DNA of 64,000 bases from Desulfurobacteriaceae bacterium (GTDB taxonomy: Bacteria > Aquificota > Aquificia > Desulfurobacteriales > Desulfurobacteriaceae), in contig JALUGO010000007.1 in the NCBI GenBank assembly GCA_027051905.1, positions 1 through 64,000 on the forward strand. The letters are read 5' to 3'. The notes under the pieces are model-generated. The model was given only the letters and a program-made list of their open reading frames with translations, made no database searches and was not told the DNA's origin. Below, in pieces: positions 1-64,000 of the stretch; within the stretch, counting starts at the first letter, position 1, and each line of letters starts with the position of its first letter. The position numbers and the translations under genes were made by a program.

Positions 1-75
1 AACAGCAAGGTGGTTCTCCTGCCGCCGTCTGTTGAGAGTTTGTTGGAGCTCCTTGGGAGGAAGCGTGAGTCTTAA
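1..75 (+). CDS. C-terminal tail of a slipin/stomatin-like (SPFH) protein, 5' truncated
   Basis: An open frame runs from the first base to TAA at 73-75 and encodes 24 residues ending LLGRKRES. No domain is visible in so short a tail. The family is inferred from context only: bacterial nfeD genes are very often preceded by and overlap a slipin gene, and here the stop lies inside the start of an nfeD gene (GTG at 65). The rest of the gene is outside the window. It could be another membrane-associated protein. Confidence 0.45.
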   Translation, partial: NSKVVLLPPSVESLLELLGRKRES

Positions 76-502
76 CCCGGGAGCTCTCTCTGTAATCGCC
101 GGCGTTCTTCTCCTCGTTGTAGAGGCTTTCGCCTTTACCTCTTACATCTTTCCTATAGGTATTGGCCTCATAGCTGCAGGGTTTGTCTATTTGATTTATC
201 CCTCTCTCTGGGTTTCACTTTTAACCTTTGTAGTTGTCTGTGCCTTTTTCTACTGGGTTTCCTTTAGGTATATAAAGAGGATAAAGGGAACCCGGGATAT
301 CTTAGAGGAGCTCTCCTCTCAGGAAGGGGTGGTTATAAAGAAGATTGATGACTTTACCTACGAAGTCCGGTTTCCCTTAGGAGCTGCTGGAGAGGAGGTG
401 TGGAACGCATATTCAGAGGAAGAGCTCCGCTACGGCGACAGGGTTAAGGTTGCTGGAATAAAGGGAAACAAGCTGATAGTTAAAAAGGTGGCAGATGCTT
501 AG
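65..502 (+). CDS. nfeD: NfeD-family membrane protein, short form
   Basis: This 145-residue protein has about three to four hydrophobic segments in residues 5-70, then a soluble C-terminal domain (about 75-145) rich in beta-strand sequence that matches the NfeD OB-fold. There is no N-terminal ClpP-like serine protease domain, so this is the short form normally paired with a slipin/SPFH protein at membrane microdomains. I prefer GTG at 65 because GGGAGG lies at 55-60; a TTG at 32 is also in frame. The start overlaps the end of the upstream partial gene, and the stop overlaps the ATG of alr at 495, so the three probably form one operon. Confidence 0.8.
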   Translation: MSLNPGALSVIAGVLLLVVEAFAFTSYIFPIGIGLIAAGFVYLIYPSLWVSLLTFVVVCAFFYWVSFRYIKRIKGTRDILEELSSQEGVVIKKIDDFTYEVRFPLGAAGEEVWNAYSEEELRYGDRVKVAGIKGNKLIVKKVADA

Positions 503-1583
503 GTGGGCTGAAGTTCACCTTGAAAGGCTCCTTTCAAACTACAGAACAGTTAAAAACTTATGCCAGAAGCAGGTTTACGCTGTTGTAAAGGCAAACGCTT
601 ACGGTCACGGAAGCAGAGAGGTTGCTTCATTCCTTGAGAAAAATACAGACGTTTACGGCTTTGCCGTTGCCACGTATGAGGAAGGAGCCTGTTTAAGGGA
701 AGCAGGCGTTAAGAGGCCGATTTTAGTTATGTCTTCAACCCTTGAGGAGGGAAGGGAGTTCCTGAAAGATTACGACCTCACTCCCGTTGTTTACGACTTT
801 ACGGAGCTCCGTCTTGCAAAAGAGTTAAACGTTCCTTTCCACTTAAAGGTTGATACGGGAATGGGAAGGTTGGGGTTTTTGGAGGAGGAATGGGGGGAGC
901 TCCTTTCAGAACTTAAAGGTCTTCCCGTTTCCGGCGTTATGACCCACTTTTCTTCGGCCGACGAAGATGAGGAGTTTACACTCTTTCAGCTTAAAAAATT
1001 TGAAAAGTTTGTATCCACTCTGAAAAAGGAATTTCCAAACATAGAAGTCCACGCAGAGAACAGCGCAGCAGCCCTCTACAGGTTCAACAACCTTTTAACC
1101 CACTGTAGAGTTGGCCTTGCGCTCTACGGCGTTCCCCCTGAAGAGGGGTATCCGGAGCTCCGTCAGGTTATGGAGGTGAAGGCAAAAGTTCTGACTGTAA
1201 AGGAGCTCCCGCCGAACTATCCTGTTTCCTACTCAAAAACCTACAGAACAAAGGGTAGAGAAAGAGTTGCAGTTATCAGCTTTGGATATGCAGACGGCTA
1301 CCCCAGGGAGTTCTCAAACAGAGGAAAGGTTCTGATAAAGGGAAAAATGTGCCCTGTAAGGGGTAGAGTCTGTATGGATATGACTGTTGTTTCAGTTGAA
1401 AGAATTGATGTAGAAAAAGGAGATATTGCAACTCTTTACGGAGAGGACATTACCTTTAAGTCCGTTGCTGAAAAGACGGGTAAAATTCCCTACGAGCTCA
1501 TGTGTTCAATAAGCCCGAGGGTTGAGAGGGTCTACTTTGGACTACAAAAGTGTAACGCTGAAAGTTCCGCAGGAACAGTTTGA
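495..1583 (+). CDS. alr: alanine racemase
   Basis: PLP-dependent interconversion of L- and D-alanine for peptidoglycan. The 362 residues match the usual family length. The PLP lysine is Lys32 in the motif AVVKANAYGHG, and the second catalytic residue, a tyrosine, lies in the SYSKTY segment near residue 250, just before RERVAVISFGYADGYPR. The N-terminal TIM barrel is followed by the beta domain with the RGRVCMDMT signature. It overlaps nfeD by 8 bases and prmA by 47 bases, so translation is likely coupled. The cytoplasmic cell-wall role fits mraY elsewhere in the window. Confidence 0.95.
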   Translation: MLRWAEVHLERLLSNYRTVKNLCQKQVYAVVKANAYGHGSREVASFLEKNTDVYGFAVATYEEGACLREAGVKRPILVMSSTLEEGREFLKDYDLTPVVYDFTELRLAKELNVPFHLKVDTGMGRLGFLEEEWGELLSELKGLPVSGVMTHFSSADEDEEFTLFQLKKFEKFVSTLKKEFPNIEVHAENSAAALYRFNNLLTHCRVGLALYGVPPEEGYPELRQVMEVKAKVLTVKELPPNYPVSYSKTYRTKGRERVAVISFGYADGYPREFSNRGKVLIKGKMCPVRGRVCMDMTVVSVERIDVEKGDIATLYGEDITFKSVAEKTGKIPYELMCSISPRVERVYFGLQKCNAESSAGTV

Positions 1584-2343
1584 CTTAGTTGTTGACAGGC
1601 TCTTTGAAAAGGGAGCTCTGGGAACGGAGGTTTTAGAGGAAGGGAAGGAAGTTCTATTTAAGGTTTACGCTCCAGTCAATTTCACAGTTCCTCAGGATTT
1701 GAAAGGATTTGTTCTGTCTGAAACGGAGCTTGAGGAAAGGGACTGGAACTCGGAGTGGAAGAAGTACTACAAACCAGTAAAGGTTTCTGAGAAGATATGG
1801 GTAGTCCCCTCTTGGGAAAAGGGAACGTTTAAAGAGCCTGAAGGAGCGATAGTTATCTACATCTACCCGGGAAGGGGTTTTGGAACGGGAACCCACGAAA
1901 CGACCCGTTTAGTTATGAGATTTTTAGAGGAAGTTTTAAGGCTAGGAGTTTCGTTCTTGGACGTTGGAACGGGAAGCGGAATCCTCTCAATTCTCGCCAA
2001 AAAACTTGGAGCCGAAAAGATTGTTGCCTGCGACATTCAAGAAGGGATTGATGAAGAGGTTGAGAGGAACGCTGAGCTGAGCGGAGTTTCCGGAATAGAG
2101 TTTGTTCAGGGGAGCGTTGACAGGGTAAACGGAACCTTTGACGTTGTTGTTGCAAACATAGAAAAGCACCTACTTACGCCGCTTCTTGGGGAAATTTACA
2201 GGAAGACAAAAGAAACTGCTGTTTTCTCAGGGATACTTAAGAGCCAGAGGGAGGAGTTCTTGAAGGAGCTTGAGAGGGCGGGGTTTAAACCGGTTTCTGA
2301 GAGAGGAGAAGGAGAATGGATAGCTTTCTTGTGCAGAAAGTAG
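1537..2343 (+). CDS. prmA: ribosomal protein L11 methyltransferase
   Basis: SAM-dependent trimethylation of ribosomal protein L11. The roughly 268-residue protein has an N-terminal substrate-recognition region, then PGRGFGTGTHETT (typical of PrmA), the SAM-binding loop FLDVGTGSGILS near residue 150, and the VANI motif expected for the catalytic site. The start is uncertain: TTG at 1537 has GAGAGG about eight bases upstream and gives MDYKSVTLK; TTG at 1522 adds five residues. It begins inside alr and its end overlaps the PHP gene by 28 bases. Confidence 0.9.
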   Translation: MDYKSVTLKVPQEQFDLVVDRLFEKGALGTEVLEEGKEVLFKVYAPVNFTVPQDLKGFVLSETELEERDWNSEWKKYYKPVKVSEKIWVVPSWEKGTFKEPEGAIVIYIYPGRGFGTGTHETTRLVMRFLEEVLRLGVSFLDVGTGSGILSILAKKLGAEKIVACDIQEGIDEEVERNAELSGVSGIEFVQGSVDRVNGTFDVVVANIEKHLLTPLLGEIYRKTKETAVFSGILKSQREEFLKELERAGFKPVSERGEGEWIAFLCRK

Positions 2344-3191
2344 ATCTCCACTGCCACTCAACGGCTTCAGACGGGACTCTAACTCCTTCAGAGTTGGTTG
2401 AGCTTGCATCAGAAAAAGGCATTTCCCACATAGCACTTACAGACCACGACACAGTTAGCGGTTTAGATGAGGCCATCTCAAAGGGAAAAAAATTAGGTGT
2501 AAACGTTATTCCCGGGATAGAGGTTACTGCCGATACCTCGTTTTTGGGGGAGGGGAAGAGGGAGCTCCACATCCTTGGTTACCACTTTGATCCCGACTCT
2601 GATGCTATGAGGCAATTGACGGAATTTTTCAGAAATTCTCGGATAAAAAGGAATAAGGAGCTCTGCGGAAGACTTGAAGAGCTTGGTTACCCTGTAAGCT
2701 ATGATGAGATGGTTAACCGCTATGGGGAGAACTTTGGGAAGCCCAACATAGCAAGGGTTTTGATTGATTCCGGATACTACTCAGACCGGGAAACTGCCAT
2801 AGACTTCCTCTCTTCTCTGGGGGTAAAGAGGGAGAAGATGGACTACCGTGAGATTTTCTCCCTGATAAGGGAAGCAGGAGGTATTCCGGTAGTGGCTCAT
2901 CCTGTAAGCATGAAGATTGAGTATGGGGAGCTCTACTATTTTCTTAGAAAAGCAAAAGAGGAAGGACTTGAAGGTGTAGAAGTTTACCATTATAGGCATA
3001 AACCTTCAGATGTTAGAATACTGATAGAGCTGGCGGAGGAAATTTCCCTTTGTACAACTGGTGGTTCAGATTTCCATGGAAAGAATAAACCATGTATACA
3101 GTTGGGTTTTCTAAACCTTACTGTAGGGGATATAACGTTACGGCTTGATTCGAGGTCTTCGGATGTTTCTGGCACGATAAGAAAACCTTAA
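2316..3191 (+). CDS. PHP-domain phosphoesterase (RNase AM / nucleoside 3',5'-bisphosphatase type)
   Basis: A 291-residue polymerase-and-histidinol-phosphatase fold protein. Metal-ligand motifs are visible in order: DLHCHSTASDGT at the N terminus, LTDHDT, GIEVT, VVAHP and GSDFHG near residue 250. This set and length match the YciV/TrpH group, which hydrolyses 3',5'-nucleoside bisphosphates and trims short RNA 5' ends. The exact substrate is inference. It overlaps prmA by 28 bases and is the last gene before the promoter of the nitrate-ammonification island. Confidence 0.8.
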   Translation: MDSFLVQKVDLHCHSTASDGTLTPSELVELASEKGISHIALTDHDTVSGLDEAISKGKKLGVNVIPGIEVTADTSFLGEGKRELHILGYHFDPDSDAMRQLTEFFRNSRIKRNKELCGRLEELGYPVSYDEMVNRYGENFGKPNIARVLIDSGYYSDRETAIDFLSSLGVKREKMDYREIFSLIREAGGIPVVAHPVSMKIEYGELYYFLRKAKEEGLEGVEVYHYRHKPSDVRILIELAEEISLCTTGGSDFHGKNKPCIQLGFLNLTVGDITLRLDSRSSDVSGTIRKP

Positions 3192-3212
3192 TATTTCAAA
3201 CAAACAATTGGG

Positions 3213-3241
3213 TTGACATGTAAAATATTAGAGGCTAAAAT
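3213..3241 (+). promoter_or_regulatory. sigma-70-type promoter for the octaheme cytochrome gene
   Basis: TTGACA at 3213-3218, a 17-base spacer, and TAAAAT at 3236-3241. The -35 is a perfect consensus match. It lies about 40 bases before the start codon at 3283. I see no clear FNR-type TTGAT-N4-ATCAA site around it. Confidence 0.8.
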
Positions 3242-3282
3242 CTATTTCTGAATAGAATACCACTCTTATGAAGGAGGGAAAC

Positions 3283-4659
3283 ATGAAGGGGAAGCTCAGC
3301 AAGCTTCGCACAGGGCTGCTTGCTGTAACCTTCGCTGCAGCAGCAGTGATTGGTCTTAATACTACCGATTCTCAAGCAGCCCTGAGAAACATCTCCAAAG
3401 AGTCTCAAGCGTGCCTTGGCTGTCACAAAGGAATGAACCCTGCTCTCGTTCAGCAGTGGGGTGTCAGCAAGCACGCTGAGGCTGGAGTTGGCTGTTACGA
3501 GTGTCACATGGCCAACAAGGGCGACAAAGACGCCTTCCAGCACTTTGGATTTACAATCTCCACAATCGTATCTCCTCTCGACTGTGGAAAATGTCACCCC
3601 AAAGAAGAGAAAGAGGTTACAGAATCCCACCATGCAAAGGCTGCTCAGTTCGTAGGTTCTCTTGACAACGTTCTCGGAAGAATCGTTGAGGGTGAGCCTC
3701 TCTTCAACCTTGGTTGTGCGCAGTGTCACGGTAGAACAATTCCTGTTAAGAACGGAATGCCCGTTCTTGGTCCATGGCCTAATGAAGGTGTAGGTAGGGT
3801 TAACCCAGACGGCTCCAAGGGTAACTGTGCTGCTTGCCACTACAGGCACAGCTTCAGCCTCAAGCAGGTTCGTGAGCCCGACATGTGTGGTAAGTGTCAC
3901 CAGGGTCCCGACCATCCACAGATTGAAATCTGGTCTCTCTCTAAGCACGGTATCGCTTACAAGGCTCACAAGTCTGAAATTGAGCAAACACTTGACAGGG
4001 CTAAGTGGGTTCTCGGAGAGGACTACTACCAGGCACCAAACTGTGTAACATGTCATATGGGAGCTTCTGTAACAGGTGCTAAGGCTACTCACGATGTTGG
4101 AGCAAGGCTCTCCTGGACACTCCGTCCGCCAATCTCCAAGCACAAGCCTAACTGGCAAGCTAAGCGTGCTGAGATGAAGAAGGTTTGTGCTGCTTGCCAC
4201 CAGAGGGTATGGGTAGAAGGTTTCTACTACCAGTTTGACAACCTCGTAAACCTCTACAACACCAAGTTTGCAATTCCTGCTAACAAGATTATGAAGTTCC
4301 TTAAGAGCAGGAAGCTCATCGATCCAACACCATTCAACGAGAAGATCGAGTGGACATACTTCCTCCTCTGGCACCACGAAGGACGTAGGGCACGTCACGG
4401 TGCTTCTATGATGGCTCCCGACTGGACACACTGGCATGGTCTTTTTGAAGTTGCTGAAAGGTTCTACTTTGAACTTATCCCTGAAGCTGATGAGATCGTT
4501 AAGGAGAAGGGTTCCAGGGCTGATAAGAAAGCCTGGGCTGAGTTCAAGAAGCAGCTCTTCAGCAAACCTGAGCACAAGTGGTTCAAAGGTATGCCAAAGT
4601 CTGAGCTCAGGAGGATTGCTGAGTTTTACATGAAGCGTTACGGACAGACTGCTCAGTAA
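3283..4659 (+). CDS. octaheme c-type cytochrome, hydroxylamine oxidoreductase family (probable nitrite-to-ammonium or hydroxylamine enzyme)
   Basis: A 458-residue exported protein with a signal peptide ending near residue 32 (DSQA) and exactly eight CxxCH sites (CLGCH, CYECH, CGKCH, CAQCH, CAACH, CGKCH, CVTCH, CAACH). Spacing and the late motif RRARHGASMMAPDWTHWHG place it in the HAO family rather than among octaheme nitrite or tetrathionate reductases. With nap genes beside it, it most resembles the reductive HAO of nitrate-ammonifying thermophiles, thought to take nitrite through hydroxylamine to ammonium. ATG at 3283 is chosen because AAGGAGGG precedes it; ATG at 3268 would put that Shine-Dalgarno inside the gene. 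C-ending codons are frequent, suggesting high expression. Confidence 0.87.
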   Translation: MKGKLSKLRTGLLAVTFAAAAVIGLNTTDSQAALRNISKESQACLGCHKGMNPALVQQWGVSKHAEAGVGCYECHMANKGDKDAFQHFGFTISTIVSPLDCGKCHPKEEKEVTESHHAKAAQFVGSLDNVLGRIVEGEPLFNLGCAQCHGRTIPVKNGMPVLGPWPNEGVGRVNPDGSKGNCAACHYRHSFSLKQVREPDMCGKCHQGPDHPQIEIWSLSKHGIAYKAHKSEIEQTLDRAKWVLGEDYYQAPNCVTCHMGASVTGAKATHDVGARLSWTLRPPISKHKPNWQAKRAEMKKVCAACHQRVWVEGFYYQFDNLVNLYNTKFAIPANKIMKFLKSRKLIDPTPFNEKIEWTYFLLWHHEGRRARHGASMMAPDWTHWHGLFEVAERFYFELIPEADEIVKEKGSRADKKAWAEFKKQLFSKPEHKWFKGMPKSELRRIAEFYMKRYGQTAQ

Positions 4660-4675
4660 TTTTGCTATCATTTCA

Positions 4676-4700
4676 GGGGGAGCTCCGTCTCCCCCTTTTT
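4676..4700 (+). terminator. intrinsic terminator after the octaheme cytochrome gene
   Basis: Stem GGGGGAG (4676-4682) pairs with CTCCCCC (4689-4695) around a six-base loop and is followed by TTTTT at 4696-4700. It lies 16 bases after the cytochrome stop codon. It contains a GGAGCTCC octamer (4679-4686). Confidence 0.85.
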
Positions 4701-4724
4701 AATTCTTCCCTCCTGGAGGTTATT

Positions 4725-5630
4725 TTGAGAAAAACCTTAATTGCCCTTCTAATAGCTGCCCTTTCTGTTTCTCCCTCTTTAAAAGCAAAAGAGGCAGAAT
4801 TTGCAAAAAAAATTGAGAAGAAAATTACATGTCCTGCAAGTTTCTTAAACAATCCTCCGGTTTATTTTTACTGTATTTATAGAGACTACCACAATCACAA
4901 ATATGATGAAGGTATAGAAAAAGCAAAAAAAGCACTAAAAGAAATAGAACCTCTTCTAAAGGAAAATCCAGACGGGATGGTTCCGAATGCTGTTCAGAAG
5001 AACGCAAAATTGAGAGATCCCCACGTAAAGTCTGTTGCTTCAGACCTCCACCTGCTTTTGGGAATGCTTTATTTCAAGAAGTCTGTTAATATGGATAACT
5101 CTTCAGTAAAAAAAATTTATGCTGATTTCTTCTCAAAACTTGAAAAGAAGGGATTTGATTTCTTTCAGATAAGTGAACTCATGAATTTATACAGTAAGAA
5201 AAAACTGTTTCCTGAGGAATTTTCAAAGCAGGATGAGAAGAAGTATTCTGAGCTTTTAAAGAAAATGGGGCTAAAAGAAAGTGATTTGGATAGACTTATG
5301 GTTGATGCTCAGAAAGAGTCTAACAGGCTGGAGAAAGAGAGATTCTCATACATGCAAAAGGCTGTAAAAGAGTTCCAGGAGGCTGTAAAGATAGATCCTA
5401 ACAACGCTATGGCTTACTATCAGTTAGGTAATCTTTACAGTGGCGTTTTAAGTGAAGGAATGCCTCAGGATTCCCCTGCCGCTGAGGAAGCATACTACAG
5501 AGCTGCTGTTCTCTTAAAAGAGCAGGGGGATATGGCTGGATACAGGGAAGTTGTTAAAAAGTTAAAGATCTTGAATCCCAATTCCGAATACCTTAAAAAG
5601 TTGAAAGAGAAGAGCGGAAGGGATGCTTAG
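4725..5630 (+). CDS. exported TPR-repeat protein of the hao-nap island
   Basis: A 301-residue, lysine-rich, mostly helical protein with an N-terminal signal peptide (MRKTLIALLIAALSVSPSLKA). A tetratricopeptide-like stretch lies near residues 220-255 (AVKIDPNNAMAYYQLGNLY), and another helical pair, LHLLLGMLYFKKSVN, is at about 105-120. I do not recognise a characterised family. TTG at 4725 is chosen because GGAGGT at 4715-4720 precedes it and a signal peptide follows directly. It overlaps the next gene by 8 bases. Position between the octaheme enzyme and napC suggests a periplasmic assembly or docking role for multihaem cytochromes; that is inference. Confidence 0.65.
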   Translation: MRKTLIALLIAALSVSPSLKAKEAEFAKKIEKKITCPASFLNNPPVYFYCIYRDYHNHKYDEGIEKAKKALKEIEPLLKENPDGMVPNAVQKNAKLRDPHVKSVASDLHLLLGMLYFKKSVNMDNSSVKKIYADFFSKLEKKGFDFFQISELMNLYSKKKLFPEEFSKQDEKKYSELLKKMGLKESDLDRLMVDAQKESNRLEKERFSYMQKAVKEFQEAVKIDPNNAMAYYQLGNLYSGVLSEGMPQDSPAAEEAYYRAAVLLKEQGDMAGYREVVKKLKILNPNSEYLKKLKEKSGRDA

Positions 5631-6123
5631 GTTTGTTCTGCCTTTACTTGTTTCTCTCTTTTTCATATCCTGTGGGGGAACCCAGCAGAGAGTTTCTATA
5701 AAACCTCTTCTTACCTCTCAACCATCACCTTTAGACAGGAAGATTTCAGGTGGGGGACCACAGGAGCTCCCCGTTTCTTCCCCCATTAACCCTGAAAAAC
5801 TTGACCTCTGCACTCGCCATATACTCTTTGCGGATCAGTATATTACAGCTTCAGATTATCCTGGAGCAGCTGAAGAGATAAAAGAGGCAGAAAAATACTG
5901 CTCTCCAGATGATCCCCGTCTTATCTACATGAAAGCAGTTCTTGCAGACATAAATGAAAATAAAAGTAAAGCATATAAACTCTACTACCGTGCTGCCAGG
6001 AAGTATATAGAAAAAGGGGACTTTGACAGTGCTTTTAAGTGTTACTCAGGTATGGTTTCTATAAATCCAGATGGGAAAGAAGTAAAAGAACTTAGAGTTT
6101 ACTTCGAGGATGATAACTATTGA
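5623..6123 (+). CDS. TPR-like lipoprotein of the hao-nap island
   Basis: A 166-residue protein with a lipoprotein signal peptide: a hydrophobic run followed by the lipobox FISC, with Cys near residue 17. After a Pro/Ser-rich linker, residues about 60-155 form helical pairs resembling two to three TPR repeats (YPGAAEEIKEAEKYC, DFDSAFKCYSGMVSINP). The ATG overlaps the end of the preceding TPR gene, so both proteins are probably made together. Membrane anchoring plus TPRs suggests a scaffold for the periplasmic electron-transfer proteins encoded around it. No named family recognised. Confidence 0.65.
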   Translation: MLRFVLPLLVSLFFISCGGTQQRVSIKPLLTSQPSPLDRKISGGGPQELPVSSPINPEKLDLCTRHILFADQYITASDYPGAAEEIKEAEKYCSPDDPRLIYMKAVLADINENKSKAYKLYYRAARKYIEKGDFDSAFKCYSGMVSINPDGKEVKELRVYFEDDNY

Positions 6124-6148
6124 AAACTGAATAGATTTCTGGTAAAAT
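6120..6148 (+). promoter_or_regulatory. promoter for napC-napM-napA with extended -10
   Basis: TTGAAA at 6120-6125 overlaps the stop codon of the upstream lipoprotein gene. After 17 bases comes TAAAAT at 6143-6148, preceded by TGG (6140-6142), an extended -10. The napC start lies about 50 bases downstream. Confidence 0.7.
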
Positions 6149-6159
6149 TTTATTGCTTC

Positions 6160-6175
6160 ATAAGAAATTACTTAT
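6160..6175 (+). promoter_or_regulatory. imperfect inverted repeat in the napC leader
   Basis: ATAAGAAATTACTTAT: arms ATAAG and CTTAT are perfect around a six-base centre. It falls just after the predicted transcription start of the napC promoter, a typical place for an operator or a weak leader hairpin. It does not match the FNR or Fur consensus. Confidence 0.35.
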
Positions 6176-6199
6176 AGACTCTAATAAAAGGGGGTGGAA

Positions 6200-6763
6200 G
6201 TGACGGAGAAGAGAAAGGCATTTATAGTAGGTGGTATTGTTGGTATCGTTATTGCAGGAGTTGGAGCCCTGATTTCTGCTCAAATGATCGAGAACACGGC
6301 AGAGCCTGAGTTCTGCGGTTCATGCCATGAGATGAAACCTATGTTTGAGGCTTGGGAGTCAGGTCCTCATGGTCCACTTGGTAACAAGAGAGGGGCTATC
6401 AGAGCTGGTTGTGCTGATTGCCACTTGCCCCATACCAGTGTGGTAGCATATTTACTTAATAAGACAAAGTTTGGAACGAACGATGCTATTGCACACTTCT
6501 TTAAAGGTGGTTATGCCGACGATCTTGACCACTGGATTGAGAAGAGAAAGGAAAGAGACCACTACGTCTTTGTTTCCAACTGCGAGAGGTGTCATACAAA
6601 CCTTCCTGACAATGTTATGCATGAAAAACTCAAGTCGGGAGAAATTAAGGGGGACTGTCTTACCTGCCACTGGTATGTTGGTCACGGGTTTGACTTTGAA
6701 GGGAAATTAAAAGAATTTTTTGGCAAGAAAGAGGTAAAATCTGAAGGAGAAGGGCACGAATAG
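6200..6763 (+). CDS. napC: NapC/NrfH-family tetrahaem quinol dehydrogenase
   Basis: Membrane-anchored cytochrome that oxidises menaquinol and passes electrons to periplasmic reductases. One N-terminal membrane segment (about residues 7-30) is followed by four haem sites: CGSCH, CADCH, CERCH and CLTCH. The 187 residues match the NapC/NrfH family. GTG at 6200 is preferred because AAAGGGGG precedes it at a normal distance; GTG at 6194 is also in frame. It is followed by napM and napA, so it may feed NapA directly or also serve the octaheme enzyme, as NrfH-type proteins serve nitrite reductases. Confidence 0.9.
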   Translation: MTEKRKAFIVGGIVGIVIAGVGALISAQMIENTAEPEFCGSCHEMKPMFEAWESGPHGPLGNKRGAIRAGCADCHLPHTSVVAYLLNKTKFGTNDAIAHFFKGGYADDLDHWIEKRKERDHYVFVSNCERCHTNLPDNVMHEKLKSGEIKGDCLTCHWYVGHGFDFEGKLKEFFGKKEVKSEGEGHE

Positions 6764-6786
6764 AACACTTATAGGGGAGGTGCAAA

Positions 6787-7203
6787 GTGAAAGTGAAAAC
6801 GTTATTGCTGCTTGCCGGCCTGATGATAGCCGGAAGCGGGCTGGCAATGGCAGACCAGCACCCAGTTCCACCCAGCGTCATTCAAAAATTACCCCCTCAA
6901 CAGCAGCAATGTAGAGCCTGTCATCAGCAGACAACACCAAAAGTTTACGAGCAGTGGGCCCATTCAAAACACGCTATAGCAAACGTTCGCTGTTTCCAGT
7001 GTCATGGAACACTTGGGAACTTCCATAAGACTCCACCTATAAAGAAGTGTATGGCCTGCCACTATCAAGAAGTTGTAACCATGCAGAAGAAGAAACCAGG
7101 CTTTAAGTGCTGGGATTGCCACGAAGCTCACATCTTTGAGTTCCATGGTAACGGTGTGAAGAACATTAAGTCAGCTAAGGACTTTAACCCACAACAGTAT
7201 TAA
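6787..7203 (+). CDS. napM: periplasmic tetrahaem cytochrome NapM
   Basis: A 138-residue secreted protein with a signal peptide ending near residue 22 (GLAMA) and four haem sites: CRACH, CFQCH, CMACH and CWDCH. Size and position directly before napA match NapM, which replaces NapB as electron donor to NapA in several ammonifying bacteria. GTG start at 6787 with GGGGAGGT upstream. There is no NapB-like dihaem gene in the cluster, which supports a NapC-NapM-NapA path. Extra His residues between the motifs could be distal haem ligands. Confidence 0.85.
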   Translation: MKVKTLLLLAGLMIAGSGLAMADQHPVPPSVIQKLPPQQQQCRACHQQTTPKVYEQWAHSKHAIANVRCFQCHGTLGNFHKTPPIKKCMACHYQEVVTMQKKKPGFKCWDCHEAHIFEFHGNGVKNIKSAKDFNPQQY

Positions 7204-7217
7204 TTAAGGAGGGCACG

Positions 7218-9863
7218 ATGGGAATTGGAAGGAGAGAATTCCTCAAAAAGAGTGCTGCTCTAACAGCAGCATCTCTTGTGGGGATTAACCTTAAGATAAA
7301 AGGAGACGGAGTAACCCTTGGAGAGTCTGCATCTGCAGGCGAAAACCTTATGAGAATACCTGAAGAGGTTAAGAAGTCTCCCGCTTTTAAGAAGGAAGGG
7401 GGATATACCTGGGTAAGGGGTGTATGCCGTTTCTGCGGAACAGGTTGTAAGGTCTGGCTTGGTTTTAAAGATGGTAAGCCTGCAGTTATAAGGGGTGAGA
7501 AAAATTCTGCCATCAACTTTGGTTTTCTCTGTATGAAAGGAATGCTCTTTTACAAGATCTTCAGGCACCCAGACAGGCTTACACAGCCTCTCTACAGGAA
7601 GAGCAAGAAAGAGCCTTTCAAGCCAATTTCCTGGGAGAAGGCCTATGAGATTATTGCTGATGAGATGATCAAAGCTATTAAGAAGGGTGAGTGGACACCG
7701 TTTGGATGGTCTGGAATTGCCTACTACGGTTCCGGACAGGCTCTAACAGAGGAGACATACCTCTTCCAGAAGCTCTTCAGGTGTATCGGAACAAACCACG
7801 TTGAGGGTAACCCAAGGCTCTGTATGGCATCTGCAGTTGGCGGATACCTCACATCCTACGGAACAGACGAACCAGCTGGTGGATACGCAGACTTTGATAA
7901 AGCCCAAACAGTGTTCATCATCGGTTCAAACACTGCTGAGTGTCACCCGATCCTCTACCGTCGTATCATGCACAACAAGCTCAAGAATCCCGGCGGTTAC
8001 ATGGTAATTAACGTTGACCCCAGGGTATCTCCTACATCAAAGATTGCAGACATTCATATGCAGTTTAAGCCGGGAACAGACCTTGCTCTTCTTAACGCTA
8101 TCGCCCACGTAATTGTTAACGAGGGACTTTACGATAAGGAGTTTGTGAGCAAGTACTGTTCCTTCCATATCTTTACAAAGGGTAAGGATAAAGTTCCTCT
8201 TATTGGACACGAAGTTTCCTTTGAAGAGTATAAGAAGTTCCTCCAGAAATACACACCTGAGTATGCTGCCCAGATCTGTGGTGGAAACATCACGCCGGAG
8301 ATGATCCGTAAAGTTGCAAGGCGCTTTGCTACAACAAGAACTGTTTCCATCTGGACAATGGGTCTCAACCAGAGAACCCGTGGTGTATGGGTTAACAACC
8401 TCGTTACAAACCTCCACCTCTTAACAGGAAACATCTGTAAAGATGGTGCAGATGCCCTTTCACTTACAGGTCAGCCAAACGCCTGTGGTGGTGTTCGTGA
8501 AGGTGGTGGACTTTGTCACATCCTTCCAGGACACAGGGTTGTTAAGAGTAAAGCTGACAGGGAAAGCCTTGAGAAAATCTGGGGAGTGCCAAAAGGGACT
8601 ATTCCTCCAAAGCCTGGATACCACACTGTTAAGATGTTCTCCGCTATCTCTTACACAGAGCAGGACAGGAAGAGATTTCCAGGCCTCAAGCCTATCCATT
8701 TTATCTGGATTGAGGAAACCACACCGCTGCAGTCTCTCCCTAACGTTAGAAGGTTCCGTGAAGGATTTGCAAGGGATGACGTTTTCGTAGTTGTTAACGA
8801 GATATTCCCAACAAGGACAACAGAGTTTGCAAACCTGATTCTCCCAACACCGTTCCACTTTGAAAAGACAGGTGTTTACGGATGTACAGAACGTCGTTCA
8901 CAGTTAACTCCTGTTGCAGTTAAAGCTCCTGGCATGTGTAAGCCTGAACTCCAGATCATCGTTGAGTTTGCCCAGGTTCTTGCTAAGAAACTCAGAAGGG
9001 AGCGTGATCCGAAACTCCGTGCAAGGGCACACACTGTTTACCAGTGCGTAGCTCCGTTCATTGAAGCTGCCAAGAGAGACCCATGGTGGGAGCTCCCCAA
9101 AGCTGTTTGGACAGAGTATGCTCAGCATGTAACTAAAGGAAGAGACTCTACACTTGCCGGTGCTACATATGAAGTTCTTCTTGAAAGGCCAGACGGTGTT
9201 CAGTGGCCTGCACCAACTGTTGAAATTGCAAGGAAGGGAGGAACCCTTAGAAGGTTTGTTGTTGGGAAAGACCCACTTGCTACAGAGTTTGTCAAGAAGC
9301 ATGGACTTGAAGGCTGGAAAGTTGTTGACTACGGTCACCTCCATAAAGACCACAAGTTCTGGATCTGGCTCAGACCTTACAAGGGTCCTGCTGAGCCACC
9401 AGATGCTGAGTATCCGTTCTACCTGTCTACAGGTAGGGTTATTGATATGTGGCACTCCGGTTCTATGACTGGTCGTATCCCGGAGCTTGCCTCCGACTAT
9501 CCGTACGCCTGGGTTGAGATTAACCCGAAAGACGCTCAGCGTCTGGGTATCAATCCTGGTGATCTTGTCCTTGTTGAGACACGCCGTGGAAAGAACATCC
9601 TTCCCGCAAGGATCTCCACTGACGAAGGTCCGATGGAAGGAATGGTCTTCGTCTATTGGTACGACCAGCACAAGGACAGAATGATTAACTTCTGTACGCT
9701 TGACGCCTTTGACCCAGGCTCCAAGCAGCCTGAGTTCAAGATCTGTGCATGCCGCATCAAGAAATACGCTCCTGCTCAGCCACTCAAGCAATACCTCGTT
9801 AAGCTCGTCAAGGTTAAAGGTGGCTACCTTCACAACGCTGAACTCGATCCTAACCAGAAGTAA
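7218..9863 (+). CDS. napA: periplasmic nitrate reductase catalytic subunit
   Basis: Molybdenum bis-MGD enzyme reducing nitrate to nitrite. The N terminus carries a twin-arginine signal (GRREFLKK at residues 4-11). The [4Fe-4S] cysteines are in CRFCGTGCK (about 71-78) and GFLCMKG (about 105). The likely Mo-ligand cysteine is in the NPRLCMASA segment near residue 200. The 881 residues fit NapA with a few lineage insertions. It sits 14 bases after napM with an AAGGAGG site and ends at a strong terminator. NapD, encoded downstream, should bind the Tat signal, and TatA/TatC are encoded at 19.1-20.1 kb. Codon use resembles the octaheme gene and suggests strong expression. Confidence 0.95.
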   Translation: MGIGRREFLKKSAALTAASLVGINLKIKGDGVTLGESASAGENLMRIPEEVKKSPAFKKEGGYTWVRGVCRFCGTGCKVWLGFKDGKPAVIRGEKNSAINFGFLCMKGMLFYKIFRHPDRLTQPLYRKSKKEPFKPISWEKAYEIIADEMIKAIKKGEWTPFGWSGIAYYGSGQALTEETYLFQKLFRCIGTNHVEGNPRLCMASAVGGYLTSYGTDEPAGGYADFDKAQTVFIIGSNTAECHPILYRRIMHNKLKNPGGYMVINVDPRVSPTSKIADIHMQFKPGTDLALLNAIAHVIVNEGLYDKEFVSKYCSFHIFTKGKDKVPLIGHEVSFEEYKKFLQKYTPEYAAQICGGNITPEMIRKVARRFATTRTVSIWTMGLNQRTRGVWVNNLVTNLHLLTGNICKDGADALSLTGQPNACGGVREGGGLCHILPGHRVVKSKADRESLEKIWGVPKGTIPPKPGYHTVKMFSAISYTEQDRKRFPGLKPIHFIWIEETTPLQSLPNVRRFREGFARDDVFVVVNEIFPTRTTEFANLILPTPFHFEKTGVYGCTERRSQLTPVAVKAPGMCKPELQIIVEFAQVLAKKLRRERDPKLRARAHTVYQCVAPFIEAAKRDPWWELPKAVWTEYAQHVTKGRDSTLAGATYEVLLERPDGVQWPAPTVEIARKGGTLRRFVVGKDPLATEFVKKHGLEGWKVVDYGHLHKDHKFWIWLRPYKGPAEPPDAEYPFYLSTGRVIDMWHSGSMTGRIPELASDYPYAWVEINPKDAQRLGINPGDLVLVETRRGKNILPARISTDEGPMEGMVFVYWYDQHKDRMINFCTLDAFDPGSKQPEFKICACRIKKYAPAQPLKQYLVKLVKVKGGYLHNAELDPNQK

Positions 9864-9871
9864 TTTGTTTG

Positions 9872-9904
9872 GGGAGGGGCTAAAAGCCCCTCCCTTTTAT
9901 TTTC
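9872..9904 (+). terminator. intrinsic terminator after napA
   Basis: Perfect nine-base-pair stem GGGAGGGGC (9872-9880) / GCCCCTCCC (9886-9894) with loop TAAAA, followed by TTTTATTTT. It splits the nap genes into two transcription units. Confidence 0.93.
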
Positions 9905-9927
9905 CACGCTATATTTAACTTCCCGTA

Positions 9928-9933
9928 TATAAT
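9928..9933 (+). promoter_or_regulatory. -10 element of a probable napDGH promoter
   Basis: A perfect TATAAT lies 21 bases before the napD start and directly after the napA terminator. No good -35 is seen at 16-18 bases upstream, so it may need an activator. A new promoter is expected because transcription from napC should stop at the hairpin. Confidence 0.5.
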
Positions 9934-9953
9934 GAATTCCTGAGAGGTGTTTC

Positions 9954-10325
9954 ATGCCTATTGTGAGTTGTGTGGTTACTACTCTTCCTGAAAAGGGAAA
10001 AGAGGTAGAGAAAGAGCTTTTAAAAATTCCAGGTGTTGAAGTTTACGGAGGAGGTATTAAGGAGGAGGAAAACGCTTACCATATAATTGTTGTTCTCGAT
10101 GCTGAGCGTTATGCTGAGCTTGAGCAGATGGAAAAAGATATAAAGGCCATTGATGGCGTTCTTCAGCTTGCTGTCGTTGAGGCTCACTTCCTTGAGGAGT
10201 TTGAAAAGATAGAGGAAGGAGAAATTTACCCGATTAATCCATTTAGAGGACTCAGAAAGGCTGAAAAAGAGGCGGAAAGAGCTTGGCTTGGAGAAGATGA
10301 AAATGGAGAAAAAGAAGTTCATTAA
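9954..10325 (+). CDS. napD: NapD, chaperone for the NapA Tat signal peptide
   Basis: A 123-residue cytoplasmic protein. Its first 80 residues match the small NapD ferredoxin-like fold: N-terminal MPIVSCVVTTLPEKG, a GVEVYG strand, and ending in a GVLQLAVVEAHF strand. NapD binds the twin-arginine leader of NapA and holds it until the cofactor is inserted. The charged C-terminal extension (about residues 85-123) is longer than in enteric NapD. The gene overlaps napG by about 23 bases. Confidence 0.88.
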   Translation: MPIVSCVVTTLPEKGKEVEKELLKIPGVEVYGGGIKEEENAYHIIVVLDAERYAELEQMEKDIKAIDGVLQLAVVEAHFLEEFEKIEEGEIYPINPFRGLRKAEKEAERAWLGEDENGEKEVH

Positions 10326-10980
10326 AGAGAGAAGGCAATTTTTAAAAGTAACTCTTGGAACGTTTCTGTCGGGGGCTTTGACCTCTTGCGATCTTTCAAG
10401 GTTTAAAAATCCAAAAACAATGGTTAAATCACCTATTGGTCCAAATATCTTAAGGCCTCCTGGAGCGGTTTCTGAGGAGCATTTTGCTCAAAAGTGTATT
10501 CGTTGTGGTAGATGTGGAGAGGTCTGTCCCTATCACTGTATAAAGTATTTTGATATTAAGACGGGCGGAGTTTTTTCCGGAACGCCTTACGTTAATGTAA
10601 TGGAGAAGCCCTGTTACTTATGTATGAAATGTGTTTACGTATGTCCTACAGGTTCTCTTGTTCCGTGTGCGAAGGAAGACGTTAGGATGGGTGTTGCTGT
10701 AATTAACAGACAGATATGTGTGACCTGGCAGCAGCAGAAAACAGGACTTATGTGTAAAACATGCTTCTCTGTCTGTCCGTTTTCTGGAGTGGCTATAAAA
10801 ATTGACCATGATTTCAGGCCTTACATTGTTGAGGAATACTGCACAGGTTGTGGTATATGTGCTTATTCCTGTATAGCTGATACCTGGTATGAAAATAAAG
10901 GTAAGAAGGCAATAACTATAATGCCTATTAAGTGGAAGAAGATTAAGGAAATCAAGTTAGAGGACATTAAGAAATCCTAA
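10303..10980 (+). CDS. napG: NapG ferredoxin-type quinol-pathway protein
   Basis: Periplasmic iron-sulfur protein that works with NapH to move electrons from quinol toward NapA. It begins with a twin-arginine motif (ERRQFLK, about residues 10-16). Four cysteine clusters follow: CIRCGRCGEVC, CYLCMKCVYVC, CKTCFSVC and CTGCGICAYSC, enough for four [4Fe-4S] centres. The Tat leader ends in LTSC, which fits a lipobox, so the mature protein may be lipid-anchored. Start is uncertain among TTG 10288, ATG 10297 and ATG 10303; I prefer 10303 for Shine-Dalgarno spacing. Confidence 0.9.
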   Translation: MEKKKFIKERRQFLKVTLGTFLSGALTSCDLSRFKNPKTMVKSPIGPNILRPPGAVSEEHFAQKCIRCGRCGEVCPYHCIKYFDIKTGGVFSGTPYVNVMEKPCYLCMKCVYVCPTGSLVPCAKEDVRMGVAVINRQICVTWQQQKTGLMCKTCFSVCPFSGVAIKIDHDFRPYIVEEYCTGCGICAYSCIADTWYENKGKKAITIMPIKWKKIKEIKLEDIKKS

Positions 10981-10992
10981 AGAGGTGATAAG

Positions 10993-11856
10993 TTGGCCAG
11001 GAAGAGTTTCTGGAAAAGGATAACAATCTGGCGTTACCTTTTTCTTGCAGTCTGTTTTGTTATTGTTGTTGGAAACCCATTTACCAATTACTACTGGGAT
11101 ATAAACTTCATTCAGGGTTGGTTTCAATCGATAGGAGTGGGCAATTTATGGATTGTTTCTCCTCTTGAGGGTGTAGAATCGATACTTACAGCTAAGTTTT
11201 TCTACATGCCTTCTCTGGTTGGAATGGTTATTCCTGTTACCGTTGCTCTACTTATGGGAAGGGTTTTCTGTAGCTGGATGTGCCCTATTGAGTTCCTTTC
11301 ACTTTTGACGGATAAAATATTCGGGCTAATTCCTAAATGGGGAAATAAACTCAAATACAGACCTGACCTCATCCGTTTACCAAAGAGGTTTCTCTGGTTT
11401 GCTCTTGTTGCAGAGCTTCTCTTTACGATGATAATCGGTTACCCCCTCTTTGTCTGGTGGTCACCACCGGGTCTTGTTGGAAGGGAGACTATGTTTTACG
11501 TCTTCTACAAGCATGTAACCATCGAAATTGTAATTGTTATTCTGGTTCTTCTTCTCAATCTTCTGACACGTAGGCTCTTCTGCCGTTATTTCTGTCCTCT
11601 TGGGGCAACGCTTGCTTTGCTCGGTAAAAAGAGGCAGCTTGTTATCCACTACGATGCGTCTAAGTGTGTAGGCTGTAAAGTTTGTGATACGAGATGTCCT
11701 ATGGGTATTAAACCAAGCGTTGGTGAGAGCCAGACTGTTTACTGCTGGAACTGTGCCGAGTGTGTTGACGTCTGCCCCACAAATGCTTTGAACTTTACCT
11801 GGAGAGATAAAGGAGTTTTAAGGGTTACTCCGGGAGTGGTTAAGGTAAATGATTAA
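10993..11856 (+). CDS. napH: NapH membrane ferredoxin-type quinol oxidase subunit
   Basis: A 287-residue inner-membrane protein with about four membrane helices. Two membrane-side cysteine motifs are CSWMCP (about residue 92) and CRYFCP (about 198). Two C-terminal [4Fe-4S] motifs follow: CVGCKVCDTRCP and CWNCAECVDVCP. This is the NapH layout. It is thought to oxidise menaquinol and pass electrons to NapG. TTG start at 10993 with GAGGTG upstream, 12 bases after napG. No napF or napB gene is in the cluster. Confidence 0.92.
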   Translation: MARKSFWKRITIWRYLFLAVCFVIVVGNPFTNYYWDINFIQGWFQSIGVGNLWIVSPLEGVESILTAKFFYMPSLVGMVIPVTVALLMGRVFCSWMCPIEFLSLLTDKIFGLIPKWGNKLKYRPDLIRLPKRFLWFALVAELLFTMIIGYPLFVWWSPPGLVGRETMFYVFYKHVTIEIVIVILVLLLNLLTRRLFCRYFCPLGATLALLGKKRQLVIHYDASKCVGCKVCDTRCPMGIKPSVGESQTVYCWNCAECVDVCPTNALNFTWRDKGVLRVTPGVVKVND

Positions 11857-11869
11857 ACTTTTCTAATCA

Positions 11870-11898
11870 TTGCCAAACGTTTAGCTTTTTAATAAATT
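11870..11898 (+). promoter_or_regulatory. promoter for the small monohaem cytochrome
   Basis: TTGCCA at 11870-11875, 17-base spacer, TAAATT at 11893-11898, about 34 bases before the start codon. Confidence 0.55.
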
Positions 11899-11931
11899 GA
11901 TAGCTGGAAAATACCTTAAAGGAGGTAAGAA

Positions 11932-12186
11932 ATGAGGAAAGTTCTTGGAGCACTTGCAGTAGTAGCTCTTATGGCTGTTCCAGCTTCCGCTGGTGTATGG
12001 GAGACTCAGTGTGCTGGATGCCACAACGGCTCTATGGCTCCCTCAAAGGCTCAGCTGAAAGCAAAGTTTAAGAATGCAAAAGCTTTCGTAGATGCTGCTA
12101 AGAAGACAAATAATCCAATGATGGCTGCTGTCAAAAATAATGATGCTGCTCTTAAGGCTGCTGCCAAGGAGATATTTGGTAAGTAA
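11932..12186 (+). CDS. small monohaem c-type cytochrome
   Basis: An 84-residue secreted protein: signal peptide to about residue 20 (VPASA), then a mature part of about 64 residues with a single haem site CAGCH at about 27-31. Several Met residues after it could supply the sixth ligand (SMAPSK, NPMMAAV). This is class I, c553/c6-like, and rich in Ala and Lys. A strong AAGGAGGT site precedes the ATG. Next to napH with its own promoter, it is a candidate soluble carrier between nap components, the octaheme enzyme or other oxidoreductases. Confidence 0.8.
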   Translation: MRKVLGALAVVALMAVPASAGVWETQCAGCHNGSMAPSKAQLKAKFKNAKAFVDAAKKTNNPMMAAVKNNDAALKAAAKEIFGK

Positions 12187-12189
12187 GTT

Positions 12190-12894
12190 TTACGGGGGGA
12201 GTTCCCCCCTTACAAGCTTATATATCTCATAGATCCCTTCAAAAGTCAGGTTTTCTAAGAGTTTTCCCTCTACAATTTCTGAAATAGGTTTTCCATACCC
12301 TCCTGTTATAAACAGTGGAAGTTTAAACCTTTCTTTGACTTTATTTATCGCTCCTGTTGTGGCTGCTGTTATACCTGCCTTTATGCACTCCTCAGTTGAG
12401 TTTCCCGGTAATTCTTGAAGTTCCACTTCAACTTCTGGCAGGAGAGCTCCCTTTTTAAAGAGGCTCTCTGCCATTGTTTTAACTCCGGGTAGTATGTAGC
12501 CCCCTATAAACTCTTTTTTAACAACAACGTCTATAACTGTTGCTGTTCCGCAGTTTACAACGATGAAGCTGTTTGAATACTTTAATCCCCCTGCAATGCT
12601 GGCTATTCTGTCAGCCCCTAAGTTTCCTTTGTATGAGAGTTTAAAGGGAAGTTTCAGTTTCTGAGAGATAAAGAGAGCCCCAGGGTAAATCCTTCTGATT
12701 ATTTCTGTTGCTCCCGGAACAACTGAGGCTACAGCAACGTCTGAAGCGTTTATGGAGGGGAGCTCCCCTCTTTTTAAAACCTCAGCCGTTTCAAAGGAGA
12801 AAACAGGAACTATCTGGCCGTTTCTGTAGAGAGCTCCCTTAACTCGCGTATTTCCCGCATCTATCAGAAGAATACTATGTTCTATACTCTGCAT
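12190..12894 (-). CDS. coaX: type III pantothenate kinase
   Basis: First step of CoA synthesis: ATP-dependent phosphorylation of pantothenate. The 234-residue protein carries the type III signatures LLIDAGNTRVKG (phosphate loop, residues 9-20), KGNLGADRI near residue 92, and VVNCGTATVIDVV near 115, with a late ITGGYG motif. It is an ASKHA-fold enzyme unrelated to CoaA. It overlaps argJ by about 20 bases. Together with panE at 57.2 kb it covers part of the pantothenate/CoA route. Confidence 0.93.
   Translation of the reverse strand: MQSIEHSILLIDAGNTRVKGALYRNGQIVPVFSFETAEVLKRGELPSINASDVAVASVVPGATEIIRRIYPGALFISQKLKLPFKLSYKGNLGADRIASIAGGLKYSNSFIVVNCGTATVIDVVVKKEFIGGYILPGVKTMAESLFKKGALLPEVEVELQELPGNSTEECIKAGITAATTGAINKVKERFKLPLFITGGYGKPISEIVEGKLLENLTFEGIYEIYKLVRGELPP
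12194..12209 (+). terminator. hairpin at the convergent ends of the cytochrome gene and coaX
   Basis: GGGGGG (12194-12199) and CCCCCC (12204-12209) around a four-base loop, seven bases after the cytochrome stop. There is no U-tract, and the same bases encode the last codons of coaX (GELPP), so this is a weak call. Confidence 0.3.
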
Positions 12895-14047
12895 TTATCC
12901 TCACGTAATCGTATGTCAGGTCACAGGTAAGGTATTCAAACTTCTCTTCTCCCTGATTGAGAACAACCTTTATGGTAATTTCATCGTTCTCCTTCATGTA
13001 TCTGAAAACTTCTTCCTCGTTGTAGTCAACCCTCCTTCCTTTGAAAAGCAGGAAACTTCCTATGTATATCTCCATCTTTTCCTCTTCGACGCCAACCATT
13101 GCAGCTCCTGCTGCTGCTGCTATCCTTCCCCAGTTGGGGTCGCAGCCGAAGATGGCGGTTTTAACAAGTGGGGAGAGGGCTATCTTCCTTGCAACTGCCT
13201 TTGCCTGTTCTTTGCTCTTTGCCTTTTCAACAACAACCCTTGCAACCTTTGTCGCTCCTTCTCCGTCTTTAACTATCTGGTAGGCAAGGTCTTTCAGAAC
13301 TACCGTCAGGTTCTCTCTGAACTCCCGGTAGTTATTTTCGGTTATCTCTACGGAGTTCCTCCCGGTTGAGAGGAGGAAGACGCAGTCGTTTGTACTCATG
13401 TCTCCGTCGACAGTTATTGCGTTAAAGGAGACTTCAACTGCTTCTCTAAGGGCTCTCTGGAGGAGCTCTTTAGAGATTTTTACGTCTGTCGCAACGAAGG
13501 ATAGCATTGTGGCCATTGAGGGGTCTATCATTCCGGCGCCTTTTGCTATTCCTCCGATTACGTATCCGTTACCTTTAGTAAAAGCAGTTTTAGGGAACGT
13601 ATCCGTTGTCATTATCGCCCTTGCAGGTTCCTCCCTTTTTGCTTTTCCTAAGTTTTTAACTGCTTCTGCTATTCCCTTTCTCACCCTTTCCATTGGCATC
13701 GGCTCGCCAATTACTCCCGTTGAAGCAACGAGGAACTTTCCTTTTCCTGTAAGCTGAGAGGCAAGCTTAGACATCTCAACGGCGTCGGCTAATCCCCTTT
13801 CTCCTGTGCAGGCATTAGCATTTCCGCTGTTTGCAACGATACCTGAGACCTTCCCGGTTATCTCCATACTTACCTTAATCGGAGCCGCTTTAACATCGTT
13901 TCTGGTAAAGACCGCTGCAAACTCTGAAGGTTCATCTGTTACAATTACCAAAACGTCTGGTCTGTTTATTGGTTTTTCTGTCTTTTTTATTCCTGCAAAG
14001 GCCGTTCCACACTTTACACCTGGAACTTCAGCGATTCCCTTTTTCAT
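12875..14047 (-). CDS. argJ: glutamate N-acetyltransferase / amino-acid N-acetyltransferase
   Basis: Arginine biosynthesis; recycles the acetyl group between N-acetylornithine and glutamate. The protein of about 390 residues has the self-cleavage site KGAGMIDPSMATMLSF near residue 180, where the precursor cuts between Ala and the nucleophilic Thr to give alpha and beta chains. NSGNANACTG and GCDPNWGRIAAA are further family signatures. Two ATGs are adjacent; the second (14047) gives normal spacing from AAGGAGG, the first (14050) almost none. It forms an operon with coaX, divergent from the Trm10-like gene. Confidence 0.94.
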   Translation of the reverse strand: MKKGIAEVPGVKCGTAFAGIKKTEKPINRPDVLVIVTDEPSEFAAVFTRNDVKAAPIKVSMEITGKVSGIVANSGNANACTGERGLADAVEMSKLASQLTGKGKFLVASTGVIGEPMPMERVRKGIAEAVKNLGKAKREEPARAIMTTDTFPKTAFTKGNGYVIGGIAKGAGMIDPSMATMLSFVATDVKISKELLQRALREAVEVSFNAITVDGDMSTNDCVFLLSTGRNSVEITENNYREFRENLTVVLKDLAYQIVKDGEGATKVARVVVEKAKSKEQAKAVARKIALSPLVKTAIFGCDPNWGRIAAAAGAAMVGVEEEKMEIYIGSFLLFKGRRVDYNEEEVFRYMKENDEITIKVVLNQGEEKFEYLTCDLTYDYVRINAEYRT

Positions 14048-14067
14048 CATTCCTCCTTCCCTATAAT
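14040..14067 (+). promoter_or_regulatory. probable promoter for the Trm10-like gene
   Basis: TATAAT at 14062-14067 with a T-rich, weak -35 (TTTTTC, 14040-14045) inside the start of argJ. It precedes the TTG start at 14102 by about 35 bases. Confidence 0.45.
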
Positions 14068-14101
14068 TCTGATTTAAAGTTTACAACTGCCGGAGAGGGA
14101 G

Positions 14102-15190
14102 TTGAAGTTTAAGAGCCCGAAGGTTCTGGTTTCAGAAAAGCTGATTTCTGAGGGGATAAAGACTCCCAAGCTCCTTTTTAATCCCGGAAGAGGAGACTTT
14201 TTCAACAGGCTGGCTTACAGGCTTGTTAAGGGAGAGTATGGAGTTTTCAGGGCAGACGAGTTTGATGAACCGATAAGGCCGGGAAAAGTTGTTGCCCGGT
14301 GCAAGGATGTCAGGCTCCTTGCCTTCCGGGGAGACGTTGAAGCAGATGCTGCTGTTGTTAGAAGGCGGGGCTCGGTTGACTTCTCTGAAGTCAGGTTTGA
14401 ATACCCGGACTTTGCCGTTGATATGTCCCTCTTTAACAGACTTCTTCCCTCTGAAAGGAAATCTTTAATGGTTCAACTTGAGATTGCTTACGGAACTGTT
14501 AAGGACTTCTTTACTCCGGAGAACTTTTTCGTTTTTAACGTTTCCCCTGAAGGGAAAAAGTTTATGGAAGGGTTTTTCTTTCCGGAAGTGCCGTTTCCTG
14601 TTAGAGAGGAAATTTCCAGCTACTCTCAGGTGGTTGTTCTTGACCCTAATGCCGAGGAAGAGTTTACACACGAAGAGGTTGACGGGAATACGCTGATAGT
14701 TGTTGGAGGGATTGTTGACTCCTCTCAGAGGTTGAAGGGTTCAACGAGGGAGCTCCTTCCCTCCTTCAAACACAGGAAAATAACCTATAAAGGAATAGTT
14801 TCCGTTGTTCCAGACAGGATTAACGAGATAATAAAGATAGTTGCCGACTACCTGACCTCTCCCGATGACCTCTATACAGTTGTAAAGAGGAATCTGACCA
14901 GAGATTCAAAGCTCCGGTTCCTGAGAGAGTTTTTGGAAGACAGACTTGAGAGGTTTCTATACAGGGGGGAGCTCCTTCGAGGACTTCCTGAGGAGAAGTT
15001 CAACTGGCTGAAGGAGGAGTTTGATTTGACCGATTTCTTTTTCAGGAAAGCGGCGAAACACGTAAGCGGCTTTTTCGTTTTCAGGGAAAGCCTCTTTGGT
15101 AAAGTAAAGAGTGAAACGGTTAAGAGGAAAAAGAGAGTTTTCGTTTTAGAGGAGCTTACAGATGAGGACGTTGTTGCGAAGTATCCTTAA
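14102..15190 (+). CDS. Trm10-family SPOUT tRNA position-9 N1-methyltransferase (archaeal type)
   Basis: A 362-residue protein. Residues about 175-265 carry the Trm10 pattern: VVLDPNAEEEF, then VVGGIVDSSQR, then HRKITYKG and VPDRINEIIKIV, typical of the SAM-binding knot of archaeal Trm10 enzymes that make m1G9 and/or m1A9 in tRNA. The N-terminal 170 residues and the C-terminal basic helical region are not recognised and may bind tRNA. TTG start at 14102 with GGAGAGGGA immediately upstream. The 3' end overlaps the cysteine synthase gene by 29 bases. Family call is good; the base methylated is unknown. Confidence 0.68.
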   Translation: MKFKSPKVLVSEKLISEGIKTPKLLFNPGRGDFFNRLAYRLVKGEYGVFRADEFDEPIRPGKVVARCKDVRLLAFRGDVEADAAVVRRRGSVDFSEVRFEYPDFAVDMSLFNRLLPSERKSLMVQLEIAYGTVKDFFTPENFFVFNVSPEGKKFMEGFFFPEVPFPVREEISSYSQVVVLDPNAEEEFTHEEVDGNTLIVVGGIVDSSQRLKGSTRELLPSFKHRKITYKGIVSVVPDRINEIIKIVADYLTSPDDLYTVVKRNLTRDSKLRFLREFLEDRLERFLYRGELLRGLPEEKFNWLKEEFDLTDFFFRKAAKHVSGFFVFRESLFGKVKSETVKRKKRVFVLEELTDEDVVAKYP

Positions 15191-16073
15191 CAGCATAGGG
15201 AACACTCCTCTTTTAAGGGTTGAGATTGAGGGGGTGGAGCTCTACCTGAAACTTGAGATGTTTAACCCCGGCGGTTCAATAAAAGACAGGGTAGCCCTTG
15301 CAATTATCGAAGATGGGGAAAAGAGTGGAGAGCTCACTCCTGAGAAGACCGTTGTTGAGGCAACCAGCGGGAATACAGGGATTGGCCTTGCCCTTGTTTG
15401 TGCTGCAAAGGGTTACAGGTGTCTGATAGCCATGCCGGAGAACATGAGTGAGGAGAGGAAGAGAATTTTGAGGGCTTTCGGGGCGGGGCTCCTTCTAACT
15501 CCGGCAGAGAATGGAGTTAAGGGGGCAGTTGAAAAGGTTAGGGAATTGGTTGAAAAAGAACCGGAAAAGTTCTTCCCTGCAGGGCAGTTTGAGAACCCTG
15601 TAAACCCCGAAATTCACTACAGGACAACTGCTAAAGAGATACTTGAGCAGATGGGAGTTCTTCCAAACCTCTTTGTTGCAGGGGTTGGAACGGGGGGAAC
15701 CTTTACAGGAGTTGCAAAGAGGTTTAAAGAAGAGAACCCGAAGTGCATCTGCGTTGCCGTTGAGCCTGAAGGGTGTGCAGTCCTTTCCGGTGAAAAGGTT
15801 TGTTCTCACAAAATTCAGGGAATAGGTGCAGGGTTTATCCCTCAAGTCCTTGATACTTCTCTAATTGACAGGGTTGAGAAAGTTTCTTACGAAGAGGCGA
15901 AACACTACGCAAGGCTCCTGGCTAGGGAGTTTGGCGTTTTGTCTGGTATCTCCTCTGGGGCAAACGTTGCCGTTGCCCTTCGTGTTGCAAAGGAAGCGGG
16001 AATAAGTGAAAGAGTCGTAACGGTTCTTCCAGATACCGGAGAGCGTTACCTTTCAACGGACTTCTTTGAGTAG
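15162..16073 (+). CDS. cysK: cysteine synthase (O-acetylserine sulfhydrylase)
   Basis: PLP enzyme making cysteine from O-acetylserine and sulfide. The 303-residue fold-type II protein has the PLP lysine in GGSIKDR (about residue 42), the substrate loop ATSGNTGIG (about 68-76), and the phosphate-binding glycines GVGTGGTFTG (about 174-183). A CysM or thiosulfate-using variant cannot be excluded. Its partner cysE lies at 37.0 kb. The ATG lies inside the end of the upstream gene. Confidence 0.9.
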   Translation: MRTLLRSILNSIGNTPLLRVEIEGVELYLKLEMFNPGGSIKDRVALAIIEDGEKSGELTPEKTVVEATSGNTGIGLALVCAAKGYRCLIAMPENMSEERKRILRAFGAGLLLTPAENGVKGAVEKVRELVEKEPEKFFPAGQFENPVNPEIHYRTTAKEILEQMGVLPNLFVAGVGTGGTFTGVAKRFKEENPKCICVAVEPEGCAVLSGEKVCSHKIQGIGAGFIPQVLDTSLIDRVEKVSYEEAKHYARLLAREFGVLSGISSGANVAVALRVAKEAGISERVVTVLPDTGERYLSTDFFE

Positions 16074-16080
16074 GTGGGAT

Positions 16081-17070
16081 GTGGAAATAAGGAGGGTAGA
16101 GGGGATTATCCCCATAGAGGGGATAAACAGGGATCTTCCCCTGAGACTTGAGAACTTTTCCTACCACGAGATGAAAAAGCTCCTTTCCCAGATAACGGGA
16201 GGGGAGCAGAAGGGAAAGGCCACAACCGAATTTGAGACTCTTCTAAAGGCGATTTTTTTGGGTTATGAGGGAAAGGGTAGGGGGAAATTTCGTCTTGGGA
16301 ATACAGAGTTTACAGCACGGCTTGAGGTTGATAGGGCTTTTAAACCGGGGGAAGAGGTTTTACTGAGATTGAAGGGGGTTGGAGAGAGGGTTGAGTTCTC
16401 TCTCGTTCTGCCGTTTAGAGGTAAGCTCTCTGAGATTTTGAAGGGGGAGCTCCCTTCCCTCCTCTCAAAAACGGTAGTTCTTCCAGATAGAGAACTCCTC
16501 TCTGCCTTGCTTCCGGTTGTTGAGAGGGAGTATCCGGAGCTCCTTCCTGGCTTCAGGGCGTTTGTCTCTTCCGGCAGGGTTTACTCTCCCTACCTTGTTT
16601 TTTCCCTGCTTCTCCTGTTGAAGCCGGAAGTTCACTCAGAAATTGAGAAAAAGGGGGTGAAACTTCCAGCGGGAGAGGAGGTTAAGGGGCTGATAAACCA
16701 GCTTATCGGGCTTTACTCCCTCTACGTTCTCCTTGGGGTTGTTGAGATTCCAGTCTATATTGATGAAGAGTTTAAGGGTAGGGTTTTCTATCGCTCCGGC
16801 GGAGAGGAGCTCTTTACTGCCTTGATTGAGGTTGAGACGAAGATGGGTGATTTCAGGGCTCTGTTAAAACTCCTCAGTAAGAACCTTTCGGTTGAGTATG
16901 GGGGATCACCGGAACTCCTTGAACGGATAGACCCGGAGGAAATGAGAAGAGCTCTTGAGGCTGCTGGATTAAAGCCAATCGTTATCAGAGCGGTTTCAAT
17001 GGAAACGGTTGACGAGTTTAAGAGGGAGTTTTTCAGAGGGGAGGGGGTATCTGTTAACCTTTCGGTTTGA
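16081..17070 (+). CDS. uncharacterised protein, possible FliK-like C-terminal domain
   Basis: About 329 residues, no signal peptide or clear membrane helix. I do not recognise the full-length family. The C-terminal quarter (ALIEVETKMGDFRALLKLL, then LERIDPEEMRRALEAAGL, then PIVIRAVS) has the strand-helix-helix-strand rhythm of the flagellar hook-length control (FliK) C-terminal domain, but this is a weak resemblance. GTG at 16081 has AGGTGG upstream; TTG at 16066 is the longer option. It directly follows the cysteine synthase and converges with the ThyX-like gene, overlapping it by 17 bases. Confidence 0.6.
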   Translation: MEIRRVEGIIPIEGINRDLPLRLENFSYHEMKKLLSQITGGEQKGKATTEFETLLKAIFLGYEGKGRGKFRLGNTEFTARLEVDRAFKPGEEVLLRLKGVGERVEFSLVLPFRGKLSEILKGELPSLLSKTVVLPDRELLSALLPVVEREYPELLPGFRAFVSSGRVYSPYLVFSLLLLLKPEVHSEIEKKGVKLPAGEEVKGLINQLIGLYSLYVLLGVVEIPVYIDEEFKGRVFYRSGGEELFTALIEVETKMGDFRALLKLLSKNLSVEYGGSPELLERIDPEEMRRALEAAGLKPIVIRAVSMETVDEFKREFFRGEGVSVNLSV

Positions 17071-17446
17071 CAAAGTCCGGGATAAAGGGCTCAATTGCTT
17101 TTGTGAACTTTAAATCGGGCATTTCTGAAAGGAGCTCCGCCGCCGTCCTCAGGTTCAAGGAAACTATAAATGAATCTTCCCTTTCACTTACTTTAATAAA
17201 GGGTTTTTCCATGAAAATCCTGAAGAGCTCTTCTTTGTAGGATTTGTTCACTTTAAACGTAAAGACTGCGTGTTCAACAACCGAGAGGTGACCCATTCCG
17301 ACGACCCTCTCTATGAGGGCTCTGTCATCTTCTTCAGAGTAACGGGAGAGGAGCTCCTCAACCGGCAGCCCGGAGTAACAGACTCTGGCCGCCGTTGCAA
17401 TTACCTTCAGGTAGTCTTTTGTTGTGGAGAGGAGCTCCACACTCAT
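17054..17446 (-). CDS. ThyX-like protein lacking the ThyX signature
   Basis: A 130-residue protein whose first 72 residues match the N terminus of flavin-dependent thymidylate synthase: VIATAARVCYSG, then DDRALIERVVGMGHLSVVEHAVFTF, where the GH and EH residues normally contact FAD and dUMP. A normal ThyX then has RHRxxSxNExSxR and about 90 more residues; here the chain jumps to a short segment with SLNLRTAAELL, resembling the late NARSLxxFL motif. The core is therefore missing and thymidylate synthase activity is unlikely. It overlaps the rpmE stop by one base (TAATG), so it is translationally coupled and still expressed in frame. Confidence 0.6.
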   Translation of the reverse strand: MSVELLSTTKDYLKVIATAARVCYSGLPVEELLSRYSEEDDRALIERVVGMGHLSVVEHAVFTFKVNKSYKEELFRIFMEKPFIKVSEREDSFIVSLNLRTAAELLSEMPDLKFTKAIEPFIPDFVKPKG

Positions 17447-17652
17447 TAGTATTTTCCTTCGTATTTAGCCATAAACTTCTCTACTCTACCCCTTACAACT
17501 TTCTGCTTCTGAGTTCCTGTGAAGAACGGATGGCAGGCGTTGCAGACTTCAACCTTTATCTCCGGGAACTTTGTTGACCTTGTTACCCACGTGTTGCCGC
17601 AGGCACAGATCACTCTTGTTTCCCTGTATTCTGGATGGATTCCCTTTTTCAT
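17446..17652 (-). CDS. rpmE: 50S ribosomal protein L31, zinc-binding type
   Basis: A 68-residue basic protein. It starts [11 protein letters not shown] and has the four zinc cysteines of the C+ form: CAC near residues 16-18 and CNAC near 37-40, followed by [15 protein letters not shown] lies nine bases before the ATG. It is followed directly by the ThyX-like gene. Confidence 0.96.
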
Positions 17653-17674
17653 TATCTCAACCTCCTGCTATAAT
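17646..17674 (+). promoter_or_regulatory. promoter for the dedA-trpA unit
   Basis: TTTTCA (17646-17651), 17-base spacer, TATAAT (17669-17674) preceded by TGC, an extended -10. It overlaps the rpmE translation start on the other strand and lies 50 bases before the GTG at 17724. Confidence 0.6.
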
Positions 17675-17723
17675 TGGCCGTTGTGCGATTGGAAAGTTTA
17701 ATTTAGACCCTACCGGGTGTCAA

Positions 17724-18356
17724 GTGGAGCTTTCATCCCTTTACCAGTTTGTTGATTCGAGTATTCACTTTGTAGAAGAACATCCAAATCTTACCTGTTT
17801 TGTCCTCTTTGGCTGGTCTTTCCTTGAGACGGCTTTCCTCTTAGGGCTTGTTCTTCCAGCTGAAAAAGTTTTAATACTCTCTTCCGTCCTTGTCGCAAAG
17901 GGGGTAATTTCCCCTTTCTCGTTTGTTGCCTGCGTTGCAACTGGAACGTTCCTGGGGTATCAGCTCTCCTATTTTATGGGATTCTTTATAGGGGAGCGCT
18001 ACCTGAGCGGGGTTCTTTCCCGGTTTGGCGTTTCTGAAAAGAACTTTAGAAAAGTTAAGCGTTTTGTTGAGGAAAGGGGAGAGGTTTCTCTGGTATTTGG
18101 CAGGTTTATTCCGGTTGTAAGACCTGCCCTTCCCGTTGTAATAGGGGCTTTTGAGCCCAACTACCTGAAGTTTACGGTTTACAACGGGGCTGGAGCTCTC
18201 CTCTGGGCACTTTCCTACCTGTTCCTGGGAAACTTGATAGATAAGCTGATTTCAACTATTATTAGCCATAAACTGGCGTCTCTTTTTGCCCTGTTCTTTA
18301 TCCTTTCAGCTTACTACCTCTGGAGAAAGTATGGAAAGAATAGAGAGAACGTTTAA
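17724..18356 (+). CDS. DedA-family inner-membrane protein
   Basis: About 210 residues with four to six hydrophobic segments. The family signatures are visible: the entry motif FLETAFLLGLVLPAE and the central FGRFIPVVRPALPVVIG, containing the conserved R-x-P and G residues of the DedA/SNARE-associated fold. These proteins act as phospholipid (undecaprenyl phosphate or phosphatidylethanolamine) translocases. GTG at 17724 is chosen because the frame further upstream is antisense to rpmE and looks non-coding. It overlaps trpA by 26 bases. Confidence 0.85.
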   Translation: MELSSLYQFVDSSIHFVEEHPNLTCFVLFGWSFLETAFLLGLVLPAEKVLILSSVLVAKGVISPFSFVACVATGTFLGYQLSYFMGFFIGERYLSGVLSRFGVSEKNFRKVKRFVEERGEVSLVFGRFIPVVRPALPVVIGAFEPNYLKFTVYNGAGALLWALSYLFLGNLIDKLISTIISHKLASLFALFFILSAYYLWRKYGKNRENV

Positions 18357-19113
18357 GGAACTTGGAGAGAGGAGAGAAAAACCTCTCATAGTTTACGCAA
18401 CTGCCTGCGATCCTAACTGCGGGAAATCTTTAGACGTTTTTAAGCTTATTCTTGAATACGCCGATATGGTTGAAGTTGGAATGCCCTTTTCTGATCCCCT
18501 CGCAGACGGCCCCACTATCCAGAAGGCCCACGAGAGGGCTCTCTCTTCCGGGGCGAACACCTGTAGAGTTTTAGAGCTGGTTTCAAAGCTGAGGGAGTTT
18601 ACGGATAAGCCTATTATCCTCATGGGCTACTACAATCCCATCTTCAATTACGGGGAAGAACGGTTCATAAGGGATGCAAAATCTGCCGGGGTTGACGGAT
18701 TTATAGTTCCAGACCTTCCTCCTGAAGAGGGGATGGACTTTGCGAGAAAGGTTAAGTCTTTAAAGCTATCTCCGGTTTTCCTTGCTGCTCCGACGAGCAC
18801 AGAAGAGAGGCTTAAGCTTATAGGACAGGCTACAGGAGAGTTTATCTACTACGTTTCCGTTACGGGGATAACGGGGGAAAGAGAAGAGCTTGCATATGCA
18901 GAGATAGAGAGGGACATAGATAGAATAAAAAGGATTACGGGGAAGAGAACTGTTGTCGGCTTTGGTATATCAAAACCTGAACACATAAAGCGGATGTATA
19001 ATAGTCCTGATGGTTTTGTTGTTGGAAGTGCCGTTGTGAAGAGGGTGGAATCCTGGAACCTGCCTGAGCTGAGAGAACTCCTTGCCGGCCTTAAAGCGGC
19101 TACCAAATCCTAA
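18331..19113 (+). CDS. trpA: tryptophan synthase alpha chain
   Basis: Cleaves indole-3-glycerol phosphate to indole and glyceraldehyde 3-phosphate. The 260-residue TIM barrel shows the catalytic Glu in MVEVGMPFSDPLADGP (about residues 40-55), the catalytic Asp in the same segment, and phosphate-binding loops GFGIS and GFVVGSAVV near the C terminus. ATG at 18331 is the conserved start (TGGAGA upstream). It stands alone here, without trpB or other trp genes, coupled to a dedA gene. Confidence 0.94.
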   Translation: MERIERTFKELGERREKPLIVYATACDPNCGKSLDVFKLILEYADMVEVGMPFSDPLADGPTIQKAHERALSSGANTCRVLELVSKLREFTDKPIILMGYYNPIFNYGEERFIRDAKSAGVDGFIVPDLPPEEGMDFARKVKSLKLSPVFLAAPTSTEERLKLIGQATGEFIYYVSVTGITGEREELAYAEIERDIDRIKRITGKRTVVGFGISKPEHIKRMYNSPDGFVVGSAVVKRVESWNLPELRELLAGLKAATKS

Positions 19114-19128
19114 TTTTCCGGAGGAAAT

Positions 19129-19374
19129 ATGTTTGGTCTTGGAACTCAGGAGCTTATAATTATTCTGGTAATTGCTCTTCTCATATTTGGCCCCAAGAAA
19201 CTTCCTGAACTTGCCCGTTCGACAGGTAAGGCAATAAACGAGTTCAGGAAAGCTTCAGCGGGAATAATCGACGAGGAAGAGGAGAAGAAGGAGTCAAAGA
19301 AAGAGGAGAACGTAGCAAAGACTGAAGCGAAGAAAGAAGAGGAAAAGGTAGAGAAAATAAAAGTCAAGGAATAA
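19129..19374 (+). CDS. tatA: twin-arginine translocase subunit TatA
   Basis: An 81-residue protein: an N-terminal membrane helix (FGLGTQELIIILVIALLIFGPKKLPEL region, with the FGPKKLPEL hinge), an amphipathic helix to about residue 45, and a very acidic/basic Lys-Glu tail. GGAGG precedes the ATG. It sits 10 bases before tatC and is needed for export of NapA and NapG. Confidence 0.93.
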   Translation: MFGLGTQELIIILVIALLIFGPKKLPELARSTGKAINEFRKASAGIIDEEEEKKESKKEENVAKTEAKKEEEKVEKIKVKE

Positions 19375-19384
19375 AGTAAAAGAG

Positions 19385-20134
19385 ATGCCAGAGAAGAACT
19401 ATCAATCTCCCGAAGAGGAGCTCCCGGTAACCGAGCACATAGAGGAGCTCCGTCAGAGGCTCTTTAAATCGTTCATAGCAATCATTGTGGGTTTCCTCGT
19501 TGCCTGGCCGTTTAAGGAGAGGATACTTCTTTTCCTTGAAGAACCCCTGCCAGACAGGTTAAAGGGAAAGCTGATATTCCTCTCCCCTCCAGAAGCGTTC
19601 TTTACGGCTCTTAAAATATCGTTCTTTGCTGGAATTCTCATAGCTCTTCCCTTTGTTCTTTACCAGCTGTGGAAATTCATAGAACCGGGATTATACGAGC
19701 ACGAGAAGAAGTTTATTCTGCCCTTTATGTTTTTCTCTCTTCTCTTTTTCTTCTCCGGTGCCTCCTTTGCCTACTTTGTTATTCTTCCCTTTGGGCTAAA
19801 GTTCCTTTTGGGGTTTATGGGAGACCTTTTAACTCCGCAGATTACCGTTGGCAGTTACGTTTCCTTTGTCATCCAGATGATTCTTGCCTTCGGTTTTGTT
19901 TTCCTGCTTCCGGTTGTTGTCTGGTTGCTTTCAAAGCTCGGAATAATAAATTACACAATGTTAGAAAAGAACAGAAAGTTTGCCGTTCTTGCTATATTTG
20001 TAATAGCAGCGCTTCTTACACCACCTGATGCATTCTCCCAGATAATGATGGCTCTTCCCCTGCTGGCACTTTACGAGCTCAGCATCTGGGTTTCAAAAAT
20101 TGCTGGAAGGGAGGAAGAGGAGATCACCTATTAA
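19385..20134 (+). CDS. tatC: twin-arginine translocase subunit TatC
   Basis: A 249-residue polytopic protein with six membrane segments. The N-terminal HIEELRQRLFKSF motif and the periplasmic SPPEAFFTALK loop, both part of the Tat signal-peptide receptor, are present. The family-typical LTPPDAFSQIMMALPL segment precedes the last helix. Together with TatA this forms a minimal two-component Tat system; no tatB is adjacent. Confidence 0.95.
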   Translation: MPEKNYQSPEEELPVTEHIEELRQRLFKSFIAIIVGFLVAWPFKERILLFLEEPLPDRLKGKLIFLSPPEAFFTALKISFFAGILIALPFVLYQLWKFIEPGLYEHEKKFILPFMFFSLLFFFSGASFAYFVILPFGLKFLLGFMGDLLTPQITVGSYVSFVIQMILAFGFVFLLPVVVWLLSKLGIINYTMLEKNRKFAVLAIFVIAALLTPPDAFSQIMMALPLLALYELSIWVSKIAGREEEEITY

Positions 20135-20158
20135 TAACCTTCTTGGAGGGAGCCGTTC

Positions 20159-21430
20159 ATGACTGAAAATTTAGCCGAGAGCCTTTCTTTAGAACAGCTT
20201 CAGAAAATGAGCATTTTCGACCTCAGAAAAGTGGCCAAGTCTTTAGGGGTTGAGGTAAAGTCTGTAAAAAAACAGGAGCTCATAAAGAAAATCCTTGAAA
20301 AAGATGCAGAGAGGAGAGGTTCTATTTTCAGAGTTGGCGTTTTAGAGGTTCTTCCCGACGGTTTTGGCTTTCTGCGTTCCCCTGAAAACAACTACCTTCC
20401 AAGTTCCAGCGATATTTACGTTTCCCCTTCCCAGATAAGGCGTTTTGGACTCAGAACTGGAGATACGATTGCCGGAGAGGTAAGGCCTCCCAAGGAAGGG
20501 GAGAAATACTACGCCCTCTTGAAAGTTCACGCCATTAACTGGGAACCTCCGGAGGTAGCAAAGACCCGTCCACAGTTCGACCAGCTGACCCCACTCCATC
20601 CTATGGAGAGGTTCAGGCTTGAGCACGACCCTTCGGAGCTCTCTACCCGCGTTGTTGACCTTATAACCCCCGTTGGAAAGGGGCAGAGGGGATTGATAGT
20701 TGCTCCTCCAAGGGCTGGTAAAACAGTTCTTCTTCAGAAGATAGCAAACGCTATAAAGACAAACGATCCAGACACTTATCTCATTATCCTTCTCATAGAT
20801 GAGAGGCCGGAAGAAGTTACCGATATGCAGAGGAATACCCTAGCCGATGAAGTTATTTCCTCTACCTTTGATGAGCCTCCCGAAAGGCATGCCCAGGTTG
20901 CAGAAATTGTTATAGAAAAGGCTAAAAGGCTTGTTGAACACAAGAGGGATGTAGTCATACTCCTTGACTCACTTACAAGGCTTGCAAGGGCTTACAATAC
21001 TCTCACTCCTCCAAGTGGTAAAATTCTCTCCGGAGGTATCGATGCCCACGCGTTCCACAAGCCCAAACGGTTCTTCGGAGCTGCAAGGAACATTGAAGAG
21101 GGTGGAAGTCTTACCATACTTGCAACTGCTCTTGTTGAAACCGGTAGCCGTATGGATGATGTAATTTTTGAGGAGTTTAAGGGAACAGGAAACATGGAGA
21201 TAGTTCTTGATAGATCCCTCGTTGAGAGGAGGATTTTCCCGGCTATAAACATCCATAAGTCTGGAACAAGAAAGGAGGAGCTTCTCCTCCCTGAGTGGGA
21301 GCTTAACAGGGTCTGGATTCTTAGAAGGCTTTTAACTTCAATGTCTCCCGTTGAGGCTATGGAGTTCCTCCTTGAGAAACTGAGAAAGTATAAAACCAAC
21401 GAAGACTTCTTAAAGGCGATGAACGCATGA
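20159..21430 (+). CDS. rho: transcription termination factor Rho
   Basis: A hexameric RNA helicase of 423 residues. The N-terminal Rho domain (helical, about 10-45) is followed by the RNA-binding cold-shock domain ([15 protein letters not shown] at about 60-75). The Walker A loop APPRAGKT is near residue 182, Walker [17 protein letters not shown] near 265, and the Q/R-loop region contains [22 protein letters not shown] at 20159 with GGAGGG upstream. It overlaps gmhA by four bases (ATGA). Confidence 0.97.
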
Positions 21431-22035
21431 GGGAGCTCATATACTACAGCTTTTTAGAGAGTGCAGACCTTAAAAGGGAGTTTATAGAGGAGAACAGAGA
21501 GAGAATATTCAACGTTTTCAAAGAGATAGCAGAGAGGGTAAAGGAGGGGAAAAAGATCCTTCTCTGCGGGAACGGAGGGTCTGCCGCTGACTGTCAGCAC
21601 ATAGCCGCAGAGCTTGTTGGAAGGTTTGGTATGGAGAGGAGAGCTCTCCCGGCAATAGCTTTAACTACGGATACCTCAATCCTCACTGCCGTTGCCAATG
21701 ACTACTCCTTTGATAGAATTTTTGAAAGGCAGGTTGAGGCGTTAGGACAGGAAGGGGACGTTTTAATAGGAATAAGCACCAGTGGGAATTCAGAAAACGT
21801 TGTTCGTGCTGTCAACAAGGCGAAAGAAAAGAAGATGCTGACTGTAGGTTTTTTAGGAAAAGAAGGGGGTAAGCTGGCAGATATTGTTGACCATGCCTTT
21901 ATTGTGAGGAGCTTTTCAACTCCAAGGATTCAGGAAGTCCACATTACTCTGGGGCACGTTCTCTGTGACTTTATTGAGAAGTTTCTCTTCTCTTACGATA
22001 ACTACTTCCCTCCCTTCGGGGAGGGAAGGGAGTAA
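21427..22035 (+). CDS. gmhA: phosphoheptose isomerase
   Basis: Converts sedoheptulose 7-phosphate to D-glycero-D-manno-heptose 7-phosphate for the LPS core. The 202-residue SIS-domain protein has [23 protein letters not shown] (about 45-67, including the substrate-binding Ser and zinc ligands), [13 protein letters not shown] near 118-130, and a late histidine in [13 protein letters not shown]. Its presence implies an LPS-bearing outer membrane, consistent with kdsD at 43.7 kb. The last codons lie in a strong hairpin. Confidence 0.93.
22005..22028 (+). terminator. UUCG-loop hairpin at the 3' end of gmhA
   Basis: CTTCCCTCCC (22005-22014) pairs perfectly with GGGAGGGAAG (22019-22028) around TTCG, a very stable tetraloop. 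It covers the last codons of gmhA. No T-tract follows, so it may act in mRNA 3'-end stability or Rho-independent pausing rather than as a standard terminator. Confidence 0.5.
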
Positions 22036-22104
22036 TCCATCTAAAAATATCGTAAAATCCCACCCTGAATAGCTTTCTGAAAAACGATCTCGGAGGTTTC
22101 CGTT

Positions 22105-22902
22105 ATGAAAATTGGAAAAGCTATAAGGATGGAAAGGATTATTAACAGGGAGACAGGGAACACCGTTATCATTCCTATGGACCACGGCGTTTCAATGGGT
22201 CCTATTCCAGGTATCATAGATATAAGGGATTCTATAGATAAGGTTGCAAACGGTGGGGCTAATGCAGTTATTATCCATAAAGGTCTTGTTCGCCACGGCC
22301 ATAGAAAGCACGGTAAGGATGTTGGTCTTATTGTTCATTTATCTGCAAGCACCAATCTTTCTCCAAAGCCAAACTCAAAGGTAATTGTTTGTTCGGTTGA
22401 AGAGGCTATTAAACTTGGAGCAGATGGGGTTTCTGTTCACGTTAACCTTGGGGATATGAACGAAGATAAGATGCTTGAAGACCTCGGCAGGGTTTCTGAG
22501 AAGTGTCTGGAGTGGGGAATGCCCCTTGTTGCAATGATGTATGCAAGGGGAGAACACATAGAGAACCCGTTTGACCCAGACGTTGTTGCCCACTGTGCAA
22601 GGGTTGCCGCAGAGCTTGGGGCAGATATCGTTAAGGTTGCCTACACGGGAGACCCTGAAACCTTCAGAAGGGTAACTGAGGGCTGCCCCATTCCGGTTGT
22701 TATAGCCGGTGGTCCCAAGATGAGCAACGACATGGAGATTTTAGAGATGGTTGAAGGTGCCATGAAGGCTGGCGCTAAAGGGGTTTCAATCGGAAGGAAC
22801 GCATTCCAGCACGAAGACCCTGAGAAGATTGTAAGGGCAATTGCTGCAATAGTTCACGAGGGTAAAACTGCAAAAGAGGCTGCAAAGCTTTTAGAGGGGT
22901 AG
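22105..22902 (+). CDS. class I aldolase of the ADH synthase / archaeal fructose-bisphosphate aldolase family
   Basis: A 265-residue TIM barrel. Motifs: [13 protein letters not shown] (catalytic Asp), [20 protein letters not shown] (catalytic Tyr), the Schiff-base lysine in [11 protein letters not shown], and VVIAGGPK / [10 protein letters not shown] phosphate loops. The family includes archaeal-type fructose-bisphosphate aldolase (DhnA), LsrF, and 2-amino-3,7-dideoxy-D-threo-hept-6-ulosonate synthase of the archaeal aromatic pathway. The [19 protein letters not shown] stretch looks most like the last, but sequence reading cannot decide the substrate. GGAGGT site upstream of the ATG. Confidence 0.8.
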
Positions 22903-22917
22903 CGGGAGCTCCCCTCT
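22893..22917 (+). terminator. hairpin between convergent aldolase and radical-SAM genes
   Basis: AGAGGGG (22893-22899) pairs with CCCCTCT (22911-22917) around an 11-base loop. The stem overlaps the aldolase stop and ends two bases before the facing gene's stop. It contains the ten-base palindrome GGGAGCTCCC (22904-22913). It may serve both strands. Confidence 0.45.
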
Positions 22918-22918
22918 C

Positions 22919-24601
22919 TTAAACTTCTATCTCATCTGCAAACTTTTCAAGCTGAGGGAAGAGCGAAAGGACTTCTTCTTTATTTTTAAATGGTCTTTTA
23001 AGAACTATCTCTGAAGCTGTGTTTCTGGAAACTCCCGGAATGTAAGTGAGAAGTTTGTGTGAAATTTCATTTATCTTTATCGGCACCGGGATTCCTATAA
23101 CAGACCTCTCCCTGTGACCTACAACGACAACGTCAGTTGTCTTAAAGAGCTCTAACCTCTCAGGAATTCTGACGAGAATCGGGTAAGTTCCTATCTGCCT
23201 TCCAAGGGTGTGGGCTCCGTCGTGGGCTTCAAGGAGAACGTCCTTTATAATTGTTCCAACGGGAAAGACTTTCCTCATCATCGGAAGGTCAAAGTTCTCC
23301 CTTACCCATTCCTTGAACTTCTCAAACTCCTTCCTGAATTTTGTTTTTGGCCTTTTTATCATTTCAGCTATCGGCGTTTCGTCAAAAACCATAACCTGCC
23401 GTAGGTTTACCCTTCTAACTAGAAGCTCCTCGTCTAAGATGGATTTCAGAAAGTCGATGTTTTTTTTAAAGGTCTCCTTTGTCTCTCCGGGAAGGCCTAC
23501 AAGGAAGTTTATTCCCGGAAGAAGCTTGTAGAGGCCTTTTTCCCTTTCTTTGAATGCTCCTACTCTATTGACCACTCTTATTGCCGTTTTAACCCCTTCT
23601 GGATCAACCTTTAAGTAGTTTTTTCTTATTACTTCAGGGTCTGCACTTTCAAGCCCAAAGGGGGCAATGTCTCCCTCTGTGTCGTATGTAGCTATGCACC
23701 TCAGGGCTTCTTCCGACTTTTCAGTGTGGGCGGCTATGGTTCCGGCGTTTACGTTGTCTATGTGGAGTGTTTTGATGTTCCCGACTTCCCTTATCTGCCT
23801 GAACAGTGAGCAGATTACTTCGGGGTTTGGTTCCGGGAACTCCCCGTCTGTTTTCTTAGCCCTGTATCCCAGAATGTTTGGCTGTCTTCCTATCCGGAAA
23901 AACTTTACTCCGGCACTGTATAGTGCTTTTACTTCTTCAACTATCTTTTCCGGTTCTCTCTCGTCAGGTCTTCCGTATAGCCCTTCTGTGCAGTAGGAGC
24001 AGTGATGCGTTCTCTCGCAACCTCTAAAGGTTTCTATCTCACAGATTACGTAAGGGTAGTAGAAATGATCTTTTACTATGAACGCCCCCAGGGGAGCGAA
24101 TTTATCAACCTCTCTTGCCGTTCTTTTCAGCCTGAAGGTTCCTGTAGGGAGCTCTACCCCTTCAACCAGAGCCCTTCCCACGTGGTAGGCGGCAAGCTCA
24201 ACGTCTCCCAGGGAGATGAGGTCAAAACCTTCAAACTCAAGTTTCTCTGCCCTGCTTCCTCCTTTGAGGGTAAAGCCGAACTTTATGGGACCTCCCACAA
24301 CCTTGTAGGCGGGGAGCTCCCCTATCTCCTCAATCTCCCTCTTTGCTATTGGAGTTCCTCCTAAATACCTTCCGGGAACGGTCATTCCCGTTATCAGGAA
24401 GATGACGTCGGCCTCTTTGAGGAGCTCCCTCTTTTCCTCTCTTCTCCTGTAATCGTCTATTGCAACGTAGGAGATACTCTCTTCCGGGAGGCCTGCACAG
24501 ACGAGAGCTCCCGCCACGTACCGAACGTAAGTGGAGATGTAGGGAGGAACTCCTAAACAGGTCGGTTCGTCAACGTATCCGTCAAGTATTACTACTCTCA
24601 T
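22919..24601 (-). CDS. radical SAM protein with C-terminal helix-hairpin-helix (COG1031-like)
   Basis: About 560 residues. The N-terminal 180 residues resemble a cobalamin-binding-like Rossmann region (VVILDGYVDEP, VIFLITGMTVPGRY, KVVGGP, ISLGDVE). The radical SAM cluster motif is atypical: GCERTHHCSYCTEG near residue 215, giving C-x6-C-x2-C. The SAM barrel follows, with LLPGINFLVGLPGET. The C terminus holds a helix-hairpin-helix (LLTYIPGVSRNTASEIV), suggesting nucleic-acid binding. The group is mainly archaeal and its reaction is unknown to me. ATG at 24601 has GGAAGGGGA upstream and overlaps the antiporter stop. Confidence 0.75.
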   Translation of the reverse strand: MRVVILDGYVDEPTCLGVPPYISTYVRYVAGALVCAGLPEESISYVAIDDYRRREEKRELLKEADVIFLITGMTVPGRYLGGTPIAKREIEEIGELPAYKVVGGPIKFGFTLKGGSRAEKLEFEGFDLISLGDVELAAYHVGRALVEGVELPTGTFRLKRTAREVDKFAPLGAFIVKDHFYYPYVICEIETFRGCERTHHCSYCTEGLYGRPDEREPEKIVEEVKALYSAGVKFFRIGRQPNILGYRAKKTDGEFPEPNPEVICSLFRQIREVGNIKTLHIDNVNAGTIAAHTEKSEEALRCIATYDTEGDIAPFGLESADPEVIRKNYLKVDPEGVKTAIRVVNRVGAFKEREKGLYKLLPGINFLVGLPGETKETFKKNIDFLKSILDEELLVRRVNLRQVMVFDETPIAEMIKRPKTKFRKEFEKFKEWVRENFDLPMMRKVFPVGTIIKDVLLEAHDGAHTLGRQIGTYPILVRIPERLELFKTTDVVVVGHRERSVIGIPVPIKINEISHKLLTYIPGVSRNTASEIVLKRPFKNKEEVLSLFPQLEKFADEIEV

Positions 24602-25748
24602 TTCCCCTTCCGTAGATGGCATTGAAGAGGGTTGGGGCAAGGATTCCCGTGACAATTGCAAGTAAAATTAGGGAGCTTTCCGTGTGGTGGTCAATTACTC
24701 CCATCTTTATTCCAAGCTCTGCTGTAACGATTACCAGGGTGAGAGGGGCTGAAAGTAAAAACCCGGCGGCCACAGACTCTTTAAAACCTAAACCTTCAAG
24801 CCTTAACAGAAGAGATGGAACAATCTTGGAGATAAAACTGAGAACAACCATAATCAGGAGCATCTGGAACAGATGGAGCGAGATGTGGGGCATTTCAAAG
24901 TTTATCCCTACCGTTATGAAGAAGATGGGAATGAGGAACCCGAAACTGATTCCCGATAGTTTTTCCTCAATGTTTTCCGTATCTTCAAAAACCGTTGCAA
25001 ATATCACTCCAGCAAGGAACGCCCCTATTATTGGCTCGACGTTAATGAGTGAAGCTGCTACTGAGAGGACGAACATAACTGCCAGACTGATTCTCACTCC
25101 TATTTCGGCGGGGTTTTTCTCAAAGAAGAACTTGAACCTGTTGGGATACCACCAGACAAAGCTCTTGAGGAAGACAAGGAGAATTCTGGCAACTAAGAGG
25201 TAGGCCAGGAGTTTTCCTATTCCAAGCCAGAAGGAGAGGCCAAACCCAAACTCGGTGTAGAGGGTAAAGAGTGTAAGGGCGGCGATACTGAAAACCTCTC
25301 CTACTATTCCTACCAGGAAAACCGTTTTTCCGTATTTTGTGGAGAGGAGCTCCCTTTCCCTGAGAACAGCAACGACAATACCAACAGAGACCACTCCTAA
25401 CGCTATTGAAACGAGGGGATGGAATGCGAACCTGCTTCCAAGGTATAACGCCAGGAGGAGTATGAGGAGAGGAGTTGTTCCGTAAACGAGTTTTGTTTTC
25501 CAGGAGAGCTGAGCTATTTCCCTGATTTTTACCTCAAGGCCGGCTATGAACATCAGCAGGAGGAAACCGAAGCTTGACAGGAATCCAAGCCATTGGGAGG
25601 GCTCTATGAGGTTGAGGCACGACTTTCCAATGACTATTCCGTAGAGTATCTCCCCTACGGAAACAGGAATGCGGAGCAGTTTGCTGAAGAAAGGGATGAA
25701 CAGAATTCCAACAGATATGAGAATTATTGACAGCAGGGAACCTTCCAT
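24582..25748 (-). CDS. CPA2-type cation/proton antiporter membrane subunit (Kef-like)
   Basis: A 388-residue protein with about 12 hydrophobic segments. The CPA2 pattern is visible: GFLLLMFIAGLEVKIREI in the early helices and PIIGAFLAGVIFATVFEDTE in the later half. It lacks a C-terminal RCK/TrkA domain; the gene immediately upstream (25749-27155) encodes one as a separate protein, with no base between its stop and this ATG. Likely K+ or Na+ exchange for H+, but the ion is not predictable by eye. Confidence 0.83.
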   Translation of the reverse strand: MEGSLLSIILISVGILFIPFFSKLLRIPVSVGEILYGIVIGKSCLNLIEPSQWLGFLSSFGFLLLMFIAGLEVKIREIAQLSWKTKLVYGTTPLLILLLALYLGSRFAFHPLVSIALGVVSVGIVVAVLRERELLSTKYGKTVFLVGIVGEVFSIAALTLFTLYTEFGFGLSFWLGIGKLLAYLLVARILLVFLKSFVWWYPNRFKFFFEKNPAEIGVRISLAVMFVLSVAASLINVEPIIGAFLAGVIFATVFEDTENIEEKLSGISFGFLIPIFFITVGINFEMPHISLHLFQMLLIMVVLSFISKIVPSLLLRLEGLGFKESVAAGFLLSAPLTLVIVTAELGIKMGVIDHHTESSLILLAIVTGILAPTLFNAIYGRGNESSNT

Positions 25749-27155
25749 CTACTCACCTACGCAGATAAGTATTGAAGTGCACTTTGCCCTGTGAAGCATA
25801 TGGTATGGAGGATAGGGGTTGAACCAGTTAGTTTTTTTCCCTTTCCGTGCTCCTATAACTGCAAGGCTAAAGTTTCTGCTCTCGTCAGCAAACTCCCGTA
25901 TGGGATTTCCGTATCGAACCTTAAACTCTATGGGAACCTTATACATTGTTGAGAGCCGTGTAATCCTCTCCCTCAGGTTTTCTATTTTATCTTCGTTTTC
26001 AAAGGGAGAAACATATAGGGCAGTAAGTGATGCGTTGAGCATGAGGGAGAGTTCGATCCCAACTTCAAGGGCTCTGATTCCGCTGAAAGAGCCGGAGACG
26101 GGCACCAGTATTCTTTCAACAGGTGTTGTTCCTCTGGCAATAGCTACAGGAGAGAGGGTTTCCTCTCCAACTAAAACTGGAAGTGTTTTTATTCCGAGGA
26201 ACAGAGGAAATTCTCTGTATTTGTCCGGCATAACTATAAGGCCAAAGTTTTCCTCCTTTATTTCCTGAAAGAATTCTTTTTCGCAGGTTTTGAGTTTTTT
26301 CGTTCTTATCTCATCCCCTTTTATGCCTTCAAAAGACTTGATGAGAGAGCTGGTTGCTGTAAAGCAGGTATAGAACGAAACTTTCATTAGTTTTGTGTTT
26401 TCATAGAAGAACCTGGCATCTTTTACAGCTTCTTCATACTGACCAGGTAGAAAGACCACTTCTTCAGTTCCAAACTGCAGAGGAAACTGAGGCTCTCCCG
26501 ATTTTATGAGGCCGGCTATGTATTTAAGAATTTTGGGGTCTCCGACTATCAGTATTCTGTCTCCTGGCTTGATTACGGTTTTAGGACGGGGAAGTATTAG
26601 CCTGTCTCCTCTAAAGATGGCAACTATTCTCCACCGGCGGGAAGTGAATTTTCCAACGGGATAACCTGCTAGAATGGAGGTGGGCATAACGGAGACCTCA
26701 ACGATCTCTCCCTGTCCCAGGCCGATATTTGTTGGACTTACGATTCCTGACTCTATCTGCCTTTCAAGGAGAGAGGCCGTTGCTATGGCTTTGTTAACGT
26801 AGTTTATTCCCTCTTTCTCATACTTTTCATCGTTCTCAGTGCTGTTTGAAACGGCAAAAATTGTTGGGACGCCGAACTCTTTCGCTATTCTGCAGGCTTC
26901 AAGGTTGACCTCGTCATCTCCTGTGCAGGCAGTAAAAGCGGTGGTTTCTTCAATACCGGCCTTTTTCAGAAGCAGTTTGCTGGTTCCATCTCCCTGAAGG
27001 AGAACCACCCTGTTGAGGGATTCGGAATTGAGGAGCTCCACCACCCTGTGGAGCTTTTCTTCGTCCTGGTCGATAACGACCAGCTTCCACTCCTTCTGGA
27101 GCCTTTTTATAAGTTCCCTTCCTACTTCTCCTGCCCCTACTATTATTAGCTTCAA
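25749..27155 (-). CDS. TrkA-type regulatory protein fused to universal-stress domains
   Basis: A 468-residue cytoplasmic protein. Residues 1-125: TrkA-N/RCK Rossmann domain (IIVGAGEVGREL, VVIDQDEE, LQGDGTS). Residues about 140-220: TrkA-C domain ending DRILIVGDP. Residues about 225-330 and 335-468: two UspA-like folds, the second clearer (ERILVPVSGSFSGIRALEVG and LAVIGARKGKKTNW). The order suggests a nucleotide-sensing gating subunit for the adjoining antiporter. TTG start at 27155 with GAGGTG upstream. Confidence 0.82.
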   Translation of the reverse strand: MKLIIVGAGEVGRELIKRLQKEWKLVVIDQDEEKLHRVVELLNSESLNRVVLLQGDGTSKLLLKKAGIEETTAFTACTGDDEVNLEACRIAKEFGVPTIFAVSNSTENDEKYEKEGINYVNKAIATASLLERQIESGIVSPTNIGLGQGEIVEVSVMPTSILAGYPVGKFTSRRWRIVAIFRGDRLILPRPKTVIKPGDRILIVGDPKILKYIAGLIKSGEPQFPLQFGTEEVVFLPGQYEEAVKDARFFYENTKLMKVSFYTCFTATSSLIKSFEGIKGDEIRTKKLKTCEKEFFQEIKEENFGLIVMPDKYREFPLFLGIKTLPVLVGEETLSPVAIARGTTPVERILVPVSGSFSGIRALEVGIELSLMLNASLTALYVSPFENEDKIENLRERITRLSTMYKVPIEFKVRYGNPIREFADESRNFSLAVIGARKGKKTNWFNPYPPYHMLHRAKCTSILICVGE

Positions 27156-27184
27156 GTTTCACCTCTGTTTTTTTCTACATCGGA

Positions 27185-27212
27185 AATTTATGGAGCTCCC
27201 GTGGCTAGTCAA
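27185..27212 (-). promoter_or_regulatory. promoter for the TrkA/Usp-antiporter operon
   Basis: On the minus strand TTGACT (27212-27207), 16-base spacer, TAAATT (27190-27185). The spacer contains a GGAGCTCC octamer (27192-27199). It starts four bases from the Fur/PerR-like palindrome. Confidence 0.55.
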
Positions 27213-27215
27213 TTT

Positions 27216-27234
27216 ATTGATAAGCATTCTCAAT
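27216..27234. promoter_or_regulatory. Fur/PerR-like operator between divergent promoters
   Basis: ATTGATAAGCATTCTCAAT is a near-perfect palindrome, with seven of nine pairs matching around a central C. The inner 15 bases, TGATAAGCATTCTCA, match the 7-1-7 Fur consensus TGATAATNATTATCA at 12 of 14 defined positions. It lies 16 bases upstream of the -35 for sufC-sufB-superoxide reductase and beside the -35 of the divergent trkA promoter. Confidence 0.6.
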
Positions 27235-27250
27235 AAGAAAGAGAAATGAC

Positions 27251-27279
27251 TTGACAATCAGGAAAGTGGGAAATAAGAT
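27251..27279 (+). promoter_or_regulatory. promoter for sufC-sufB-superoxide reductase
   Basis: TTGACA at 27251-27256, 17-base spacer, TAAGAT at 27274-27279. Transcription would start about 20 bases before the ATG of sufC at 27307, which has AGGAGGAGG upstream. Confidence 0.78.
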
Positions 27280-27306
27280 TCAAATTAAACAGCACAGGAG
27301 GAGGCG

Positions 27307-28041
27307 ATGACTCCAATTTTAACGGTTAATGATGTAAAGCTTACCATAGACGGAAGACCCATACTGAAGGGTGTAAATCTCATTGTTAACGAGGGTGAAA
27401 TTCATGCGGTTTTAGGTCCAAACGGTGCAGGAAAGTCTACTCTTGCAGGTCTCATAATGGGAATTAACGACCTGAAAGAACCCGATTCAGGAGAGATAAT
27501 CTTTCAGGATAAGCTGGTCAACGGTCTTGACATAACCGAAAGGGCAAAGCTGGGAATCACACTCGCCTGGCAAGAACCTGCCCGATTTGAAGGAATAACC
27601 GTTGAGGAATACCTGAAGCTCTCCGGCAGGAACAACCCAGAGCTTGACGTTGTTGAGTGCTTGGAGCTTGTAGGTCTTGACTGCTCATACCTTAACAGGT
27701 TCGTTGACGATACCCTCTCTGGCGGCGAGAGGAAGAGAGTTGAGCTGGCCTCTGTCCTTGCAATGAGACCAAAACTTGCCGTTTTAGACGAGCCGGATTC
27801 CGGTATTGACTTTGCGTCAATGGAAGACATAGCAAACATGATTAAGACCATGAGGGAAAGAGGAACTACCGTTCTGATGATCACCCACAGGGAGGAGATT
27901 GCAGAGATTGCAGATAAGGCAACCCTAATGTGTGACGGCAAGGTTGTTCAGACCGGAGATCCCAAAGAGGTGGGTCAGAAGTTCAAAACAATGTGCGTCA
28001 AGTGTGAAGTCCGTAACCCGGAACTTGTAGGAGGTGAGTAA
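27307..28041 (+). CDS. sufC: Fe-S cluster assembly ATPase SufC (SmsC-like)
   Basis: A 244-residue ABC ATPase. Walker A GPNGAGKST near residue 40, Q-loop, signature LSGGERKRVELASVLAMRPKL near 135, Walker B LAVLDEPDSGID and H-loop ITHREEI. The DEPDSGID variant is typical of SufC. It drives the SufB/D-type scaffold encoded next. The stop TAA overlaps the next ATG. No sufS, sufE or sufU is in the operon. Confidence 0.92.
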   Translation: MTPILTVNDVKLTIDGRPILKGVNLIVNEGEIHAVLGPNGAGKSTLAGLIMGINDLKEPDSGEIIFQDKLVNGLDITERAKLGITLAWQEPARFEGITVEEYLKLSGRNNPELDVVECLELVGLDCSYLNRFVDDTLSGGERKRVELASVLAMRPKLAVLDEPDSGIDFASMEDIANMIKTMRERGTTVLMITHREEIAEIADKATLMCDGKVVQTGDPKEVGQKFKTMCVKCEVRNPELVGGE

Positions 28042-28985
28042 TGGCAACAAAAAACGTTCTTGATACAGTTGCAAAGAAGTTTATCCAGATAGGCCTTCCA
28101 AAAGACCTCTTTGAGAGAAATAAATTCAACCTTTTAGTTGACAGGAACAAGATCATCGTTCGCTACCCGGCTCCCGGCGTAAGGTCTGAGGTTGTAGAGA
28201 CCCCAACGGGAGTTAAGACAAAGGTTTACGTTGAGCCGGGAACAAAACTTGAGGAGCCTGTAACCCTCTGTTTCGGTGCCGCTGAAACGACGGAGGTTCA
28301 GACAACAGAGGGTGAAATTGTTGTTGGAGAGGGTGCCGACGTTAAGTTTCAGGTTTACGGCGCTATGGCAGAAGGTATCAAGCTTAAGCACAAGAACAAA
28401 CTGAAGGTTAGGGTTGAGAAGAACGCAAGGTTTGAGTTCTTAGACCTTCACTACAACGGCGAGGATACCTTTGTTGAGCTTGACACGGAAACCGACGCCT
28501 ACATAGGCGAAAACGCCTACTTCAGATCTGTCTTCAAGCAGACCAGGGGAAGGGCTGGAAAGGTGCGTATAGTCCTTAAGGCGCAGGTTGATAAGAAGGG
28601 CGTTGCGGTCTTTGAGACGAAGATGATAGGAAAGAAGGACGATGAGATATACGTTGAAGACGTGATTCACCTAAACGGTGAAGAGTCAAGAGGTATCTCA
28701 AAGAGCCGTATAATTGCTGTAGATGAGACAAAGGCCACATTCGTAGGTGAGACCTACGGAAACGCACCGAGATGCAGAGGCCACATAGACTGTTCAGAGG
28801 TTATAAGGGGAAAAGATGTAACGGTTAAGGCTGTTCCGGTTGTTGTTGTTAACGATGAGACTGCTAAGGTTACCCACGAGGCTGCAATCGGTAGTATAGA
28901 TAAGAAGCAGCTTGAGACCCTTATGGCAAGAGGCTTAACAGAAGACGAAGCTGTAGATGTAATTGTTCAGGGAATGCTGAGATAA
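28041..28985 (+). CDS. short SufB/SufD-like scaffold protein (SmsB-like)
   Basis: A 314-residue protein of the SufBD beta-helix family: repeated short strands in the middle (residues about 85-215, such as GENAYFRSVFKQTRGRAGKVRIVLKAQ read as strands), then a conserved C terminus containing PRCRGHIDCSEVIRG, VTHEAAIGSIDKKQLETLMARGL and DEAVDVIVQGML. It is about 150 residues shorter than standard SufB and is the only scaffold gene here, matching the two-gene SUF-like minimal system (SmsCB). Cys in RCRGH and DCSE and the late HEAAIG Glu/His are candidate cluster ligands. Confidence 0.82.
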   Translation: MATKNVLDTVAKKFIQIGLPKDLFERNKFNLLVDRNKIIVRYPAPGVRSEVVETPTGVKTKVYVEPGTKLEEPVTLCFGAAETTEVQTTEGEIVVGEGADVKFQVYGAMAEGIKLKHKNKLKVRVEKNARFEFLDLHYNGEDTFVELDTETDAYIGENAYFRSVFKQTRGRAGKVRIVLKAQVDKKGVAVFETKMIGKKDDEIYVEDVIHLNGEESRGISKSRIIAVDETKATFVGETYGNAPRCRGHIDCSEVIRGKDVTVKAVPVVVVNDETAKVTHEAAIGSIDKKQLETLMARGLTEDEAVDVIVQGMLR

Positions 28986-29008
28986 AAACTTTAAGAGGAG
29001 GAGGAACC

Positions 29009-29344
29009 ATGAAAGTTCACGGACCAGAGCCAGAAGGCAAAAGGAAGCACACACCTGTAATTGAAGCTCCTGCAAAGGTCAAAAAGGGAGAGTGGTTTGA
29101 GGTAAGGGTTGTTGTAGGAAAGGACATTCCCCACCCCAACACAAAGGAGCACTGGATCTCCCACATCTCCCTCTGGGCTGGAGACTTTTTAGCAGGAAGG
29201 GCTGACCTTGAGCCTGAAAGGGCTGCTTCTGAAGTTGTCTTTAAAATCAAGCTTGAGGAGACAACAACACTTACAGCCCACGCTTACTGTAACCTTCACG
29301 GCCTGTGGCACAGCGAAGACGTTACAGTAGAAGTTGAGGAGTAA
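29009..29344 (+). CDS. superoxide reductase, class II (neelaredoxin type)
   Basis: Reduces superoxide to hydrogen peroxide without making oxygen, a typical defence of anaerobes. The 111-residue protein has the mononuclear iron ligands: His in KRKHTPVIEAP near residue 13, two His in DIPHPNTKEHWISH (about 39-48), and Cys and His in AYCNLHGLWH (about 95-101). There is no N-terminal desulforedoxin domain. Strong AGGAGGAGG site. It is the last gene of the suf operon, linking Fe-S assembly with oxygen defence. Confidence 0.9.
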   Translation: MKVHGPEPEGKRKHTPVIEAPAKVKKGEWFEVRVVVGKDIPHPNTKEHWISHISLWAGDFLAGRADLEPERAASEVVFKIKLEETTTLTAHAYCNLHGLWHSEDVTVEVEE

Positions 29345-29954
29345 CGTTTCTGGCGTCCCTTATTGGGGCGCCTTTCAACATCCTTTCGATATACTTCCCT
29401 ATCAGGTCAAACTCAACATTTACTGTATCTCCTGTCCTTTTCCACTTTAGATTTGTGTTTTCGTATGTGTGTGGAATAACGGCGACAGAGAATGTGTCAG
29501 TTTTCAGAGAGGCAACGGTAAGACTTATTCCATCAATAGCGATAGAACCCTTCTCTATCAGGAGATGTGAAAACTTTTCAGGGAGCCGGAAAATAAACCT
29601 GTAGCTCTCTCCTTCCCTTTTTATTCCGGTTATCTTTGTTACAGTATCAACGTGTCCCTGAACGATATGGCCGCCAAATCTGTCTCCAATCTTTAATGCC
29701 CGTTCAAGGTTTACAGGCGTTTTGGGGCGGAGCTCCCCCAAATTACTCCTCTGAAGCGTCTCGTTTGAGACGAAGAATGAGAGGTACTCCTTCCCCATCT
29801 CAACAACGGTAAGGCAAACACCGTTAACGGCTACACTGTCTCCTATTTTAGTTCCCTCAAGAACTTTTGAGCACCTTACGGAGAGGAGAGCCCCCTTTCC
29901 GCCCTTCCTTATCTTCTTTACCGTTCCAACTTCCTCAATCAGCCCGGTAAACAC
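29322..29954 (-). CDS. ribE: riboflavin synthase alpha chain
   Basis: Dismutates two 6,7-dimethyl-8-ribityllumazine molecules to riboflavin. The 210-residue protein starts with the conserved MFTGLIEEVG and has two lumazine-binding repeats: DSVAVNGVCLTV (about 40-51) and GSIAIDGISLTV (about 135-146), plus GHIVQGHVD between them. GTG at 29954 is chosen because GGAGAAGA precedes it and the family starts there. The 3' end overlaps the superoxide reductase gene by 23 bases. Only 50 bases separate it from the divergent ppx-like gene, too little for an FMN riboswitch. Confidence 0.94.
   Translation of the reverse strand: MFTGLIEEVGTVKKIRKGGKGALLSVRCSKVLEGTKIGDSVAVNGVCLTVVEMGKEYLSFFVSNETLQRSNLGELRPKTPVNLERALKIGDRFGGHIVQGHVDTVTKITGIKREGESYRFIFRLPEKFSHLLIEKGSIAIDGISLTVASLKTDTFSVAVIPHTYENTNLKWKRTGDTVNVEFDLIGKYIERMLKGAPIRDARNVTPQLLL
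29352..29375 (+). terminator. terminator of the suf-superoxide reductase operon
   Basis: GGCGTCCC (29352-29359) and GGGGCGCC (29365-29372) form an eight-pair stem with one G-U pair around TTATT, followed by TTT. It lies inside the 3' coding end of the convergent ribE gene. Confidence 0.5.
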
Positions 29955-30004
29955 CTCTTCTCCGGTTGGTAGAATTTTCAACCAATTATAGCTGGGAGGG
30001 AATA

Positions 30005-30910
30005 TTGCGGATAGCCACGGTTGACATAGGGACGAACTCAACAAGGCTTCTCATAGCAGATGTTGAAAACGGAGAAGTTAAGCCTGTTTTAAAGGTTGGA
30101 AAGGTTACAAAGCTCGGGAAAGGCGTCAGAAAAACGAAAAAGCTTTCAGAGGAGAGCATAGAGAAAACCCTAACCGTTTTAAGAGAGTTTAAAGAGCTAA
30201 TAGATAAGTTTGGAGCTGAAAAAATTGTTGCGGTAACGACAGAGGCGGCAAGGCTTGCCGAGAACTCAGATGAGTTTCTAAAAAAGGTAAAAGAGCTTGG
30301 TATAGAGCTCTCCGTCCTCTCAGACAGGGAAGAGGCGGAGCTTGTCTTCTGGGCAAACGTCAGCGCCTTTAAGCCTGAAGGCCGTGCAATGACCGTTGAC
30401 CTTGGAGGAGGGAGTACCGAGATAGTCTACGGAACGGCGGAGAGAATTGAGTATCTGGAAAGTTTAAAGTTCGGAGTAGTTTTCCTTACAGAGAAGTTCT
30501 TAAAGTCTGACCCGCCTAAAGAGGAAGAGCTTTCTGCCCTTGAGGAGTTTGTGAGGAGGGAGCTCCTCAAAGTAAGAAATCGCGTTAAATTCCCTTTTGA
30601 GGTTTACGCCGTTGGAGGGACGATAACCTCCGTTGTTGCCATGGAAGAAGAGATGGAGGTTTACAGGCCAGAAATTGTTCACGGTTATAAGGTTTCAAGG
30701 GAGGTTATAGAAAAGTGGTATAAAAAACTTACTGGAATGACCGTTGACGAGAGGAAGAGAGTTAAAGGGCTCGAGGAAAACAGGGCAGATGTGATAATTC
30801 CCGGACTTGCCTTTTTTAAGGTATTTTGTGAAGTTTTTGATAAAGATTATTTGACTGTAAGTGAACTTGGACTACTTTACGGTTTAGCTTTAAAGGAGGC
30901 GAAGAGTTGA
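30005..30910 (+). CDS. Ppx/GppA-family exopolyphosphatase / pppGpp phosphatase
   Basis: A 301-residue ASKHA-fold protein without the C-terminal HD domain. Motifs: IATVDIGTNSTRLLIAD at the N terminus, VAVTTEAAR near 75-83, catalytic Glu region in DREEAELVFW near 108, TVDLGGGSTEI near 130-140 and VYAVGGTITSV near 200. This short form is common in thermophiles. The substrate (polyphosphate or pppGpp) cannot be told by eye. TTG start at 30005 with GGGAGGG upstream. It overlaps ugd by four bases. Confidence 0.88.
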   Translation: MRIATVDIGTNSTRLLIADVENGEVKPVLKVGKVTKLGKGVRKTKKLSEESIEKTLTVLREFKELIDKFGAEKIVAVTTEAARLAENSDEFLKKVKELGIELSVLSDREEAELVFWANVSAFKPEGRAMTVDLGGGSTEIVYGTAERIEYLESLKFGVVFLTEKFLKSDPPKEEELSALEEFVRRELLKVRNRVKFPFEVYAVGGTITSVVAMEEEMEVYRPEIVHGYKVSREVIEKWYKKLTGMTVDERKRVKGLEENRADVIIPGLAFFKVFCEVFDKDYLTVSELGLLYGLALKEAKS

Positions 30911-32235
30911 AAAGGATAGCTGTAGTTGGAACAGGATACGTTGGGCTTGTCTCTGGAGCCTGCTTTGCCTACTTAGGCCACAAAGTTATAGGCCTTGACG
31001 TAGATGAGGAGAAGATAGAGAGACTCAAAAAAGGAGAAGTTCCTATATACGAGCCCGGACTTGACAGGATACTTGAAAAGGCCATTGAGAACGGGAACAT
31101 AGAGTTCACAACAGACTACGGCTATGCCGTTAAAAATTCAGACTACATCTTTATAGCCGTTGGAACCCCGTCCCGTGAAGATGGCTCTGCAGACCTTTCT
31201 TACGTTGAGAGCGCCTACAGGAGCATAGCCGAGCACATCTGCGAGGGAGACTTCAAGGTAATAGTCAACAAGTCAACAGTTCCCGTGGGAACGGGCCGCT
31301 GGGCAAAGGAGTTCATAGCCAATCTTTTAAGGGAGAGAGGGATAAAAGAGCCGGAGAAATGTTTTGACGTTGTCTCAAACCCTGAGTTCTTAAGGGAAGG
31401 AAAAGCTGTAGAAGACTTTATGAAGCCTGACAGAGTTGTAGTTGGAGCAGACAACAGAGACGTCGCAGGAAAAGTGGCCTCACTCTACGAAAAACTCCAA
31501 CCACCAATTCTCATAACAGACCTTCCAACGGCGGAGATGATTAAATATGCCTCAAACGCATTTCTGGCAACAAAGATCTCATTCATAAACGAAGTGGCAA
31601 ACATCTGTGAGAAGTTTGGAGCAGACGTAACAGTAGTTGCTAGAGGTATGGGTTTAGACCACAGGATAAGCCCCTACTTCTTAAGGGCTGGCTGCGGATT
31701 TGGTGGAAGCTGTTTCCCTAAAGACGTTAAGGCTTTGATACACACAGGAAAGACGGCAGGCGAGGAGCCCAAACTCCTTGAGGCGGTGATAGAGGTAAAC
31801 GAGAGTCAGAAACTGAAACCTGTTGAGAAGCTCCTGAAACATGTTCCGGACCTTAAAGGGAAAACAGTAGCCGTCTGGGGTCTTGCCTTTAAGCCTGAAA
31901 CAGACGACATGAGAGAAGCTCCGTCAATTCCGATAGTGAGGAGACTTCTTGAACTTGGAGCTACGGTTAAGGCTTACGACCCTGTGGCCCTTGAGAACGC
32001 CAAAAGAGTTTTCAGGGAAGACATTAAAAGGTTTGGAGATAGGCTGAATTTCGTTGAGGATAAGTATAAAGCCATTGAGGGAGCAGATGCTTTAATCCTC
32101 GTTACAGAGTGGGAGGAGTTTAAAGACGTTGATTTTGATAAACTTAAGGGCAAAGTTGTCATTGACGGTAGGAACCTCTGGGAACCTTCTGTCATGAAAC
32201 AGATATGCACGTATGAAAGTATCGGGAGACCGTAA
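30907..32235 (+). CDS. ugd: UDP-glucose 6-dehydrogenase family protein
   Basis: NAD-dependent oxidation of a nucleotide sugar to its uronic acid for surface polysaccharide. 442 residues: NAD-binding GTGYVGLVSGACFA at the N terminus, NKSTVPVGTG near 120, NPEFLREG near 160, the helix LVKYASNAFLATKISFINE-like segment near 215-235, and the catalytic Cys in GCGFGGSCFPKD near 264. GDP-mannose or UDP-ManNAc substrates are possible in this superfamily. TTG start overlaps the upstream stop, and its stop overlaps the next ATG. Confidence 0.9.
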   Translation: MKRIAVVGTGYVGLVSGACFAYLGHKVIGLDVDEEKIERLKKGEVPIYEPGLDRILEKAIENGNIEFTTDYGYAVKNSDYIFIAVGTPSREDGSADLSYVESAYRSIAEHICEGDFKVIVNKSTVPVGTGRWAKEFIANLLRERGIKEPEKCFDVVSNPEFLREGKAVEDFMKPDRVVVGADNRDVAGKVASLYEKLQPPILITDLPTAEMIKYASNAFLATKISFINEVANICEKFGADVTVVARGMGLDHRISPYFLRAGCGFGGSCFPKDVKALIHTGKTAGEEPKLLEAVIEVNESQKLKPVEKLLKHVPDLKGKTVAVWGLAFKPETDDMREAPSIPIVRRLLELGATVKAYDPVALENAKRVFREDIKRFGDRLNFVEDKYKAIEGADALILVTEWEEFKDVDFDKLKGKVVIDGRNLWEPSVMKQICTYESIGRP

Positions 32236-32858
32236 TGAACATAACCAGTAAGAGAGATACCCTGAAAAAACTCTACTCTCCCTTTGGGTGGGTTCTGGCT
32301 AAGGCTAACGTTTCACCAAACTTTATAACCCTTATGGCCGTTATTTTCGGAACGCTTTCTGCTGTTCTCTACTTTGCCGGCCATCCGGTTATTGGAGCTT
32401 TTCTCCTCTTTGTCTCCGGAGTTCTTGACCTGTGCGACGGATACGTTGCCGTTAACAACAGAAAGGCCACAAAGTTCGGTGCAGTTTTTGACTGGATAGC
32501 AGACAAGTGGGTAGACGGCTTTGTCCTTGGAGCTGTTGCACTTAAGTACGCGAGCCCATGGGTTGCTCTCCTTGCAGTTGTTTCAACGATGCTCCACACC
32601 TTTATAAAACCTGTTGCCTACGCTGAAATTGGCTATCAGCAGAGGGAGATTGGGAAGATAAAAGACCCACTTGAGAACACAGGCTTCTTTGGAAGGCCTG
32701 AAACCTTTATAGTTCTCTTTACTGCTTCAATCCTTTACCCCATTAACCACAAGGTTCTGGCCTACGGTATTGAGTTTATAGCCGTCATGTCTTTCCTCTC
32801 ACTTCTCCACAGGCTCTACTACCTTTACAAACGTTACGGGAATGAGTATGAGGTTTAA
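32235..32858 (+). CDS. CDP-alcohol phosphatidyltransferase family membrane protein
   Basis: A 207-residue protein with about six hydrophobic segments. The catalytic metal-binding motif reads DLCDGYVAVNNRK...GAVFDWIADK near residues 67-95: both DxxDG and GxxxDxxxD are intact, but the usual AR after the first half is A-V. The family includes phosphatidylglycerophosphate, phosphatidylserine and archaetidylinositol phosphate synthases; the overall look is closest to archaeal members. It lies between ugd and an archaeal-type riboflavin reductase. Confidence 0.78.
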   Translation: MNITSKRDTLKKLYSPFGWVLAKANVSPNFITLMAVIFGTLSAVLYFAGHPVIGAFLLFVSGVLDLCDGYVAVNNRKATKFGAVFDWIADKWVDGFVLGAVALKYASPWVALLAVVSTMLHTFIKPVAYAEIGYQQREIGKIKDPLENTGFFGRPETFIVLFTASILYPINHKVLAYGIEFIAVMSFLSLLHRLYYLYKRYGNEYEV

Positions 32859-32859
32859 G

Positions 32860-33522
32860 ATGGATAGACCTTACATTTTGATAGTTTCTGAAGTTACGAT
32901 AGATGGCAAGCTTACCCTAGCTAAAGGGGTTTCAAGTAAAGAGATAATGAAGTTGATGGATGAAGAGGCTAATAAATACCTTCACCGCATAAGGGCTGAA
33001 TGTGATGGGATAATGGTTGGGGCTAACACTGTTCGGATAGATAATCCCAACCTGACAGTTCGCTACGTTGAAGGAAAAAACCCCATAAGGGTTATTCCAA
33101 CCTCTTCAGGGAATATTCCGTTAGATGCTAACGTTTTAAATACCAACGTTGCTCCAACGGTTATTGCCGTTTCTGAGAGAGTTCCCGCCGACAGGATAAA
33201 AGCCTTTAAGAAAAAGGGAGCCGAAGTTGTAGTTGCCGGAAAAGAGAGGATAGACTTTGTGGAGCTCCTCAAAAAACTCAAAAGTATGGGAATTGAGAAA
33301 TTGATGGTTGAGGGGGGAAGCTCCGTCAACTGGGAGCTGATAAGAAACGACCTTGTTGACGAGATAAGGCTCATCCACCTTCCCGTTGTTGTTGGAGGAG
33401 ACGACGTTCCCTCTTTAACCTCTGGAGAGGGTTTTAAGACCCTTGATGCCGTTAAGCGGTTCAGGATAAAAAGGGTCTTTCAGTGCGGCAATCAGGTAAT
33501 CACTGAGTATTTAAGAAGCTGA
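32860..33522 (+). CDS. RibD-type pyrimidine reductase, stand-alone archaeal/fungal form
   Basis: About 220 residues of the RibD C-terminal (DHFR-like) reductase fold with no N-terminal deaminase. Signatures: PYILIVSEVTIDGKLTLAKG at the start, HRIRAECDGIMVGANTVRIDNPNLTVR near 45-70, and KLMVEGGSSVNWELI near 150. Stand-alone members reduce 2,5-diamino-6-ribosylamino-pyrimidinone 5'-phosphate with NAD(P)H in archaeal and fungal riboflavin synthesis. ATG at 32860 is preferred because GAGG lies at a normal distance; ATG at 32842 or 32848 are longer options inside the upstream gene. A bacterial-type RibD elsewhere is not excluded. Confidence 0.78.
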   Translation: MDRPYILIVSEVTIDGKLTLAKGVSSKEIMKLMDEEANKYLHRIRAECDGIMVGANTVRIDNPNLTVRYVEGKNPIRVIPTSSGNIPLDANVLNTNVAPTVIAVSERVPADRIKAFKKKGAEVVVAGKERIDFVELLKKLKSMGIEKLMVEGGSSVNWELIRNDLVDEIRLIHLPVVVGGDDVPSLTSGEGFKTLDAVKRFRIKRVFQCGNQVITEYLRS

Positions 33523-33523
33523 T

Positions 33524-34513
33524 ATGTTTAAATACGTTCTGAAGCGCTTGCTTCAGATGATCCCGATAGTTATCGGGATGACCTTTGTCTCTTTTGTTGT
33601 TATAAAGCTCGCCCCAGGAGACTACCTTACACAGCTTGAGCTGAACCCGTCAATCTCAAAGGAGACTATTCAGGAACTCCGCCGTCTCTACGGTTTAGAC
33701 CAGAACCTACTACTCCAGTATCTCCACTGGCTCAAAAACGCTCTAACGTTTAACTTGGGCTACTCCTTCGCCTACCACAAGCCGGTCTTAGACCTTATTA
33801 AAGAGAGGCTTTTAAACACTTTAGAGTTAACAGTTACCTCTTTTCTCTTCTCCTGGCTCATAGCCGTCCCACTTGGAATAGTTGCTGCCGTTTACAGAGG
33901 AAAGCTCTTAGACCGGCTTATCGTCTTTTTCTCCCTCTTTGGAATCTCCGTTCCCAACTTTTTCTTAGCCTTTATCCTCATGTATGTAGCTGCAAAAACA
34001 GGACTTTTCCCCATTGGAGGAGTTGTTTCTCAGAACTATGAAAGTCTTTCACTTCTTGGAAAAGTTTTTGACAGGCTCTGGCACATGGCAATTCCCCTAA
34101 CTGTTCTTGTTATCGGAAGCATTGCAGGTCTTCTCCGTTTGGTTAGATCTACAGTTTTAGACGAACTAAACAAAGATTACGTTAAAGTGGCGATGGCCAA
34201 AGGGCTTCCCTACAGAAGGGTGGTCTTAAAACACGCATTCAGAAACGCACTGAACCCGTTTTTTACACTCATCGGTTTTGACATAGCCAATCTCCTCTCT
34301 GGTGCTGCACTCATTGAGATAATTACAGCCTGGCCGGGAATGGGAAGGCTCATGTTTGACGCTGTAATGTCTCAGGATCTGTTTGTTGTTATGGGATCCC
34401 TCTACATAGGCGGAATAATGTTGGTTGTTGGAAACCTTATAGCGGACGTTCTCTTAGCTCTCAACGACCCGAGAATAAGAGAAAGGGAAGTGGAGGGTAA
34501 GGTTGGCAGGTAA
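33524..34513 (+). CDS. ABC transporter permease, DppB/OppB type
   Basis: A 329-residue permease with six hydrophobic segments. It begins with the family-typical MFKYVLKRLLQMIPIVIGMT. The coupling loop EAA-like region reads DYVKVAMAKGLPYRRVVLKHAFRNAL near residue 220, and the end carries NLIADVLLALNDPRIR. It moves peptides, nickel or similar solutes. It is followed by a DppC-type partner, overlapping by 11 bases, but no binding protein or ATPase gene is adjacent. Confidence 0.9.
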   Translation: MFKYVLKRLLQMIPIVIGMTFVSFVVIKLAPGDYLTQLELNPSISKETIQELRRLYGLDQNLLLQYLHWLKNALTFNLGYSFAYHKPVLDLIKERLLNTLELTVTSFLFSWLIAVPLGIVAAVYRGKLLDRLIVFFSLFGISVPNFFLAFILMYVAAKTGLFPIGGVVSQNYESLSLLGKVFDRLWHMAIPLTVLVIGSIAGLLRLVRSTVLDELNKDYVKVAMAKGLPYRRVVLKHAFRNALNPFFTLIGFDIANLLSGAALIEIITAWPGMGRLMFDAVMSQDLFVVMGSLYIGGIMLVVGNLIADVLLALNDPRIREREVEGKVGR

Positions 34514-35573
34514 GTTCTTTAACTTCCTTGTTTCCCTCTACAGGAAGAGCTCCCTTGCTGCCTACTCCCTCGTTTTTCTCATCTTCCTCTACTTCGTTGC
34601 TATCTTTGCAGACTTTATAGCCCCCTACCCTTATGACATCCAGTTCCGCCACCACCCCTATCAGCCCCCAACTCCAATCCACTTCTTTGACGAGAAAGGC
34701 CACTTCCACTTAAGACCTTTTGTCTACGGCCACAAACTTATTGACCCTGTAGATAAGCTCTACACGGTTGACTATTCAAAGAAGTATCCGGTTGACTTCT
34801 TCGTTAGAGGCTATCCCCACTACCTGTTTGGCTTCATAAAGACAGATATCCACCTCTTTGGGGTTAAAGGTGGAGGTCACGTCTTCATTTTCGGAACGGA
34901 CAGGCTTGGCAGAGACATCTTCTCAAGGCTTGTATACGGAACCCGAATCTCTCTGACTGTTGGCCTTGTTGGTGTTGCCATTTCGTTTACTCTGGGGCTT
35001 TTAATAGGCGGAACTGCCGGTTATTTTGGTGGAGTGATTGATACTGTCATAATGAGGCTTGTTGAGATACTGATGGCTTTTCCGGCATTCTACCTGATGC
35101 TTGCCCTAAGGTCTATGTTTCCCGTGGATATGCCAAGCGTTCTGGTCTTTATCGTTATTGTGGCAATCCTTTCACTCATCGGCTGGGCAGGGCTTTCAAG
35201 GGTTATAAGAGGGATGGTTCTCTCTATCAGGGAACTTGATTACGTAAAATTTGCAAGGGTTCTCGGCGGAAGTCACCTCTACATAATATTAAAGCATGTT
35301 ATACCTTCTACCTACTCCTACGTTATAATTGCCGCAACTTTAAGTATTCCGGGCTACATTTTGGGAGAGGCCGCATTAAGCCTTATAGGCCTTGGTGTTC
35401 AGGAGCCGTTTCCTTCCTGGGGAAACATGCTCTCCGAGGCCAGTAACGTTCACGTTCTTTCGGCTTACCCCTGGGTTCTTGTGCCAGGTATTGCAATCTC
35501 TTTAGTTATTATTGCCTTTAATCTTTTAGGAGACGGACTGAGAGACTACTTTGACGTAAAGTTAGAGAGGTGA
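34503..35573 (+). CDS. ABC transporter permease, DppC/OppC type
   Basis: A 356-residue partner permease. Residues about 20-40 form the first helix. A periplasmic insert of about 90 residues follows (HFFDEKGHFHLRP, GFIKTDIHLFGVKGG), longer than in typical DppC. The FGTDRLGRDIFSRLVYGTRISL entry motif and the coupling loop LDYVKFARVLGGSHLYIILKHVIP come next, and the protein ends LLGDGLRDYFD. TTG start at 34503 with GGAGGGTA upstream. The insert has aromatic and His residues and could help substrate docking. Confidence 0.88.
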   Translation: MAGKFFNFLVSLYRKSSLAAYSLVFLIFLYFVAIFADFIAPYPYDIQFRHHPYQPPTPIHFFDEKGHFHLRPFVYGHKLIDPVDKLYTVDYSKKYPVDFFVRGYPHYLFGFIKTDIHLFGVKGGGHVFIFGTDRLGRDIFSRLVYGTRISLTVGLVGVAISFTLGLLIGGTAGYFGGVIDTVIMRLVEILMAFPAFYLMLALRSMFPVDMPSVLVFIVIVAILSLIGWAGLSRVIRGMVLSIRELDYVKFARVLGGSHLYIILKHVIPSTYSYVIIAATLSIPGYILGEAALSLIGLGVQEPFPSWGNMLSEASNVHVLSAYPWVLVPGIAISLVIIAFNLLGDGLRDYFDVKLER

Positions 35574-35574
35574 G

Positions 35575-36651
35575 ATGCTCTACCTTTTGCTCTACAAAGC
35601 CCTTGGAATAACGCTCTTTAAATACATAACATTCAGGAGCATCTACGCAGCCCTCACTGCAATGTTCGTCGGCTTTTTCCTCTATCCCTACTTTGAGAAG
35701 AAGCTGAAAGATTTGCAGTTCAGACAGACAATTAAGGAGTATCTGCCCGAAACCCATAAGAAAAAGCAGGTTCCAACTATGGGAGGGCTTCTCATCATAA
35801 CGGCCCTTCTTCTCTCAATTCTCCTCTGGAACAATCTTTTAAACAGGTTCATCTGGGTGGTTATCTTTGTTATTGTAGGCTTTGGAGTTATAGGGTTTAT
35901 AGACGACTACGTTAAGGCTAAACTCAAAAACCCTGAGGGGATTCCTGAAAAGGCCAAATTCCTTTCCCAGCTTTTCCTTGCAACAGCAGTAGCACTTTTT
36001 CTCTACTTTTCCGGTTTCTCCACAGAGCTCTACTTCCCCGTCTTTAAAAACCTCCACTTTGACCTTGGCTGGTTCTTTATTCCCTGGGCAGTTTTCATCA
36101 TTGTTGGAGCCTCAAACGCCGTTAATATAACAGACGGCCTAGATGGTCTTGCAATTGGCCCTGTTATCACTACTGCCTTGGTCTTTACCGTTTTTGCTTA
36201 TGTTGCAGGAAACGTAAAACTTGCAACTTACCTCCACATCCCTTACGTTCCCGGTGCAGGAGAGCTTGCCATCGTCTGTTCTGCTCTGATAGGGGCTTCT
36301 CTTGCGTTTTTGTGGTTTAATGCTTACCCTGCTGAGGTTTTTATGGGAGATGTGGGTTCGCTTTCGATGGGAGCTCTCCTTGGAACTGTTGCTCTGCTAA
36401 CAAAGCAAGAGTTTATTCTTGCAATTGCTGGAGGTATATTCGTTCTCGAAACATGTTCTGTAATTATCCAGCGCTACTACTTTAAATACACAAAGAAGAA
36501 GTATGGCAAAGGCAAAAGGATTTTTAAGATGGCACCTCTTCATCACCATTTTGAGAAGATGGGATGGGAAGAGCCGAAAATTACTGTTCGTTTCTGGATA
36601 ATTTCTGTTATTCTCGCTCTTCTTTCTCTGAGTATGTTGAAGATTCGCTGA
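35575..36651 (+). CDS. mraY: phospho-N-acetylmuramoyl-pentapeptide transferase
   Basis: Makes lipid I at the inner membrane during peptidoglycan synthesis. The 358-residue protein has about ten membrane segments. Catalytic loops are visible: KKKQVPTMGG, GFIDDYVK (Asp pair, near residue 105), NAVNITDGLDGLAIG (near 180), MGDVGSLSMGA (near 258) and APLHHHFEKMGW (HHH, near 320). It starts one base after the permease stop, outside any mur/fts cluster. The 3' end overlaps a convergent ArsR-like gene by 44 bases. Confidence 0.96.
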   Translation: MLYLLLYKALGITLFKYITFRSIYAALTAMFVGFFLYPYFEKKLKDLQFRQTIKEYLPETHKKKQVPTMGGLLIITALLLSILLWNNLLNRFIWVVIFVIVGFGVIGFIDDYVKAKLKNPEGIPEKAKFLSQLFLATAVALFLYFSGFSTELYFPVFKNLHFDLGWFFIPWAVFIIVGASNAVNITDGLDGLAIGPVITTALVFTVFAYVAGNVKLATYLHIPYVPGAGELAIVCSALIGASLAFLWFNAYPAEVFMGDVGSLSMGALLGTVALLTKQEFILAIAGGIFVLETCSVIIQRYYFKYTKKKYGKGKRIFKMAPLHHHFEKMGWEEPKITVRFWIISVILALLSLSMLKIR

Positions 36652-36943
36652 TAGCGATTCCTGCAGCTTTAAGAATTTTTATTACGGATTTATCTTTTAG
36701 TCTGCATGGAGATTTAACGTTGAATCTGTCAACTTTCTCTATTATGCCCATTTCTCTGAGAATTGTTGCATGTTGTGAGAGGAGAGGTTGCGGAACTCCA
36801 AGTTCCTGTCTTATCTCTTTGGGCTTTTTGGGACCTTCAGCTAAAGATACTATTATTCCTATTCTTATTGGGTTTGAGAGGATTTCAAACAGCTTTGCGA
36901 AATTATCATATTTTTTATACTTTTTTTCGCAAGCTTCAGACAT
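36608..36943 (-). CDS. ArsR-like winged-helix transcriptional regulator
   Basis: A 111-residue protein with a winged-helix core: LFEILSNPIRIGIIVSLAEGPKKPKEIRQELGVPQPLLSQHATILREMGIIEK fits ArsR helix order (described at residues about 20-70), with recognition helix PLLSQHATIL. Cys pairs typical of metal-sensing ArsR (ELCV) are absent; Cys occurs near residue 6 and in SPCRLKD near 80. ATG at 36943 has GGAGG upstream. It faces cysE divergently and may control it; the ligand is unknown. The stop lies inside the end of mraY. Confidence 0.8.
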   Translation of the reverse strand: MSEACEKKYKKYDNFAKLFEILSNPIRIGIIVSLAEGPKKPKEIRQELGVPQPLLSQHATILREMGIIEKVDRFNVKSPCRLKDKSVIKILKAAGIAISESSTYSEKEERE

Positions 36944-36970
36944 TGACACCTCCTATCCTCAACAACTCAA

Positions 36971-36979
36971 TTTTAGCAT
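36971..36979 (-). promoter_or_regulatory. extended -10 promoter for the ArsR-like gene
   Basis: On the minus strand TGCTAAAAT, an extended -10 with hexamer at 36976-36971, about 28 bases before the start codon. No -35 is needed for this class and none is evident. Confidence 0.5.
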
Positions 36980-36993
36980 AGGAGCTTAAGGAA

Positions 36994-37644
36994 ATGCTGA
37001 AACGCTTAAGAGAAGACATCCAGACTGTTTTTGAGAGGGATCCAGCAGCAAGAAGTGTTTTAGAGGTTCTCCTCTGCTATCCAGGTCTTCACGCCATTTG
37101 GTTTCACAGAGTTGCCCACTGGCTCTGGGAACACAATTTAAAAACTCTTGCACGCCTTGTTTCACATATTTCCCGATGGCTTACGGGTATAGAAATTCAC
37201 CCTGGGGCAAAAATAGGAAGGAGGTTTTTCATAGATCACGGAATGGGAGTTGTTATTGGGGAGACGGCGGAAATAGGGAATGATGTAACACTTTACCATC
37301 AGGTTACCCTTGGGGGAACAAGCACTAAGAAGGGGAAACGTCATCCAACCATAGGTAATAACGTTGTTATAGGTGCTGGAGCTAAGATTTTGGGTCCTGT
37401 TAAAGTGGGAGATAACTGTAAAATCGGTGCCAATTCCGTTGTAATAAAGGATGTTCCTCCTAATTCTACTGTTGTTGGGATACCCGGTAAGGTTGTAAAG
37501 AGGGACGGAATAAAACCTACCAAAGTTGACCTTGAACACGGTCAGCTTCCTGACCCTGTTATGGAAACTCTGAAACAAATGCTTACTATTATTCACGATC
37601 TGGAGCTTGAGGTTAAAAGTCTTAAGAAGAAGGTTAAAGAATAA
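36994..37644 (+). CDS. cysE: serine O-acetyltransferase
   Basis: Acetylates serine with acetyl-CoA, the first step of cysteine synthesis. The 216-residue protein has an N-terminal helical region and a left-handed beta-helix of hexapeptide repeats. The signatures [31 protein letters not shown] (about residues 62-92, with catalytic His) and [28 protein letters not shown] are clear, though cited here in overlapping parts only. It pairs with the cysteine synthase at 15.2 kb. It is divergent from the ArsR-like gene, and its stop overlaps the next ATG. Confidence 0.94.
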
Positions 37645-38654
37645 TGGTGAGAATTCTTATTCTGTTTTTTCTCTTTACTTTTAATGCTCTTGCAGTTGTT
37701 CCCGAGCCGGAGAAGGAGTATTTTACTGTTCAGATCGCTTCCTTCAGGAAGAAAGAGGATGCTTTAAAAGTCCTGAAGACTGTTAAGGATTTACCGTTTG
37801 CCCGTATATCTTACAGAGCTGGAAGGTATAAGGTTAGAATTGGTTTCTTTGGCTCTATTCAAGAAGCTAAGGACTTTGTTAAGAATGAAATAGAGAGCAG
37901 GATAGAAGATTACTATATAACGAAGATTAGATTTTCTCCCAAAAATGTTTTTTTTGCTGAAAAAAATGACTTTGCTTCTAATGAAAATTCCAATCATTCC
38001 AGTTCCGAGAAAAAGAATAGTTCACCTGAACCTGAAAATGAAAAAGTTACTTTGGATGTTTCAGGAGATGGTTCTGATAAGAAATGTAATGGTGCTTTGA
38101 ATTCAACAGAAAATAGTTCGGAGAGCTCCGAGTTGGAACTTACTGTTCAGGAAAATGAAACTATGTTGGAAACAGGCGACTTTTGCGAGGGAAGTTCTTC
38201 TGAAGCAGAGAAGGGCCTAGAAAATGTAACTTCTTCAACTTTAACAAAAGAAGATAAGAGGAAGGGAAGCAGCTTAGAGGATAGCTCAGATAGTAACAGT
38301 TATAACTTTTTTCTGGTTCTGGTATTGTTGCTATTTCTTTTTTTTGGGTTTAAGTGGAGAAAAGGAGTCCCTTCTAAAGATCTGGAGAAGATTGTTGTTA
38401 AACTTGCCCAGGAAGGAAAGTGTGAAGAACTGATGGAAATGGTTCTTCCACTTCTCTCTGTTCAAAGGGAGAACACGTTCCTCAGGAAGTCAGTAGCAGA
38501 CTGTTATTTAAAACGGGGCAAGCTTCTCGAGGCTGCTTCCTTTTATGAGGAGATTGGGGAAATTCTGGAGAGGAAGGGGTTTTCAGTTCTTGCAAGTGAA
38601 TTTAGGGAAAAAGCTGAAAAGCTCTACGAGAAAGAGTTTGGGAGGAGGGGATAG
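37644..38654 (+). CDS. SPOR-domain envelope protein with acidic linker and internal membrane helix
   Basis: 336 residues in four parts. A signal peptide (1-17) leads to a SPOR domain (about 25-95: YFTVQIASFRKKEDA, then YKVRIGFFGSIQEAKDF), a fold that binds denuded septal glycan. Residues about 105-215 form a Ser/Asn/Glu-rich low-complexity linker from an AT-rich stretch. A membrane helix (about 218-232, FFLVLVLLLFLFFGFKW) is followed by a C-terminal helical domain (about 240-336) with a TPR-like pair. Orientation suggests periplasmic SPOR and cytoplasmic TPR. It may act in cell division, but the architecture is not one I know. Confidence 0.72.
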   Translation: MVRILILFFLFTFNALAVVPEPEKEYFTVQIASFRKKEDALKVLKTVKDLPFARISYRAGRYKVRIGFFGSIQEAKDFVKNEIESRIEDYYITKIRFSPKNVFFAEKNDFASNENSNHSSSEKKNSSPEPENEKVTLDVSGDGSDKKCNGALNSTENSSESSELELTVQENETMLETGDFCEGSSSEAEKGLENVTSSTLTKEDKRKGSSLEDSSDSNSYNFFLVLVLLLFLFFGFKWRKGVPSKDLEKIVVKLAQEGKCEELMEMVLPLLSVQRENTFLRKSVADCYLKRGKLLEAASFYEEIGEILERKGFSVLASEFREKAEKLYEKEFGRRG

Positions 38655-38663
38655 TTCCCCTCC
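38644..38663. terminator. hairpin between convergent SPOR gene and ilvC
   Basis: GGAGGGGA (38644-38651) pairs perfectly with TCCCCTCC (38656-38663) around TAGT. It overlaps the upstream stop codon and lies just past the ilvC stop on the other strand. The T-tract is weak (GGGTTTATTT). Confidence 0.5.
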
Positions 38664-38668
38664 AGGGT

Positions 38669-39685
<1,017 letters not shown>

Positions 39686-39694
39686 CTATATTAA

Positions 39695-40225
39695 CTATTC
39701 TTTTTGTTCTCCAAAGGTTTCTCCGTGGAGAGCTCTCACCATTGCAACTCTTCCGGTTCTTGCCATTTCCCTTATTCCCATCGGTTTTATAAGCTCTAAG
39801 AAGGCGTCAACCTGTTCTTCGTCTCCGGTAAGCTCTACCGTGTAGGTGTCTTTTGAGACGTCAACAACCTGAGCTCCAAATATCTCAACTAACCTCATTA
39901 CCTCTTCTTTCTTCTCAGGGGTTTCAACGTTGATCCGAACGATGAGGAGCTCCCTGTCGAGCTTCTTCTTATCGGTTAAATCCCTGACTTTAAAGACGTC
40001 AATTATTCTTCTCAGCTGTTTAACTATCTGTTCTATCGTGTGCTCGTCTCCCTTTGCAACCATTGTTATCCTTGAGATTGTAGGATCTTCTGTGTGGCCA
40101 ACGTTCAGGCTCTCTATGTTGTAACCACGGGAGCTAAAGAGCTCAATTATCCTGGCCAGAGCTCCCGGCTGGTTCTCAACTAAAACGCTGATTATGTGCT
40201 TTCTATGATCGCACTTCCTGTCCAT
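39695..40225 (-). CDS. ilvN: acetolactate synthase small (regulatory) subunit
   Basis: Regulates acetohydroxyacid synthase by valine feedback. The 176-residue protein has an N-terminal ACT domain (HIISVLVENQPGALARIIELFSSRGYNIESL region, residues 10-40, with the allosteric Gly/Asn) and a second C-terminal ACT-like domain (RVNVETPEKKEEVMRL, YTVELTGDEEQVDAFL). It starts nine bases after the ilvB stop. Sometimes named ilvH. Confidence 0.95.
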   Translation of the reverse strand: MDRKCDHRKHIISVLVENQPGALARIIELFSSRGYNIESLNVGHTEDPTISRITMVAKGDEHTIEQIVKQLRRIIDVFKVRDLTDKKKLDRELLIVRINVETPEKKEEVMRLVEIFGAQVVDVSKDTYTVELTGDEEQVDAFLELIKPMGIREMARTGRVAMVRALHGETFGEQKE

Positions 40226-40234
40226 CTCAACCTC

Positions 40235-41974
40235 TTAAACCGCTTTCTTTTCCTTCTTCTTGCCGTAGTTGGGAAGTATCATCTCGTGGAGAGCTCCACC
40301 CGGCGGAACCATGGGGAAGACGTCTTCTTCTCTGTCTACGATAAAGTCTATAACAACAGGCCTGTCGTCTATTGCCATTGCCTCTTTAAGAACAGCTTCA
40401 ACCTCAGCTGGCTTTGTTGCTCTTAATCCTACTCCTCCCATGGCCTCAACTAACTTTACAAAGTCTGGCTGGACGTCTAAATGAACCTGGGAGTAGTTCT
40501 TCTGGTAAAAGATTCCCTGCCACTGGCGAACCATTCCGAGGAAGCCGTTGTTTATGATTGCAACCTTTATCGGTATGTTGTAGTGAACTGCTGTAACTAT
40601 CTCCTGCATGTTCATCTGGAAGGAGCCGTCTCCTGATATGCAGAAGACCGTTTTGTCGGGTCTTCCAACCTTTGCTCCTATCGCTGCGGGAACGCCGAAT
40701 CCCATGGTTCCAAGTCCGCCGGAGGTTACCAGCTGCCTTGGGAACCTGAACTTATAATACTGGGCAACCCACATCTGGTGCTGGCCAACGTCCGTTGTGA
40801 TTATTGCCTCTCCTTTCGTAACTTCCCAGATCTTCTCTATTACAAACTGAGGCTTTATCACCCTATCGCTTGGCTCATACCAGAGGGGATATCTCTCTTT
40901 CCAGCTTCTAACTTTCAGAATCCACTTCTCCCGAGCAGCGTAGAATTCTCTGTTCTTGGCTACCTGCTTCTCAACTTCGGGGAGGAGCTCCTCCATAACG
41001 AGCTTTGCGTCTCCAACTATCGGTATGTCGGCGTGTCTGTTCTTTCCTATCTCTGCGCTGTCAATGTCTATGTGAATTACTTTGGCGTTTGGAGCAAACT
41101 CTGAGAGTTTGCCTGTAACCCTGTCGTCGAACCTTGCTCCAATTGCGATTATCAGGTCGCTTTCCTGAATGGCCATATTGGCGGCGTAAGTTCCGTGCAT
41201 TCCGAGCATTCCAAGGAAAAACGGGTGGTTACCCGGAACAGCGGTAAGCCCCATAAGGGTTGCCGCCATCGGAATGTTTGCAACCTCTGCCATTTTCACG
41301 ACGAGGTCTGAAGCGCCGGAAGAGACAACGCCTCCTCCTATGTAGAGAATAGGCCTTTCGGCAGAGGCTATCGCCTTTGCAGCTCTCTTTATTTGACCGG
41401 GATGCCCTTTTAATACCGGTTTGTAGCTCCTTATCTGGACGGGAGTTTTGTATTCCTCTTCAAAGAAGTCTGTAAGTTCTCTTGTAACGTCTTTTGGAAG
41501 ATCAACTAAAACTACCCCTGGCCTTCCAGTTCTTGCTATGTGGAAGGCCTTTTTAACTGTGTCTGCGAGGTCTTTGACGTCTTTTACCAGGAAATTGTGT
41601 TTAGTTATTGGTCTTGTTATTCCGACTGTGTCGACTTCCTGGAACGCATCGTTTCCAATCATAAAAGTTGGAACGTTTCCCGTAAAGGCAACTACTGGAA
41701 CAGAATCTATCTGAGCTGTTGCAAGACCTGTAACAAGGTTCGTTGCTCCAGGTCCTGATGTTGCAAAACAAACTCCCACCTTACCTGTTACTCTGGCGTA
41801 ACCGTCTGCCGCGTGAGCGGCTCCCTGTTCGTGGCGGGTCAGGTAGTGTTTCAGTGGTGTAAATGGTAGTCTGTCGTATATGTCCAGGACTGCTCCGCCT
41901 GGGTATCCGAATATCTTTTCAACTCCTTCGAGCTCCAAAGCCCTGAGGAGAATTTCTGCTCCTGAAAGTTTCAT
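40235..41974 (-). CDS. ilvB: acetolactate synthase large subunit
   Basis: ThDP-, FAD- and Mg-dependent condensation of pyruvate to acetolactate or acetohydroxybutyrate. 579 residues. The ThDP-activating Glu is in FGYPGGAVLDIYD / RHEQGAAHAADGYAR near 47, and the ThDP/Mg motif ISGDGSFQMNMQEI near 440-453. ATG at 41974 has AGGAGGA upstream; upstream in-frame codons have no such site. It heads ilvB-ilvN-ilvC; ilvD is 16 kb away. Confidence 0.96.
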   Translation of the reverse strand: MKLSGAEILLRALELEGVEKIFGYPGGAVLDIYDRLPFTPLKHYLTRHEQGAAHAADGYARVTGKVGVCFATSGPGATNLVTGLATAQIDSVPVVAFTGNVPTFMIGNDAFQEVDTVGITRPITKHNFLVKDVKDLADTVKKAFHIARTGRPGVVLVDLPKDVTRELTDFFEEEYKTPVQIRSYKPVLKGHPGQIKRAAKAIASAERPILYIGGGVVSSGASDLVVKMAEVANIPMAATLMGLTAVPGNHPFFLGMLGMHGTYAANMAIQESDLIIAIGARFDDRVTGKLSEFAPNAKVIHIDIDSAEIGKNRHADIPIVGDAKLVMEELLPEVEKQVAKNREFYAAREKWILKVRSWKERYPLWYEPSDRVIKPQFVIEKIWEVTKGEAIITTDVGQHQMWVAQYYKFRFPRQLVTSGGLGTMGFGVPAAIGAKVGRPDKTVFCISGDGSFQMNMQEIVTAVHYNIPIKVAIINNGFLGMVRQWQGIFYQKNYSQVHLDVQPDFVKLVEAMGGVGLRATKPAEVEAVLKEAMAIDDRPVVIDFIVDREEDVFPMVPPGGALHEMILPNYGKKKEKKAV

Positions 41975-42003
41975 TATGCTCCTCCTGCTTCGTGTAATTG
42001 GGA

Positions 42004-42012
42004 ATAATAGCA
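42004..42012 (-). promoter_or_regulatory. extended -10 promoter for ilvBNC
   Basis: TGCTATTAT on the minus strand, hexamer at 42009-42004, 30 bases before the ilvB start. No -35 is clear. I found no leader peptide with runs of Ile/Leu/Val codons in the 94-base leader region. Confidence 0.45.
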
Positions 42013-42068
42013 CAAAGGAGCTTTTACTCCTATATTGATTTTCACTCTCAGTAGAGGAGGGAAAGCTT

Positions 42069-43355
42069 TTGATAGTTGAGCGTTTAGCTTATAAAGAAGC
42101 CTTAGATGTTTTCCTCTCCCTGTCTGAGGCTGGTTACCCTGTTAAGCTTTTCCTCGATTCTGCAAACGTGAACGGTAAGACTGGCAGGTTTTCAATTATA
42201 TGTCTGGGAGTTGAGGATGAACTAGTTTTGAAGGATAGTCCTGGAGCCTTTGAGGAGCTTTATCTTTTCTTCTTGAAGTATGCCGAGAAGTATAGAGTTC
42301 AGGATCTTCCGTTTGGAATATACGGTTATGTTTCTTATGATGTTAACCGCTTTATAGAGGATGTTCCTTCGCCTTTTGTTGATGATTTAAAGCTACCGGA
42401 TATCCATTTTTTTTTGCCAAAACAGTCTTTGATTTTTGACAATTTGAAGAAAGAGGTTTATTTGGTTTCTCTTGATGGTTCTCTGGATGTTGATAGTTTG
42501 CCGAAATATAGGCAGAAGAGTTACTCTTCTGTTTTTTTCAAGACAAACATGGATAAAGACTACTTTACATATGCTGTTGGGAAGATAAAGGACTATATAG
42601 CTTCTGGAGATTCTTTTCAGGTTAACTTCTCTCAGCGGATAGATGTTCTGTTTGAGGGAAGTTTTGTGGAACTTTACAGAAGGCTCAGGAATTTGAATCC
42701 TTCTCCGTTTTCGTTTTTCTTCCAGCTTGGAGAGTTTACTGCCGTATCCTGCTCTCCTGAGAGGCTTGTTAGAGTAGAAGGAAATTTTGTCGAGACAAGG
42801 CCGATAGCGGGAACCAGAAGAAGAGGAAGGACAGAGAGAGAGGACAGGGAGCTTGAGAAGGAACTCTTTTTGTCTGAGAAGGAGAGAGCTGAGCATGTTA
42901 TGCTTGTAGATCTTGAAAGGAACGATCTTGGGAAGATCTGTGAGTTTGGAACGGTTGAGGTTGATGAGCTTATGGTTCCTGAATACTATTCCCATGTTAT
43001 CCATATAGTTTCGAACGTTAAAGGGGTTTTGAAAAGTGGAGTTAGAAACGTTGATGTCCTGAAGGCTCTTTTTCCTGGAGGAACAATTACGGGAGCTCCC
43101 AAAGTGCGAACAATGGAAATTATTGCAGAGCTTGAACCGACCAGGAGAGGGCTCTACACGGGTTCTGTTGGCTACATGGCTTTTAACGGAAATATGGACT
43201 TCAATATTGTTATCAGAACGCTTCTCTTTAAGGGGAATTTGGGAACCCTTCAGGTGGGAGCTGGCATTGTTTGGGATTCCATTCCTGATAGGGAGTTTGA
43301 AGAAACCCTCCACAAAGGGAGGGCCCTTCTGGAATCTCTTGGAATTGAGTTCTGA
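42069..43355 (+). CDS. anthranilate / aminodeoxychorismate synthase component I
   Basis: Chorismate-using enzyme that adds ammonia to make anthranilate (TrpE) or aminodeoxychorismate (PabB). 428 residues, shorter than typical TrpE. The C-terminal catalytic half is clear: YIASGDSFQVNFSQR, ETRPIAGTRRRG, LVDLERNDLGKIC, FPGGTITGAPKVRTMEII and LQVGAGIVWDS. The Ala in PIAGT fits TrpE, whereas well-studied PabB has Lys there (PIKGT), but length and lone position resemble PabB. The N-terminal Trp-binding motif LLES is not evident. TTG start at 42069 with GAGGAGGG upstream. Confidence 0.82.
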   Translation: MIVERLAYKEALDVFLSLSEAGYPVKLFLDSANVNGKTGRFSIICLGVEDELVLKDSPGAFEELYLFFLKYAEKYRVQDLPFGIYGYVSYDVNRFIEDVPSPFVDDLKLPDIHFFLPKQSLIFDNLKKEVYLVSLDGSLDVDSLPKYRQKSYSSVFFKTNMDKDYFTYAVGKIKDYIASGDSFQVNFSQRIDVLFEGSFVELYRRLRNLNPSPFSFFFQLGEFTAVSCSPERLVRVEGNFVETRPIAGTRRRGRTEREDRELEKELFLSEKERAEHVMLVDLERNDLGKICEFGTVEVDELMVPEYYSHVIHIVSNVKGVLKSGVRNVDVLKALFPGGTITGAPKVRTMEIIAELEPTRRGLYTGSVGYMAFNGNMDFNIVIRTLLFKGNLGTLQVGAGIVWDSIPDREFEETLHKGRALLESLGIEF

Positions 43356-43358
43356 AGG

Positions 43359-43595
43359 TTACTCTTCGGATTCGGCTTCTTCCTCTTCTTCTCTTCTTCT
43401 TGTTGGTTCTAAGAGCTGTGCAAGTTCAGCAACAGTGGAGTTTTCCAGTTTTTCCTCGATAATAAGCCTTATTAACCTGTTGAGTTTCTGTTCGTTGTTT
43501 CCAGCAACACCCAGAAGGATGAAATAGAGCCTTTTTGGTATTGAGAGCCTTACAACCCTGTTTGCCCTTTTTCCTGCTTTTCTTCCTCTTGCCAT
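43359..43595 (-). CDS. small basic-acidic conserved protein, unknown
   Basis: A 78-residue protein with a basic N terminus (ARGRKAGKRANRVVRLSIPKR), a central amphipathic helix pair (LNRLIRLIIEEKL, VAELAQLL) and a very acidic tail (EEEEEAESEE). The strand-then-two-helices order could be a ribbon-helix-helix DNA-binding fold, but this is a guess. GGAGGT precedes the ATG and an extended -10 lies upstream, so it is probably a real, separately transcribed gene. It converges with the trpE/pabB gene. Confidence 0.62.
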   Translation of the reverse strand: MARGRKAGKRANRVVRLSIPKRLYFILLGVAGNNEQKLNRLIRLIIEEKLENSTVAELAQLLEPTRRREEEEEAESEE

Positions 43596-43628
43596 TTTTA
43601 CCTCCAGAATTTCTGTTCGTTTAAAAAT

Positions 43629-43637
43629 ATTTTAGCA
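43629..43637 (-). promoter_or_regulatory. extended -10 promoter for the 78-residue protein gene
   Basis: TGCTAAAAT on the minus strand, hexamer at 43634-43629, in an AT-rich spacer after kdsD. The same nonamer is found before the ArsR-like gene. Confidence 0.45.
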
Positions 43638-43671
43638 CATTTTCAGGAGATTTTTGAAAATTTTTTCGAAT

Positions 43672-44628
43672 TTAAAGGATTCTTCTTCCTAAAATATCGT
43701 GCAGATGAATGATACCGGTTACTTTTCCTTCATTGTTGACTATCGGTAAAACGGTAATTTTGTTCTCTTCCATGATTTTAAGCGCTTCCTCTGCAAAGAG
43801 ATCTTCCTTAATGACTTTTGGTTTTTTGGTCATTATCTCTTTGGCTCTGGAGTTGAGGTCAAATCCCCTTTCGAAGGCTCTTCTAAGGTCGCCGTCGGTT
43901 ATTATTCCCTTCAGGTTACCAGTTTCGTCTATAACCAGTGTTGCTCCTAACTTTTTTGACGAGATTTCATAGATGACTTCTTTTACGGAGGAGTTGAGAT
44001 TTACTCTTGGTATCTCTTTGCCCCTCCTCATTAGCTCTTTTACTTTTGAAAGCCTTATTCCGAGTTTTCCTCCTGGATGGAGCCGTTTAAAGTCTCTATC
44101 TGTAAAGCCTTTTAGTTTCATAAGTGCTGCTGCAATGGCGTCGCCAACGGCAAGGGTTGCGGTTGTTGAAGTTGTTGGAGCGAGGTTTAAAGGACAGGCT
44201 TCTTTGTGGACGTTTAGGTTGATAACGACATCTGAGAGTCTTGCAAGGGATGACTGAGGGTTGCTGGTTATGGCAATAACAGGTATTCCAAAACTCTTTA
44301 TAATGGGAATTATCGATAGGAGCTCCTGAGTTTCTCCACTGTTTGAAACAGCAATTACTGTATCTTCTCCTCTAACCATTCCTAAGTCGCCGTGGGCTGC
44401 ATCTGTTGGATGGAGAAAAAAAGCCGGGGTGCCTGTGCTGGAAAGGGTTGCTGCTATTTTTTTGCAGATAAGCCCTGATTTCCCCACTCCTGTTAAAACA
44501 ACTCTTCCTTTTGTTTTTGAAAGAAGTTCTACTGCTTTAACGAAGTTCTCATCAAGAATTTTCGCCAGCTTCTGAAGGGCCTCTGCTTCCTCCTCTATTA
44601 CTCTCTTTCCTTCCTTCAGTATTTCCAT
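43672..44628 (-). CDS. kdsD: D-arabinose 5-phosphate isomerase (KpsF/GutQ family)
   Basis: First step of Kdo synthesis for LPS: ribulose 5-phosphate to arabinose 5-phosphate. 318 residues: SIS domain with LTGVGKSGLICKKIAATLSSTGTPAFFLHPTDAAHGDLGM features near 48-88, the SNSGETQEL loop near 96-104, and HPGGKLG near 190. Two CBS domains follow (about 205-318). ATG at 44628 keeps the family's normal N terminus, which means a 77-base overlap with the M48 protease gene upstream. It agrees with gmhA in showing a diderm envelope. Confidence 0.93.
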   Translation of the reverse strand: MEILKEGKRVIEEEAEALQKLAKILDENFVKAVELLSKTKGRVVLTGVGKSGLICKKIAATLSSTGTPAFFLHPTDAAHGDLGMVRGEDTVIAVSNSGETQELLSIIPIIKSFGIPVIAITSNPQSSLARLSDVVINLNVHKEACPLNLAPTTSTTATLAVGDAIAAALMKLKGFTDRDFKRLHPGGKLGIRLSKVKELMRRGKEIPRVNLNSSVKEVIYEISSKKLGATLVIDETGNLKGIITDGDLRRAFERGFDLNSRAKEIMTKKPKVIKEDLFAEEALKIMEENKITVLPIVNNEGKVTGIIHLHDILGRRIL

Positions 44629-45439
44629 TAAGCCTCCAGAGAACGTTTTCCTTATACCTCTCTTCGTTGAACGGGTTTTCCAGCCACTGTTGCGGGAATT
44701 TTTTTATCCAGCTGTTCAGGTTTCTGATTCTTTTTCTGTTTGTAGGGTGATCCATGAAGAGCTCTGTTATGCCGGTTGGTTTGAACTTCGTTAGCTTGTC
44801 CAGTATTTCTATTGTCTCAACCGATGCAACAGGATTCCATCCTGCCTTTCCTGTGAAGTAGGCTCCCATTGCATCTGCCTCGAATTCTTCTTTTCGGCTA
44901 TATCCTGCAATAACTATCTGGTATAGAACCTTCAGAACTTCAAGTTCAACTTGAGACAGGTTTTTATCTCCCAGAGTTAGTGAAAGGAGGAAGTTTATTC
45001 CGTATATGACCTGAAGCCTTCTTATGGCGTGTCTTCCGACTATGTGACCTGTTTCGTGTCCTAAGACGAAGGCAAGGTCAGCCTCATTTTTAAGGTGCTT
45101 TAACAGCCCGGTGTATATGTATACCCAGCCTCCTGGCAGAGAGAATGCATTTAGCTTGGGGCTTTCTATTACTTTGTAGTGGTAGGTTATGTCATACCTT
45201 CCCGAAACTGCGGCTATTTTCTGTCCAACTTCGTTGACGTAACTGTTTATTACCGGATCTTTACAAAGTTTGGCTTTTTTCTCAACTTCTCTTGCTGCAG
45301 CTCTTCCAAGAGCAACTTCCTGGGAGGCAGGAATAAGGATAAGTGAGGTTTCTCCAAACGGAGAGGTTCTTACTACTCCACATGCAAAGAGGAAGAGAGT
45401 TAAAACGAGGATTACCGGTAGAACATATATTCTTCTCAT
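44552..45439 (-). CDS. M48-family metalloprotease lipoprotein
   Basis: A 295-residue envelope protease. Lipoprotein signal with lipobox LFAC near residue 20. The zinc site HETGH is near residue 130, followed by a third-ligand region EEFEADAMGAYFTGKAGW near 185-202 and the DHPTNRKRI motif near 235, all typical of BepA/LoiP-type M48 enzymes that degrade misassembled outer-membrane proteins. The C-terminal 25 residues, rich in Gly/Ser/Glu, are read from DNA shared with the kdsD start, so the tail may be lineage-specific. Confidence 0.87.
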   Translation of the reverse strand: MRRIYVLPVILVLTLFLFACGVVRTSPFGETSLILIPASQEVALGRAAAREVEKKAKLCKDPVINSYVNEVGQKIAAVSGRYDITYHYKVIESPKLNAFSLPGGWVYIYTGLLKHLKNEADLAFVLGHETGHIVGRHAIRRLQVIYGINFLLSLTLGDKNLSQVELEVLKVLYQIVIAGYSRKEEFEADAMGAYFTGKAGWNPVASVETIEILDKLTKFKPTGITELFMDHPTNRKRIRNLNSWIKKFPQQWLENPFNEERYKENVLWRLNGNTEGRKESNRGGSRGPSEAGENS

Positions 45440-45468
45440 AGCAGACTAATTTTACTACGGAGAGCGGT

Positions 45469-46758
45469 TTGAAACAGCAGCCTGGTTTTGACCTTTCCTT
45501 AACCCAACAGCTGAAGCTGACTCCTTCGCTGGTTCTCAGTTTACAGCTGCTTCAGCTTCCTCTGGTTTCTCTTGAGGAGTTTGTCAGGAACGAGATTGAG
45601 TCCAATCCCCTTATTGAGCTGGATGAAGAATCTTCTTCTTCCGGAGCTGACTCCGAGCCTGAAGAGAGTTTTGATTTTGTTTTTGAGGGAGGAAACGTTT
45701 TCCTTCCTGAAGATGAGAGGGGAACTGTAGTTCCCTCAAAAGAGAGCCTTTACAGTAAGGTTAAAGAACAGGTGTTTTTAGAGTTTGATGGTAAGGAGAG
45801 GGAAGTTGCCCTTTACATTTTGGAAAACCTTGATTGTAGAGGTTTCCTTACTTTAAGTGCTGAAGAGATAGCTTTGAAAACAGGCGTTTCAGTGGAGTTT
45901 GTAGAGAAGGTCAGGGAGCGATTTAAAAGATTGAGTCCCGTTGGCTGCGGCTCTTATTCCCTTAAAGAGCTCCTTCAGGTTCAGCTTGAGGAGATGGGAG
46001 CTCCCCCGAAACTTATCAGATCCCTCTCTTTCTTAGAGCATATATCGTCTCCCTCAACTTTCAGGGCAAAGACAAACCTGACAGAAGAGGAGTTCAACAC
46101 CCTCGTTTCATACCTTAGAAGGTGTGATACCCGGCCTGGAGAGGAAGGTGATTTCAACGCCTCTGTAAAACCTGATGCAAGAGTCTGGCTTGAGAAGGGG
46201 GATGAGGTTAAGGTTGAAGTTCTTTCACCTTCTTTTTTTAACTTTAGGATAAACACTTACTACATCAAACACGCTTCCCGTGAGGAGTTAAAAAGGTTTA
46301 TCCAGGAAAAGTATCAGAGAGCTCTCTGGCTCAGAAGGGCTATCGATCAAAGGAGGGAAACCCTTGAAAAGGTTTTAAAAGCCCTCTTTGAGAGCCAGAA
46401 AGAGTTTCTTAAGGATGGAAAAACATTAAAACCTATGACGCTTTCAGAACTTGCTTCCTCCCTGTCGCTTCACGAATCCACTGTAAGTAGAGCTTTAAAG
46501 GATAAGTTAGTAGAAACGCCTTTTGGAATTTACCCTGCAAAGTTTTTCTTCAGAAAGTCTGTTCGTTTCTCCTCTTCTGATGATGTAAAAGAGGCGATAA
46601 GGGAGATTATTGAGGGTGAGGATAAAAGAAAACCTTACAGCGACAGTAAGATAGCTCAGCTTCTAAAAGAGAGAGGGTTTAAGGTTGCCAGGAGAACTGT
46701 AGCAAAGTATAGGGAGGAAATGGGAATACCGGGGGCCTTCAAGAGGAGGGTAAAGTAG
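45469..46758 (+). CDS. rpoN: RNA polymerase sigma-54 factor
   Basis: 429 residues. Gln/Leu-rich activator-response region I (LTQQLKLTPSLVLSLQLLQLPL is the pattern at residues 8-29), a short acidic region II, a core-binding domain at about 100-240, and a C-terminal DNA-binding part with HESTVSRALKDK (helix-turn-helix) and the RpoN box ARRTVAKYRE near the end. TTG start at 45469 with GGAGAG upstream. It sits two bases before glnE, pointing to nitrogen control. Confidence 0.94.
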   Translation: MKQQPGFDLSLTQQLKLTPSLVLSLQLLQLPLVSLEEFVRNEIESNPLIELDEESSSSGADSEPEESFDFVFEGGNVFLPEDERGTVVPSKESLYSKVKEQVFLEFDGKEREVALYILENLDCRGFLTLSAEEIALKTGVSVEFVEKVRERFKRLSPVGCGSYSLKELLQVQLEEMGAPPKLIRSLSFLEHISSPSTFRAKTNLTEEEFNTLVSYLRRCDTRPGEEGDFNASVKPDARVWLEKGDEVKVEVLSPSFFNFRINTYYIKHASREELKRFIQEKYQRALWLRRAIDQRRETLEKVLKALFESQKEFLKDGKTLKPMTLSELASSLSLHESTVSRALKDKLVETPFGIYPAKFFFRKSVRFSSSDDVKEAIREIIEGEDKRKPYSDSKIAQLLKERGFKVARRTVAKYREEMGIPGAFKRRVK

Positions 46759-46760
46759 CC

Positions 46761-49418
46761 ATGAAGTATCTTCTTGAGAAGTTAAAAGGAGAGATGGCAG
46801 GAGAGTGGAAAGATCTTCTTTTATACGTGGAAAATAACTCAGAAAGGCTTCCAAATCCCAAAAGAGCTCTTATCTACCTTGAAAAGCTTTACACAGCTTT
46901 GAAGGGAGAGCTTCCCACAGAGATAAAGGGAGACTTCCTCTACCATCTGATTGAGCTGTTTTCCGCTTCCCGCTTCCTTGCAGACTTTCTGGTAAGACAC
47001 GTGGAGCTCCTTCCCAAACTCAAAACCTTATACGTAAAACGGCTGCTTCCTGGGGAGTTTGTTTTTACTCCGTCTTCTGACGATAGAAGGTCGTTTATGG
47101 ATGAACTCAGGGTTTTTAAGCACCTTCACATGGCCAGGGTCGTTTTGAGAGACATTCTTAATCTCTCTCCTTTTCAGGAACTTGTGAGAGACGTTACTCT
47201 GATTCACGATGCCTGTATAAAGGCTGCCTACAGTTTTGCTTATTTCCAGCTAATTAAGCGCTACGGGGAGCCTACTTCAGCGTTTGTGGTTGTAGATATG
47301 GGTAAGGCAGGGGGCTTTGAGCTTAACTACTCCTCAGACGTAGACCTTATTTACGTTTATGGGAGTCGTTACGGGAAAACCTCTGGGGGCAGTTACGGGG
47401 AGCTCCACAACCATGATTTCTTCACCCTCCTTGCACAGGAGATAACAGAGCTCCTTTCTCAGAAGACTTTGGAATGGGTGTGTTGTTTCGTTGATACGCG
47501 TCTCAGGCCCAACGGGACTATGGGGCCTCTGGTTAACGATATAGAAGCCCTTGAACAGTATTACACGGCTGTTGCGAGGCCGTGGGAGAGGTTTGCGCTT
47601 TTAAAGGCTCGCCCTTCTGCCGGTGATGTGACGGGAACGGGTATAGAGTTTCTTAAACTTGCCAGGGCTTTTGTTTTCAGGAAGTATGTTGATATCTCTC
47701 TCATTGAGGAAGTTCTCAGATTAAAGGAGATGATAAAGGCGAAGGTAAGGAAAAAGGGGAGCAGAATAGACCTTAAGCTGGGAATGGGAGGAATCAGGGA
47801 GGTTGAGTTTATCGTTCAGGCGTTTCAGCTCATATATGGTGGTAAGTTCCCTAAAATCCGATCCAGAAACACCCTTGTTGCCCTAAGAAGGCTCTTTCGC
47901 TGGGGTTTTTTAACAAAAGAAGAGTTTGAAGATCTCAGGAACTCCTATCTCTTTCTGAGACGGTGTGAACACATGCTCCAGATAACAGAGTTCCGCCAGA
48001 CTCAAACGTTTCATCCAGAAAGTGAAGAAGCCCTTGAGCTTGCCAGGAAGATGGGGTTTAAGGATAGAGAGGAGTTCCTCAGAGAGCTTTATAGAGTTAT
48101 GAAAACGGTTAACTACCACTTTAACAAATTCTTCCCCACAGGAGACAGGAAGACCCTTTCCTCATACGAAGTTGAGGATCTTAAAGCTTTGAAATTTGGA
48201 AATCCAGAAGAGGTTAAACGGTTAATAGACGTTCTCCTTTCCCTTAGGTCTTTACTCCCTGAGGAGAGAAGCAGGATTGATACTGCAGGAGATAGGCTGG
48301 TCAGGCTTCTCCTTACAGTTCCATCTCCTGTTTCTGCCCTGAAAAACCTCATTACATTCCTTGAAAGTGAAGAGGGAAAGCTCTTTTTCTTCTCCTACCT
48401 CTCCCATGAGAATGTTGTAAAGCTGCTTTTATACCTGCTATCAACTAAAGATTTCTTCATTTCCCGTTTCAGGAAGACTCCCGAAATACTGGATTACATT
48501 TTCCGTCCTGATCTTATAGAAAATCCGGTTACTGTTGATAGATTTAGGGAACTCCAGTCAGAACTTAACAACCTCCAGCTTGCAAAGAATGTTTTCGAAG
48601 TCGTTACCATTCTCAGGTTAAGGCTTGGTAGAACGGAGATTGAGGAGTTCCTTGCCGAGATAACTTCTGTATGTGATGGAGTTCTGGAAGAGGTTTACAA
48701 AGAGATATCTCCCTCCTTTTCTCTCTCTTCCCTTGGTAAACACGGTAGTAGAGAGATGAACGTCAGTTCCGATTTAGACCTTCTCTTTATAGCCTCCGAG
48801 TCTTCTCAGAAGAACAGCAAAGAGGCGGTTGAGCTGATAAAGAGGATGGAGGAACTTGGTTATGAAGTGGATACCCGTTTAAGACCCTTTGGGGAAAAGG
48901 GAGAGCTGGTTTTTACAGTTGACTACCTGAAGAAGTATTTTCGGGAGACTGCAAGACTCTGGGAGAGGCTTGCTTTTACAAGATTTCGCTTCCTCTTTGG
49001 TTCTCTGAAACATGAGGTTGAGGAAGCTGTAGCAGAGTTCCTCTTTGGAAAACCTTTAGATAGGGAAACGTTAGACGGGATTGTTTCTATGAGGGAACGC
49101 CTTGAAAAGGAACTGGGAAGAAAAGAGCAGCTGAAGTATGGGGCTGGAGGTATTGTGGATCTTGAATTTATCTCCTACACCTATCAGCTCTACTCAAGGA
49201 GGTGGCTGAGGCATACCCTCGATTCACTGAGGGCTTTGACAGAAGAGGATGTCCGTTTCAGAGAAGGGGAGGAGCTTTATAGGGAGCTCCGCCGACTTGA
49301 AACAGACTCAAGGCTTTTCGGCAGGCCTGCGTTATCCGATGATAGAATAGACGACCTGAAGAGGAAAGTTCGTTCCTTCTACCTGGGGTTTGTGGAATGG
49401 ATGAGATCAAGAGTTTAG
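46761..49418 (+). CDS. glnE: glutamine synthetase adenylyltransferase / deadenylylase
   Basis: Controls glutamine synthetase by adding or removing AMP. 885 residues with two nucleotidyltransferase domains: N-terminal with LNYSSDVDLIYVYG near 192-205 and GMGGIREVEFIVQAFQL near 338; C-terminal with MNVSSDLDLLFIAS near 670 and GAGGIVDLEFISYTYQL near 795. Both Asp pairs look intact, so both activities are plausible. Direct neighbour of rpoN. It overlaps the following gene by 22 bases. Confidence 0.95.
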   Translation: MKYLLEKLKGEMAGEWKDLLLYVENNSERLPNPKRALIYLEKLYTALKGELPTEIKGDFLYHLIELFSASRFLADFLVRHVELLPKLKTLYVKRLLPGEFVFTPSSDDRRSFMDELRVFKHLHMARVVLRDILNLSPFQELVRDVTLIHDACIKAAYSFAYFQLIKRYGEPTSAFVVVDMGKAGGFELNYSSDVDLIYVYGSRYGKTSGGSYGELHNHDFFTLLAQEITELLSQKTLEWVCCFVDTRLRPNGTMGPLVNDIEALEQYYTAVARPWERFALLKARPSAGDVTGTGIEFLKLARAFVFRKYVDISLIEEVLRLKEMIKAKVRKKGSRIDLKLGMGGIREVEFIVQAFQLIYGGKFPKIRSRNTLVALRRLFRWGFLTKEEFEDLRNSYLFLRRCEHMLQITEFRQTQTFHPESEEALELARKMGFKDREEFLRELYRVMKTVNYHFNKFFPTGDRKTLSSYEVEDLKALKFGNPEEVKRLIDVLLSLRSLLPEERSRIDTAGDRLVRLLLTVPSPVSALKNLITFLESEEGKLFFFSYLSHENVVKLLLYLLSTKDFFISRFRKTPEILDYIFRPDLIENPVTVDRFRELQSELNNLQLAKNVFEVVTILRLRLGRTEIEEFLAEITSVCDGVLEEVYKEISPSFSLSSLGKHGSREMNVSSDLDLLFIASESSQKNSKEAVELIKRMEELGYEVDTRLRPFGEKGELVFTVDYLKKYFRETARLWERLAFTRFRFLFGSLKHEVEEAVAEFLFGKPLDRETLDGIVSMRERLEKELGRKEQLKYGAGGIVDLEFISYTYQLYSRRWLRHTLDSLRALTEEDVRFREGEELYRELRRLETDSRLFGRPALSDDRIDDLKRKVRSFYLGFVEWMRSRV

Positions 49419-50017
49419 AGGAGTATGCACAGGAGCTTGTGGAGTGTATAAGAGACCAGTATGAGAACTTCTTTTACAGAGGATACGACGACCTTCCGAT
49501 AATAAAGGAATGGTATACTCTTGGGATAGAGCCCCACTACGTCCTCATGGCTCTGGCGGAAGAGAATATTCCAGATAGGTTTACCTTTGGAGATGTCAGG
49601 GAGCCCGTAAAAAGGTGGTTTTTTAGGGAGTGTAGAAAGGAAGCAGAGGAAGCCAGGAAGAGCTTTTCGAAAGAAACGCTTCCGCATAACAGGATAGAGA
49701 AGTTGTATAAGATTGTTAAGTCGGTTCTGATAGAACTTAACTTCAACGACTTTTCAATTGCATACAAAATACTTTCTCTCCGTGAGTATCCCAACCTGTT
49801 TGAGGTTGAGAAGAGTTTGAAAGAAATAGAAGATCAGTTTTACGCCCTTTTAGAGTCTCACTCTCCCCACGTTGAGGAGTGTAAAGCCAGAATCAGGAAG
49901 CAGCTTGATCCCTATTCCGTTTACTGGAGCAGCAAAATCTACAAGCTTACAGCCAGGACACTTCTCAGGGACTGCTTAAAGAAAGCACATGGAATTCCAG
50001 AATTCTCAGCTGTATAA
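49397..50017 (+). CDS. uncharacterised helical protein between glnE and a kinase-like gene
   Basis: A 206-residue, charged, mostly helical protein with no signal peptide or membrane helix. I do not recognise a family. Conserved-looking features are the aromatic-rich N terminus (YENFFYRGYDD, KEWYTLGIEP) and a middle segment RWFFRECRKEAEEA. The ATG lies inside glnE, and its end overlaps the next gene by 29 bases, so all three are likely translated together. A role linked to glnE or the kinase is possible but unsupported. Confidence 0.6.
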   Translation: MDEIKSLEEYAQELVECIRDQYENFFYRGYDDLPIIKEWYTLGIEPHYVLMALAEENIPDRFTFGDVREPVKRWFFRECRKEAEEARKSFSKETLPHNRIEKLYKIVKSVLIELNFNDFSIAYKILSLREYPNLFEVEKSLKEIEDQFYALLESHSPHVEECKARIRKQLDPYSVYWSSKIYKLTARTLLRDCLKKAHGIPEFSAV

Positions 50018-50666
50018 ACTCTTAGATTATCCCCGTGGAAATCCTGAAGAGGGGAAGAAGAGGTTTAACCTTCTTAACTCTTACGGGGTTCGGAATCTCT
50101 CTTTTGTCGCGAAAGGTTATCGGGGAATTGTTCTTAAAGGAGAGCTTTACGGTAAGCCGGTTGCGGTGAAGCTCCCCCGTTCTGACGTTCCCAAGCAGAA
50201 CCTTCCTGAGAAGGAGTGTGCCTTTTTGAAGCATCTCGATAAATGTTTAAAGGAAAAGAATCCCGCTCCTTCTCCTTTGCTGTGCACTTCCGATTTTTTA
50301 GTTGTGGAGTGGATAGAGGGGATTCCGCTTTCAAAGGCTTACAGAGTTTTCGGTAAACCCGTTATTCTCTTTGCCCTTGAAAGCTGTTACCTACTTGACT
50401 CCTGTGGCGTTGAGCACTCCGAAATAAAGGGAGAGAAACACCTAATCTATGACGGAAAGAGAGTCAGGATTATAGACTTTGAAAGCGCAAAGTTTAAAGA
50501 TAAGCCCAGGAACCTCCTTCAGTTTATCGGTTATCACATTCTCAGAAGAAAGGAGCTTTTAGAGGAGTTTGGTGTTGATAAAGGGGAGCTCCTTTCCCTT
50601 ATCGATCGATACAAGGAAAATCCGGCTGGGGTTTTCCCGAAAATAGTTGCTCTCTTTGACAAATAG
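49989..50666 (+). CDS. small Ser/Thr protein-kinase-like protein (archaeal COG2112 type)
   Basis: A 225-residue minimal kinase fold. The glycine-rich loop is [11 protein letters not shown] near 41-51 and the ATP lysine is in [10 protein letters not shown] near 60. [14 protein letters not shown] marks the hinge. The catalytic-loop equivalent reads [14 protein letters not shown] near 145 instead of HRD, and the metal-binding Asp is in [10 protein letters not shown] near 162. This pattern is typical of a predicted archaeal kinase group. The GVEHSEI replacement makes activity uncertain. It overlaps the unknown gene upstream and its end contains the -35 of the rpmH promoter. Confidence 0.7.
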
Positions 50667-50683
50667 TTCCCCTTGCCTATAAT
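50656..50683 (+). promoter_or_regulatory. strong promoter for rpmH-rnpA-yidD-yidC
   Basis: TTGACA at 50656-50661 (inside the last codons of the kinase-like gene), 16-base spacer, TATAAT at 50678-50683. Both hexamers are perfect matches, as expected for a ribosomal protein operon. Confidence 0.85.
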
Positions 50684-50719
50684 TCCCTTATCAAACTTTT
50701 CCCTCTCTGGAGGTGGAAA

Positions 50720-50881
50720 TTGTCAACAAAGAGGACTTACCAGCCGAGCAGGCTTCATGGTAAAAGGGTTCACGGTTTCAGAGCTCGTATGAAGACAAAG
50801 AGCGGCCGTGAAATACTCAGGAGGCGCAGGAAGAAGGGGCGCTGGAAACTTACGGTAAGCGACGAGTGGAAGAGAAGATAA
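50720..50881 (+). CDS. rpmH: 50S ribosomal protein L34, with C-terminal extension
   Basis: A 53-residue, very basic protein: [20 protein letters not shown] at the N terminus, then a [14 protein letters not shown] segment, the core of L34. A tail of about eight residues (TVSDEWKRR) goes beyond the usual 44-46 residue length. TTG start at 50720 after GGAGGT. Its last 16 bases overlap the GTG start of rnpA in another frame. Confidence 0.93.
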
Positions 50882-51231
50882 GGTTTACTTTCCGGCCTTT
50901 CGAGAGGTTAAAGAGCCAGAAAGAGTTTGAAAGAGTGTTTGCCCACGGGAAGAGCCTTGGCGGTTCTACCGTGGCTTTTTATTTTTGCCCGAACAATCTG
51001 GAGTATCCGCGGGCGGGTTTCATAGCCTCAAAGAGGGTTTCAAAGAGAGCTGTTGACAGAAACAGGGCTAAAAGGCTTATGAGGGAAGTTTTCAGACTCA
51101 ACAAACACAAACTTAAACCTGTTGATCTTGTTTTCATAGCCCGGAAGGGAATTTTAGGGAAGAAGTATCAGGAAGTGGAGAGGGATTTCCTGAGACTTGC
51201 AGAGAAGGCAGGTATTTTGAGAGAGGAGTAA
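50866..51231 (+). CDS. rnpA: ribonuclease P protein component
   Basis: Binds the RNase P RNA and tRNA precursors. The 121-residue protein has the central cleft segment [17 protein letters not shown] and the signature [18 protein letters not shown] near residues 60-77. GTG start at 50866 inside rpmH, in the classic rpmH-rnpA-yidD-yidC order. Confidence 0.94.
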
Positions 51232-51232
51232 G

Positions 51233-51442
51233 TTGCTGAAACAGGTTGTAATTTCTGCCATAAAGTTTTATCAGAAGTTCATCTCTCCCCTGACTCCCGG
51301 TTCCTGCCGGTATTACCCGACCTGCTCTAGCTACGCAGTTATGGCTGTAGAAAAGTATGGCGTTTTTAAGGGTTTGATAAAGTCTTTCTGGAGAATTTTG
51401 AGGTGCAACCCCTTTTCAAAGGGGGGAGTAGATTACCCGTAA
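51233..51442 (+). CDS. yidD: membrane protein insertion efficiency factor YidD
   Basis: A 69-residue protein with the family pattern [26 protein letters not shown] read across residues 10-35 (three Cys) and a late [19 protein letters not shown] start at 51233, one base after the rnpA stop. It is thought to assist YidC at the inner membrane. Confidence 0.94.
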
Positions 51443-51452
51443 GGAGTGAGAA

Positions 51453-52934
51453 ATGGGAGATAGGAACAACTCAAAGGCTTCAATTTTTCAGGCGATAATC
51501 CTTGCAGCTCTTGTCTTTTTTGGCTTTCAATTCTTCTTCGGGCATCACGAAGAAAAAGCTCAGGAATCGGGGAAAGCCCGGAAAGTTTCTGCCGTTAAAG
51601 TCGATATTCCTGCTTCAAAAGAGATAGGTCAGGTTGTAAAAGTTGAAACTCCCCTTTACACTGCTGAAATCTCAACGGTAAACGGTAAGCTGATAAGCCT
51701 CTACGTTAAGAAGTATAAGGCTCAGCTTGTCTCATCGGTTTCAAAGTCTATGGGTATCTATCCATTGATGACGGTTTCTGATGACCCCAAGTTAAGTGGG
51801 GAACTTGCCGGTCTTGAGCTTACTCCTAACGTTTTTTCTTTGAACATTAAGGATAAACCTGCCTCTCTGGTTCTCAGGGGGAAACTTTCAGACGGCAGAG
51901 AGTTTGTGAAAACCCTTACATTCTATCCAGACTCTTACAGGATAGACGTTTCAGTTTCCCTTGAGGGGGTAAAACTTGAGACGATAGTTGGTCCTGATAT
52001 AAAGGTAAACGAAGCCCACTCTTCCCGTATGGGGCATATAGGTCCCGTCCTTGAAACGGAGGAGAAGGTTGTAAGGCTTGAACCGAAGGGCATTCCCGGA
52101 TACCTCTCCTTCAGCAGAGTTCTATGGGCAGGAGAGGAGGATAAATACTTCCTGATGGCTGTTAAGGGAAGTGGCTTTTCTGCCGTTGTTGAGGCTGTTC
52201 CTCCAGACCATACCGTTGTGAGGAATTTGATTTCAAAGGTGATTTTCTACGGAGGTCCCAAGGAGCTCAATCAGCTTGAAAGCCTTGGAATGGACGCTGC
52301 CATCGATTTCGGAATATTCGGCTTTGCAGCAAAACCGTTTCTGAAGTTCTTCCTCTTCCTCCACAGGTTCATACCGGACTGGGGATTACTCATTATCGTC
52401 TTTACCCTCATTATCAAAATTCTCCTCCATCCCCTTACCCACAAGAGTTTTGTCTCTATGAAGAAGATGCAGGAGATAGCTCCAAAACTTGAGGACATTA
52501 AGAAGCGGTATGGAAACGATCCCCAGAAGCTCCAGGAAGAGACGATGAAGCTTTACAGGGAAGCCGGGGTAAACCCTGCCTCCGGCTGTCTGCCGATGCT
52601 CCTGCAGATTCCGATCTTCTTCATCCTCTACGAGATTTTCCTCAACGCAGTTGAGCTGAAGGGAGCTCCCTTCCTCTGGGTTCCTGATCTTTCTCAACCT
52701 GATCCCACCTACCTTCTGCCCATTCTTATGGGTCTTTCCATGATAGTTCAGCAGCTCTTTACTCCAACAACCAACGAGCAGCAAAAGAAAATTTTCATCG
52801 CTATCTCGGTAATTTTTACCTTTATGTTTGCCAGCTTTCCGGCGGGGCTTGTTCTCTACTGGCTCACAAACAACGTTATAACTGCTATCCAGAACTTTGT
52901 TATAAACAGACTGATGGAGAAAAGGGAAAGCTAA
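51453..52934 (+). CDS. yidC: membrane protein insertase YidC
   Basis: Inserts and folds inner-membrane proteins. 493 residues with an N-terminal helix (about 12-30), a large periplasmic beta-supersandwich (about 60-285) as in Gram-negative YidC, then the conserved five-helix core. Core motifs are DWGLLIIVFTLIIK, the coiled cytoplasmic loop KMQEIAPKLEDIKKRYGND, GCLPMLLQIPIFFILYEI and LYWLTNNVITAIQNF. Last gene of the rpmH operon before the CNNM genes, which start four bases later. Confidence 0.95.
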   Translation: MGDRNNSKASIFQAIILAALVFFGFQFFFGHHEEKAQESGKARKVSAVKVDIPASKEIGQVVKVETPLYTAEISTVNGKLISLYVKKYKAQLVSSVSKSMGIYPLMTVSDDPKLSGELAGLELTPNVFSLNIKDKPASLVLRGKLSDGREFVKTLTFYPDSYRIDVSVSLEGVKLETIVGPDIKVNEAHSSRMGHIGPVLETEEKVVRLEPKGIPGYLSFSRVLWAGEEDKYFLMAVKGSGFSAVVEAVPPDHTVVRNLISKVIFYGGPKELNQLESLGMDAAIDFGIFGFAAKPFLKFFLFLHRFIPDWGLLIIVFTLIIKILLHPLTHKSFVSMKKMQEIAPKLEDIKKRYGNDPQKLQEETMKLYREAGVNPASGCLPMLLQIPIFFILYEIFLNAVELKGAPFLWVPDLSQPDPTYLLPILMGLSMIVQQLFTPTTNEQQKKIFIAISVIFTFMFASFPAGLVLYWLTNNVITAIQNFVINRLMEKRES

Positions 52935-52937
52935 GCT

Positions 52938-54200
52938 ATGGAAACGGAGAGTTTAACCGTTTACTACATCCTCCTTCCTCTTCTTATTCTTCTCTCTGCT
53001 CTCTTTTCGGCCTCTGAAACGGCCTTTTTCTCCCTCAACCTTTTAAGGCTTGAGAGGCTGGCAAAGGAAGGGAACAGAAAAGCTGAGGAGATACTCCACT
53101 TCCTCCAGAGACCTGCCGAGCTGATAGCTACAATTCTCATTGGAAACGAAATGGTAAACGTTGCCATAGCTTCAACCTCGGCAGTCCTCTTTGTAAAGCT
53201 CCTTGGAGAAGAGGGAGCTCCCCTCTCCGTTCCTGTTACCGTAATTACTCTTCTCATCTTCGGTGAGGTTACTCCCAAAACTCTGGCAATAAAGTTCAGT
53301 GAACGTTATGCATTCTTTATCTTCCCTTTTCTCAAGTTTGTAAGCAGAGTTCTGACCCCTTTTCGGAAAGTGCTTGTTGGTTTTGCCTCTTTAGTTCTTA
53401 AACCCTTTGGTGTTGAGCTGTTCAGCAAACCTAAAGCCATGACCGACGAGGAGTTCATGATCCTGGTTTCTGAAGGGGCAAAGGAGGGAACGATAGGAGA
53501 GGAGGAGGTTGAGCTTATAGACAGAACCCTTGACCTTGGAGAGATGGACGTCAGGGAGGTGATGGTTCCCAAACACAGAGTCTTTGCCCTTCCTGAAGAT
53601 ATGAAATTAAAAGATGCCCTTGAAGTTCTTAAAAAGGTAAGGTTTTCAAGGATTCCAATTTATAAAGATTCGCTGGATCAGGTTACGGGAATACTCTACA
53701 CCAGAAGGATTATCCCATTGAGGTTTAAGTCTGAAGACTTTGAAAAGCCCATCAGGGATTTTGCCGATAAGCCCTTCTTCGTTACGGAGTTTTTAACGTT
53801 AGACGACCTTCTGGATCAGATGCAGAGAACCCGCCGTCACATGGCTGTTGTTGTTGATGAGTATGGAAACACTGCAGGTGTTGTAACCCTTGACGATGTT
53901 CTTAGGGAGATTGTCGGGGAGCTCCCCGACGAAAAAGAGGTCTGTGGGGACTTTGAGAGGTTGTCGGAGAAAACCTTCAGACTCTCGGGTGAGATTCCCG
54001 TTGAAGAGCTAAAGGAGCTCCTCTGCCTTTCAGACGACGAGATTCTGAAAGAGGTTGATACAGTTTCAGGCCTGATTATGGCTCTTCTCAAGAAAATCCC
54101 CGATGAGGGGGATTCCGTAGAGTATCAGGGATACAGGTTTACCGTTGAGAGGAAAGAGGGTAACAGAGTTAAGTCCGTTGTCGTTGAGAGGGTAGAGTAA
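52938..54200 (+). CDS. CNNM/CorC-family transporter-like protein, copy 1
   Basis: 420 residues: DUF21/CNNM transmembrane domain (about 1-180, LLILLSALFSASETAFFSLNLLRLERL), a CBS pair (about 200-325, MVPKHRVFALPEDM and AVVVDEYGNTAGVVTLDDVLREIVG) and a C-terminal CorC_HlyC domain (about 335-420). Such proteins export Mg2+ or Co2+, or exchange Na+ for Mg2+. The stop overlaps the ATG of a paralogue with the same layout. Confidence 0.9.
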   Translation: METESLTVYYILLPLLILLSALFSASETAFFSLNLLRLERLAKEGNRKAEEILHFLQRPAELIATILIGNEMVNVAIASTSAVLFVKLLGEEGAPLSVPVTVITLLIFGEVTPKTLAIKFSERYAFFIFPFLKFVSRVLTPFRKVLVGFASLVLKPFGVELFSKPKAMTDEEFMILVSEGAKEGTIGEEEVELIDRTLDLGEMDVREVMVPKHRVFALPEDMKLKDALEVLKKVRFSRIPIYKDSLDQVTGILYTRRIIPLRFKSEDFEKPIRDFADKPFFVTEFLTLDDLLDQMQRTRRHMAVVVDEYGNTAGVVTLDDVLREIVGELPDEKEVCGDFERLSEKTFRLSGEIPVEELKELLCLSDDEILKEVDTVSGLIMALLKKIPDEGDSVEYQGYRFTVERKEGNRVKSVVVERVE

Positions 54201-55450
54201 TGGAGATCTGGCCTCTCCTTCTGATTTTCCTCTGTACTCTCTCTGAGGGGTTCTTTTCCGGAAGCGAGATCGCCATCGTTTCTCTCCCAAAACTTGAGCT
54301 TCAGAAGAGGCTACAGGCTGGTGACGGCAGGGCTAAACTCCTTGCGGAGCTCCTTAAGGAGCCAGAGAAACTCCTGACGACCACCCTTGTGGGAACAAAC
54401 CTTTCTACGGTAACTGGTTCCACAATCTTCGCCACCTATATAATGGACAACATCGTTCGGGTTTTTCCCTCCCTTGCCGGCTACCCGGAGCTCATTACCG
54501 TCCTCTGTTTTACGCCTTTAACCCTTACCTTCGGGGAGCTGATCCCAAAGAGTTTATTTCAGAAGTATTCCCACGTTGTCGCATTTAAGATTGTCTATCC
54601 CATCTATTTCTTCTACCTGCTTTTCAAGCCTGTTTCTTTTGCGGTTATAGGGTTTTCAAGGTTCATTGCCCACGTTTTGAAAGCAGAGGGAGAGGGAAAC
54701 CCCTTTGTTACCAAGGAGGAGCTGAAACTTCTCCTTGAGAGCAGCTCCAGGTTCCAGGTGGAAAAAACCGAGAGGAACATACTGAAAAACGTTCTTCAGC
54801 TAAAGGAAAAGAGCGTTGGAGACATTTACACTCCCCTGTCTCAGGTTATGGCCGTTAGTGAGAACGCTTCTGTTCTTGAGGCTCTTGAGCTTATGGATAA
54901 AAGTGGTTTTTCAAAACTTCCCGTGTTCGAGGGAAGAGTGGACAACATAGTGGGCTACGTTCTCGTTTCAGACCTTATCTCCGTCAATAATCCTAACTTG
55001 AGGGTTAGAGAGATTATGCGCCCGGTTGTTGTTCTACCTGAGTATATGAACATCTTTAACGCACTAAAAGAGTTTAAGAAAAATCGGGAGCAGATGGGGA
55101 TAGTTGTTGATGAGTTTGGCTCTACCCTCGGCATAGTGACCATTGAGGATATTTTAGAGGAGATTGTTGGAAGGATTGAGGATGAATTTGACAGGAATAC
55201 TCAAAACGTAATCAGAGAGGGGAAAGAGGTTGTAGCTGATGCTTCAGTTGAAGTTGAGGAGTTAAACAAGTTTTTAAAGAAGCCTCTTCCAGAGAACTCC
55301 GATTACGTTAGCCTTGGTGGTTTGATACTTTCAAAGCTTGGAAGATTCCCAAAGAGAGGAGAGGTGGTGGAGTTCCCCAACCACGTTCTGACTGTTGAAG
55401 ATGTTGATAGAAAAAGAATTAAAAGAGTTAGAGTGAGGGAGAAAAGTTAA
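54200..55450 (+). CDS. CNNM/CorC-family transporter-like protein, copy 2
   Basis: 416 residues with the same order as the preceding gene: CNNM membrane domain (SEGFFSGSEIAIVSLPKLELQKR), CBS pair (EYMNIFNALKEFKKNREQMGIVVDEFGSTLGIVTIEDIL is the second CBS region), CorC_HlyC end. Sequence divergence from copy 1 is large, so the duplication is old and the pair may form a heterodimer. It converges with the thioredoxin-like gene, overlapping by four bases. Confidence 0.9.
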   Translation: MEIWPLLLIFLCTLSEGFFSGSEIAIVSLPKLELQKRLQAGDGRAKLLAELLKEPEKLLTTTLVGTNLSTVTGSTIFATYIMDNIVRVFPSLAGYPELITVLCFTPLTLTFGELIPKSLFQKYSHVVAFKIVYPIYFFYLLFKPVSFAVIGFSRFIAHVLKAEGEGNPFVTKEELKLLLESSSRFQVEKTERNILKNVLQLKEKSVGDIYTPLSQVMAVSENASVLEALELMDKSGFSKLPVFEGRVDNIVGYVLVSDLISVNNPNLRVREIMRPVVVLPEYMNIFNALKEFKKNREQMGIVVDEFGSTLGIVTIEDILEEIVGRIEDEFDRNTQNVIREGKEVVADASVEVEELNKFLKKPLPENSDYVSLGGLILSKLGRFPKRGEVVEFPNHVLTVEDVDRKRIKRVRVREKS

Positions 55451-55701
55451 AGAGCTCTTTGCAGGAATGCTTCAATTTCTGAGGTTGAGAAGACTCCGCT
55501 CCAGCGCTGGAGTTCCCTGTTATTTTCTACTAACAAAACTGTTGGAGCGGAAAAGACCATAGCCTGGGCAGCTTCTGCTGGATTTTCCTCTATAATTACT
55601 TCTCTTAGCTCCAGTTTAAACTGCCGGACAATCTTTTCAAGTTTTGGTTTTAGAGCAACGCATACGCTACAGTTCTTTGAGCTGAACAGAACCATTTCCA
55701 T
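55447..55701 (-). CDS. thioredoxin-fold protein with CSVC active site
   Basis: An 84-residue minimal thioredoxin fold: MVLFSSKNCSVCVALKPKLEKI with the redox pair CSVC near residues 11-14, and the cis-Pro in FSAPTVLLVE near residue 53. It resembles glutaredoxin-sized archaeal thioredoxins. The start lies 35 bases inside the end of the APC permease gene. Redox partner unknown. Confidence 0.8.
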   Translation of the reverse strand: MEMVLFSSKNCSVCVALKPKLEKIVRQFKLELREVIIEENPAEAAQAMVFSAPTVLLVENNRELQRWSGVFSTSEIEAFLQRAL

Positions 55702-57241
55702 TCTTTTTCTCCACCACGATTTCTACGGGGTGGTGATCTTCCAATTTTACTCTTTTAACCAGCCGTTCCAGAGCGTTTTTTACATTGTCTGGCTGGTCTG
55801 TTTCTATCTTTACTGTTAACTTCCCTCCTTTTTCCGGGTCGGGGATGGAGATAACGGAAATTCTGGAACCTTTAAACCTGTCTTCTATTTCCTTTTTCAG
55901 AAGGGAAAGGAAAATAGGGTATTTCTTTACGAACTCCTCTCTCTCCTTGAGCCTCCAGTCTATGAATTCCTTTAACTTGACTGAAGTAACGTTTCTGTAG
56001 ATAACTTCAAAGATAAGAGCTCCTGCAAAAACCACTATTAGCGACTTTAGGGAATCGGGGTTTGTTCTGAAGTTGTAGCCAACTAAAACCGCTGCCGATA
56101 TAATGCAAAGGATGAATGCTGTTAGCGATATCCACCTGTTTGAGTCTGTGTATCTGTGAAGTCTGAAGTTTGCAAGGTTTACAGCTGCGAATATGGAGAG
56201 AAAGCCGAAACTTCCGGCAATTGATATATTTTCAAGGTTAAAGAATGTGGCAAAGAAAATTGTTAGAACAGCAAGTATTAAAAGTCCTTCTGTTCCCTCC
56301 CTCCACACTTTTTTACTCAGGCTCTTGGGGAGAGCTCCCAGCTTTGCCACAAGGTAGCTGACCCTCGCACTTCCGTAGAGTGTTGCGTTTATTGCAGAGG
56401 CTGTAGAAAGGAGAGCTGCTATCCCGATTAAAACGAATCCAAACTTTCCCAGGAAAGGCTCTGCCGCAACGGCCAGGGCGTAGTCTTTATACTTTACAAC
56501 CTGCTGGTAGGTGAGGTTTGCCACTGCCACTGCCGATACTAAGACGTAAACTGCTATAACCGTTAAGACACTTGCGTAGTAAGCCTTGGGCAGTGTCTTT
56601 TCCGGGTCTTTAACATCTCTTGCCGTGTTCGCTATCAGCTCAAACCCTTCATATGCCAAGAATATTATGAGTCCTCCTACCATTATCTTTAGAAAGCTCT
56701 CCCAGTGTTCCGGAGAGAGCTTGGAAAAGTCTCCCGTCAAAAAGCCCAGGGCTGAGAAGAAGAGTAAAATTCCCAGCTTGGCAAAAACCATAATGTCTTC
56801 TGTCTTTCCGCTTGCGTAAGCTCCCAGGAAGTTTATAAACGCCAGAAATGAAACAACTCCCACTATGAGGAGCTTTTTAACTATCGGAACTTCGTGGCCG
56901 AAGAGAAGGGCTGAGCCGTAACTTCCAAAGGCGTAGGAGTAAAGTGAGAGCATTATCACGTAGCTGGCAAGTAAAAGGGTATTCATGTAGGCGGTAAAAA
57001 AGTTGTTTCCGAACCCCTGAACCAAGAATTCGACGGTTCCCCCCTCACTTGGATACCTTACAGAGAGCTTTGCGTAGGAGTAGGCCGTTAGAAGGGCTAT
57101 CGTTCCTGCAAAGAGGAATGCTACGGGAGCGGCGCCCTTTGACAGGAGAATTGTGAGGCCTAAAACGGCAAAGATTCCTCCTCCTATCATTCCTCCAACG
57201 CCTATCGAGTAGGCTTCCCAGAAGCCTATTTTCTTTTTCAC
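55667..57241 (-). CDS. APC-superfamily amino-acid permease with C-terminal cytosolic domain
   Basis: 524 residues. The first 400 hold about 12 membrane segments, with the unwound first helix SIGVGGMIGGGIFAVLG near 13-28 and YEGFELIANTARDVKDPEKTLPKAYY near 205-230, hallmark APC motifs. Residues about 425-524 are a soluble region with helical and strand segments (RISVISIPDPEKGGKLTVKIE) of unknown function. GTG start overlaps the panE stop (GTGA). Substrate not predictable by eye. Confidence 0.87.
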   Translation of the reverse strand: MKKKIGFWEAYSIGVGGMIGGGIFAVLGLTILLSKGAAPVAFLFAGTIALLTAYSYAKLSVRYPSEGGTVEFLVQGFGNNFFTAYMNTLLLASYVIMLSLYSYAFGSYGSALLFGHEVPIVKKLLIVGVVSFLAFINFLGAYASGKTEDIMVFAKLGILLFFSALGFLTGDFSKLSPEHWESFLKIMVGGLIIFLAYEGFELIANTARDVKDPEKTLPKAYYASVLTVIAVYVLVSAVAVANLTYQQVVKYKDYALAVAAEPFLGKFGFVLIGIAALLSTASAINATLYGSARVSYLVAKLGALPKSLSKKVWREGTEGLLILAVLTIFFATFFNLENISIAGSFGFLSIFAAVNLANFRLHRYTDSNRWISLTAFILCIISAAVLVGYNFRTNPDSLKSLIVVFAGALIFEVIYRNVTSVKLKEFIDWRLKEREEFVKKYPIFLSLLKKEIEDRFKGSRISVISIPDPEKGGKLTVKIETDQPDNVKNALERLVKRVKLEDHHPVEIVVEKKNGNGSVQLKEL

Positions 57242-58179
57242 GCTTTCCTCTCTCTGTCTCTCTTTTTCAGAAGGAGTTTAACGGTTCCGTAAACACACCT
57301 GTTGTAAGGAACTTCTACTCCCTTTTCCTCTGCCTTCCTTATGAGGGCTCCCGTTATTCCCTCAATCTCTATCGGTTTTCCCCTCTCGAAGTCTAAAAGC
57401 ATGCTTGTTTTGTAGTTCATAAGGTCTGGAGAGGACTTCAGGTAGTTCTCCATTATTTTCGGCTTCAGCTTTATCCCGTGGGCTTCTGCAACGGTGTAGC
57501 ACTCCTTCATCAGCTTCTTTAAAATCTGATAGGTTTCGGGGAGTTCCAGCATCTCCCCAACAGTTGCCCTCGTTATTACAGAGTAGGGGTTAAACGCCAC
57601 GTTCCAGACCAGTTTTTTCCAGAGGGTATACCTGATGTCTTTAGAAGCCCTTGCCTCAATTCCGCACTTTTTCATCTCCTCAACTAACTTTTCAACTCTT
57701 TTAGAGGGTTTCCCGGAGAGCTCCCCAATCTCCAAAAGCCCTGCAGCCTCGTGGACAACGGTTCCAGGCTCTGAGACGTAGGTTCCTATAAAGGCGGTTG
57801 CCCCTAAAACGTGTTTTTCCCCTAAGTGCTTTGCCAGAATCTCTTCGTTCTCAATTCCGTTCTGAACGGAAACAACAACTGTATCCTCTTTCAGCATCGG
57901 TTTTATTAAGGGAGCAACCTTTTCGGTGTCGTAGGACTTTACGCAGACCAGAACAACATCGGCCTTTCCGGCCTCCTCTGGTCTATCTGTGAATTTAACC
58001 TTTTCTCCCTCTTTAACTGTAAACTCTCCGTGTTTAAAACTTTTAACGGTTAACCCTTTCTCTTTCATTGTTTTAAGGTGTTCACCCCTTGCTATAAAGA
58101 CAACCTCGTGGCCGCACTTTGCAAGCATTCCGCCGTAGAAACTTCCAACTCCTCCGGCTCCAAAGACTACGAACTTCAA
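57238..58179 (-). CDS. panE: 2-dehydropantoate 2-reductase
   Basis: NADPH-dependent reduction of ketopantoate to pantoate in pantothenate/CoA synthesis. 313 residues: FGAGGVGSFYGGMLA (NADP loop, residues 6-20), VKSYDTEKV and VVSVQNGIENEEIL near 90-112, and the catalytic Lys in YTLWKKLVWNVAFNP near 185-199. Substrate Asn/Ser residues lie in the late helical domain. TTG start at 58179 with AAGGAGA upstream. It follows ilvD, whose pathway makes the ketoisovalerate precursor of pantoate. Confidence 0.92.
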   Translation of the reverse strand: MKFVVFGAGGVGSFYGGMLAKCGHEVVFIARGEHLKTMKEKGLTVKSFKHGEFTVKEGEKVKFTDRPEEAGKADVVLVCVKSYDTEKVAPLIKPMLKEDTVVVSVQNGIENEEILAKHLGEKHVLGATAFIGTYVSEPGTVVHEAAGLLEIGELSGKPSKRVEKLVEEMKKCGIEARASKDIRYTLWKKLVWNVAFNPYSVITRATVGEMLELPETYQILKKLMKECYTVAEAHGIKLKPKIMENYLKSSPDLMNYKTSMLLDFERGKPIEIEGITGALIRKAEEKGVEVPYNRCVYGTVKLLLKKRDRERKA

Positions 58180-58208
58180 GGCTTTCTCCTTTTTAGATTC
58201 GGGAATGG

Positions 58209-58232
58209 AAAGGGAGGGAGCTCCCTCCCTTT
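58209..58232 (-). terminator. perfect 24-base palindrome after ilvD
   Basis: A 12-base-pair perfect inverted repeat with no loop bases, reading AAAGGGAGGGAG then its complement, centred on GAGCTC. It starts two bases after the ilvD stop, before panE. A short T-run closes the stem on the minus strand. It is a probable terminator or RNA-stability hairpin. Confidence 0.55.
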
Positions 58233-58233
58233 A

Positions 58234-59886
58234 TTAAACGTCCTGAATGGCACCTTTTGCTGCAGAGGTTACGAGCTTTGCGTATTTTCTGAGGAGTTTT
58301 GACTTAATCTCCTTCTGCTTCGGCCTGAACTCAGAGAGCCTCTTTTTAAGTTCATCTTCACTTATGAGGAGCTCAAGCTTCCTCTCTGGAACGTTTATGT
58401 GGATCTTATCTCCGTCTCTAACAACTCCTATGGGGCCTCCTTCGGCTGCTTCAGGGGAGATGTGGCCTATACAGGGGCCATGGGTTCCGCCGGAGAACCT
58501 TCCGTCTGTTATGAGGGCAACAGACTCTCCCAGCCCCATTCCCATAACGGCTGCCGTAACTGCAAGCATCTCCCTCATTCCGGGGCCACCCTTTGGCCCT
58601 TCATACCTTATCACTATCACATCTCCTGCTTTTATCTGGCCTTCCATAACGGCCTTCATTGCGTCTTCCTCACAGTCAAAGACCCTGGCCGTTCCTGTAA
58701 AGACCTTCATCTTGTCTGAAACGGCTCCCTGCTTGATTACGGCTCCGTCCGGTGCCAAGTTGCCGTAAAGAATTGCAATTCCACCTTCGGGGCTGTATGG
58801 ATTGTCTATCGGCCTTATAACGTCGTTGTCCCATATCCTTGCAGCCGCTGCAATCTCTTTTATGTCTGTTCCTAAAACCGTTGGATTGCTTTCCAACTTT
58901 TCAAAGAGCCTGTTCATAACTCCCGGAATACCGCCTGCGTAGTGGAGGTCTTCCATCAAATACTTGCCACCGGGTCTCATTGAGCAGATTTTGGGAGTTT
59001 CTCTGCTGAGCTCGTCAAATAGCTTTATCTCAAAGGGAACTCCCGCCTCATGGGCAATTGCCGGCAGGTGGAGAACTGTGTTGGTTGAACCTCCTAAGGC
59101 CAGGTCAACCCTTATGGCGTTCCTGAAGGCTGCAGGGGTAAGAATGTCCCTTGCTTTTACTCCCTTCTTAACCAGCTCAACTATCTTCTCTCCGGAGGCT
59201 TCGGCGATTCTCTTCTTCTCTGCCAGCGGTGCAGGTGAAGTTCCACAGTAGGGTAGAGACATTCCCAGGGCTTCTGTTAAACAGGCCATTGTGTTTGCTG
59301 TAAACATTCCTTGGCAGGCTCCAGAAGAGGGGCATGCTGCTCCCTCAAGCTCAAGGAGCTCCTCTAAAGTTATCTCCCCTGCCTTATACCTACCAATTGC
59401 CTCAAATGTATGTGTAACGAGGTCTAACCTCTCCTTTCCTCTCCTTCCCGCAAGCATGGGACCGGCGGTTACAACTATTGCCGGAATGTTTACCCTTGCT
59501 GCTCCCATTAGCATTCCGGGGGTTATCTTGTCACAGGCAGTTAGAAGAACTATTCCGTCAAGCTGGTGGGCTGTGACAACGTCTTCAACGGCGTCTGCAA
59601 TCAGCTCCCTCAAGGGGAGTGAGAACCTCATCCCTTCGTGTCCCATCGCTATGCCATCGCAAATGGCGGGAACACGAACGATAAAGGGAGTTCCCCCTGC
59701 AGCTGCAACTCCTCTCTCTATGAACCTTTCAAGTGAGAACATGTCGGCGTGGCCGGGAACAAGGTCTGTCCAACTTGAGATAATTCCAATGAGCGGTTTT
59801 TCGATGTCTTTCCTCTGGAGCCCTGTTGCCATCATGAGGGCTCTTGCCGGAAGCTTTTCAAACTCCCTGAGAACATCACTTCTCAT
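58234..59886 (-). CDS. ilvD: dihydroxy-acid dehydratase
   Basis: Fe-S enzyme for the third common step of valine and isoleucine synthesis. 550 residues. Cluster cysteines are in [16 protein letters not shown] near 115, [17 protein letters not shown] near 192-208, and an earlier Cys in [16 protein letters not shown] near 50. The C-terminal [19 protein letters not shown] motif near 465-482 contains the catalytic Ser. It overlaps the small DUF465-like gene upstream by 11 bases. Confidence 0.96.
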
Positions 59887-60112
59887 TCTCGGCTTCCTCC
59901 TTTGCCTTCTTCATAAGGAGCATCATCTCGTCCCTCAGACGGAGGCGTTCCTTCTTCATCTTCTCAAGCTCTAACTCTTCCTGAGGAGTCAGAACCGCCT
60001 TCTTCTCCATTTTGTCGATTATGTCGTCAAGCTCCTGGTGCTTTTTCTCAAGTGTCCTAAAGTGGTGGAACTTCTCCCTTGCAAGGGCTTTAAGGTTTTC
60101 GTCTTTCAGCAT
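59876..60112 (-). CDS. YdcH/DUF465-like small coiled-coil protein
   Basis: A 78-residue, highly charged, helical protein. The pattern [21 protein letters not shown] followed by [23 protein letters not shown] is read across residues 16-65 and fits the DUF465 helical hairpin (a short turn between two long helices). Function of the family is unknown. It is coupled to ilvD by an overlap. Confidence 0.75.
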
Positions 60113-60121
60113 TTTCTCCTC

Positions 60122-60559
60122 CTAAAGATTGAGTTTCAATATTAAAGCGTGGTCGTTTCTGTAGTAGTTCTTTCTCTCTGAAACTTTTGAAAAACCAAGG
60201 TGTTTGTAGAGTGAAATAGCTCTGTAATTTTTCTCGTTTACTTCGAGAATTGCCTCTTTTGCTCCTCTCTCCCTGGCAATTTTGAAGAGTGTTTTAAGGA
60301 GCTCCCTTCCTATACCCATTCCCTGGAGCTCTCTCTTAACCCCTATCCTGTGGATTTCGCAGGTTTCCCCTATCAACCAGGCAAGGCAGTAGCCTGCAAC
60401 TTCTCCGTCGAGCTTTGCAGTAAGACCAAGTGAAAAGGGTAGTTTCAACTCTTTCCTCAGCGTCTCTTCTGAGTAGGGGTCTTCAAAGAGCTCCCTCTCT
60501 AACTTAAGTATATCCGATAGTTCTTTCTCTTTAAAGTTCTCTACACTGAGGTTTTGCAT
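60122..60559 (-). CDS. rimI: ribosomal-protein-alanine N-acetyltransferase RimI-like
   Basis: A 145-residue GNAT acetyltransferase. Acetyl-CoA loop GVKRELQGMGIGRELL near 75-88 (Q-x-x-G-x-G), then EAILEVNEKNYRAISLYKHLGF near 100-120 with the late catalytic tyrosine. It acetylates the N terminus of S18 or similar proteins. The start overlaps tsaB by 29 bases, a common tsaB-rimI pairing. Confidence 0.88.
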   Translation of the reverse strand: MQNLSVENFKEKELSDILKLERELFEDPYSEETLRKELKLPFSLGLTAKLDGEVAGYCLAWLIGETCEIHRIGVKRELQGMGIGRELLKTLFKIARERGAKEAILEVNEKNYRAISLYKHLGFSKVSERKNYYRNDHALILKLNL

Positions 60560-61139
60560 CGTGGTCTCTTACGTAGTGGAATGTCAGGGGCGAGAGTTCC
60601 TCAGGGGGAATCAGGAGGAGCTTTGCTGAGAGGGGAACTCTCTCCTGAATAGCAGGAAGTTGTGAGAGTTCCGGGGGGAGCTCCCCCTTGTAAACGATCA
60701 GCAGGTTTTTAACCTCTTTGACTTCTGAGAGGAGCTCTTCCGGCGGAATATCGACCTCTTTTCCGTGGAGTTCCGCATAAACCCTTCCCCTCCTTGCCGG
60801 TATAACGGGAATGGGCGTGAGCTTGAGCCTTTCGTATCCGGTTTTCAGTGCCTTCAGCGTTGTTGCCGAAAAAACCTTAATTCCACACTCCTTAAATGCC
60901 TTTCCGATGGAGACAGAGAGTCTTACTCCTGTAAAGGAGCCGGGGCCAGACGATACAACAACCTCTTCAACTTCCTTTTTGCTTACGCCGGCAAGTGAAA
61001 AGGCTTTTTCGATCTGAGAAAAGATCACTTCTGCATGGAGCTTAGGGCGGTTCCAGCAGATGGAAGAGATTACCTCTCCGTTAACCTCCACAGAGACGCT
61101 TCCTTCGGGAAGAGAAAGGTCAACTCCTAACCTTGTCAT
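60531..61139 (-). CDS. tsaB: tRNA threonylcarbamoyladenosine biosynthesis protein TsaB
   Basis: Partner of TsaD in making t6A37 of tRNA. A 202-residue ASKHA-fold protein with the diagnostic VVVSSGPGSFTGVRLSVSIGKA near 61-82 and an N-terminal LGVDLSLPEGSVSV strand. HAEVIFSQIEKAF near 34-46 is the dimer helix. The ATG overlaps the stop of the PsiE-like gene (ATGA). Confidence 0.93.
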   Translation of the reverse strand: MTRLGVDLSLPEGSVSVEVNGEVISSICWNRPKLHAEVIFSQIEKAFSLAGVSKKEVEEVVVSSGPGSFTGVRLSVSIGKAFKECGIKVFSATTLKALKTGYERLKLTPIPVIPARRGRVYAELHGKEVDIPPEELLSEVKEVKNLLIVYKGELPPELSQLPAIQERVPLSAKLLLIPPEELSPLTFHYVRDHDAKPQCREL

Positions 61140-61789
61140 GCCGTTTTTATAACTCTTACCAGTATGGGTTTTCCGTTTTCGTCAAGGTCTAATATCTCTA
61201 TTTTAACGTTGGCAACGTCTATCGTTTTTCTCTTTTTGAGGGCTATTCCCCTTTCTTTTGCCACTCTCTCTATCAGGTCTATGAGGTATTTGTCCTCTTC
61301 GAATGGAATGTGAACGTCTAACATCTCGTTCAGCGACTCAATTGTTATAAACGGGTCGATGATTACGGCAGTTCCTGGAGGAACGCTCTTCAGCGTCAGG
61401 AACTTCCTTATGAAGAAGAGGATCAGCAGAGAGAGAGTTCCCAGCAGAACGTTTTTAAAATCGTGGCCGTAGATGATGATCTCTCTTGCGATTGCGATTA
61501 ACAGGACGTCGAAAACGATTCTCGGTTGATGTTTTATGAGCATTATGACAAGTTCAACAACAATAACGAACATGAGCAGTGGAGATATGAGATCCTTCAG
61601 GCTCTCTGTTGCATCCTTCATGTGGCCGGAGAAGATGATCTCCTCGATGTGAACCATCTTTGGAGTAAGCAGGAGAAACTCGAAGAAGAGAATTATGGAG
61701 ATGGCAAGGAGCGTAAACGTTATCAATAACAGGAAAAAGTCGGAAATCTTCATTAAAAAGTGTTCAGCTCTCTTGACAAACGTTGTCAT
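61136..61789 (-). CDS. PsiE-like membrane protein with C-terminal soluble domain
   Basis: 217 residues. Residues 1-130 have four hydrophobic segments with the PsiE-family pattern (LITFTLLAISIILFFEFLL, VIVVELVIMLIKH, FDVLLIAIAREIIIYG, LLGTLSLLILFFIRKFL). Residues about 135-217 form a soluble alpha/beta domain (PPGTAVIIDPFITIES, KTIDVANVKIEILDLDENGKP) that is not in enteric PsiE and recalls a small ligand-sensing module such as TrkA-C or CorC. Regulation by phosphate is not shown here. Confidence 0.68.
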   Translation of the reverse strand: MTTFVKRAEHFLMKISDFFLLLITFTLLAISIILFFEFLLLTPKMVHIEEIIFSGHMKDATESLKDLISPLLMFVIVVELVIMLIKHQPRIVFDVLLIAIAREIIIYGHDFKNVLLGTLSLLILFFIRKFLTLKSVPPGTAVIIDPFITIESLNEMLDVHIPFEEDKYLIDLIERVAKERGIALKKRKTIDVANVKIEILDLDENGKPILVRVIKTA

Positions 61790-62553
61790 ACTCCCATCCC
61801 TCCCAGATACCAGTTTATCAAAACGTCTCCAAAGAAGAGGGCGATGAGAGCTCCAGCAGACAGAAATGGACCAAAGGGCAGTGGGTTTTCTTTACTCTTA
61901 TTTTTAAGGAGTATGAGCCCAATTCCCACAACGGCTCCAACGAACGATGCTGCAAAGAGGTTAAGCAAAACCTTTTTCCATCCAAGGAAGGCTCCTACGA
62001 CGGCCATTATGTTGGCATCGCCGTATCCCATACCCTCCTTTCCCGTAAAGACGTAGTAGCTCTCAATTATGAAGAGGATTACTCCAGCTCCAAAGGAAGC
62101 TCCGAAAACGGCCTCCTTAAAGGAGTGTTCCGGAACGAAGAAAGAGAGAAAAAGCCCTGAGAGGAGAGTTCCGTAGCTGAGCCTTACGGGAACTTCCATC
62201 GTTTTGAGGTCTATGAACGAAACAACTATCAAATAGTAGATGAGCAGCAGGTAGTAAAAGGAAGAGAAACTCAGCCCGAACCTGCAAACGGTAGCAGCCG
62301 TTAAGAGGCCGGTAAGGAGCTCCACCACCGGATACTGCCAGCTTATCCTCTCTCCACAACTTCTACACTTTCCCTTCAATATCAGGTAGCTGATAACAGG
62401 GATGTTGTCGTAGGGTTTTATGGGGCTCCCGCACTTCGGGCAGTGTGATGGCGGCCAGACGACGGACTTCCCTTCAGGAATTCTGTAAATACAGACGTTG
62501 AGGAAACTCCCGATGAAGAGACCCAGAACGAACAAGATGAGGCAGATTCCCAT
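61786..62553 (-). CDS. pilD: prepilin peptidase / N-methyltransferase
   Basis: Inner-membrane aspartyl protease that cuts and methylates type IV prepilins or pseudopilins. 255 residues, about eight hydrophobic segments. The zinc-type cysteine pairs CPKCGSP and CRSCGER near 38-66 belong to the methyltransferase part. Catalytic Asp residues are in FIDLKTMEVP near 123 and in the GMGYGDANIMA (GxGD) motif near 175. It overlaps its neighbours by one to four bases. Confidence 0.93.
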   Translation of the reverse strand: MGICLILFVLGLFIGSFLNVCIYRIPEGKSVVWPPSHCPKCGSPIKPYDNIPVISYLILKGKCRSCGERISWQYPVVELLTGLLTAATVCRFGLSFSSFYYLLLIYYLIVVSFIDLKTMEVPVRLSYGTLLSGLFLSFFVPEHSFKEAVFGASFGAGVILFIIESYYVFTGKEGMGYGDANIMAVVGAFLGWKKVLLNLFAASFVGAVVGIGLILLKNKSKENPLPFGPFLSAGALIALFFGDVLINWYLGGMGV

Positions 62554-63179
62554 TAGTGGGTCTCCTTGGGAGCGGACTTAACGAACTGGACGAGGTTCCT
62601 CAGGAAGGCCGACCACTTCTCAACCGCCGATTTAACGTCTGTCTGAAGAACCTTAAGGGCTTCTTCTTCCTTCCCTTCATACATAAGGTCGTCTAACCTG
62701 AAAACGGCGTCTTCAAGTTTTGCTATCTCCTCGTCTATTCCCTCGTAGAGGGGGAGAATACGGGAACCGGTGTCAACCAGTTTCACAGTCCAGTCTAAAG
62801 AGTCAAGGAGATTGTGGAGCATAAGTTTTGCAAGCTCCGGTTTTGTGTGCCAGTCGGAGACTATCTGATCAATGGCATTTCTCATACCCTCCAGTGCCAC
62901 AAGGGCCAGCTCTATCTGCTTCCTTACCATGTTCTGTGCTGGTTCCGTGACGATGTTGAGCTCCTCAACGTTTTTTATTTCGTCAACTTTTGCAGGATGG
63001 AGCTTCTCTCCCTTCATCTCCACGTATTTAATTGAACGTTCGGGGAACAGGTAGCGATACTCTATGAGCCTTAAAAGTCCTGTTGTAGAGGTTCCTTCTG
63101 CCTCTCTTCCCACTTCAAGCTCAACCGGTTTCCCGTCAATCTTTACCCTTACCTTTCTCTTTCCCCGTGACGTTCTCAA
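62553..63179 (-). CDS. uncharacterised protein upstream of prepilin peptidase
   Basis: 208 residues, no signal peptide. The N-terminal 70 residues have strand-rich sequence (VRVKIDGKPVELEVGREAEG, SIKYVEMKGEKL). Residues about 80-208 are predicted to be long helices (QIELALVALEGMRNAIDQIVSDW, LDWTVKLVDTGSRILPLYEGIDEEIAKLEDAV are read as helices). I do not recognise the family. It shares 44 bases with the upstream unknown gene, so the two probably work together; a pilus or motility link is suggested only by the downstream pilD. Confidence 0.6.
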   Translation of the reverse strand: MRTSRGKRKVRVKIDGKPVELEVGREAEGTSTTGLLRLIEYRYLFPERSIKYVEMKGEKLHPAKVDEIKNVEELNIVTEPAQNMVRKQIELALVALEGMRNAIDQIVSDWHTKPELAKLMLHNLLDSLDWTVKLVDTGSRILPLYEGIDEEIAKLEDAVFRLDDLMYEGKEEEALKVLQTDVKSAVEKWSAFLRNLVQFVKSAPKETH

Positions 63180-64000
63180 AGAGCACCTCCAGAGCTCTCT
63201 CTTTTGTGAGTTTTATAGCTTCTTTCCTTCCCACAAATAGAGATGAGAGGAATCGCAGGAGTTTCTCATCTCCCAGGGGAAATTTAATCCTCTGGACTGC
63301 TTTAACAATTGCTGTTGCTTCCCTTTCAACCTGCTGGACGGTATCGTATCTGTAAGAGAGGGCTTCCCTCAGGGCATCTAAAACCTCTATCTGCTCTTCC
63401 TTCAGGCCGTTGATCAGGGGAATTTCGGAGTGGTATTTGAGGAGCTCCCCCGCCCTTGCAAGGGCGTTTCCCCTCATATAGCCAAGTCCCCTGACGCTTC
63501 CAAGGAGGGAAAATCTGAAAGGAATTCCGCTTCTAACCATCATAACCGCCCTGTGGACGGTTTCAAAGTCGAAAATGTTGAGTTTGCAGAGGAGCTGACC
63601 CAAAAGGGAGCTCTCCGGCGGTAGCGTTGAGAGCTCCCCCGGCGGCCTCGCAACGTTCTTAAAGGGGAAAAAACCTCCTTCTGCGTAGAATGCTAAGACC
63701 TCAAAGTTGTCGTCTCCACTGAGTCCCGTCTTTTCCTCAACCGTTTCGAGAAGTTTCTCCGCCTCCCTCAAAAACCCCTCACCTGTAAACACGCTTACGC
63801 TTTTTGGGTTCAGTTCCTTCCTTAAGAAAGGTCTCAGAACGAAACTATAACCCACGGTTGGGTTTTCCTCTAAAAGGGTTTCAGAGGCGTTGAGCCTTTT
63901 TCGGAACTCCGAGAAACAGTAGGGGGAGACGAAAGAGGAAACCAGGAGTTTTGTAAGCTGTGTCGGCTCTGTTCCCTCTAAAAAGCCCATCTCCTGGAGC
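63136..64000 (-). CDS. uncharacterised protein, probably 5' truncated by the window edge
   Basis: At least 284 residues. An ATG at 63990 is in frame, but the frame is open to the window edge (codons for L-Q-E precede it) and a Shine-Dalgarno at normal spacing is lacking, so the true start may be outside. The sequence is mixed helical, with an LLGSVRGLGYMRGNALARAGELL segment near 160-185 and a Lys/Gly-rich C-terminal tail. No family recognised. Confidence 0.55.
   Translation of the reverse strand, partial: LQEMGFLEGTEPTQLTKLLVSSFVSPYCFSEFRKRLNASETLLEENPTVGYSFVLRPFLRKELNPKSVSVFTGEGFLREAEKLLETVEEKTGLSGDDNFEVLAFYAEGGFFPFKNVARPPGELSTLPPESSLLGQLLCKLNIFDFETVHRAVMMVRSGIPFRFSLLGSVRGLGYMRGNALARAGELLKYHSEIPLINGLKEEQIEVLDALREALSYRYDTVQQVEREATAIVKAVQRIKFPLGDEKLLRFLSSLFVGRKEAIKLTKERALEVLFENVTGKEKGKGKD

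Follow-up and report, generated by a model that had tools for sequence, protein, structure and literature searches.

Does GGAGCTCC, an octameric palindrome that recurs throughout a 64,000-nucleotide stretch of Desulfurobacteriaceae DNA (hereafter the window), arise from codon usage, or does it act as a genomic motif in its own right, and of which kind? HIP1 was described in 1995, and why one short palindrome fills some genomes is a long-standing puzzle.

Abundance and Genomic Context

The first-pass annotation had reported a highly iterated word with at least 48 copies in 64 kb; exactly 48 are present, at the places it had listed (Table 1), against a mean of 1.61 (largest 5) in 100 dinucleotide shuffles. 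GGAGCTCC is the most frequent octamer of the window, the runner-up octameric palindrome being AGAGCTCT (n = 12), and the control palindromes GGTGCACC, GGTCGACC, and GGACGTCC, a comparison that the annotation had advised, have 0 copies in the window genes. Its proposed Markov check gave 42.6 expected copies at the maximal order (6), close to the 48 observed, but is uninformative because the excess already lies within the sub-word 7-mer GAGCTCC, which carries the signal; it therefore refutes nothing. The whole Desulfurobacteriaceae genome G000 (1,364,638 bases) holds 870 copies of GGAGCTCC and nine of the reversed word CCTCGAGG, i.e., 638 per Mb, within the range of about 500–2500 per Mb that characterizes HIPs, and G002 holds 1451 in about 1.6 Mb. 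Densities in motif-bearing genomes are approximately 0.4–1 per kb, with one copy every 1–1.5 kb or so in this bacterium and its relatives.

Table 1. The 48 sites of GGAGCTCC in the window. All are exact matches; the last column names related genomes in which the site is intact. The GGA GCT CC frame is that given by the first-pass annotation.
Site	Position	Context	Intact in
1	45..52		
2	803..810		
3	896..903		G002
4	1154..1161		G002
5	1202..1209		
6	2561..2568		G002
7	4679..4686	gene boundary	G002
8	5763..5770		G002, G003
9	9089..9096		
10	12759..12766		G002, G003
11	14749..14756		G002, G003, G005
12	14968..14975		G002, G003, G005
13	16446..16453		G002-G005
14	16536..16543		G004 only
15	17131..17138		G002, G003
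16	17350..17357		G001-G005
17	17431..17438		G002-G005
18	19417..19424		G002-G005
19	19444..19451		G002-G005
20	22905..22912	non-coding, between convergent genes	G004, G005
21	24313..24320		G002-G005
22	24421..24428		G002, G003, G005
23	25346..25353	non-coding by our gene calls	
24	27032..27039		G003, G004
25	27192..27199	non-coding, divergent intergenic	G004
26	29729..29736	non-coding	G002-G005
27	30559..30566		G002-G005
28	33261..33268		G002-G005
29	39946..39953		G002-G005
30	40984..40991		G001-G005, G019
31	43092..43099	GGA GCT CC frame	G002-G004
32	44319..44326		G002, G003, G005
33	45997..46004	GGA GCT CC frame	G001-G005
34	47003..47010		G002
35	47399..47406		G002, G005
36	49283..49290		G003, G005
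37	50585..50592		G005, G018
38	52662..52669	GGA GCT CC frame	not kept in G003, G005
39	53214..53221	GGA GCT CC frame	not kept in G003, G005
40	53918..53925		G003, G005
41	54014..54021		
42	54346..54353		
43	58217..58224	non-coding, centre of 24-base palindrome AAAGGGAGGGAGCTCCCTCCCTTT	
44	59355..59362		
45	60298..60305		
46	60677..60684		G003
47	62316..62323		
48	63441..63448		

The annotation had also argued that codon bias alone was insufficient, and both codon shuffles bear this out: the 43 coding copies of the window compare with 4.6±1.9 (max 10) in codon-shuffled genes and with 7.4±2.4 (max 14) when codon-boundary dinucleotides are preserved as well, and the codon-null comparison in G003 gave 62 copies against 6.1. 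As it had described, the Glu-Leu frame is frequent, with other frames and intergenic copies besides: 38 coding sites read xxG GAG CTC C, four GGA GCT CC, and one otherwise, and five sites are non-coding by our gene calls, including that at the centre of the 24-base palindrome, which is genuine. Coding and non-coding densities are equal (10 non-coding copies in 10.9 kb of G000), and the excess beyond codon usage is found in both, as in HIPs. A terminator or promoter element was rejected, intergenic densities being alike between convergent (0.93 per kb), divergent (0.80), and co-directional (0.77) genes. The uneven spacing that had been noted agrees with random placement of the sites (gap CV, 1.00 observed vs. 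1.00±0.09 expected), and the gaps are thus due to chance.

The excess lies at the DNA level, independently of codons, strand, and gene context. The predominance of the xxG GAG CTC C frame would favor Glu-Leu codon and dipeptide usage as the maker of the word, but that explanation has a negligible probability and is ruled out as an artefact by both shuffles. Shuffled-codon genes yield one tenth of the count, non-coding DNA has the same density, and Thermovibrio ammonificans stands at its codon null for GGAGCTCC whereas its genus-mates G019 and G021 stand above theirs.

Shape of the Motif

Enrichment decreases from GGAGCTCC (14.7x) to AGAGCTCC (5x) and AGAGCTCT (2.8x), and the central R/Y variants GGAACTCC (position 4) and GGAATTCC reach 2.1x and 3.2x. 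A C or T at position 1 brings no enrichment (0.9–1.0x), and other single changes are near chance at position 2 (0.9–1.6x) or depleted at positions 3–4 (0.2–0.5x). The claim that one-mismatch forms are frequent thus stands for R at the ends and for central R/Y changes, but not elsewhere. The true motif is RGAGCTCY, best represented as GGAGCTCC and wider than the palindrome alone, and it is extended by purines at -1/-2; together with the graded tolerance, this extension looks like a protein-binding site. In HIPs, deviations are concentrated at positions 1 and 8 and rare at 4 and 5; here the R/Y change at 1/8 reaches 5x, but GGAACTCC, a change at position 4, is also enriched. The tolerance of GGAACTCC and GGAATTCC would set the motif apart from HIP1, which resists changes at positions 4/5.

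Spread and Retention Among Relatives

GGAGCTCC is strong in three genera of Desulfurobacteriaceae, with 683–1451 copies per genome in g1, 457–787 in g6, and 327–1257 in g7, against 44–169 in g2 and 4–17 in g3, g4, and g5. GC content was rejected as a cause, G018 (T. ammonificans; 0.49 in the sample) being without excess and G003 (0.41) with it. The comparison with related genomes that the annotation had called for came out in favor of a maintained word: in the close relatives G002–G005 (81–83% DNA identity), 57–81% of the sites are intact vs. 22–26% of other octamers. With these four overlapping comparisons pooled, the Leu codon CTC is preserved 91 times out of 96 when it lies within a site and 780 times out of 1366 when it does not. 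For the Glu codon GAG, two of the comparisons (G003, p = 0.08; G004, p = 1.0) showed no significant advantage of lying within a site. Such excess retention, codon-matched for CTC, implies that the motif is actively kept, and on these comparisons its sites are held against substitution among close relatives. Individual sites turn over past about 25% divergence; the abundance of the motif outlives them.

A Second Word in Thermovibrio ammonificans

Although its g7 genus-mates bear the palindrome, T. ammonificans shows no excess of GGAGCTCC (13 vs. 16.6 expected). Over 250 kb, GAGCTTC occurs 502 times against 148. The motif counts are 436 against 130.5 on the chromosome and 66 against 15.4 on the plasmid, the latter figure covering the first 20 kb of NC_014917.1, a single element. 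The asymmetric RGAGCTTC, found on both replicons, has 2177 copies genome-wide, compared to roughly 175–460 in palindrome-bearing relatives, and a weaker asymmetric form is also present in G015. Replichore and gene-strand biases of the word were looked for and none was found (by GC skew, 233 vs. 243; in genome totals, 1091 vs. 1086). GAGCTCC has become GAGCTTC in 8 of 88 cases from G000 and 10 of 98 from G002, vs. 0–3 of 72–94 in other comparably distant genomes, and some sites appear to have been converted in place, the difference from other GAGCTT words (28/153 vs. 13/119) being not significant (p = 0.12). To judge from these counts, T. ammonificans represents a dialect switch, from GGAGCTCC to RGAGCTTC, inside genus g7.

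A Possible Role in Uptake and Self-Recognition

Dialect switching is known both for DNA uptake sequences and for alternate cyanobacterial HIPs. Together with the lack of strand bias, it makes us lean towards a self-recognition tag, although either of the roles that the annotation had suggested, uptake or architecture, may apply. Our preferred reading, which we hold tentatively, is that GGAGCTCC may be the local form of a genome-wide self-recognition motif of Desulfurobacteriaceae, RGAGCTCY, with the uptake or recombination of kin DNA as its likeliest role. A putative sequence-specific DNA-handling protein would read the motif as a mark of own DNA, and kin DNA would be preferred for uptake or recombination in natural transformation, as with DNA uptake sequences. 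Such a bias would supply the drive behind the accumulation of the motif, and a change in the specificity of the reader could have produced the T. ammonificans dialect.

That vent Desulfurobacteriaceae form a third lineage with uptake (self-recognition) sequences, palindromic in most rich genomes and switched to an asymmetric word in T. ammonificans, is a more doubtful proposition. Like the Neisseriaceae DUS (PMC3630211) and the Pasteurellaceae USS (PMC1939737), the motif occurs about once per kb without strand or replichore bias and varies between related species. In contrast to them, its main form is palindromic, its density is the same in coding and non-coding DNA, its spacing is random, and the plasmid stretch is rich in it. 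Classical uptake sequences are non-palindromic (PMC1939737), whereas a palindrome is found here in g1 and g6 and an asymmetric word only in T. ammonificans and, more weakly, G015. Mobile elements of Neisseria have atypical DUS distributions (PMC7371117); instead of a low motif content, the one plasmid stretch is richer than the chromosome. The competence channel gene comEC, the only competence gene searched, is present in 16 of 16 near-complete family genomes and does not discriminate, since family members without the motif also have it.

Architecture, Methylation, and Other Explanations

It is unlikely, though in keeping with several observations, that a putative abundant nucleoid protein binds RGAGCTCY genome-wide and that selection keeps its sites. 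The even distribution across coding and non-coding DNA, the graded purine/pyrimidine tolerance, and the dialect on the plasmid would suit such a protein, but the spacing is random, not regular, and single sites turn over between more distant genomes.

HIP1, GCGATCGC, and alternate HIPs are found in cyanobacteria (Elhai 2015, PMC4390886). Both HIP1 and GGAGCTCC are GC-rich octameric palindromes of about 0.5–2.5 per kb with common end-position variants, and both are substituted by another word in some relatives. The statement that the word behaves like HIP1 hence stands for its anatomy (octameric palindrome, 0.4–1 per kb, genic and intergenic, beyond codon bias, conserved, replaced in a cousin) but not for the methyltransferase; the replacement word of T. 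ammonificans is, moreover, asymmetric. C5, N4/N6, D12, HsdM, and Eco57I-type enzymes were searched (five Pfam families, 22 family genomes), and among these no family is common to the motif-rich genomes. No C5 enzyme was found in g1 or g6, the other types form a patchwork across rich genomes, the enzyme of G000 is CcrM-like, and G003 (99% complete, 1309 copies) has a type I HsdM as its sole methyltransferase in this search. Within these families, a site-capable enzyme is thus not found in every rich genome, as it would be for a HIP, and the proposal of a methylation target is not supported on this point. Type IIG-like enzymes, which occur in motif-rich and motif-poor genomes alike, and MutL, present in 22 of 22, were rejected as correlates.

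An orphan methyltransferase acting on GAGCTC or RGAGCTCY, with methylation-directed mismatch repair ratcheting the word up, would extend to this family the G-meC model proposed by Elhai for cyanobacterial HIP1 (PMC4390886), but we regard this as improbable. The palindrome, its density of about 1 per kb, its tolerant ends, a central GC able to carry G-meC, the ubiquity of MutL, and the fact that cyanobacteria too give rise to alternate HIPs speak for it, whereas the enzyme survey, the non-palindromic T. ammonificans word, and the failure of MutL to track the motif speak against it.

Less probable still is a neutral bias in mutation or repair that serves no function, such as very-short-patch-like correction in favor of GAGCTC. 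Biased repair can yield both retention and excess, and the depletion of some one-off forms beside the excess of R/Y forms could reflect substrate preference, but an 8-base context, end tolerance, and a change of context in one species would all be required. Chi, a recombination hotspot for RecBCD/AddAB-type nucleases, is likewise a short, over-represented, species-specific word, and GAAGCTC of T. ammonificans has a Chi-like length; a similar role here is nevertheless very improbable, the main form being palindromic and T. ammonificans lacking the orientation bias with replication, both by GC skew and in totals, that is expected of Chi.

Significance

The word GGAGCTCC was not found in the literature searched, nor was any report there of a motif of this type in Thermovibrio or Desulfurobacterium. 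These small genomes of cultivable, heat-loving deep-sea vent bacteria provide an independent case. The leading model requires a methyltransferase, whereas here none was found in the families searched, and a single genus offers a dialect switch that arose in nature, so that the question can be put to a direct test by setting T. ammonificans beside relatives that bear the motif. If Desulfurobacteriaceae were indeed a third uptake-sequence lineage, palindromes of the HIP1 type may be the same phenomenon as uptake sequences.

Abundance and codon usage

All 48 copies of GGAGCTCC claimed by the first-pass annotation are present in the window at the stated coordinates; dinucleotide shuffles give 1.6. 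No octamer there is commoner, and the second most frequent octameric palindrome has a quarter as many copies. The observation is firm, and the analysis takes it beyond what could then be seen. The window belongs to a 1.36-Mb Desulfurobacteriaceae assembly, whose YidC protein has its closest named relatives in Thermovibrio and in Desulfurobacteriaceae MAGs; this assembly carries 870 copies versus 9 of the reversed word. Codon bias had rightly been judged insufficient: genes hold 43 copies versus 4.6 ± 1.9 when synonymous codons are shuffled within each gene, and 7.4 ± 2.4 when codon-boundary bases are also preserved, which rules out codon usage as the source. Control palindromes of the same composition have zero copies. 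Non-coding DNA lacks a reading frame and is as dense in sites (10 in 10.9 kb) as coding DNA (91 in 113.8 kb) over 124 kb of this genome. Across six genomes from this genus, intergenic densities are nearly alike whether the flanking genes are convergent, divergent or co-directional, so that GGAGCTCC is part of neither terminators nor promoters. Two site-free stretches, previously taken as uneven spacing, are unremarkable, inter-site distances being random in this genome and in nearly all others tested.

Motif definition and retention

Under an order-2 model of 638 kb sampled, with some overlap between regions, from six species of the genus, GGAGCTCC is enriched 14.7x, AGAGCTCC/GGAGCTCT 5.0x, GGAATTCC 3.2x, AGAGCTCT 2.8x and GGAACTCC 2.1x, with no enrichment (0.9-1.0x) when position 1 is C or T; flanking bases are purines in 74% of cases at -1 and 82% at -2. 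The graded enrichments and the flank define the motif as RGAGCTCY with a purine extension, a gradation like that of a protein-binding site.

The sites are kept against change in relatives of 81-83% DNA identity (G002-G005), where 57-81% are intact versus 22-26% of other octamers. Among in-frame octamers whose two encoded amino acids are conserved, sites and others are kept, respectively, in 23/26 and 136/441 cases (G002), 20/25 and 162/587 (G003), 12/15 and 77/282 (G004), and 19/23 and 103/428 (G005; p = 6e-5 to 5e-9 across the four). Inside sites, the Leu codon CTC is retained more often than elsewhere in each of the four relatives, and the Glu codon GAG significantly more often in two. At about 73% identity (G001, G018, G019) retention is near background, yet G001 and G019 are still rich in GGAGCTCC, which indicates that the number of sites is maintained although their positions turn over.

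Distribution and dialects

Whole-genome counts reach 683-1451 copies in genus g1, 457-787 in g6, 327-1257 in g7, 44-169 in g2 (which includes the single-contig G008) and 4-17 in the remaining family genera. Among 136 phylum genomes, those outside Desulfurobacteriaceae carry at most 176, except G065 (family f3, genus g14) with 407 in 1.2 Mb and genus mates at 14-176, a possible independent gain. The reversed word CCTCGAGG, which served only as a control, reaches 150-374 copies per genome in several f3 and f5 genomes (G029, G044, G130 and others), where codon usage may account for it or it may itself be an iterated palindrome.

The small contig of G018 matches plasmid NC_014917.1 with 100% identity, which makes this genome Thermovibrio ammonificans HB-1. 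It falls in g7 beside the palindrome-carrying G019-G021 and lacks the GGAGCTCC excess (13 versus a codon null of 16.6). Its spelling is GAGCTTC/GAAGCTC, with 502 versus 148 in 250 kb of genes; non-coding DNA likewise has many copies. Genome-wide, RGAGCTTC occurs 2177 times versus roughly 175-460 in palindrome-bearing relatives. The word is asymmetric, since extending it to the palindrome GAAGCTTC gives no excess (3 versus 10), and it shows no orientation bias with respect to replication or genes. A piece of the plasmid holds 66 copies of GAGCTTC versus 15.4 expected; per kb, the conjugation-type plasmid stretch (G018:C1, L039) has 3.5 and the chromosome 1.8. Of the sites where relatives have GAGCTCC, 8/88 and 10/98 read GAGCTTC in G018, and 0-3 of 72-94 do so in genomes of similar distance. 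This suggests partial conversion of sites in place, though a second control was not significant (28/153 versus 13/119).

In G015 GAGCTTC is in weaker excess (162 versus 62), and G013 (genus g4) has an unrelated asymmetric word, AAAATCCCC, with 42 versus a codon null of 3.5 in 183 kb of genes; it is C-rich downstream and over-represented in non-coding DNA too. Family-wide (G000, G005, G008, G017, G018, G019, G021) and independently of the GGAGCTCC dialect, many genomes have CTTTAAAG (about 2-5x) and CCTTGCAA (3-5x where listed) above the codon null. AGAGCTTG, mildly over-represented in genus g3 (G009 43 versus 13, G011 36 versus 12), is possibly a weak third dialect.

Loci of the asymmetric word of G013
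Word	Genome	Loci
AAAATCCCC	G013	L034, L100-L102, L210-L215

Candidate function

Elhai's model of HIP1, the cyanobacterial highly iterated palindrome, requires a methyltransferase for the site (PMC4390886). The proposal that GGAGCTCC is a methylation target is not supported, since none of five families (C5, N4/N6, D12, HsdM, Eco57I-type) is common to the motif-rich genomes among 22 of the family. The window's genome has a CcrM-like enzyme, and a type I HsdM is the only one found in G003 (99% complete, 1309 copies); an enzyme outside these families could still methylate the site. The lack of strand bias makes a Chi role less likely.

DNA uptake sequences change dialect along a family tree and occur at about one copy per kb without strand bias (PMC3630211, PMC1939737). 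The Desulfurobacteriaceae motif shares these three features, but unlike typical uptake sequences it has a palindromic form, and the T. ammonificans plasmid is rich in that species' dialect. Among family genomes MutL is universal, and ComEC is present but does not discriminate.

Highly iterated motifs are already known as a class; what appears to be new is the switch from a palindromic to an asymmetric dialect with no cognate methyltransferase detected. With low to moderate confidence, the analysis points to RGAGCTCY as a self-DNA recognition motif that would be read by a putative binding protein, uptake or recombination being its likeliest use.

Follow-up and report, generated by a model that had tools for sequence, protein, structure and literature searches.

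How nitrite becomes ammonium without NrfA in Thermovibrio ammonificans and its relatives is a question that the literature calls open, and the locus described here names one gene, located beside nap also in the type strain's sequenced genome, as a possible answer. T. ammonificans reduces nitrate to ammonium, and the 2017 study of this species proposed NirA (Theam_1000), detected in the proteome, while calling the mechanism of the nitrite step unresolved (PMC5441870). The window, i.e., the whole stretch of 64,000 nucleotides analysed here, corresponds to bases 1-64000 of contig C7 in a Desulfurobacteriaceae genome (G000; 1.36 Mb, 84% complete). The host is a hot-vent bacterium, and the block of interest is common to its relatives, including Thermovibrio, which is devoid of the usual nitrite reductase.

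The ORF survey of the window revealed ten compact genes on the + strand (3283-12186), in the order octaheme, TPR1, TPR2, NapC/NrfH-type tetraheme, NapM-type tetraheme, NapA, NapD, NapG, NapH, and monohaem cytochrome (Table 1). Including a promoter-like site, the block extends over 3213-12186, from the -35 hexamer to the stop of the monohaem cytochrome gene. Its CXXCH motifs add up to 17 (eight in the octaheme, four each in the NapC/NrfH-like and NapM-like proteins, and one in the monohaem cytochrome), reproducing the number of haem sites given in an earlier description made from the DNA alone (hereafter, the sequence-only reading). The compact unit with two TPR genes and a monohaem cytochrome announced there was also recovered, all ten ORFs being on the + strand.

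Table 1. Features of the octaheme-nap block (positions counted from the first base of the window).
Feature	Position	Strand	Details
Sigma70-like promoter TTGACA-N17-TAAAAT	3213..3241	+	11/12 consensus, best of the region; directly 5' of octaheme gene
Octaheme cytochrome c, HAO family	3283..4659	+	458 aa, 8 CXXCH, signal peptide, PF13447 78.8 bits
Terminator-like hairpin 3' of octaheme gene	4675..4696	+	-14.4 kcal/mol, T tail
TPR protein 1, periplasmic, signal peptide	4725..5630	+	TPR Pfam matches
TPR protein 2, predicted lipoprotein (FISC lipobox)	5623..6123	+	weak TPR matches
Promoter-like site TTGAAA-17-TAAAAT	6120..6148	+	10/12; 5' of NapC/NrfH gene
Tetraheme quinol dehydrogenase, NapC/NrfH family, nearer NrfH	6194..6763	+	PF03264 78 bits
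NapM-type periplasmic tetraheme cytochrome	6787..7203	+	4 CXXCH; Cytochrome_C7
NapA, monomeric-type periplasmic nitrate reductase	7218..9863	+	TAT signal, Mo-Cys motif NPRLCMAS retained
Terminator-like hairpin 3' of napA	9871..9895	+	-22.2 kcal/mol, T tail
NapD chaperone	9954..10325	+	PF03927 47.9 bits
NapG ferredoxin-type protein	10288..10980	+	PRK09476 129.8 bits
NapH membrane ferredoxin-type protein	10993..11856	+	TIGR02163 114.3 bits
Small monohaem cytochrome c	11932..12186	+	1 CXXCH; PF13442 25.6 bits

The identical ten-gene order is present in 10 other Desulfurobacteriales genomes, including T. ammonificans HB-1 (G013) and G005, in whose assembly the octaheme gene is frameshifted, and the block fragments of G015, G017, and G018 agree with it. 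Since the same order recurs in these 10 genomes, the block does not result from chance and forms a genuine, coherent unit that is conserved. The left neighbour of the octaheme gene varies by genus and the right flank is often conserved; therefore, the octaheme marks the left border of the unit. G022 belongs to a different family of the order and has the arrangement octaheme-TPR-TPR-octaheme-NapC-NapM-NapA-NapD-NapG-NapH. Two Nap-bearing genomes, G009 and G014, have no block-type octaheme, each encoding an HAO-family octaheme of a different clade: that of G009 adjoins napC in divergent orientation, and that of G014, a fragmented assembly, shares a contig with the start of a NapC. Neither nap, octaheme, nor a NapC-type gene was found in G004 (87% complete). 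Over the 24 genomes, the co-occurrence of nap and the octaheme (15/3/1/5) gives a Fisher p of 0.007, a statistic that ignores shared ancestry. Some relatives without nap also encode similar octahemes, for example G019, where an OCC-like octaheme has a partner of the NrfH type.

The best PDB matches of NapA are periplasmic nitrate reductases (2jio/2jim/2nap, E 6e-197), and the NapA profile models score 550-590 bits, under their cut-offs of ~900-930. NapA is 90% identical to its T. ammonificans counterpart, and the NapM-type cytochrome shares 83% identity with its positional counterpart in the T. ammonificans unit. The molybdenum enzyme, chaperone, and NapG/NapH of the sequence-only reading are backed as NapA, NapD, NapG, and NapH by profiles and PDB matches. 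The features of a NapCMADGH system were thus found, namely NapA with its Mo-Cys, NapD, NapG, NapH, and NapM, with NapB missing (no PF03892 match in a profile search of the G000 genome). The gene that had been called NapC belongs to the NapC/NrfH family, and its name needs a correction in that the protein scores nearer to NrfH (TIGR03153, 85.5 bits) than to the NapC model (37.8 bits), both values being below the cut-offs. It is the sole PF03264 match in its genome, and nearly all members have one match per genome. The monohaem cytochrome is kept in same-family clusters that have a clade-A octaheme and an assembled 3' end, and is missing in G009 and G022.

Two terminator-like hairpins interrupt the block. 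A hairpin with a T tail follows the octaheme gene in 11/11 genomes (-14.4 to -24.3 kcal/mol) and napA in 11/11 genomes (-16.5 to -22.2 kcal/mol), in both cases with differing stem sequences; the octaheme-type hairpin is also present in L073, binned as Thermodesulfovibrio, and the napA-type one in G009 and G023. Nothing stronger than -7 kcal/mol was found at the TPR2-napC and napH-cytochrome junctions, and a strength of -14 was seen once among 200 resampled intergenic sequences. Over the whole region, terminator-like sites are not above chance (12 versus 9.5), so that the claim of terminators rests on their position, strength, and conservation. On account of these two strong, conserved hairpins, we do not read the block as one simple operon; it is probably expressed as several transcripts, which perhaps yield more octaheme and NapA than accessory proteins. 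Concerning promoters, the sigma70-like sites of the region are not more numerous than in shuffles. By eye, several relatives have elements resembling TTGACA-17-TAAAAT 5' of their octaheme gene, and the TTGAAA-17-TAAAAT site shows no clear conservation.

The octaheme itself is an HAO-family protein. Its best PDB match by sequence is the Ignicoccus OCC (4qo5, E 3e-45), followed by HAO/HDH/HOX proteins. Foldseek also ranks 4qo5 first and the Kuenenia reducing HAO-like Kustc0458 (6h5l) second, their structural alignments giving ~26% and ~20% identity; the AlphaFold model has a pLDDT of 60 and is devoid of hemes, and this ranking was used at the family level only. Oxidative HAOs possess a cross-link tyrosine that is missing in reductive ones (PMC12758564, PMC8940962). 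The stretch of the octaheme that matches this cross-link region reads HGASMMAPDWTHWHG, and no tyrosine is found at residues 360-394, hence in any register of the region; as the C-terminus of NeHAO is unalignable to the octaheme, this statement covers the whole 360-394 stretch rather than an exact equivalent of Y467. The closeness to the Ignicoccus OCC, the second rank of the Kuenenia reducing HAO by fold, and the missing tyrosine suggest that the octaheme is reductive. The ONR/OTR family is another matter: its profile, PF11783, has no match in G000, and ONR structures only reach Foldseek E values above 3 against the octaheme model.

A phylogeny of the octaheme had been proposed as a check by the sequence-only reading. 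In our reconstruction of the core region, HAO, HOX, HDH, and the Kuenenia HAOr grouped together (98/87), with the block octaheme outside. Forcing its clade with the oxidative enzymes was 22 lnL worse, but on this core region the forced grouping was not formally rejected (AU p 0.067); therefore, the position outside oxidative HAO supports the reductive assignment and does not prove it.

Because the G000 assembly is 84% complete, absences were also checked in better relatives, by profile searches over 24 Desulfurobacteriales genomes. The NrfA profile (PF02335), which scored 19-20 bits versus a cut-off of 24.1, gave nothing over this value in any of the 24; NirK gave no match, and NirS none over the cut-off, its cytochrome d1 model being matched twice at lower scores, once in G000. 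The absence of NapB and NrfA stated by the sequence-only reading thus extends from the block to the whole G000 genome and, for NrfA, to all 24 genomes. The search that it had suggested for nrfA, nirS/nirK, and the hybrid cluster protein leaves only the last of these, Hcp, which is present in 23/24 genomes, with or without nap; in G000 it lies outside the block on the same contig (C7:106356-108035, E 1.6e-149). Its presence regardless of nap makes it compatible with a hydroxylamine route, without being evidence for one. In T. ammonificans, no match was retrieved for NrfA, siroheme nitrite reductase, NirS, or NirK, and the block holds the only HAO-family octaheme and the only NapC/NrfH protein of this genome. 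The octaheme had been presented as the only visible candidate for the nitrite step, which is correct within the block but not genome-wide, as G000 encodes a second, HAOr-like octaheme of the HAO family elsewhere (C9:62656-63987), otherwise found only in G001.

Altogether, we consider it probable, at roughly three chances in four, that the block is a periplasmic nitrate ammonification system in which nitrite reduction would be the main role of the octaheme. Several features associated with reductive HAO and the reverse-HURM pathway are present: the HAO-family octaheme, the missing cross-link tyrosine, the NapC/NrfH-type partner, and Hcp in the genome. A function as nitrite reductase is further suggested by the lack of any other nitrite reductase found in T. 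ammonificans, a proven ammonifier, by the octaheme-nap order kept in 10 genomes and in a second family, and by the other HAO-family octahemes of the nap-bearing G009 and G014. Counted against this function were the multifunctionality of HAO-family octahemes, the similar octahemes of nap-less relatives, the second octaheme of G000, the AU p of 0.067, and the frameshift in G005.

The gene identities, conserved order, absences, missing tyrosine, and hairpins are read in the sequences themselves; the direction and substrate of the octaheme, its product, the electron routing, and the role of the TPR proteins are our inference, as follows. Electrons from quinol would be taken up by NapGH, by the single NapC/NrfH-type tetraheme cytochrome, or by both. 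NapM, perhaps together with the monohaem cytochrome, would hand electrons to a monomeric NapA reducing nitrate to nitrite. In the simplest case, the octaheme would be supplied by this same NapC/NrfH-type cytochrome, of which the genome has just one, and, as a reductive HAO-family member, would convert nitrite either directly to ammonium or to hydroxylamine, the latter being finished by the cytoplasmic Hcp. The sequence-only reading had described a complete nitrate-to-ammonium island: the tie between the octaheme and a NapB-less Nap stands, but a complete pathway is more than the sequence shows, as the octaheme may make ammonium, hydroxylamine, which would need Hcp from outside the block, or NO.

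The two TPR proteins, one periplasmic and one a lipoprotein, probably aid the assembly of the octaheme or tether it at the membrane. The TPR1 structure model is all-helical and TPR-like (pLDDT 87), its structure search matched generic TPR proteins only, and a lipobox-like N-terminus can be seen by eye in TPR2 of the members of the unit. L073 is devoid of nap but has both TPR genes after its octaheme gene, and thus it is the octaheme that the pair accompanies.

Other functions of the octaheme have to be weighed against nitrite reduction. Unlikely in our view, another protein (the NirA candidate Theam_1000, or Hcp combined with chemistry) could reduce nitrite, the octaheme only clearing leaked hydroxylamine or NO. 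HAO-family octahemes reduce both compounds in vitro, as known from work on HAOr, and the wide distribution of Hcp would be compatible with nitrite reduction by another protein. NirA is, moreover, named in the T. ammonificans paper and expressed in the proteome (PMC5441870). Nevertheless, the siroheme nitrite/sulfite reductase profile (PF01077) matched 0/24 genomes, whereas the same search matched 11/14 control genomes, which speaks against NirA; in the 860-1000 kb part of the T. ammonificans chromosome, where Theam_1000 is estimated to lie, siroheme-like cysteine patterns occur only in ferredoxin-type proteins. As for Hcp, it is equally present in nap-less members.

Less likely again, the octaheme could be a sulfur-compound or metal reductase merely sharing its neighbourhood and quinol dehydrogenase with Nap. 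The related octahemes of nap-less relatives fit this possibility, an octaheme located two loci from napA in Deferrivibrio has been read as an iron reductase, and the description of the Thermosulfurimonas cluster retains tetrathionate or polysulfide as alternatives (PMC5276818). However, the linkage of octaheme and nap recurs in Desulfurobacteriales and, with a different quinol module, in Verrucomicrobiota/Planctomycetota, G009 links nap with an octaheme of a different clade, and the searches in a proven ammonifier retrieved no further nitrite reductase. Finally, an oxidative HAO (hydroxylamine dehydrogenase) belongs to the same fold family, and HDH/HAO profiles and structures do match the octaheme, but the tyrosine-free cross-link region and the tree position outside HAO/HOX/HDH make this function very improbable. 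We also know of no hydroxylamine source from which this strictly anaerobic family could gain energy.

Beyond this order, 14 relatives from other phyla encode an NrfC-like ferredoxin and a membrane protein resembling NrfD, usually preceded by a tetraheme cytochrome. In 13 of them (L076-L080, L082-L086, L088, L093, L097) NrfC-NrfD lies directly 5' of the octaheme, and in the remaining one (L089) elsewhere on the octaheme contig. Relatives in Verrucomicrobiota/Planctomycetota show the tetraheme-NrfC-NrfD-octaheme order. NapA was matched 3' of the octaheme in L082, L083, L086, and L093, in all but the last along with NapD; L088 retains a NapA remnant at this location. Beside NrfCD, the octaheme occupies the slot of a terminal nitrite reductase such as NrfA. 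This association with nap and NrfCD points to an NrfA-independent nitrate ammonification that nrfA-based surveys would miss. Tentatively, and with clearly less confidence than in its function as nitrite reductase, the octaheme clade could join NrfA and ONR as a third respiratory nitrite reductase of the ammonifying type, with exchangeable quinol dehydrogenases (NrfH-type in Desulfurobacteriales and NrfCD-type in Verrucomicrobiota/Planctomycetota), possibly forming with the TPR pair and NapMA one periplasmic nitrate-to-ammonium assembly with a single quinol entry protein.

The closest prior proposal concerns Thermosulfurimonas dismutans and Dissulfuribacter thermophilus, where napMADGH belongs to an 11-gene cluster that also encodes a HaoA homologue, an NrfD-type module, and two uncharacterised periplasmic proteins; in 2017, nitrate and nitrite reduction were proposed to share this cluster, with the octaheme acting on nitrite (PMC5276818). 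Compared by published description, our block is alike in its HaoA-homologous cytochrome, two periplasmic proteins, napMADGH, and lack of NapB and NrfA, and therefore represents a variant of this cluster type. In contrast, the octaheme of those species has NrfD, a 4Fe-4S protein, and a transmembrane cytochrome as partners in a cluster that includes no NapC, whereas no NrfD or 4Fe-4S subunits were found beside the octaheme in the window: the NapC/NrfH-type tetraheme located between TPR2 and napM replaces the NrfCD module, and a monohaem cytochrome is added. Octaheme-nap clusters as such were thus already proposed, and what is new here is their NapC/NrfH-type variant.

The sequence-only reading stated that a reductive HAO pathway had been proposed for Thermovibrio; none was found in the literature searched, and the 2017 paper has NirA instead. 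The published T. ammonificans napCMADGH operon (PMC5441870) comprises the same genes (~70-90% identical, monomeric NapA, no NapB) but left out the upstream octaheme and two TPR genes, the main text being without discussion of the octaheme. The block also resembles the reverse-HURM pathway of Nautilia profundicola in its Nap, octaheme without cross-link tyrosine, NapC/NrfH-type cytochrome, and Hcp (PMC3701875, PMC2628731). However, the Nautilia haoA (NAMH_1280) is far from nap (0553-0556), whereas here all components except Hcp are in one block. The Ignicoccus hospitalis OCC (4qo5) and Kustc0458 (6h5l) share the HAO fold, the eight hemes, and the absence of tyrosine in the corresponding stretch, but their gene contexts differ from that of the block. 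Finally, relative to NrfA/NrfH and Nrf(A)BCD, the partner is NrfH-like in the block and NrfCD-like in Verrucomicrobiota/Planctomycetota, and the catalytic protein is an HAO-family octaheme rather than NrfA.

The source genome (G000) encodes another HAO-family octaheme, a protein of 443 aa located outside the nap block, whose single gene is surrounded by prfA on one side and a radical-SAM gene on the other. Its nearest relative is the reducing HAO of Kuenenia (6h5l), and it is found in two of the 24 genomes, G000 and G001. Tyrosines are present in its motif FHISNDYMHWYG, so it may be either reductive or oxidative.

Two terminator-like hairpins are conserved within the block, their stem sequences varying between genomes. 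In G005, a frameshift in the assembly breaks the octaheme gene, which may reflect either an error or decay.

Octahemes are also encoded away from nap. In L073, a contig assigned by binning to Thermodesulfovibrio, the two TPR genes known from the block come directly after an octaheme gene (68% identity, start cut off), and nap is absent. Two Desulfurobacteriales genomes without nap encode octahemes as well: G019 has an OCC-like one, accompanied by an NrfH-type cytochrome and also by a split-Soret cytochrome c, and G007 has an almost identical pair from a different clade, separated by 227 kb.

Coordinates of octaheme loci, hairpins and the Hcp gene
Feature	Coordinates	Remark
Second G000 octaheme	G000:C9:62656-63987	= L118:5657-6988
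Thermodesulfovibrio-binned locus	L073:1-2518
G019 locus	L111:5390-8299
G007 octahemes	L113:4800-6389; L114:4665-6191
G005 octaheme	L106:11263-12638
Block hairpins	window 4675-4696; 9871-9895
Hcp gene	G000:C7:106356-108035	window's own contig, ~94 kb from block

In Verrucomicrobiota/Planctomycetota loci (L082, L083, L086, L088, and L093), the gene order is tetraheme-NrfC-NrfD-octaheme with NapA downstream (only a remnant in L088), and most of these clusters also contain NapD. These clusters are an Nrf-like system in which the octaheme occupies the NrfA slot. The octaheme of Deferrivibrio metallireducens, interpreted as an iron reductase and encoded two loci from napA (DSN97_05235 and DSN97_05245; PMC11896075), may represent a further case of the octaheme-nap arrangement.

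Follow-up and report, generated by a model that had tools for sequence, protein, structure and literature searches.

Two exported TPR proteins encoded behind an octaheme HAO gene: a candidate low-dose assembly pair in hot-vent bacteria

The window, a stretch of 64,000 nucleotides, comes from a draft genome of 1.36 Mb (G000; 30 contigs, 84% complete) belonging to an order of hot-vent bacteria that includes Thermovibrio and Desulfurobacterium. The locus under study lies on the forward strand and comprises, 5′ to 3′, hao, a hairpin, TPR1, TPR2, napC, napM, napA, a second hairpin, napD, napG, napH, and a gene for a small cytochrome c. The hao gene (3268–4659), assigned by motif count and HAO-family similarity, encodes an octaheme HAO-type cytochrome with eight canonical CXXCH motifs, and a pattern scan places a sigma-70-like putative promoter, TTGACA-17-TAAAAT, 5′ of it (3213–3241). 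A predicted intrinsic terminator or attenuator (4675–4696) separates hao from TPR1 (4725–5630), the TTG-initiated gene of an exported TPR protein of 301 amino acids, which overlaps by 8 bases TPR2 (5623–6123), the gene of a 166-residue TPR lipoprotein with an invariant Cys17; both assignments draw on Pfam, conservation, and structure models. A second promoter-like site (6120–6148) overlaps the TPR2 stop codon and may serve the genes from napC onward. These comprise napC (6194–6763), coding for a NapC/NrfH-family tetraheme quinol dehydrogenase, napM (6787–7203), coding for a multiheme cytochrome, and napA (7218–9863), all three recognized by family profiles, followed by the second conserved terminator hairpin (9871–9895) in the napA/napD gap, by napD (9954–10325), and by napG and napH (10288–11856), the latter two also recognized by family profiles. 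NapD is a dedicated chaperone of NapA, with a ferredoxin-like fold and a cytoplasmic location.

The original prediction placed a secreted TPR protein and a TPR lipoprotein, overlapping by 8 bases, between the octaheme gene and napC, and the coordinates, the signal peptide, and the lipobox all agree with it. The reading frame of TPR1 also opens at TTG 4662, but the Shine–Dalgarno sequence (GGAGG) and the signal peptide fit the TTG at 4725 instead. Across the 15 genomes that carry the pair, TPR1 starts chosen by these same two features are TTG in 11, ATG in 3, and GTG in 1, the overlap measures 8 bases in 12 of 15 loci, and the lipobox cysteine of TPR2 is invariant (15/15). Identity to the proteins of the window falls to 29% for TPR1 and 25% for TPR2, yet synonymous changes greatly outweigh changes in the proteins; this, together with their retention in 15 genomes, shows that both are real genes. 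Three Pfam TPR models score above cut-off for TPR1, the TPR matches of TPR2 stay below it, a few weak non-TPR matches accompany them, and neither protein scores above the cut-off of any NCBIfam model. The triad D54-Y55-H56 of TPR1 is invariant, and a heme-binding motif scan of the 15 TPR1 sequences found no CXXCH. Besides the lipobox residue, TPR1 and TPR2 each have two conserved cysteines that occur in an identical set of 13 genomes and are missing from the same 2, so the two genes switch subtype jointly; a disulfide role for these residues is a guess. In G116 and G117 the TPR1 profile gave two matches to TPR2, on its C-terminal part, which hint at a common origin of the two proteins.

The structure model of TPR1 (mean pLDDT 87) displays a TPR groove and a helical insertion, the latter missing from the short TPR1 proteins of G120 and G114 (249 and 252 residues, versus 286–302 elsewhere), and that of TPR2 (mean pLDDT 81) comprises three helix pairs behind the lipobox cysteine. 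Fold searches returned peptide-binding and other TPR proteins for TPR1 (best 2xcc, Z 15.1, rmsd 2.0, 124 residues aligned) and many TPR domains for TPR2 (best Z 12.9, rmsd 3.0, 102 residues aligned), with low global TM-scores for both models in Foldseek. Since these matches are tied and generic, they assign neither protein to a family; generic TPRs dominate the profile and fold matches listed, among which there is no NrfG or CcmI chain.

The pair had been described as lying after a terminator with no obvious promoter of its own, and the hairpin at 4675–4696, 28 bases ahead of the TTG start, bears this out. A GC-rich hairpin with a T-run occupies the hao/TPR1 gap in all 15 loci (−12.8 to −24.3 kcal/mol), its stems varying in sequence between loci while the structure is kept, and the distance from hairpin to start, counted by eye, ranges from 15 (G114) to 39 bases (G132). 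That distance being too short for a usual promoter and leader, transcripts reaching TPR1 should have to pass the hairpin. A pattern scan of the region yielded 12 terminator-like sites versus 9.6 ± 3.7 in shuffled sequences and 12 promoter-like sites versus 11.0, no excess over chance in either case; the hao/TPR1 hairpin does exceed chance through its conservation in 15/15 loci, which are not independent because they are related to one another. When nine gaps were scored alike, this hairpin was recovered in 14 of 15 loci (in G131 it is present and was missed through an underestimated start), and the only other gap with a strong, GC-rich, conserved hairpin was napA/napD, at 15 of the 15 loci with both genes (12 with the TPR pair, 3 without). 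The TPR2/napC gap scored 2/14, weak and AT-rich (G114 skipped), and no hairpins were scored in napH/cytochrome (0/11), napC/napM (0/18), napM/napA (0/17), TPR1/TPR2 (0/15), napD/napG (0/15), or napG/napH (0/13). TPR2/napC and napH/cytochrome alone serve as fair long controls, and these two hold; the other five gaps mostly lack the room for a hairpin of this kind, which makes the support drawn from the comparison partly trivial. Sigma-70-like sites recur ahead of hao in 12 of 14 loci (match of at least 10/12; G121, whose hao is truncated at the end of a contig, left out) and ahead of napC in 11 of 15 (at least 9/12); they are not proof of promoters.

As had also been claimed, the pair is more AT-rich than its neighbors, with GC contents of 0.372 (TPR1) and 0.408 (TPR2) versus 0.501 for hao and 0.477 for napA. 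Among the 55 open reading frames of at least 150 residues in the window, TPR1 ranks lowest and TPR2 fourth lowest in GC, and fifth and first, respectively, in GC3. Synonymous differences between the genes of the window and those of G118/G116 amount to 0.33/0.33 for hao and 0.49/0.47 for napA, and to 0.76/0.86 for TPR1, 0.79/0.75 for TPR2, 0.80/0.79 for napD, 0.77/0.79 for napG, 0.69/0.69 for napH, 0.73/0.66 for napC, and 0.63/0.60 for napM. Such a jump past each hairpin would be expected where an abundant enzyme precedes scarce, weakly expressed helpers. Codon selection can be mimicked by recombination or by the history of a gene, since napC, which has no hairpin ahead of it, is high, and alr and prmA are low (down to 0.31 and 0.27 against G116). 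The AT-richness may be explained by weak expression, with little codon selection, as well as by foreign origin. A foreign-island origin of the pair was considered and tentatively set aside: napG, from this very cluster, likewise has a low GC content, both genes recur throughout the order, and weak codon selection suffices. In G115 (L130), where a sequencing error or a real break splits hao (10266–11641) over two frames, napA is 96% and each piece of hao at least 95% identical to the genes of the window, as against about 70% for TPR1, php, and alr, a contrast that suggests recombination.

The TPR pair occurs in 15 of the 24 genomes of the order, one full copy in each; 14 of the carriers lie among the 22 genomes of the window's family, and the remaining one is among the two that represent a second family. 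At E ≤ 0.001, TPR1 matched 23 of 136 Aquificota genomes (15 full relatives and 8 short generic TPR matches) and TPR2 matched 19 (15 full and 4 short generic), and a profile built from the 15 TPR1 sequences matched 47, the same 15 and 32 with weak TPR-repeat matches. Scanning GTDB contigs with this profile, seeded by two peptide motifs and hence liable to overlook distant relatives, returned 26 loci. Of these, 9 are full relatives, whose records bear the titles Thermovibrio, Desulfurobacterium, Desulfurobacteriaceae, or Aquificota MAGs, while the other 17 are generic TPR matches, 16 of which are confined to residues 184–290. Beyond the full relatives, only generic TPR matches were found, both in Aquificota outside the order and in this motif-seeded scan. 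A literature search, with subscription journals mostly outside its scope, found no description of these TPR genes.

Within the order, a related hao (at least 50% identity) is present in the 15 TPR genomes and G123, and napA (at least 75% identity) in the same 15 and in G127, G128, and G113. The genomes with the pair coincide exactly with those in which both hao and napA were seen; the two were seen together in none of the nine genomes without it (G113, G119, and G122–G128). The predicted co-occurrence with an octaheme HAO and napM holds in 15/15 TPR genomes, at the same locus, inside a single order, so that the independent events are few; homologues were found neither mostly away from hao and nap nor in a known unrelated family. 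This distribution bears on the view that the pair is a structural scaffold, in which TPR2 anchors TPR1 to the envelope and the two hold mature HAO near NapC or NapA, so that electrons or nitrite can pass between them. The exact match to genomes with both hao and napA speaks for such a scaffold, as do the nature of TPR folds as general protein binders, the lipoprotein character of TPR2, and the lack of the pair beside the HAO of G123, a 52%-identical protein whose gene adjoins napC, about 13 bases away with no hairpin between them, in a genome with no napA match. A scaffold, however, is usually needed in partner-like amounts, whereas this pair stands behind a conserved terminator, mostly with TTG starts, and gives no sign of codon selection; moreover, G127 has napCMADGH with another octaheme gene adjacent and lacks the pair. 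On balance, we consider a scaffold unlikely. In G123 (L142:5393-6899), a gene for a C_GCAxxG_C_C redox protein lies downstream of hao-napC.

The pair lies directly 3′ of hao in 15/15 loci, and napM comes next after napC in 15/15. On the other side of hao the genes vary by clade: the 5 genomes of the window's genus carry alr-prmA-php, 6 others have a different, divergent set, and in G129 and G135 a second octaheme gene and a small open reading frame stand before that divergent set (G114 and G121 left out). The hao-TPR1-TPR2 block is thus kept although its left flank is not. This order, retained over 15 genomes, runs counter to the idea of a lineage-specific pair of envelope proteins with no tie to HAO, kept by lack of rearrangement or imported. 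The extreme GC ranks and the restriction of full relatives to this order, as far as the Aquificota search and the motif-seeded contig scan reach, would suit such a pair, but its absence from the nine genomes that did not show hao and napA together and a hairpin link to hao conserved in structure rather than sequence would not, and we rate it somewhat less likely even than a scaffold.

On the 3′ side, napC directly follows the pair in 14 of 15 loci, which is what accessory factors of the Nap/NapC side, serving NapC or NapM assembly and adjoining hao by chance, would predict; in G114 (L140) the pair sits between two hao copies, about 52–55% identical to that of the window, the second of which intervenes before napC. 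napA is on the same contig in 14/15, whole or cut by a contig end, and in G134 the contig ends just past napM with a napA piece on another contig. Against a Nap-side role, 11 of 15 loci have a promoter-like site between the pair and napC, and nap genes with napC and napM occur with no TPR pair detected in G127, in G128 (whose contig carries napCMADG only), and in G113 (64% complete, its contig beginning just 5′ of napC). We regard this explanation as improbable.

We favor, at a probability of roughly 45%, the reading that TPR1 and TPR2 are two periplasmic assembly factors, made at low dose and dedicated to the octaheme HAO. A maturation role is favored because the place of the pair behind the hairpin parallels that of napD behind napA, because its presence tracks hao and nap, and because both products are exported TPR proteins, for which NrfG and CcmI provide a precedent (PMC12285233). 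The suggestion that the pair scaffolds or matures a multiheme complex stands in part: the layout ties it to hao and favors low-dose maturation, while the nap tie and the scaffold are disfavored. As for the limits of such a role, the octaheme class does not always need the pair, given the HAO of G123 beside napC without it, and no special heme attachment calls for a helper, the HAO having eight canonical CXXCH motifs. In the proposed mechanism, hao would be transcribed strongly from its own promoter and, judging from the conserved terminator, most transcripts would end at the hairpin behind it. The read-through fraction would yield a little TPR1, plus TPR2 through translational coupling at the 8-base overlap. 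By analogy with NrfG/CcmI, the TPR2 lipoprotein would anchor the pair to a membrane and the groove of TPR1 would keep apo-HAO unfolded, possibly gripping the C-terminal helix of HAO, during the attachment of eight hemes by ResB/CcsA, the System II synthase. TPR1 would afterwards release the protein for folding. Fed from quinol by NapC, the matured HAO would reduce NapA-derived nitrite to ammonium or hydroxylamine.

The heme-attachment machinery sets the pair apart from its closest precedents. Matches to PF01578 number one to three in 23 of 24 genomes, with a largest frame of 414 residues, and no frame of CcmF/NrfE size (the System I lyase) was found in the 24 genomes; in the window's genome ResB adjoins CcsA, as in System II. 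NrfG and CcmI serve CcmF/NrfE, and since only System II was found, the TPR pair is not NrfG/CcmI proper. As described in PMC12285233, NrfG and CcmI use their TPRs to bind NrfA at its C-terminal helix, are exported TPR proteins encoded with a multiheme nitrite-reduction cytochrome, and are proposed to hold the apo-enzyme during heme attachment. The present pair shares the periplasmic TPR domain (Pfam, signal peptide or lipobox, TPR models), the neighboring multiheme cytochrome gene, and the proposed hold on the apo-enzyme, but differs in a genomic background with ResB/CcsA, in comprising two separate proteins, one of them a lipoprotein, and in its presumed target, which has CXXCH only, whereas that of NrfG carries a CXXCK active-site heme. 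Like napD, TPR1 lies directly behind a hairpin that follows a catalytic gene and is weakly codon-selected; unlike NapD, both TPR proteins are exported, and their fold is a different one. In Wolinella, the octaheme cytochrome MccA has beside it a folding helper of its own in the periplasm, MccB, which is a peptidyl-prolyl isomerase and not a TPR protein; our literature search found no paper on MccB beside MccA. That the pair forms a new type of two-part, substoichiometric TPR chaperone, devoted to one octaheme nitrite reductase in System II hosts and dosed by terminator read-through like NapD, is a tentative extension, slightly less probable than the assembly role itself. Such a pair would offer a concrete, testable answer to the question, as we read the field, of how eight hemes are loaded into a single protein under System II without CcmI/NrfG helpers. 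The window's genome also encodes a second, small CcsA-like protein with a 227-residue partner (L182:1434-2790), adjoining what read from sequence as molybdenum-cofactor genes, moaC/mog-type and mobA-like.

The presumed client is itself of interest. With its eight CXXCH motifs and HAO-family similarity, the protein of the window finds its nearest solved chain in 4qo5 (E = 3.3e-45), followed by HAO 1fgj (E = 9.8e-15), and the 14 TPR-linked HAOs scanned among 19 octaheme proteins, a set that leaves out G115 and G121, have eight CXXCH each and no CXXCK. The lack of a cross-linking tyrosine would be a further mark of a nitrite-reducing HAO, the alignment to 1fgj covering that chain up to its residue 372. 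At E ≤ 1e-5, neither NrfA (PF02335; control detected in 1 of 14 known genomes, E. coli) nor the siroheme nitrite/sulfite reductase NIR_SIR (PF01077; control detected in 11 of 14) was found in the 24 genomes of the order, which makes the octaheme HAO the best candidate for the nitrite reductase of nitrate ammonification in the order, including Thermovibrio ammonificans, and this eight-heme enzyme probably turns nitrite into ammonium. For T. ammonificans, the main text of PMC5441870 describes napCMADGH, proposes NirA (Theam_1000), and leaves open how nitrite is reduced; when searched for the terms hydroxylamine, HAO, and TPR, it contained none of them. In our reading, the octaheme gene upstream is a better candidate for nitrite reduction than NirA, and the locus would point to the octaheme enzyme as the step that this text leaves open. 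A comparable arrangement is the reverse-HURM pathway of Nautilia profundicola, comprising HaoA, NapC/CycB, and Nap without a gene for an ammonium-forming nitrite reductase (PMC3701875, as far as its available text goes). Both share an octaheme HAO, a NapC/NrfH-type quinol dehydrogenase, and Nap, here with no NrfA or NIR_SIR detected; yet hao and napC/cycB of Nautilia lie apart by locus number (NAMH_1280 and NAMH_0559), in contrast to the hao-TPR1-TPR2-napC block, and the same portion of PMC3701875 mentions no TPR pair for Nautilia.

The last 28 residues of HAO form the stretch that differs most between the TPR-bearing G120 and the TPR-less G123 (1 of 396 stretches scoring as high, the tail itself), and this C-terminal tail is only an ambiguous lead as the TPR ligand, the tail of the TPR-bearing G114 (copy G114a) being equally different and the stretch having been picked after the alignment was viewed. 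On a tree of 19 octaheme rows (G115 and G121 omitted as broken or partial), the TPR label needs two changes, matched by 35 of 500 shuffles, and is weak because the branches are long. Between the second octaheme gene and hao of G135 (L131:11554-12054) lies a gene for an exported SurA_N-like protein, just under the Pfam cut-off, and an open reading frame of the same family occurs in G129 (L137); it is perhaps another dedicated folding helper.
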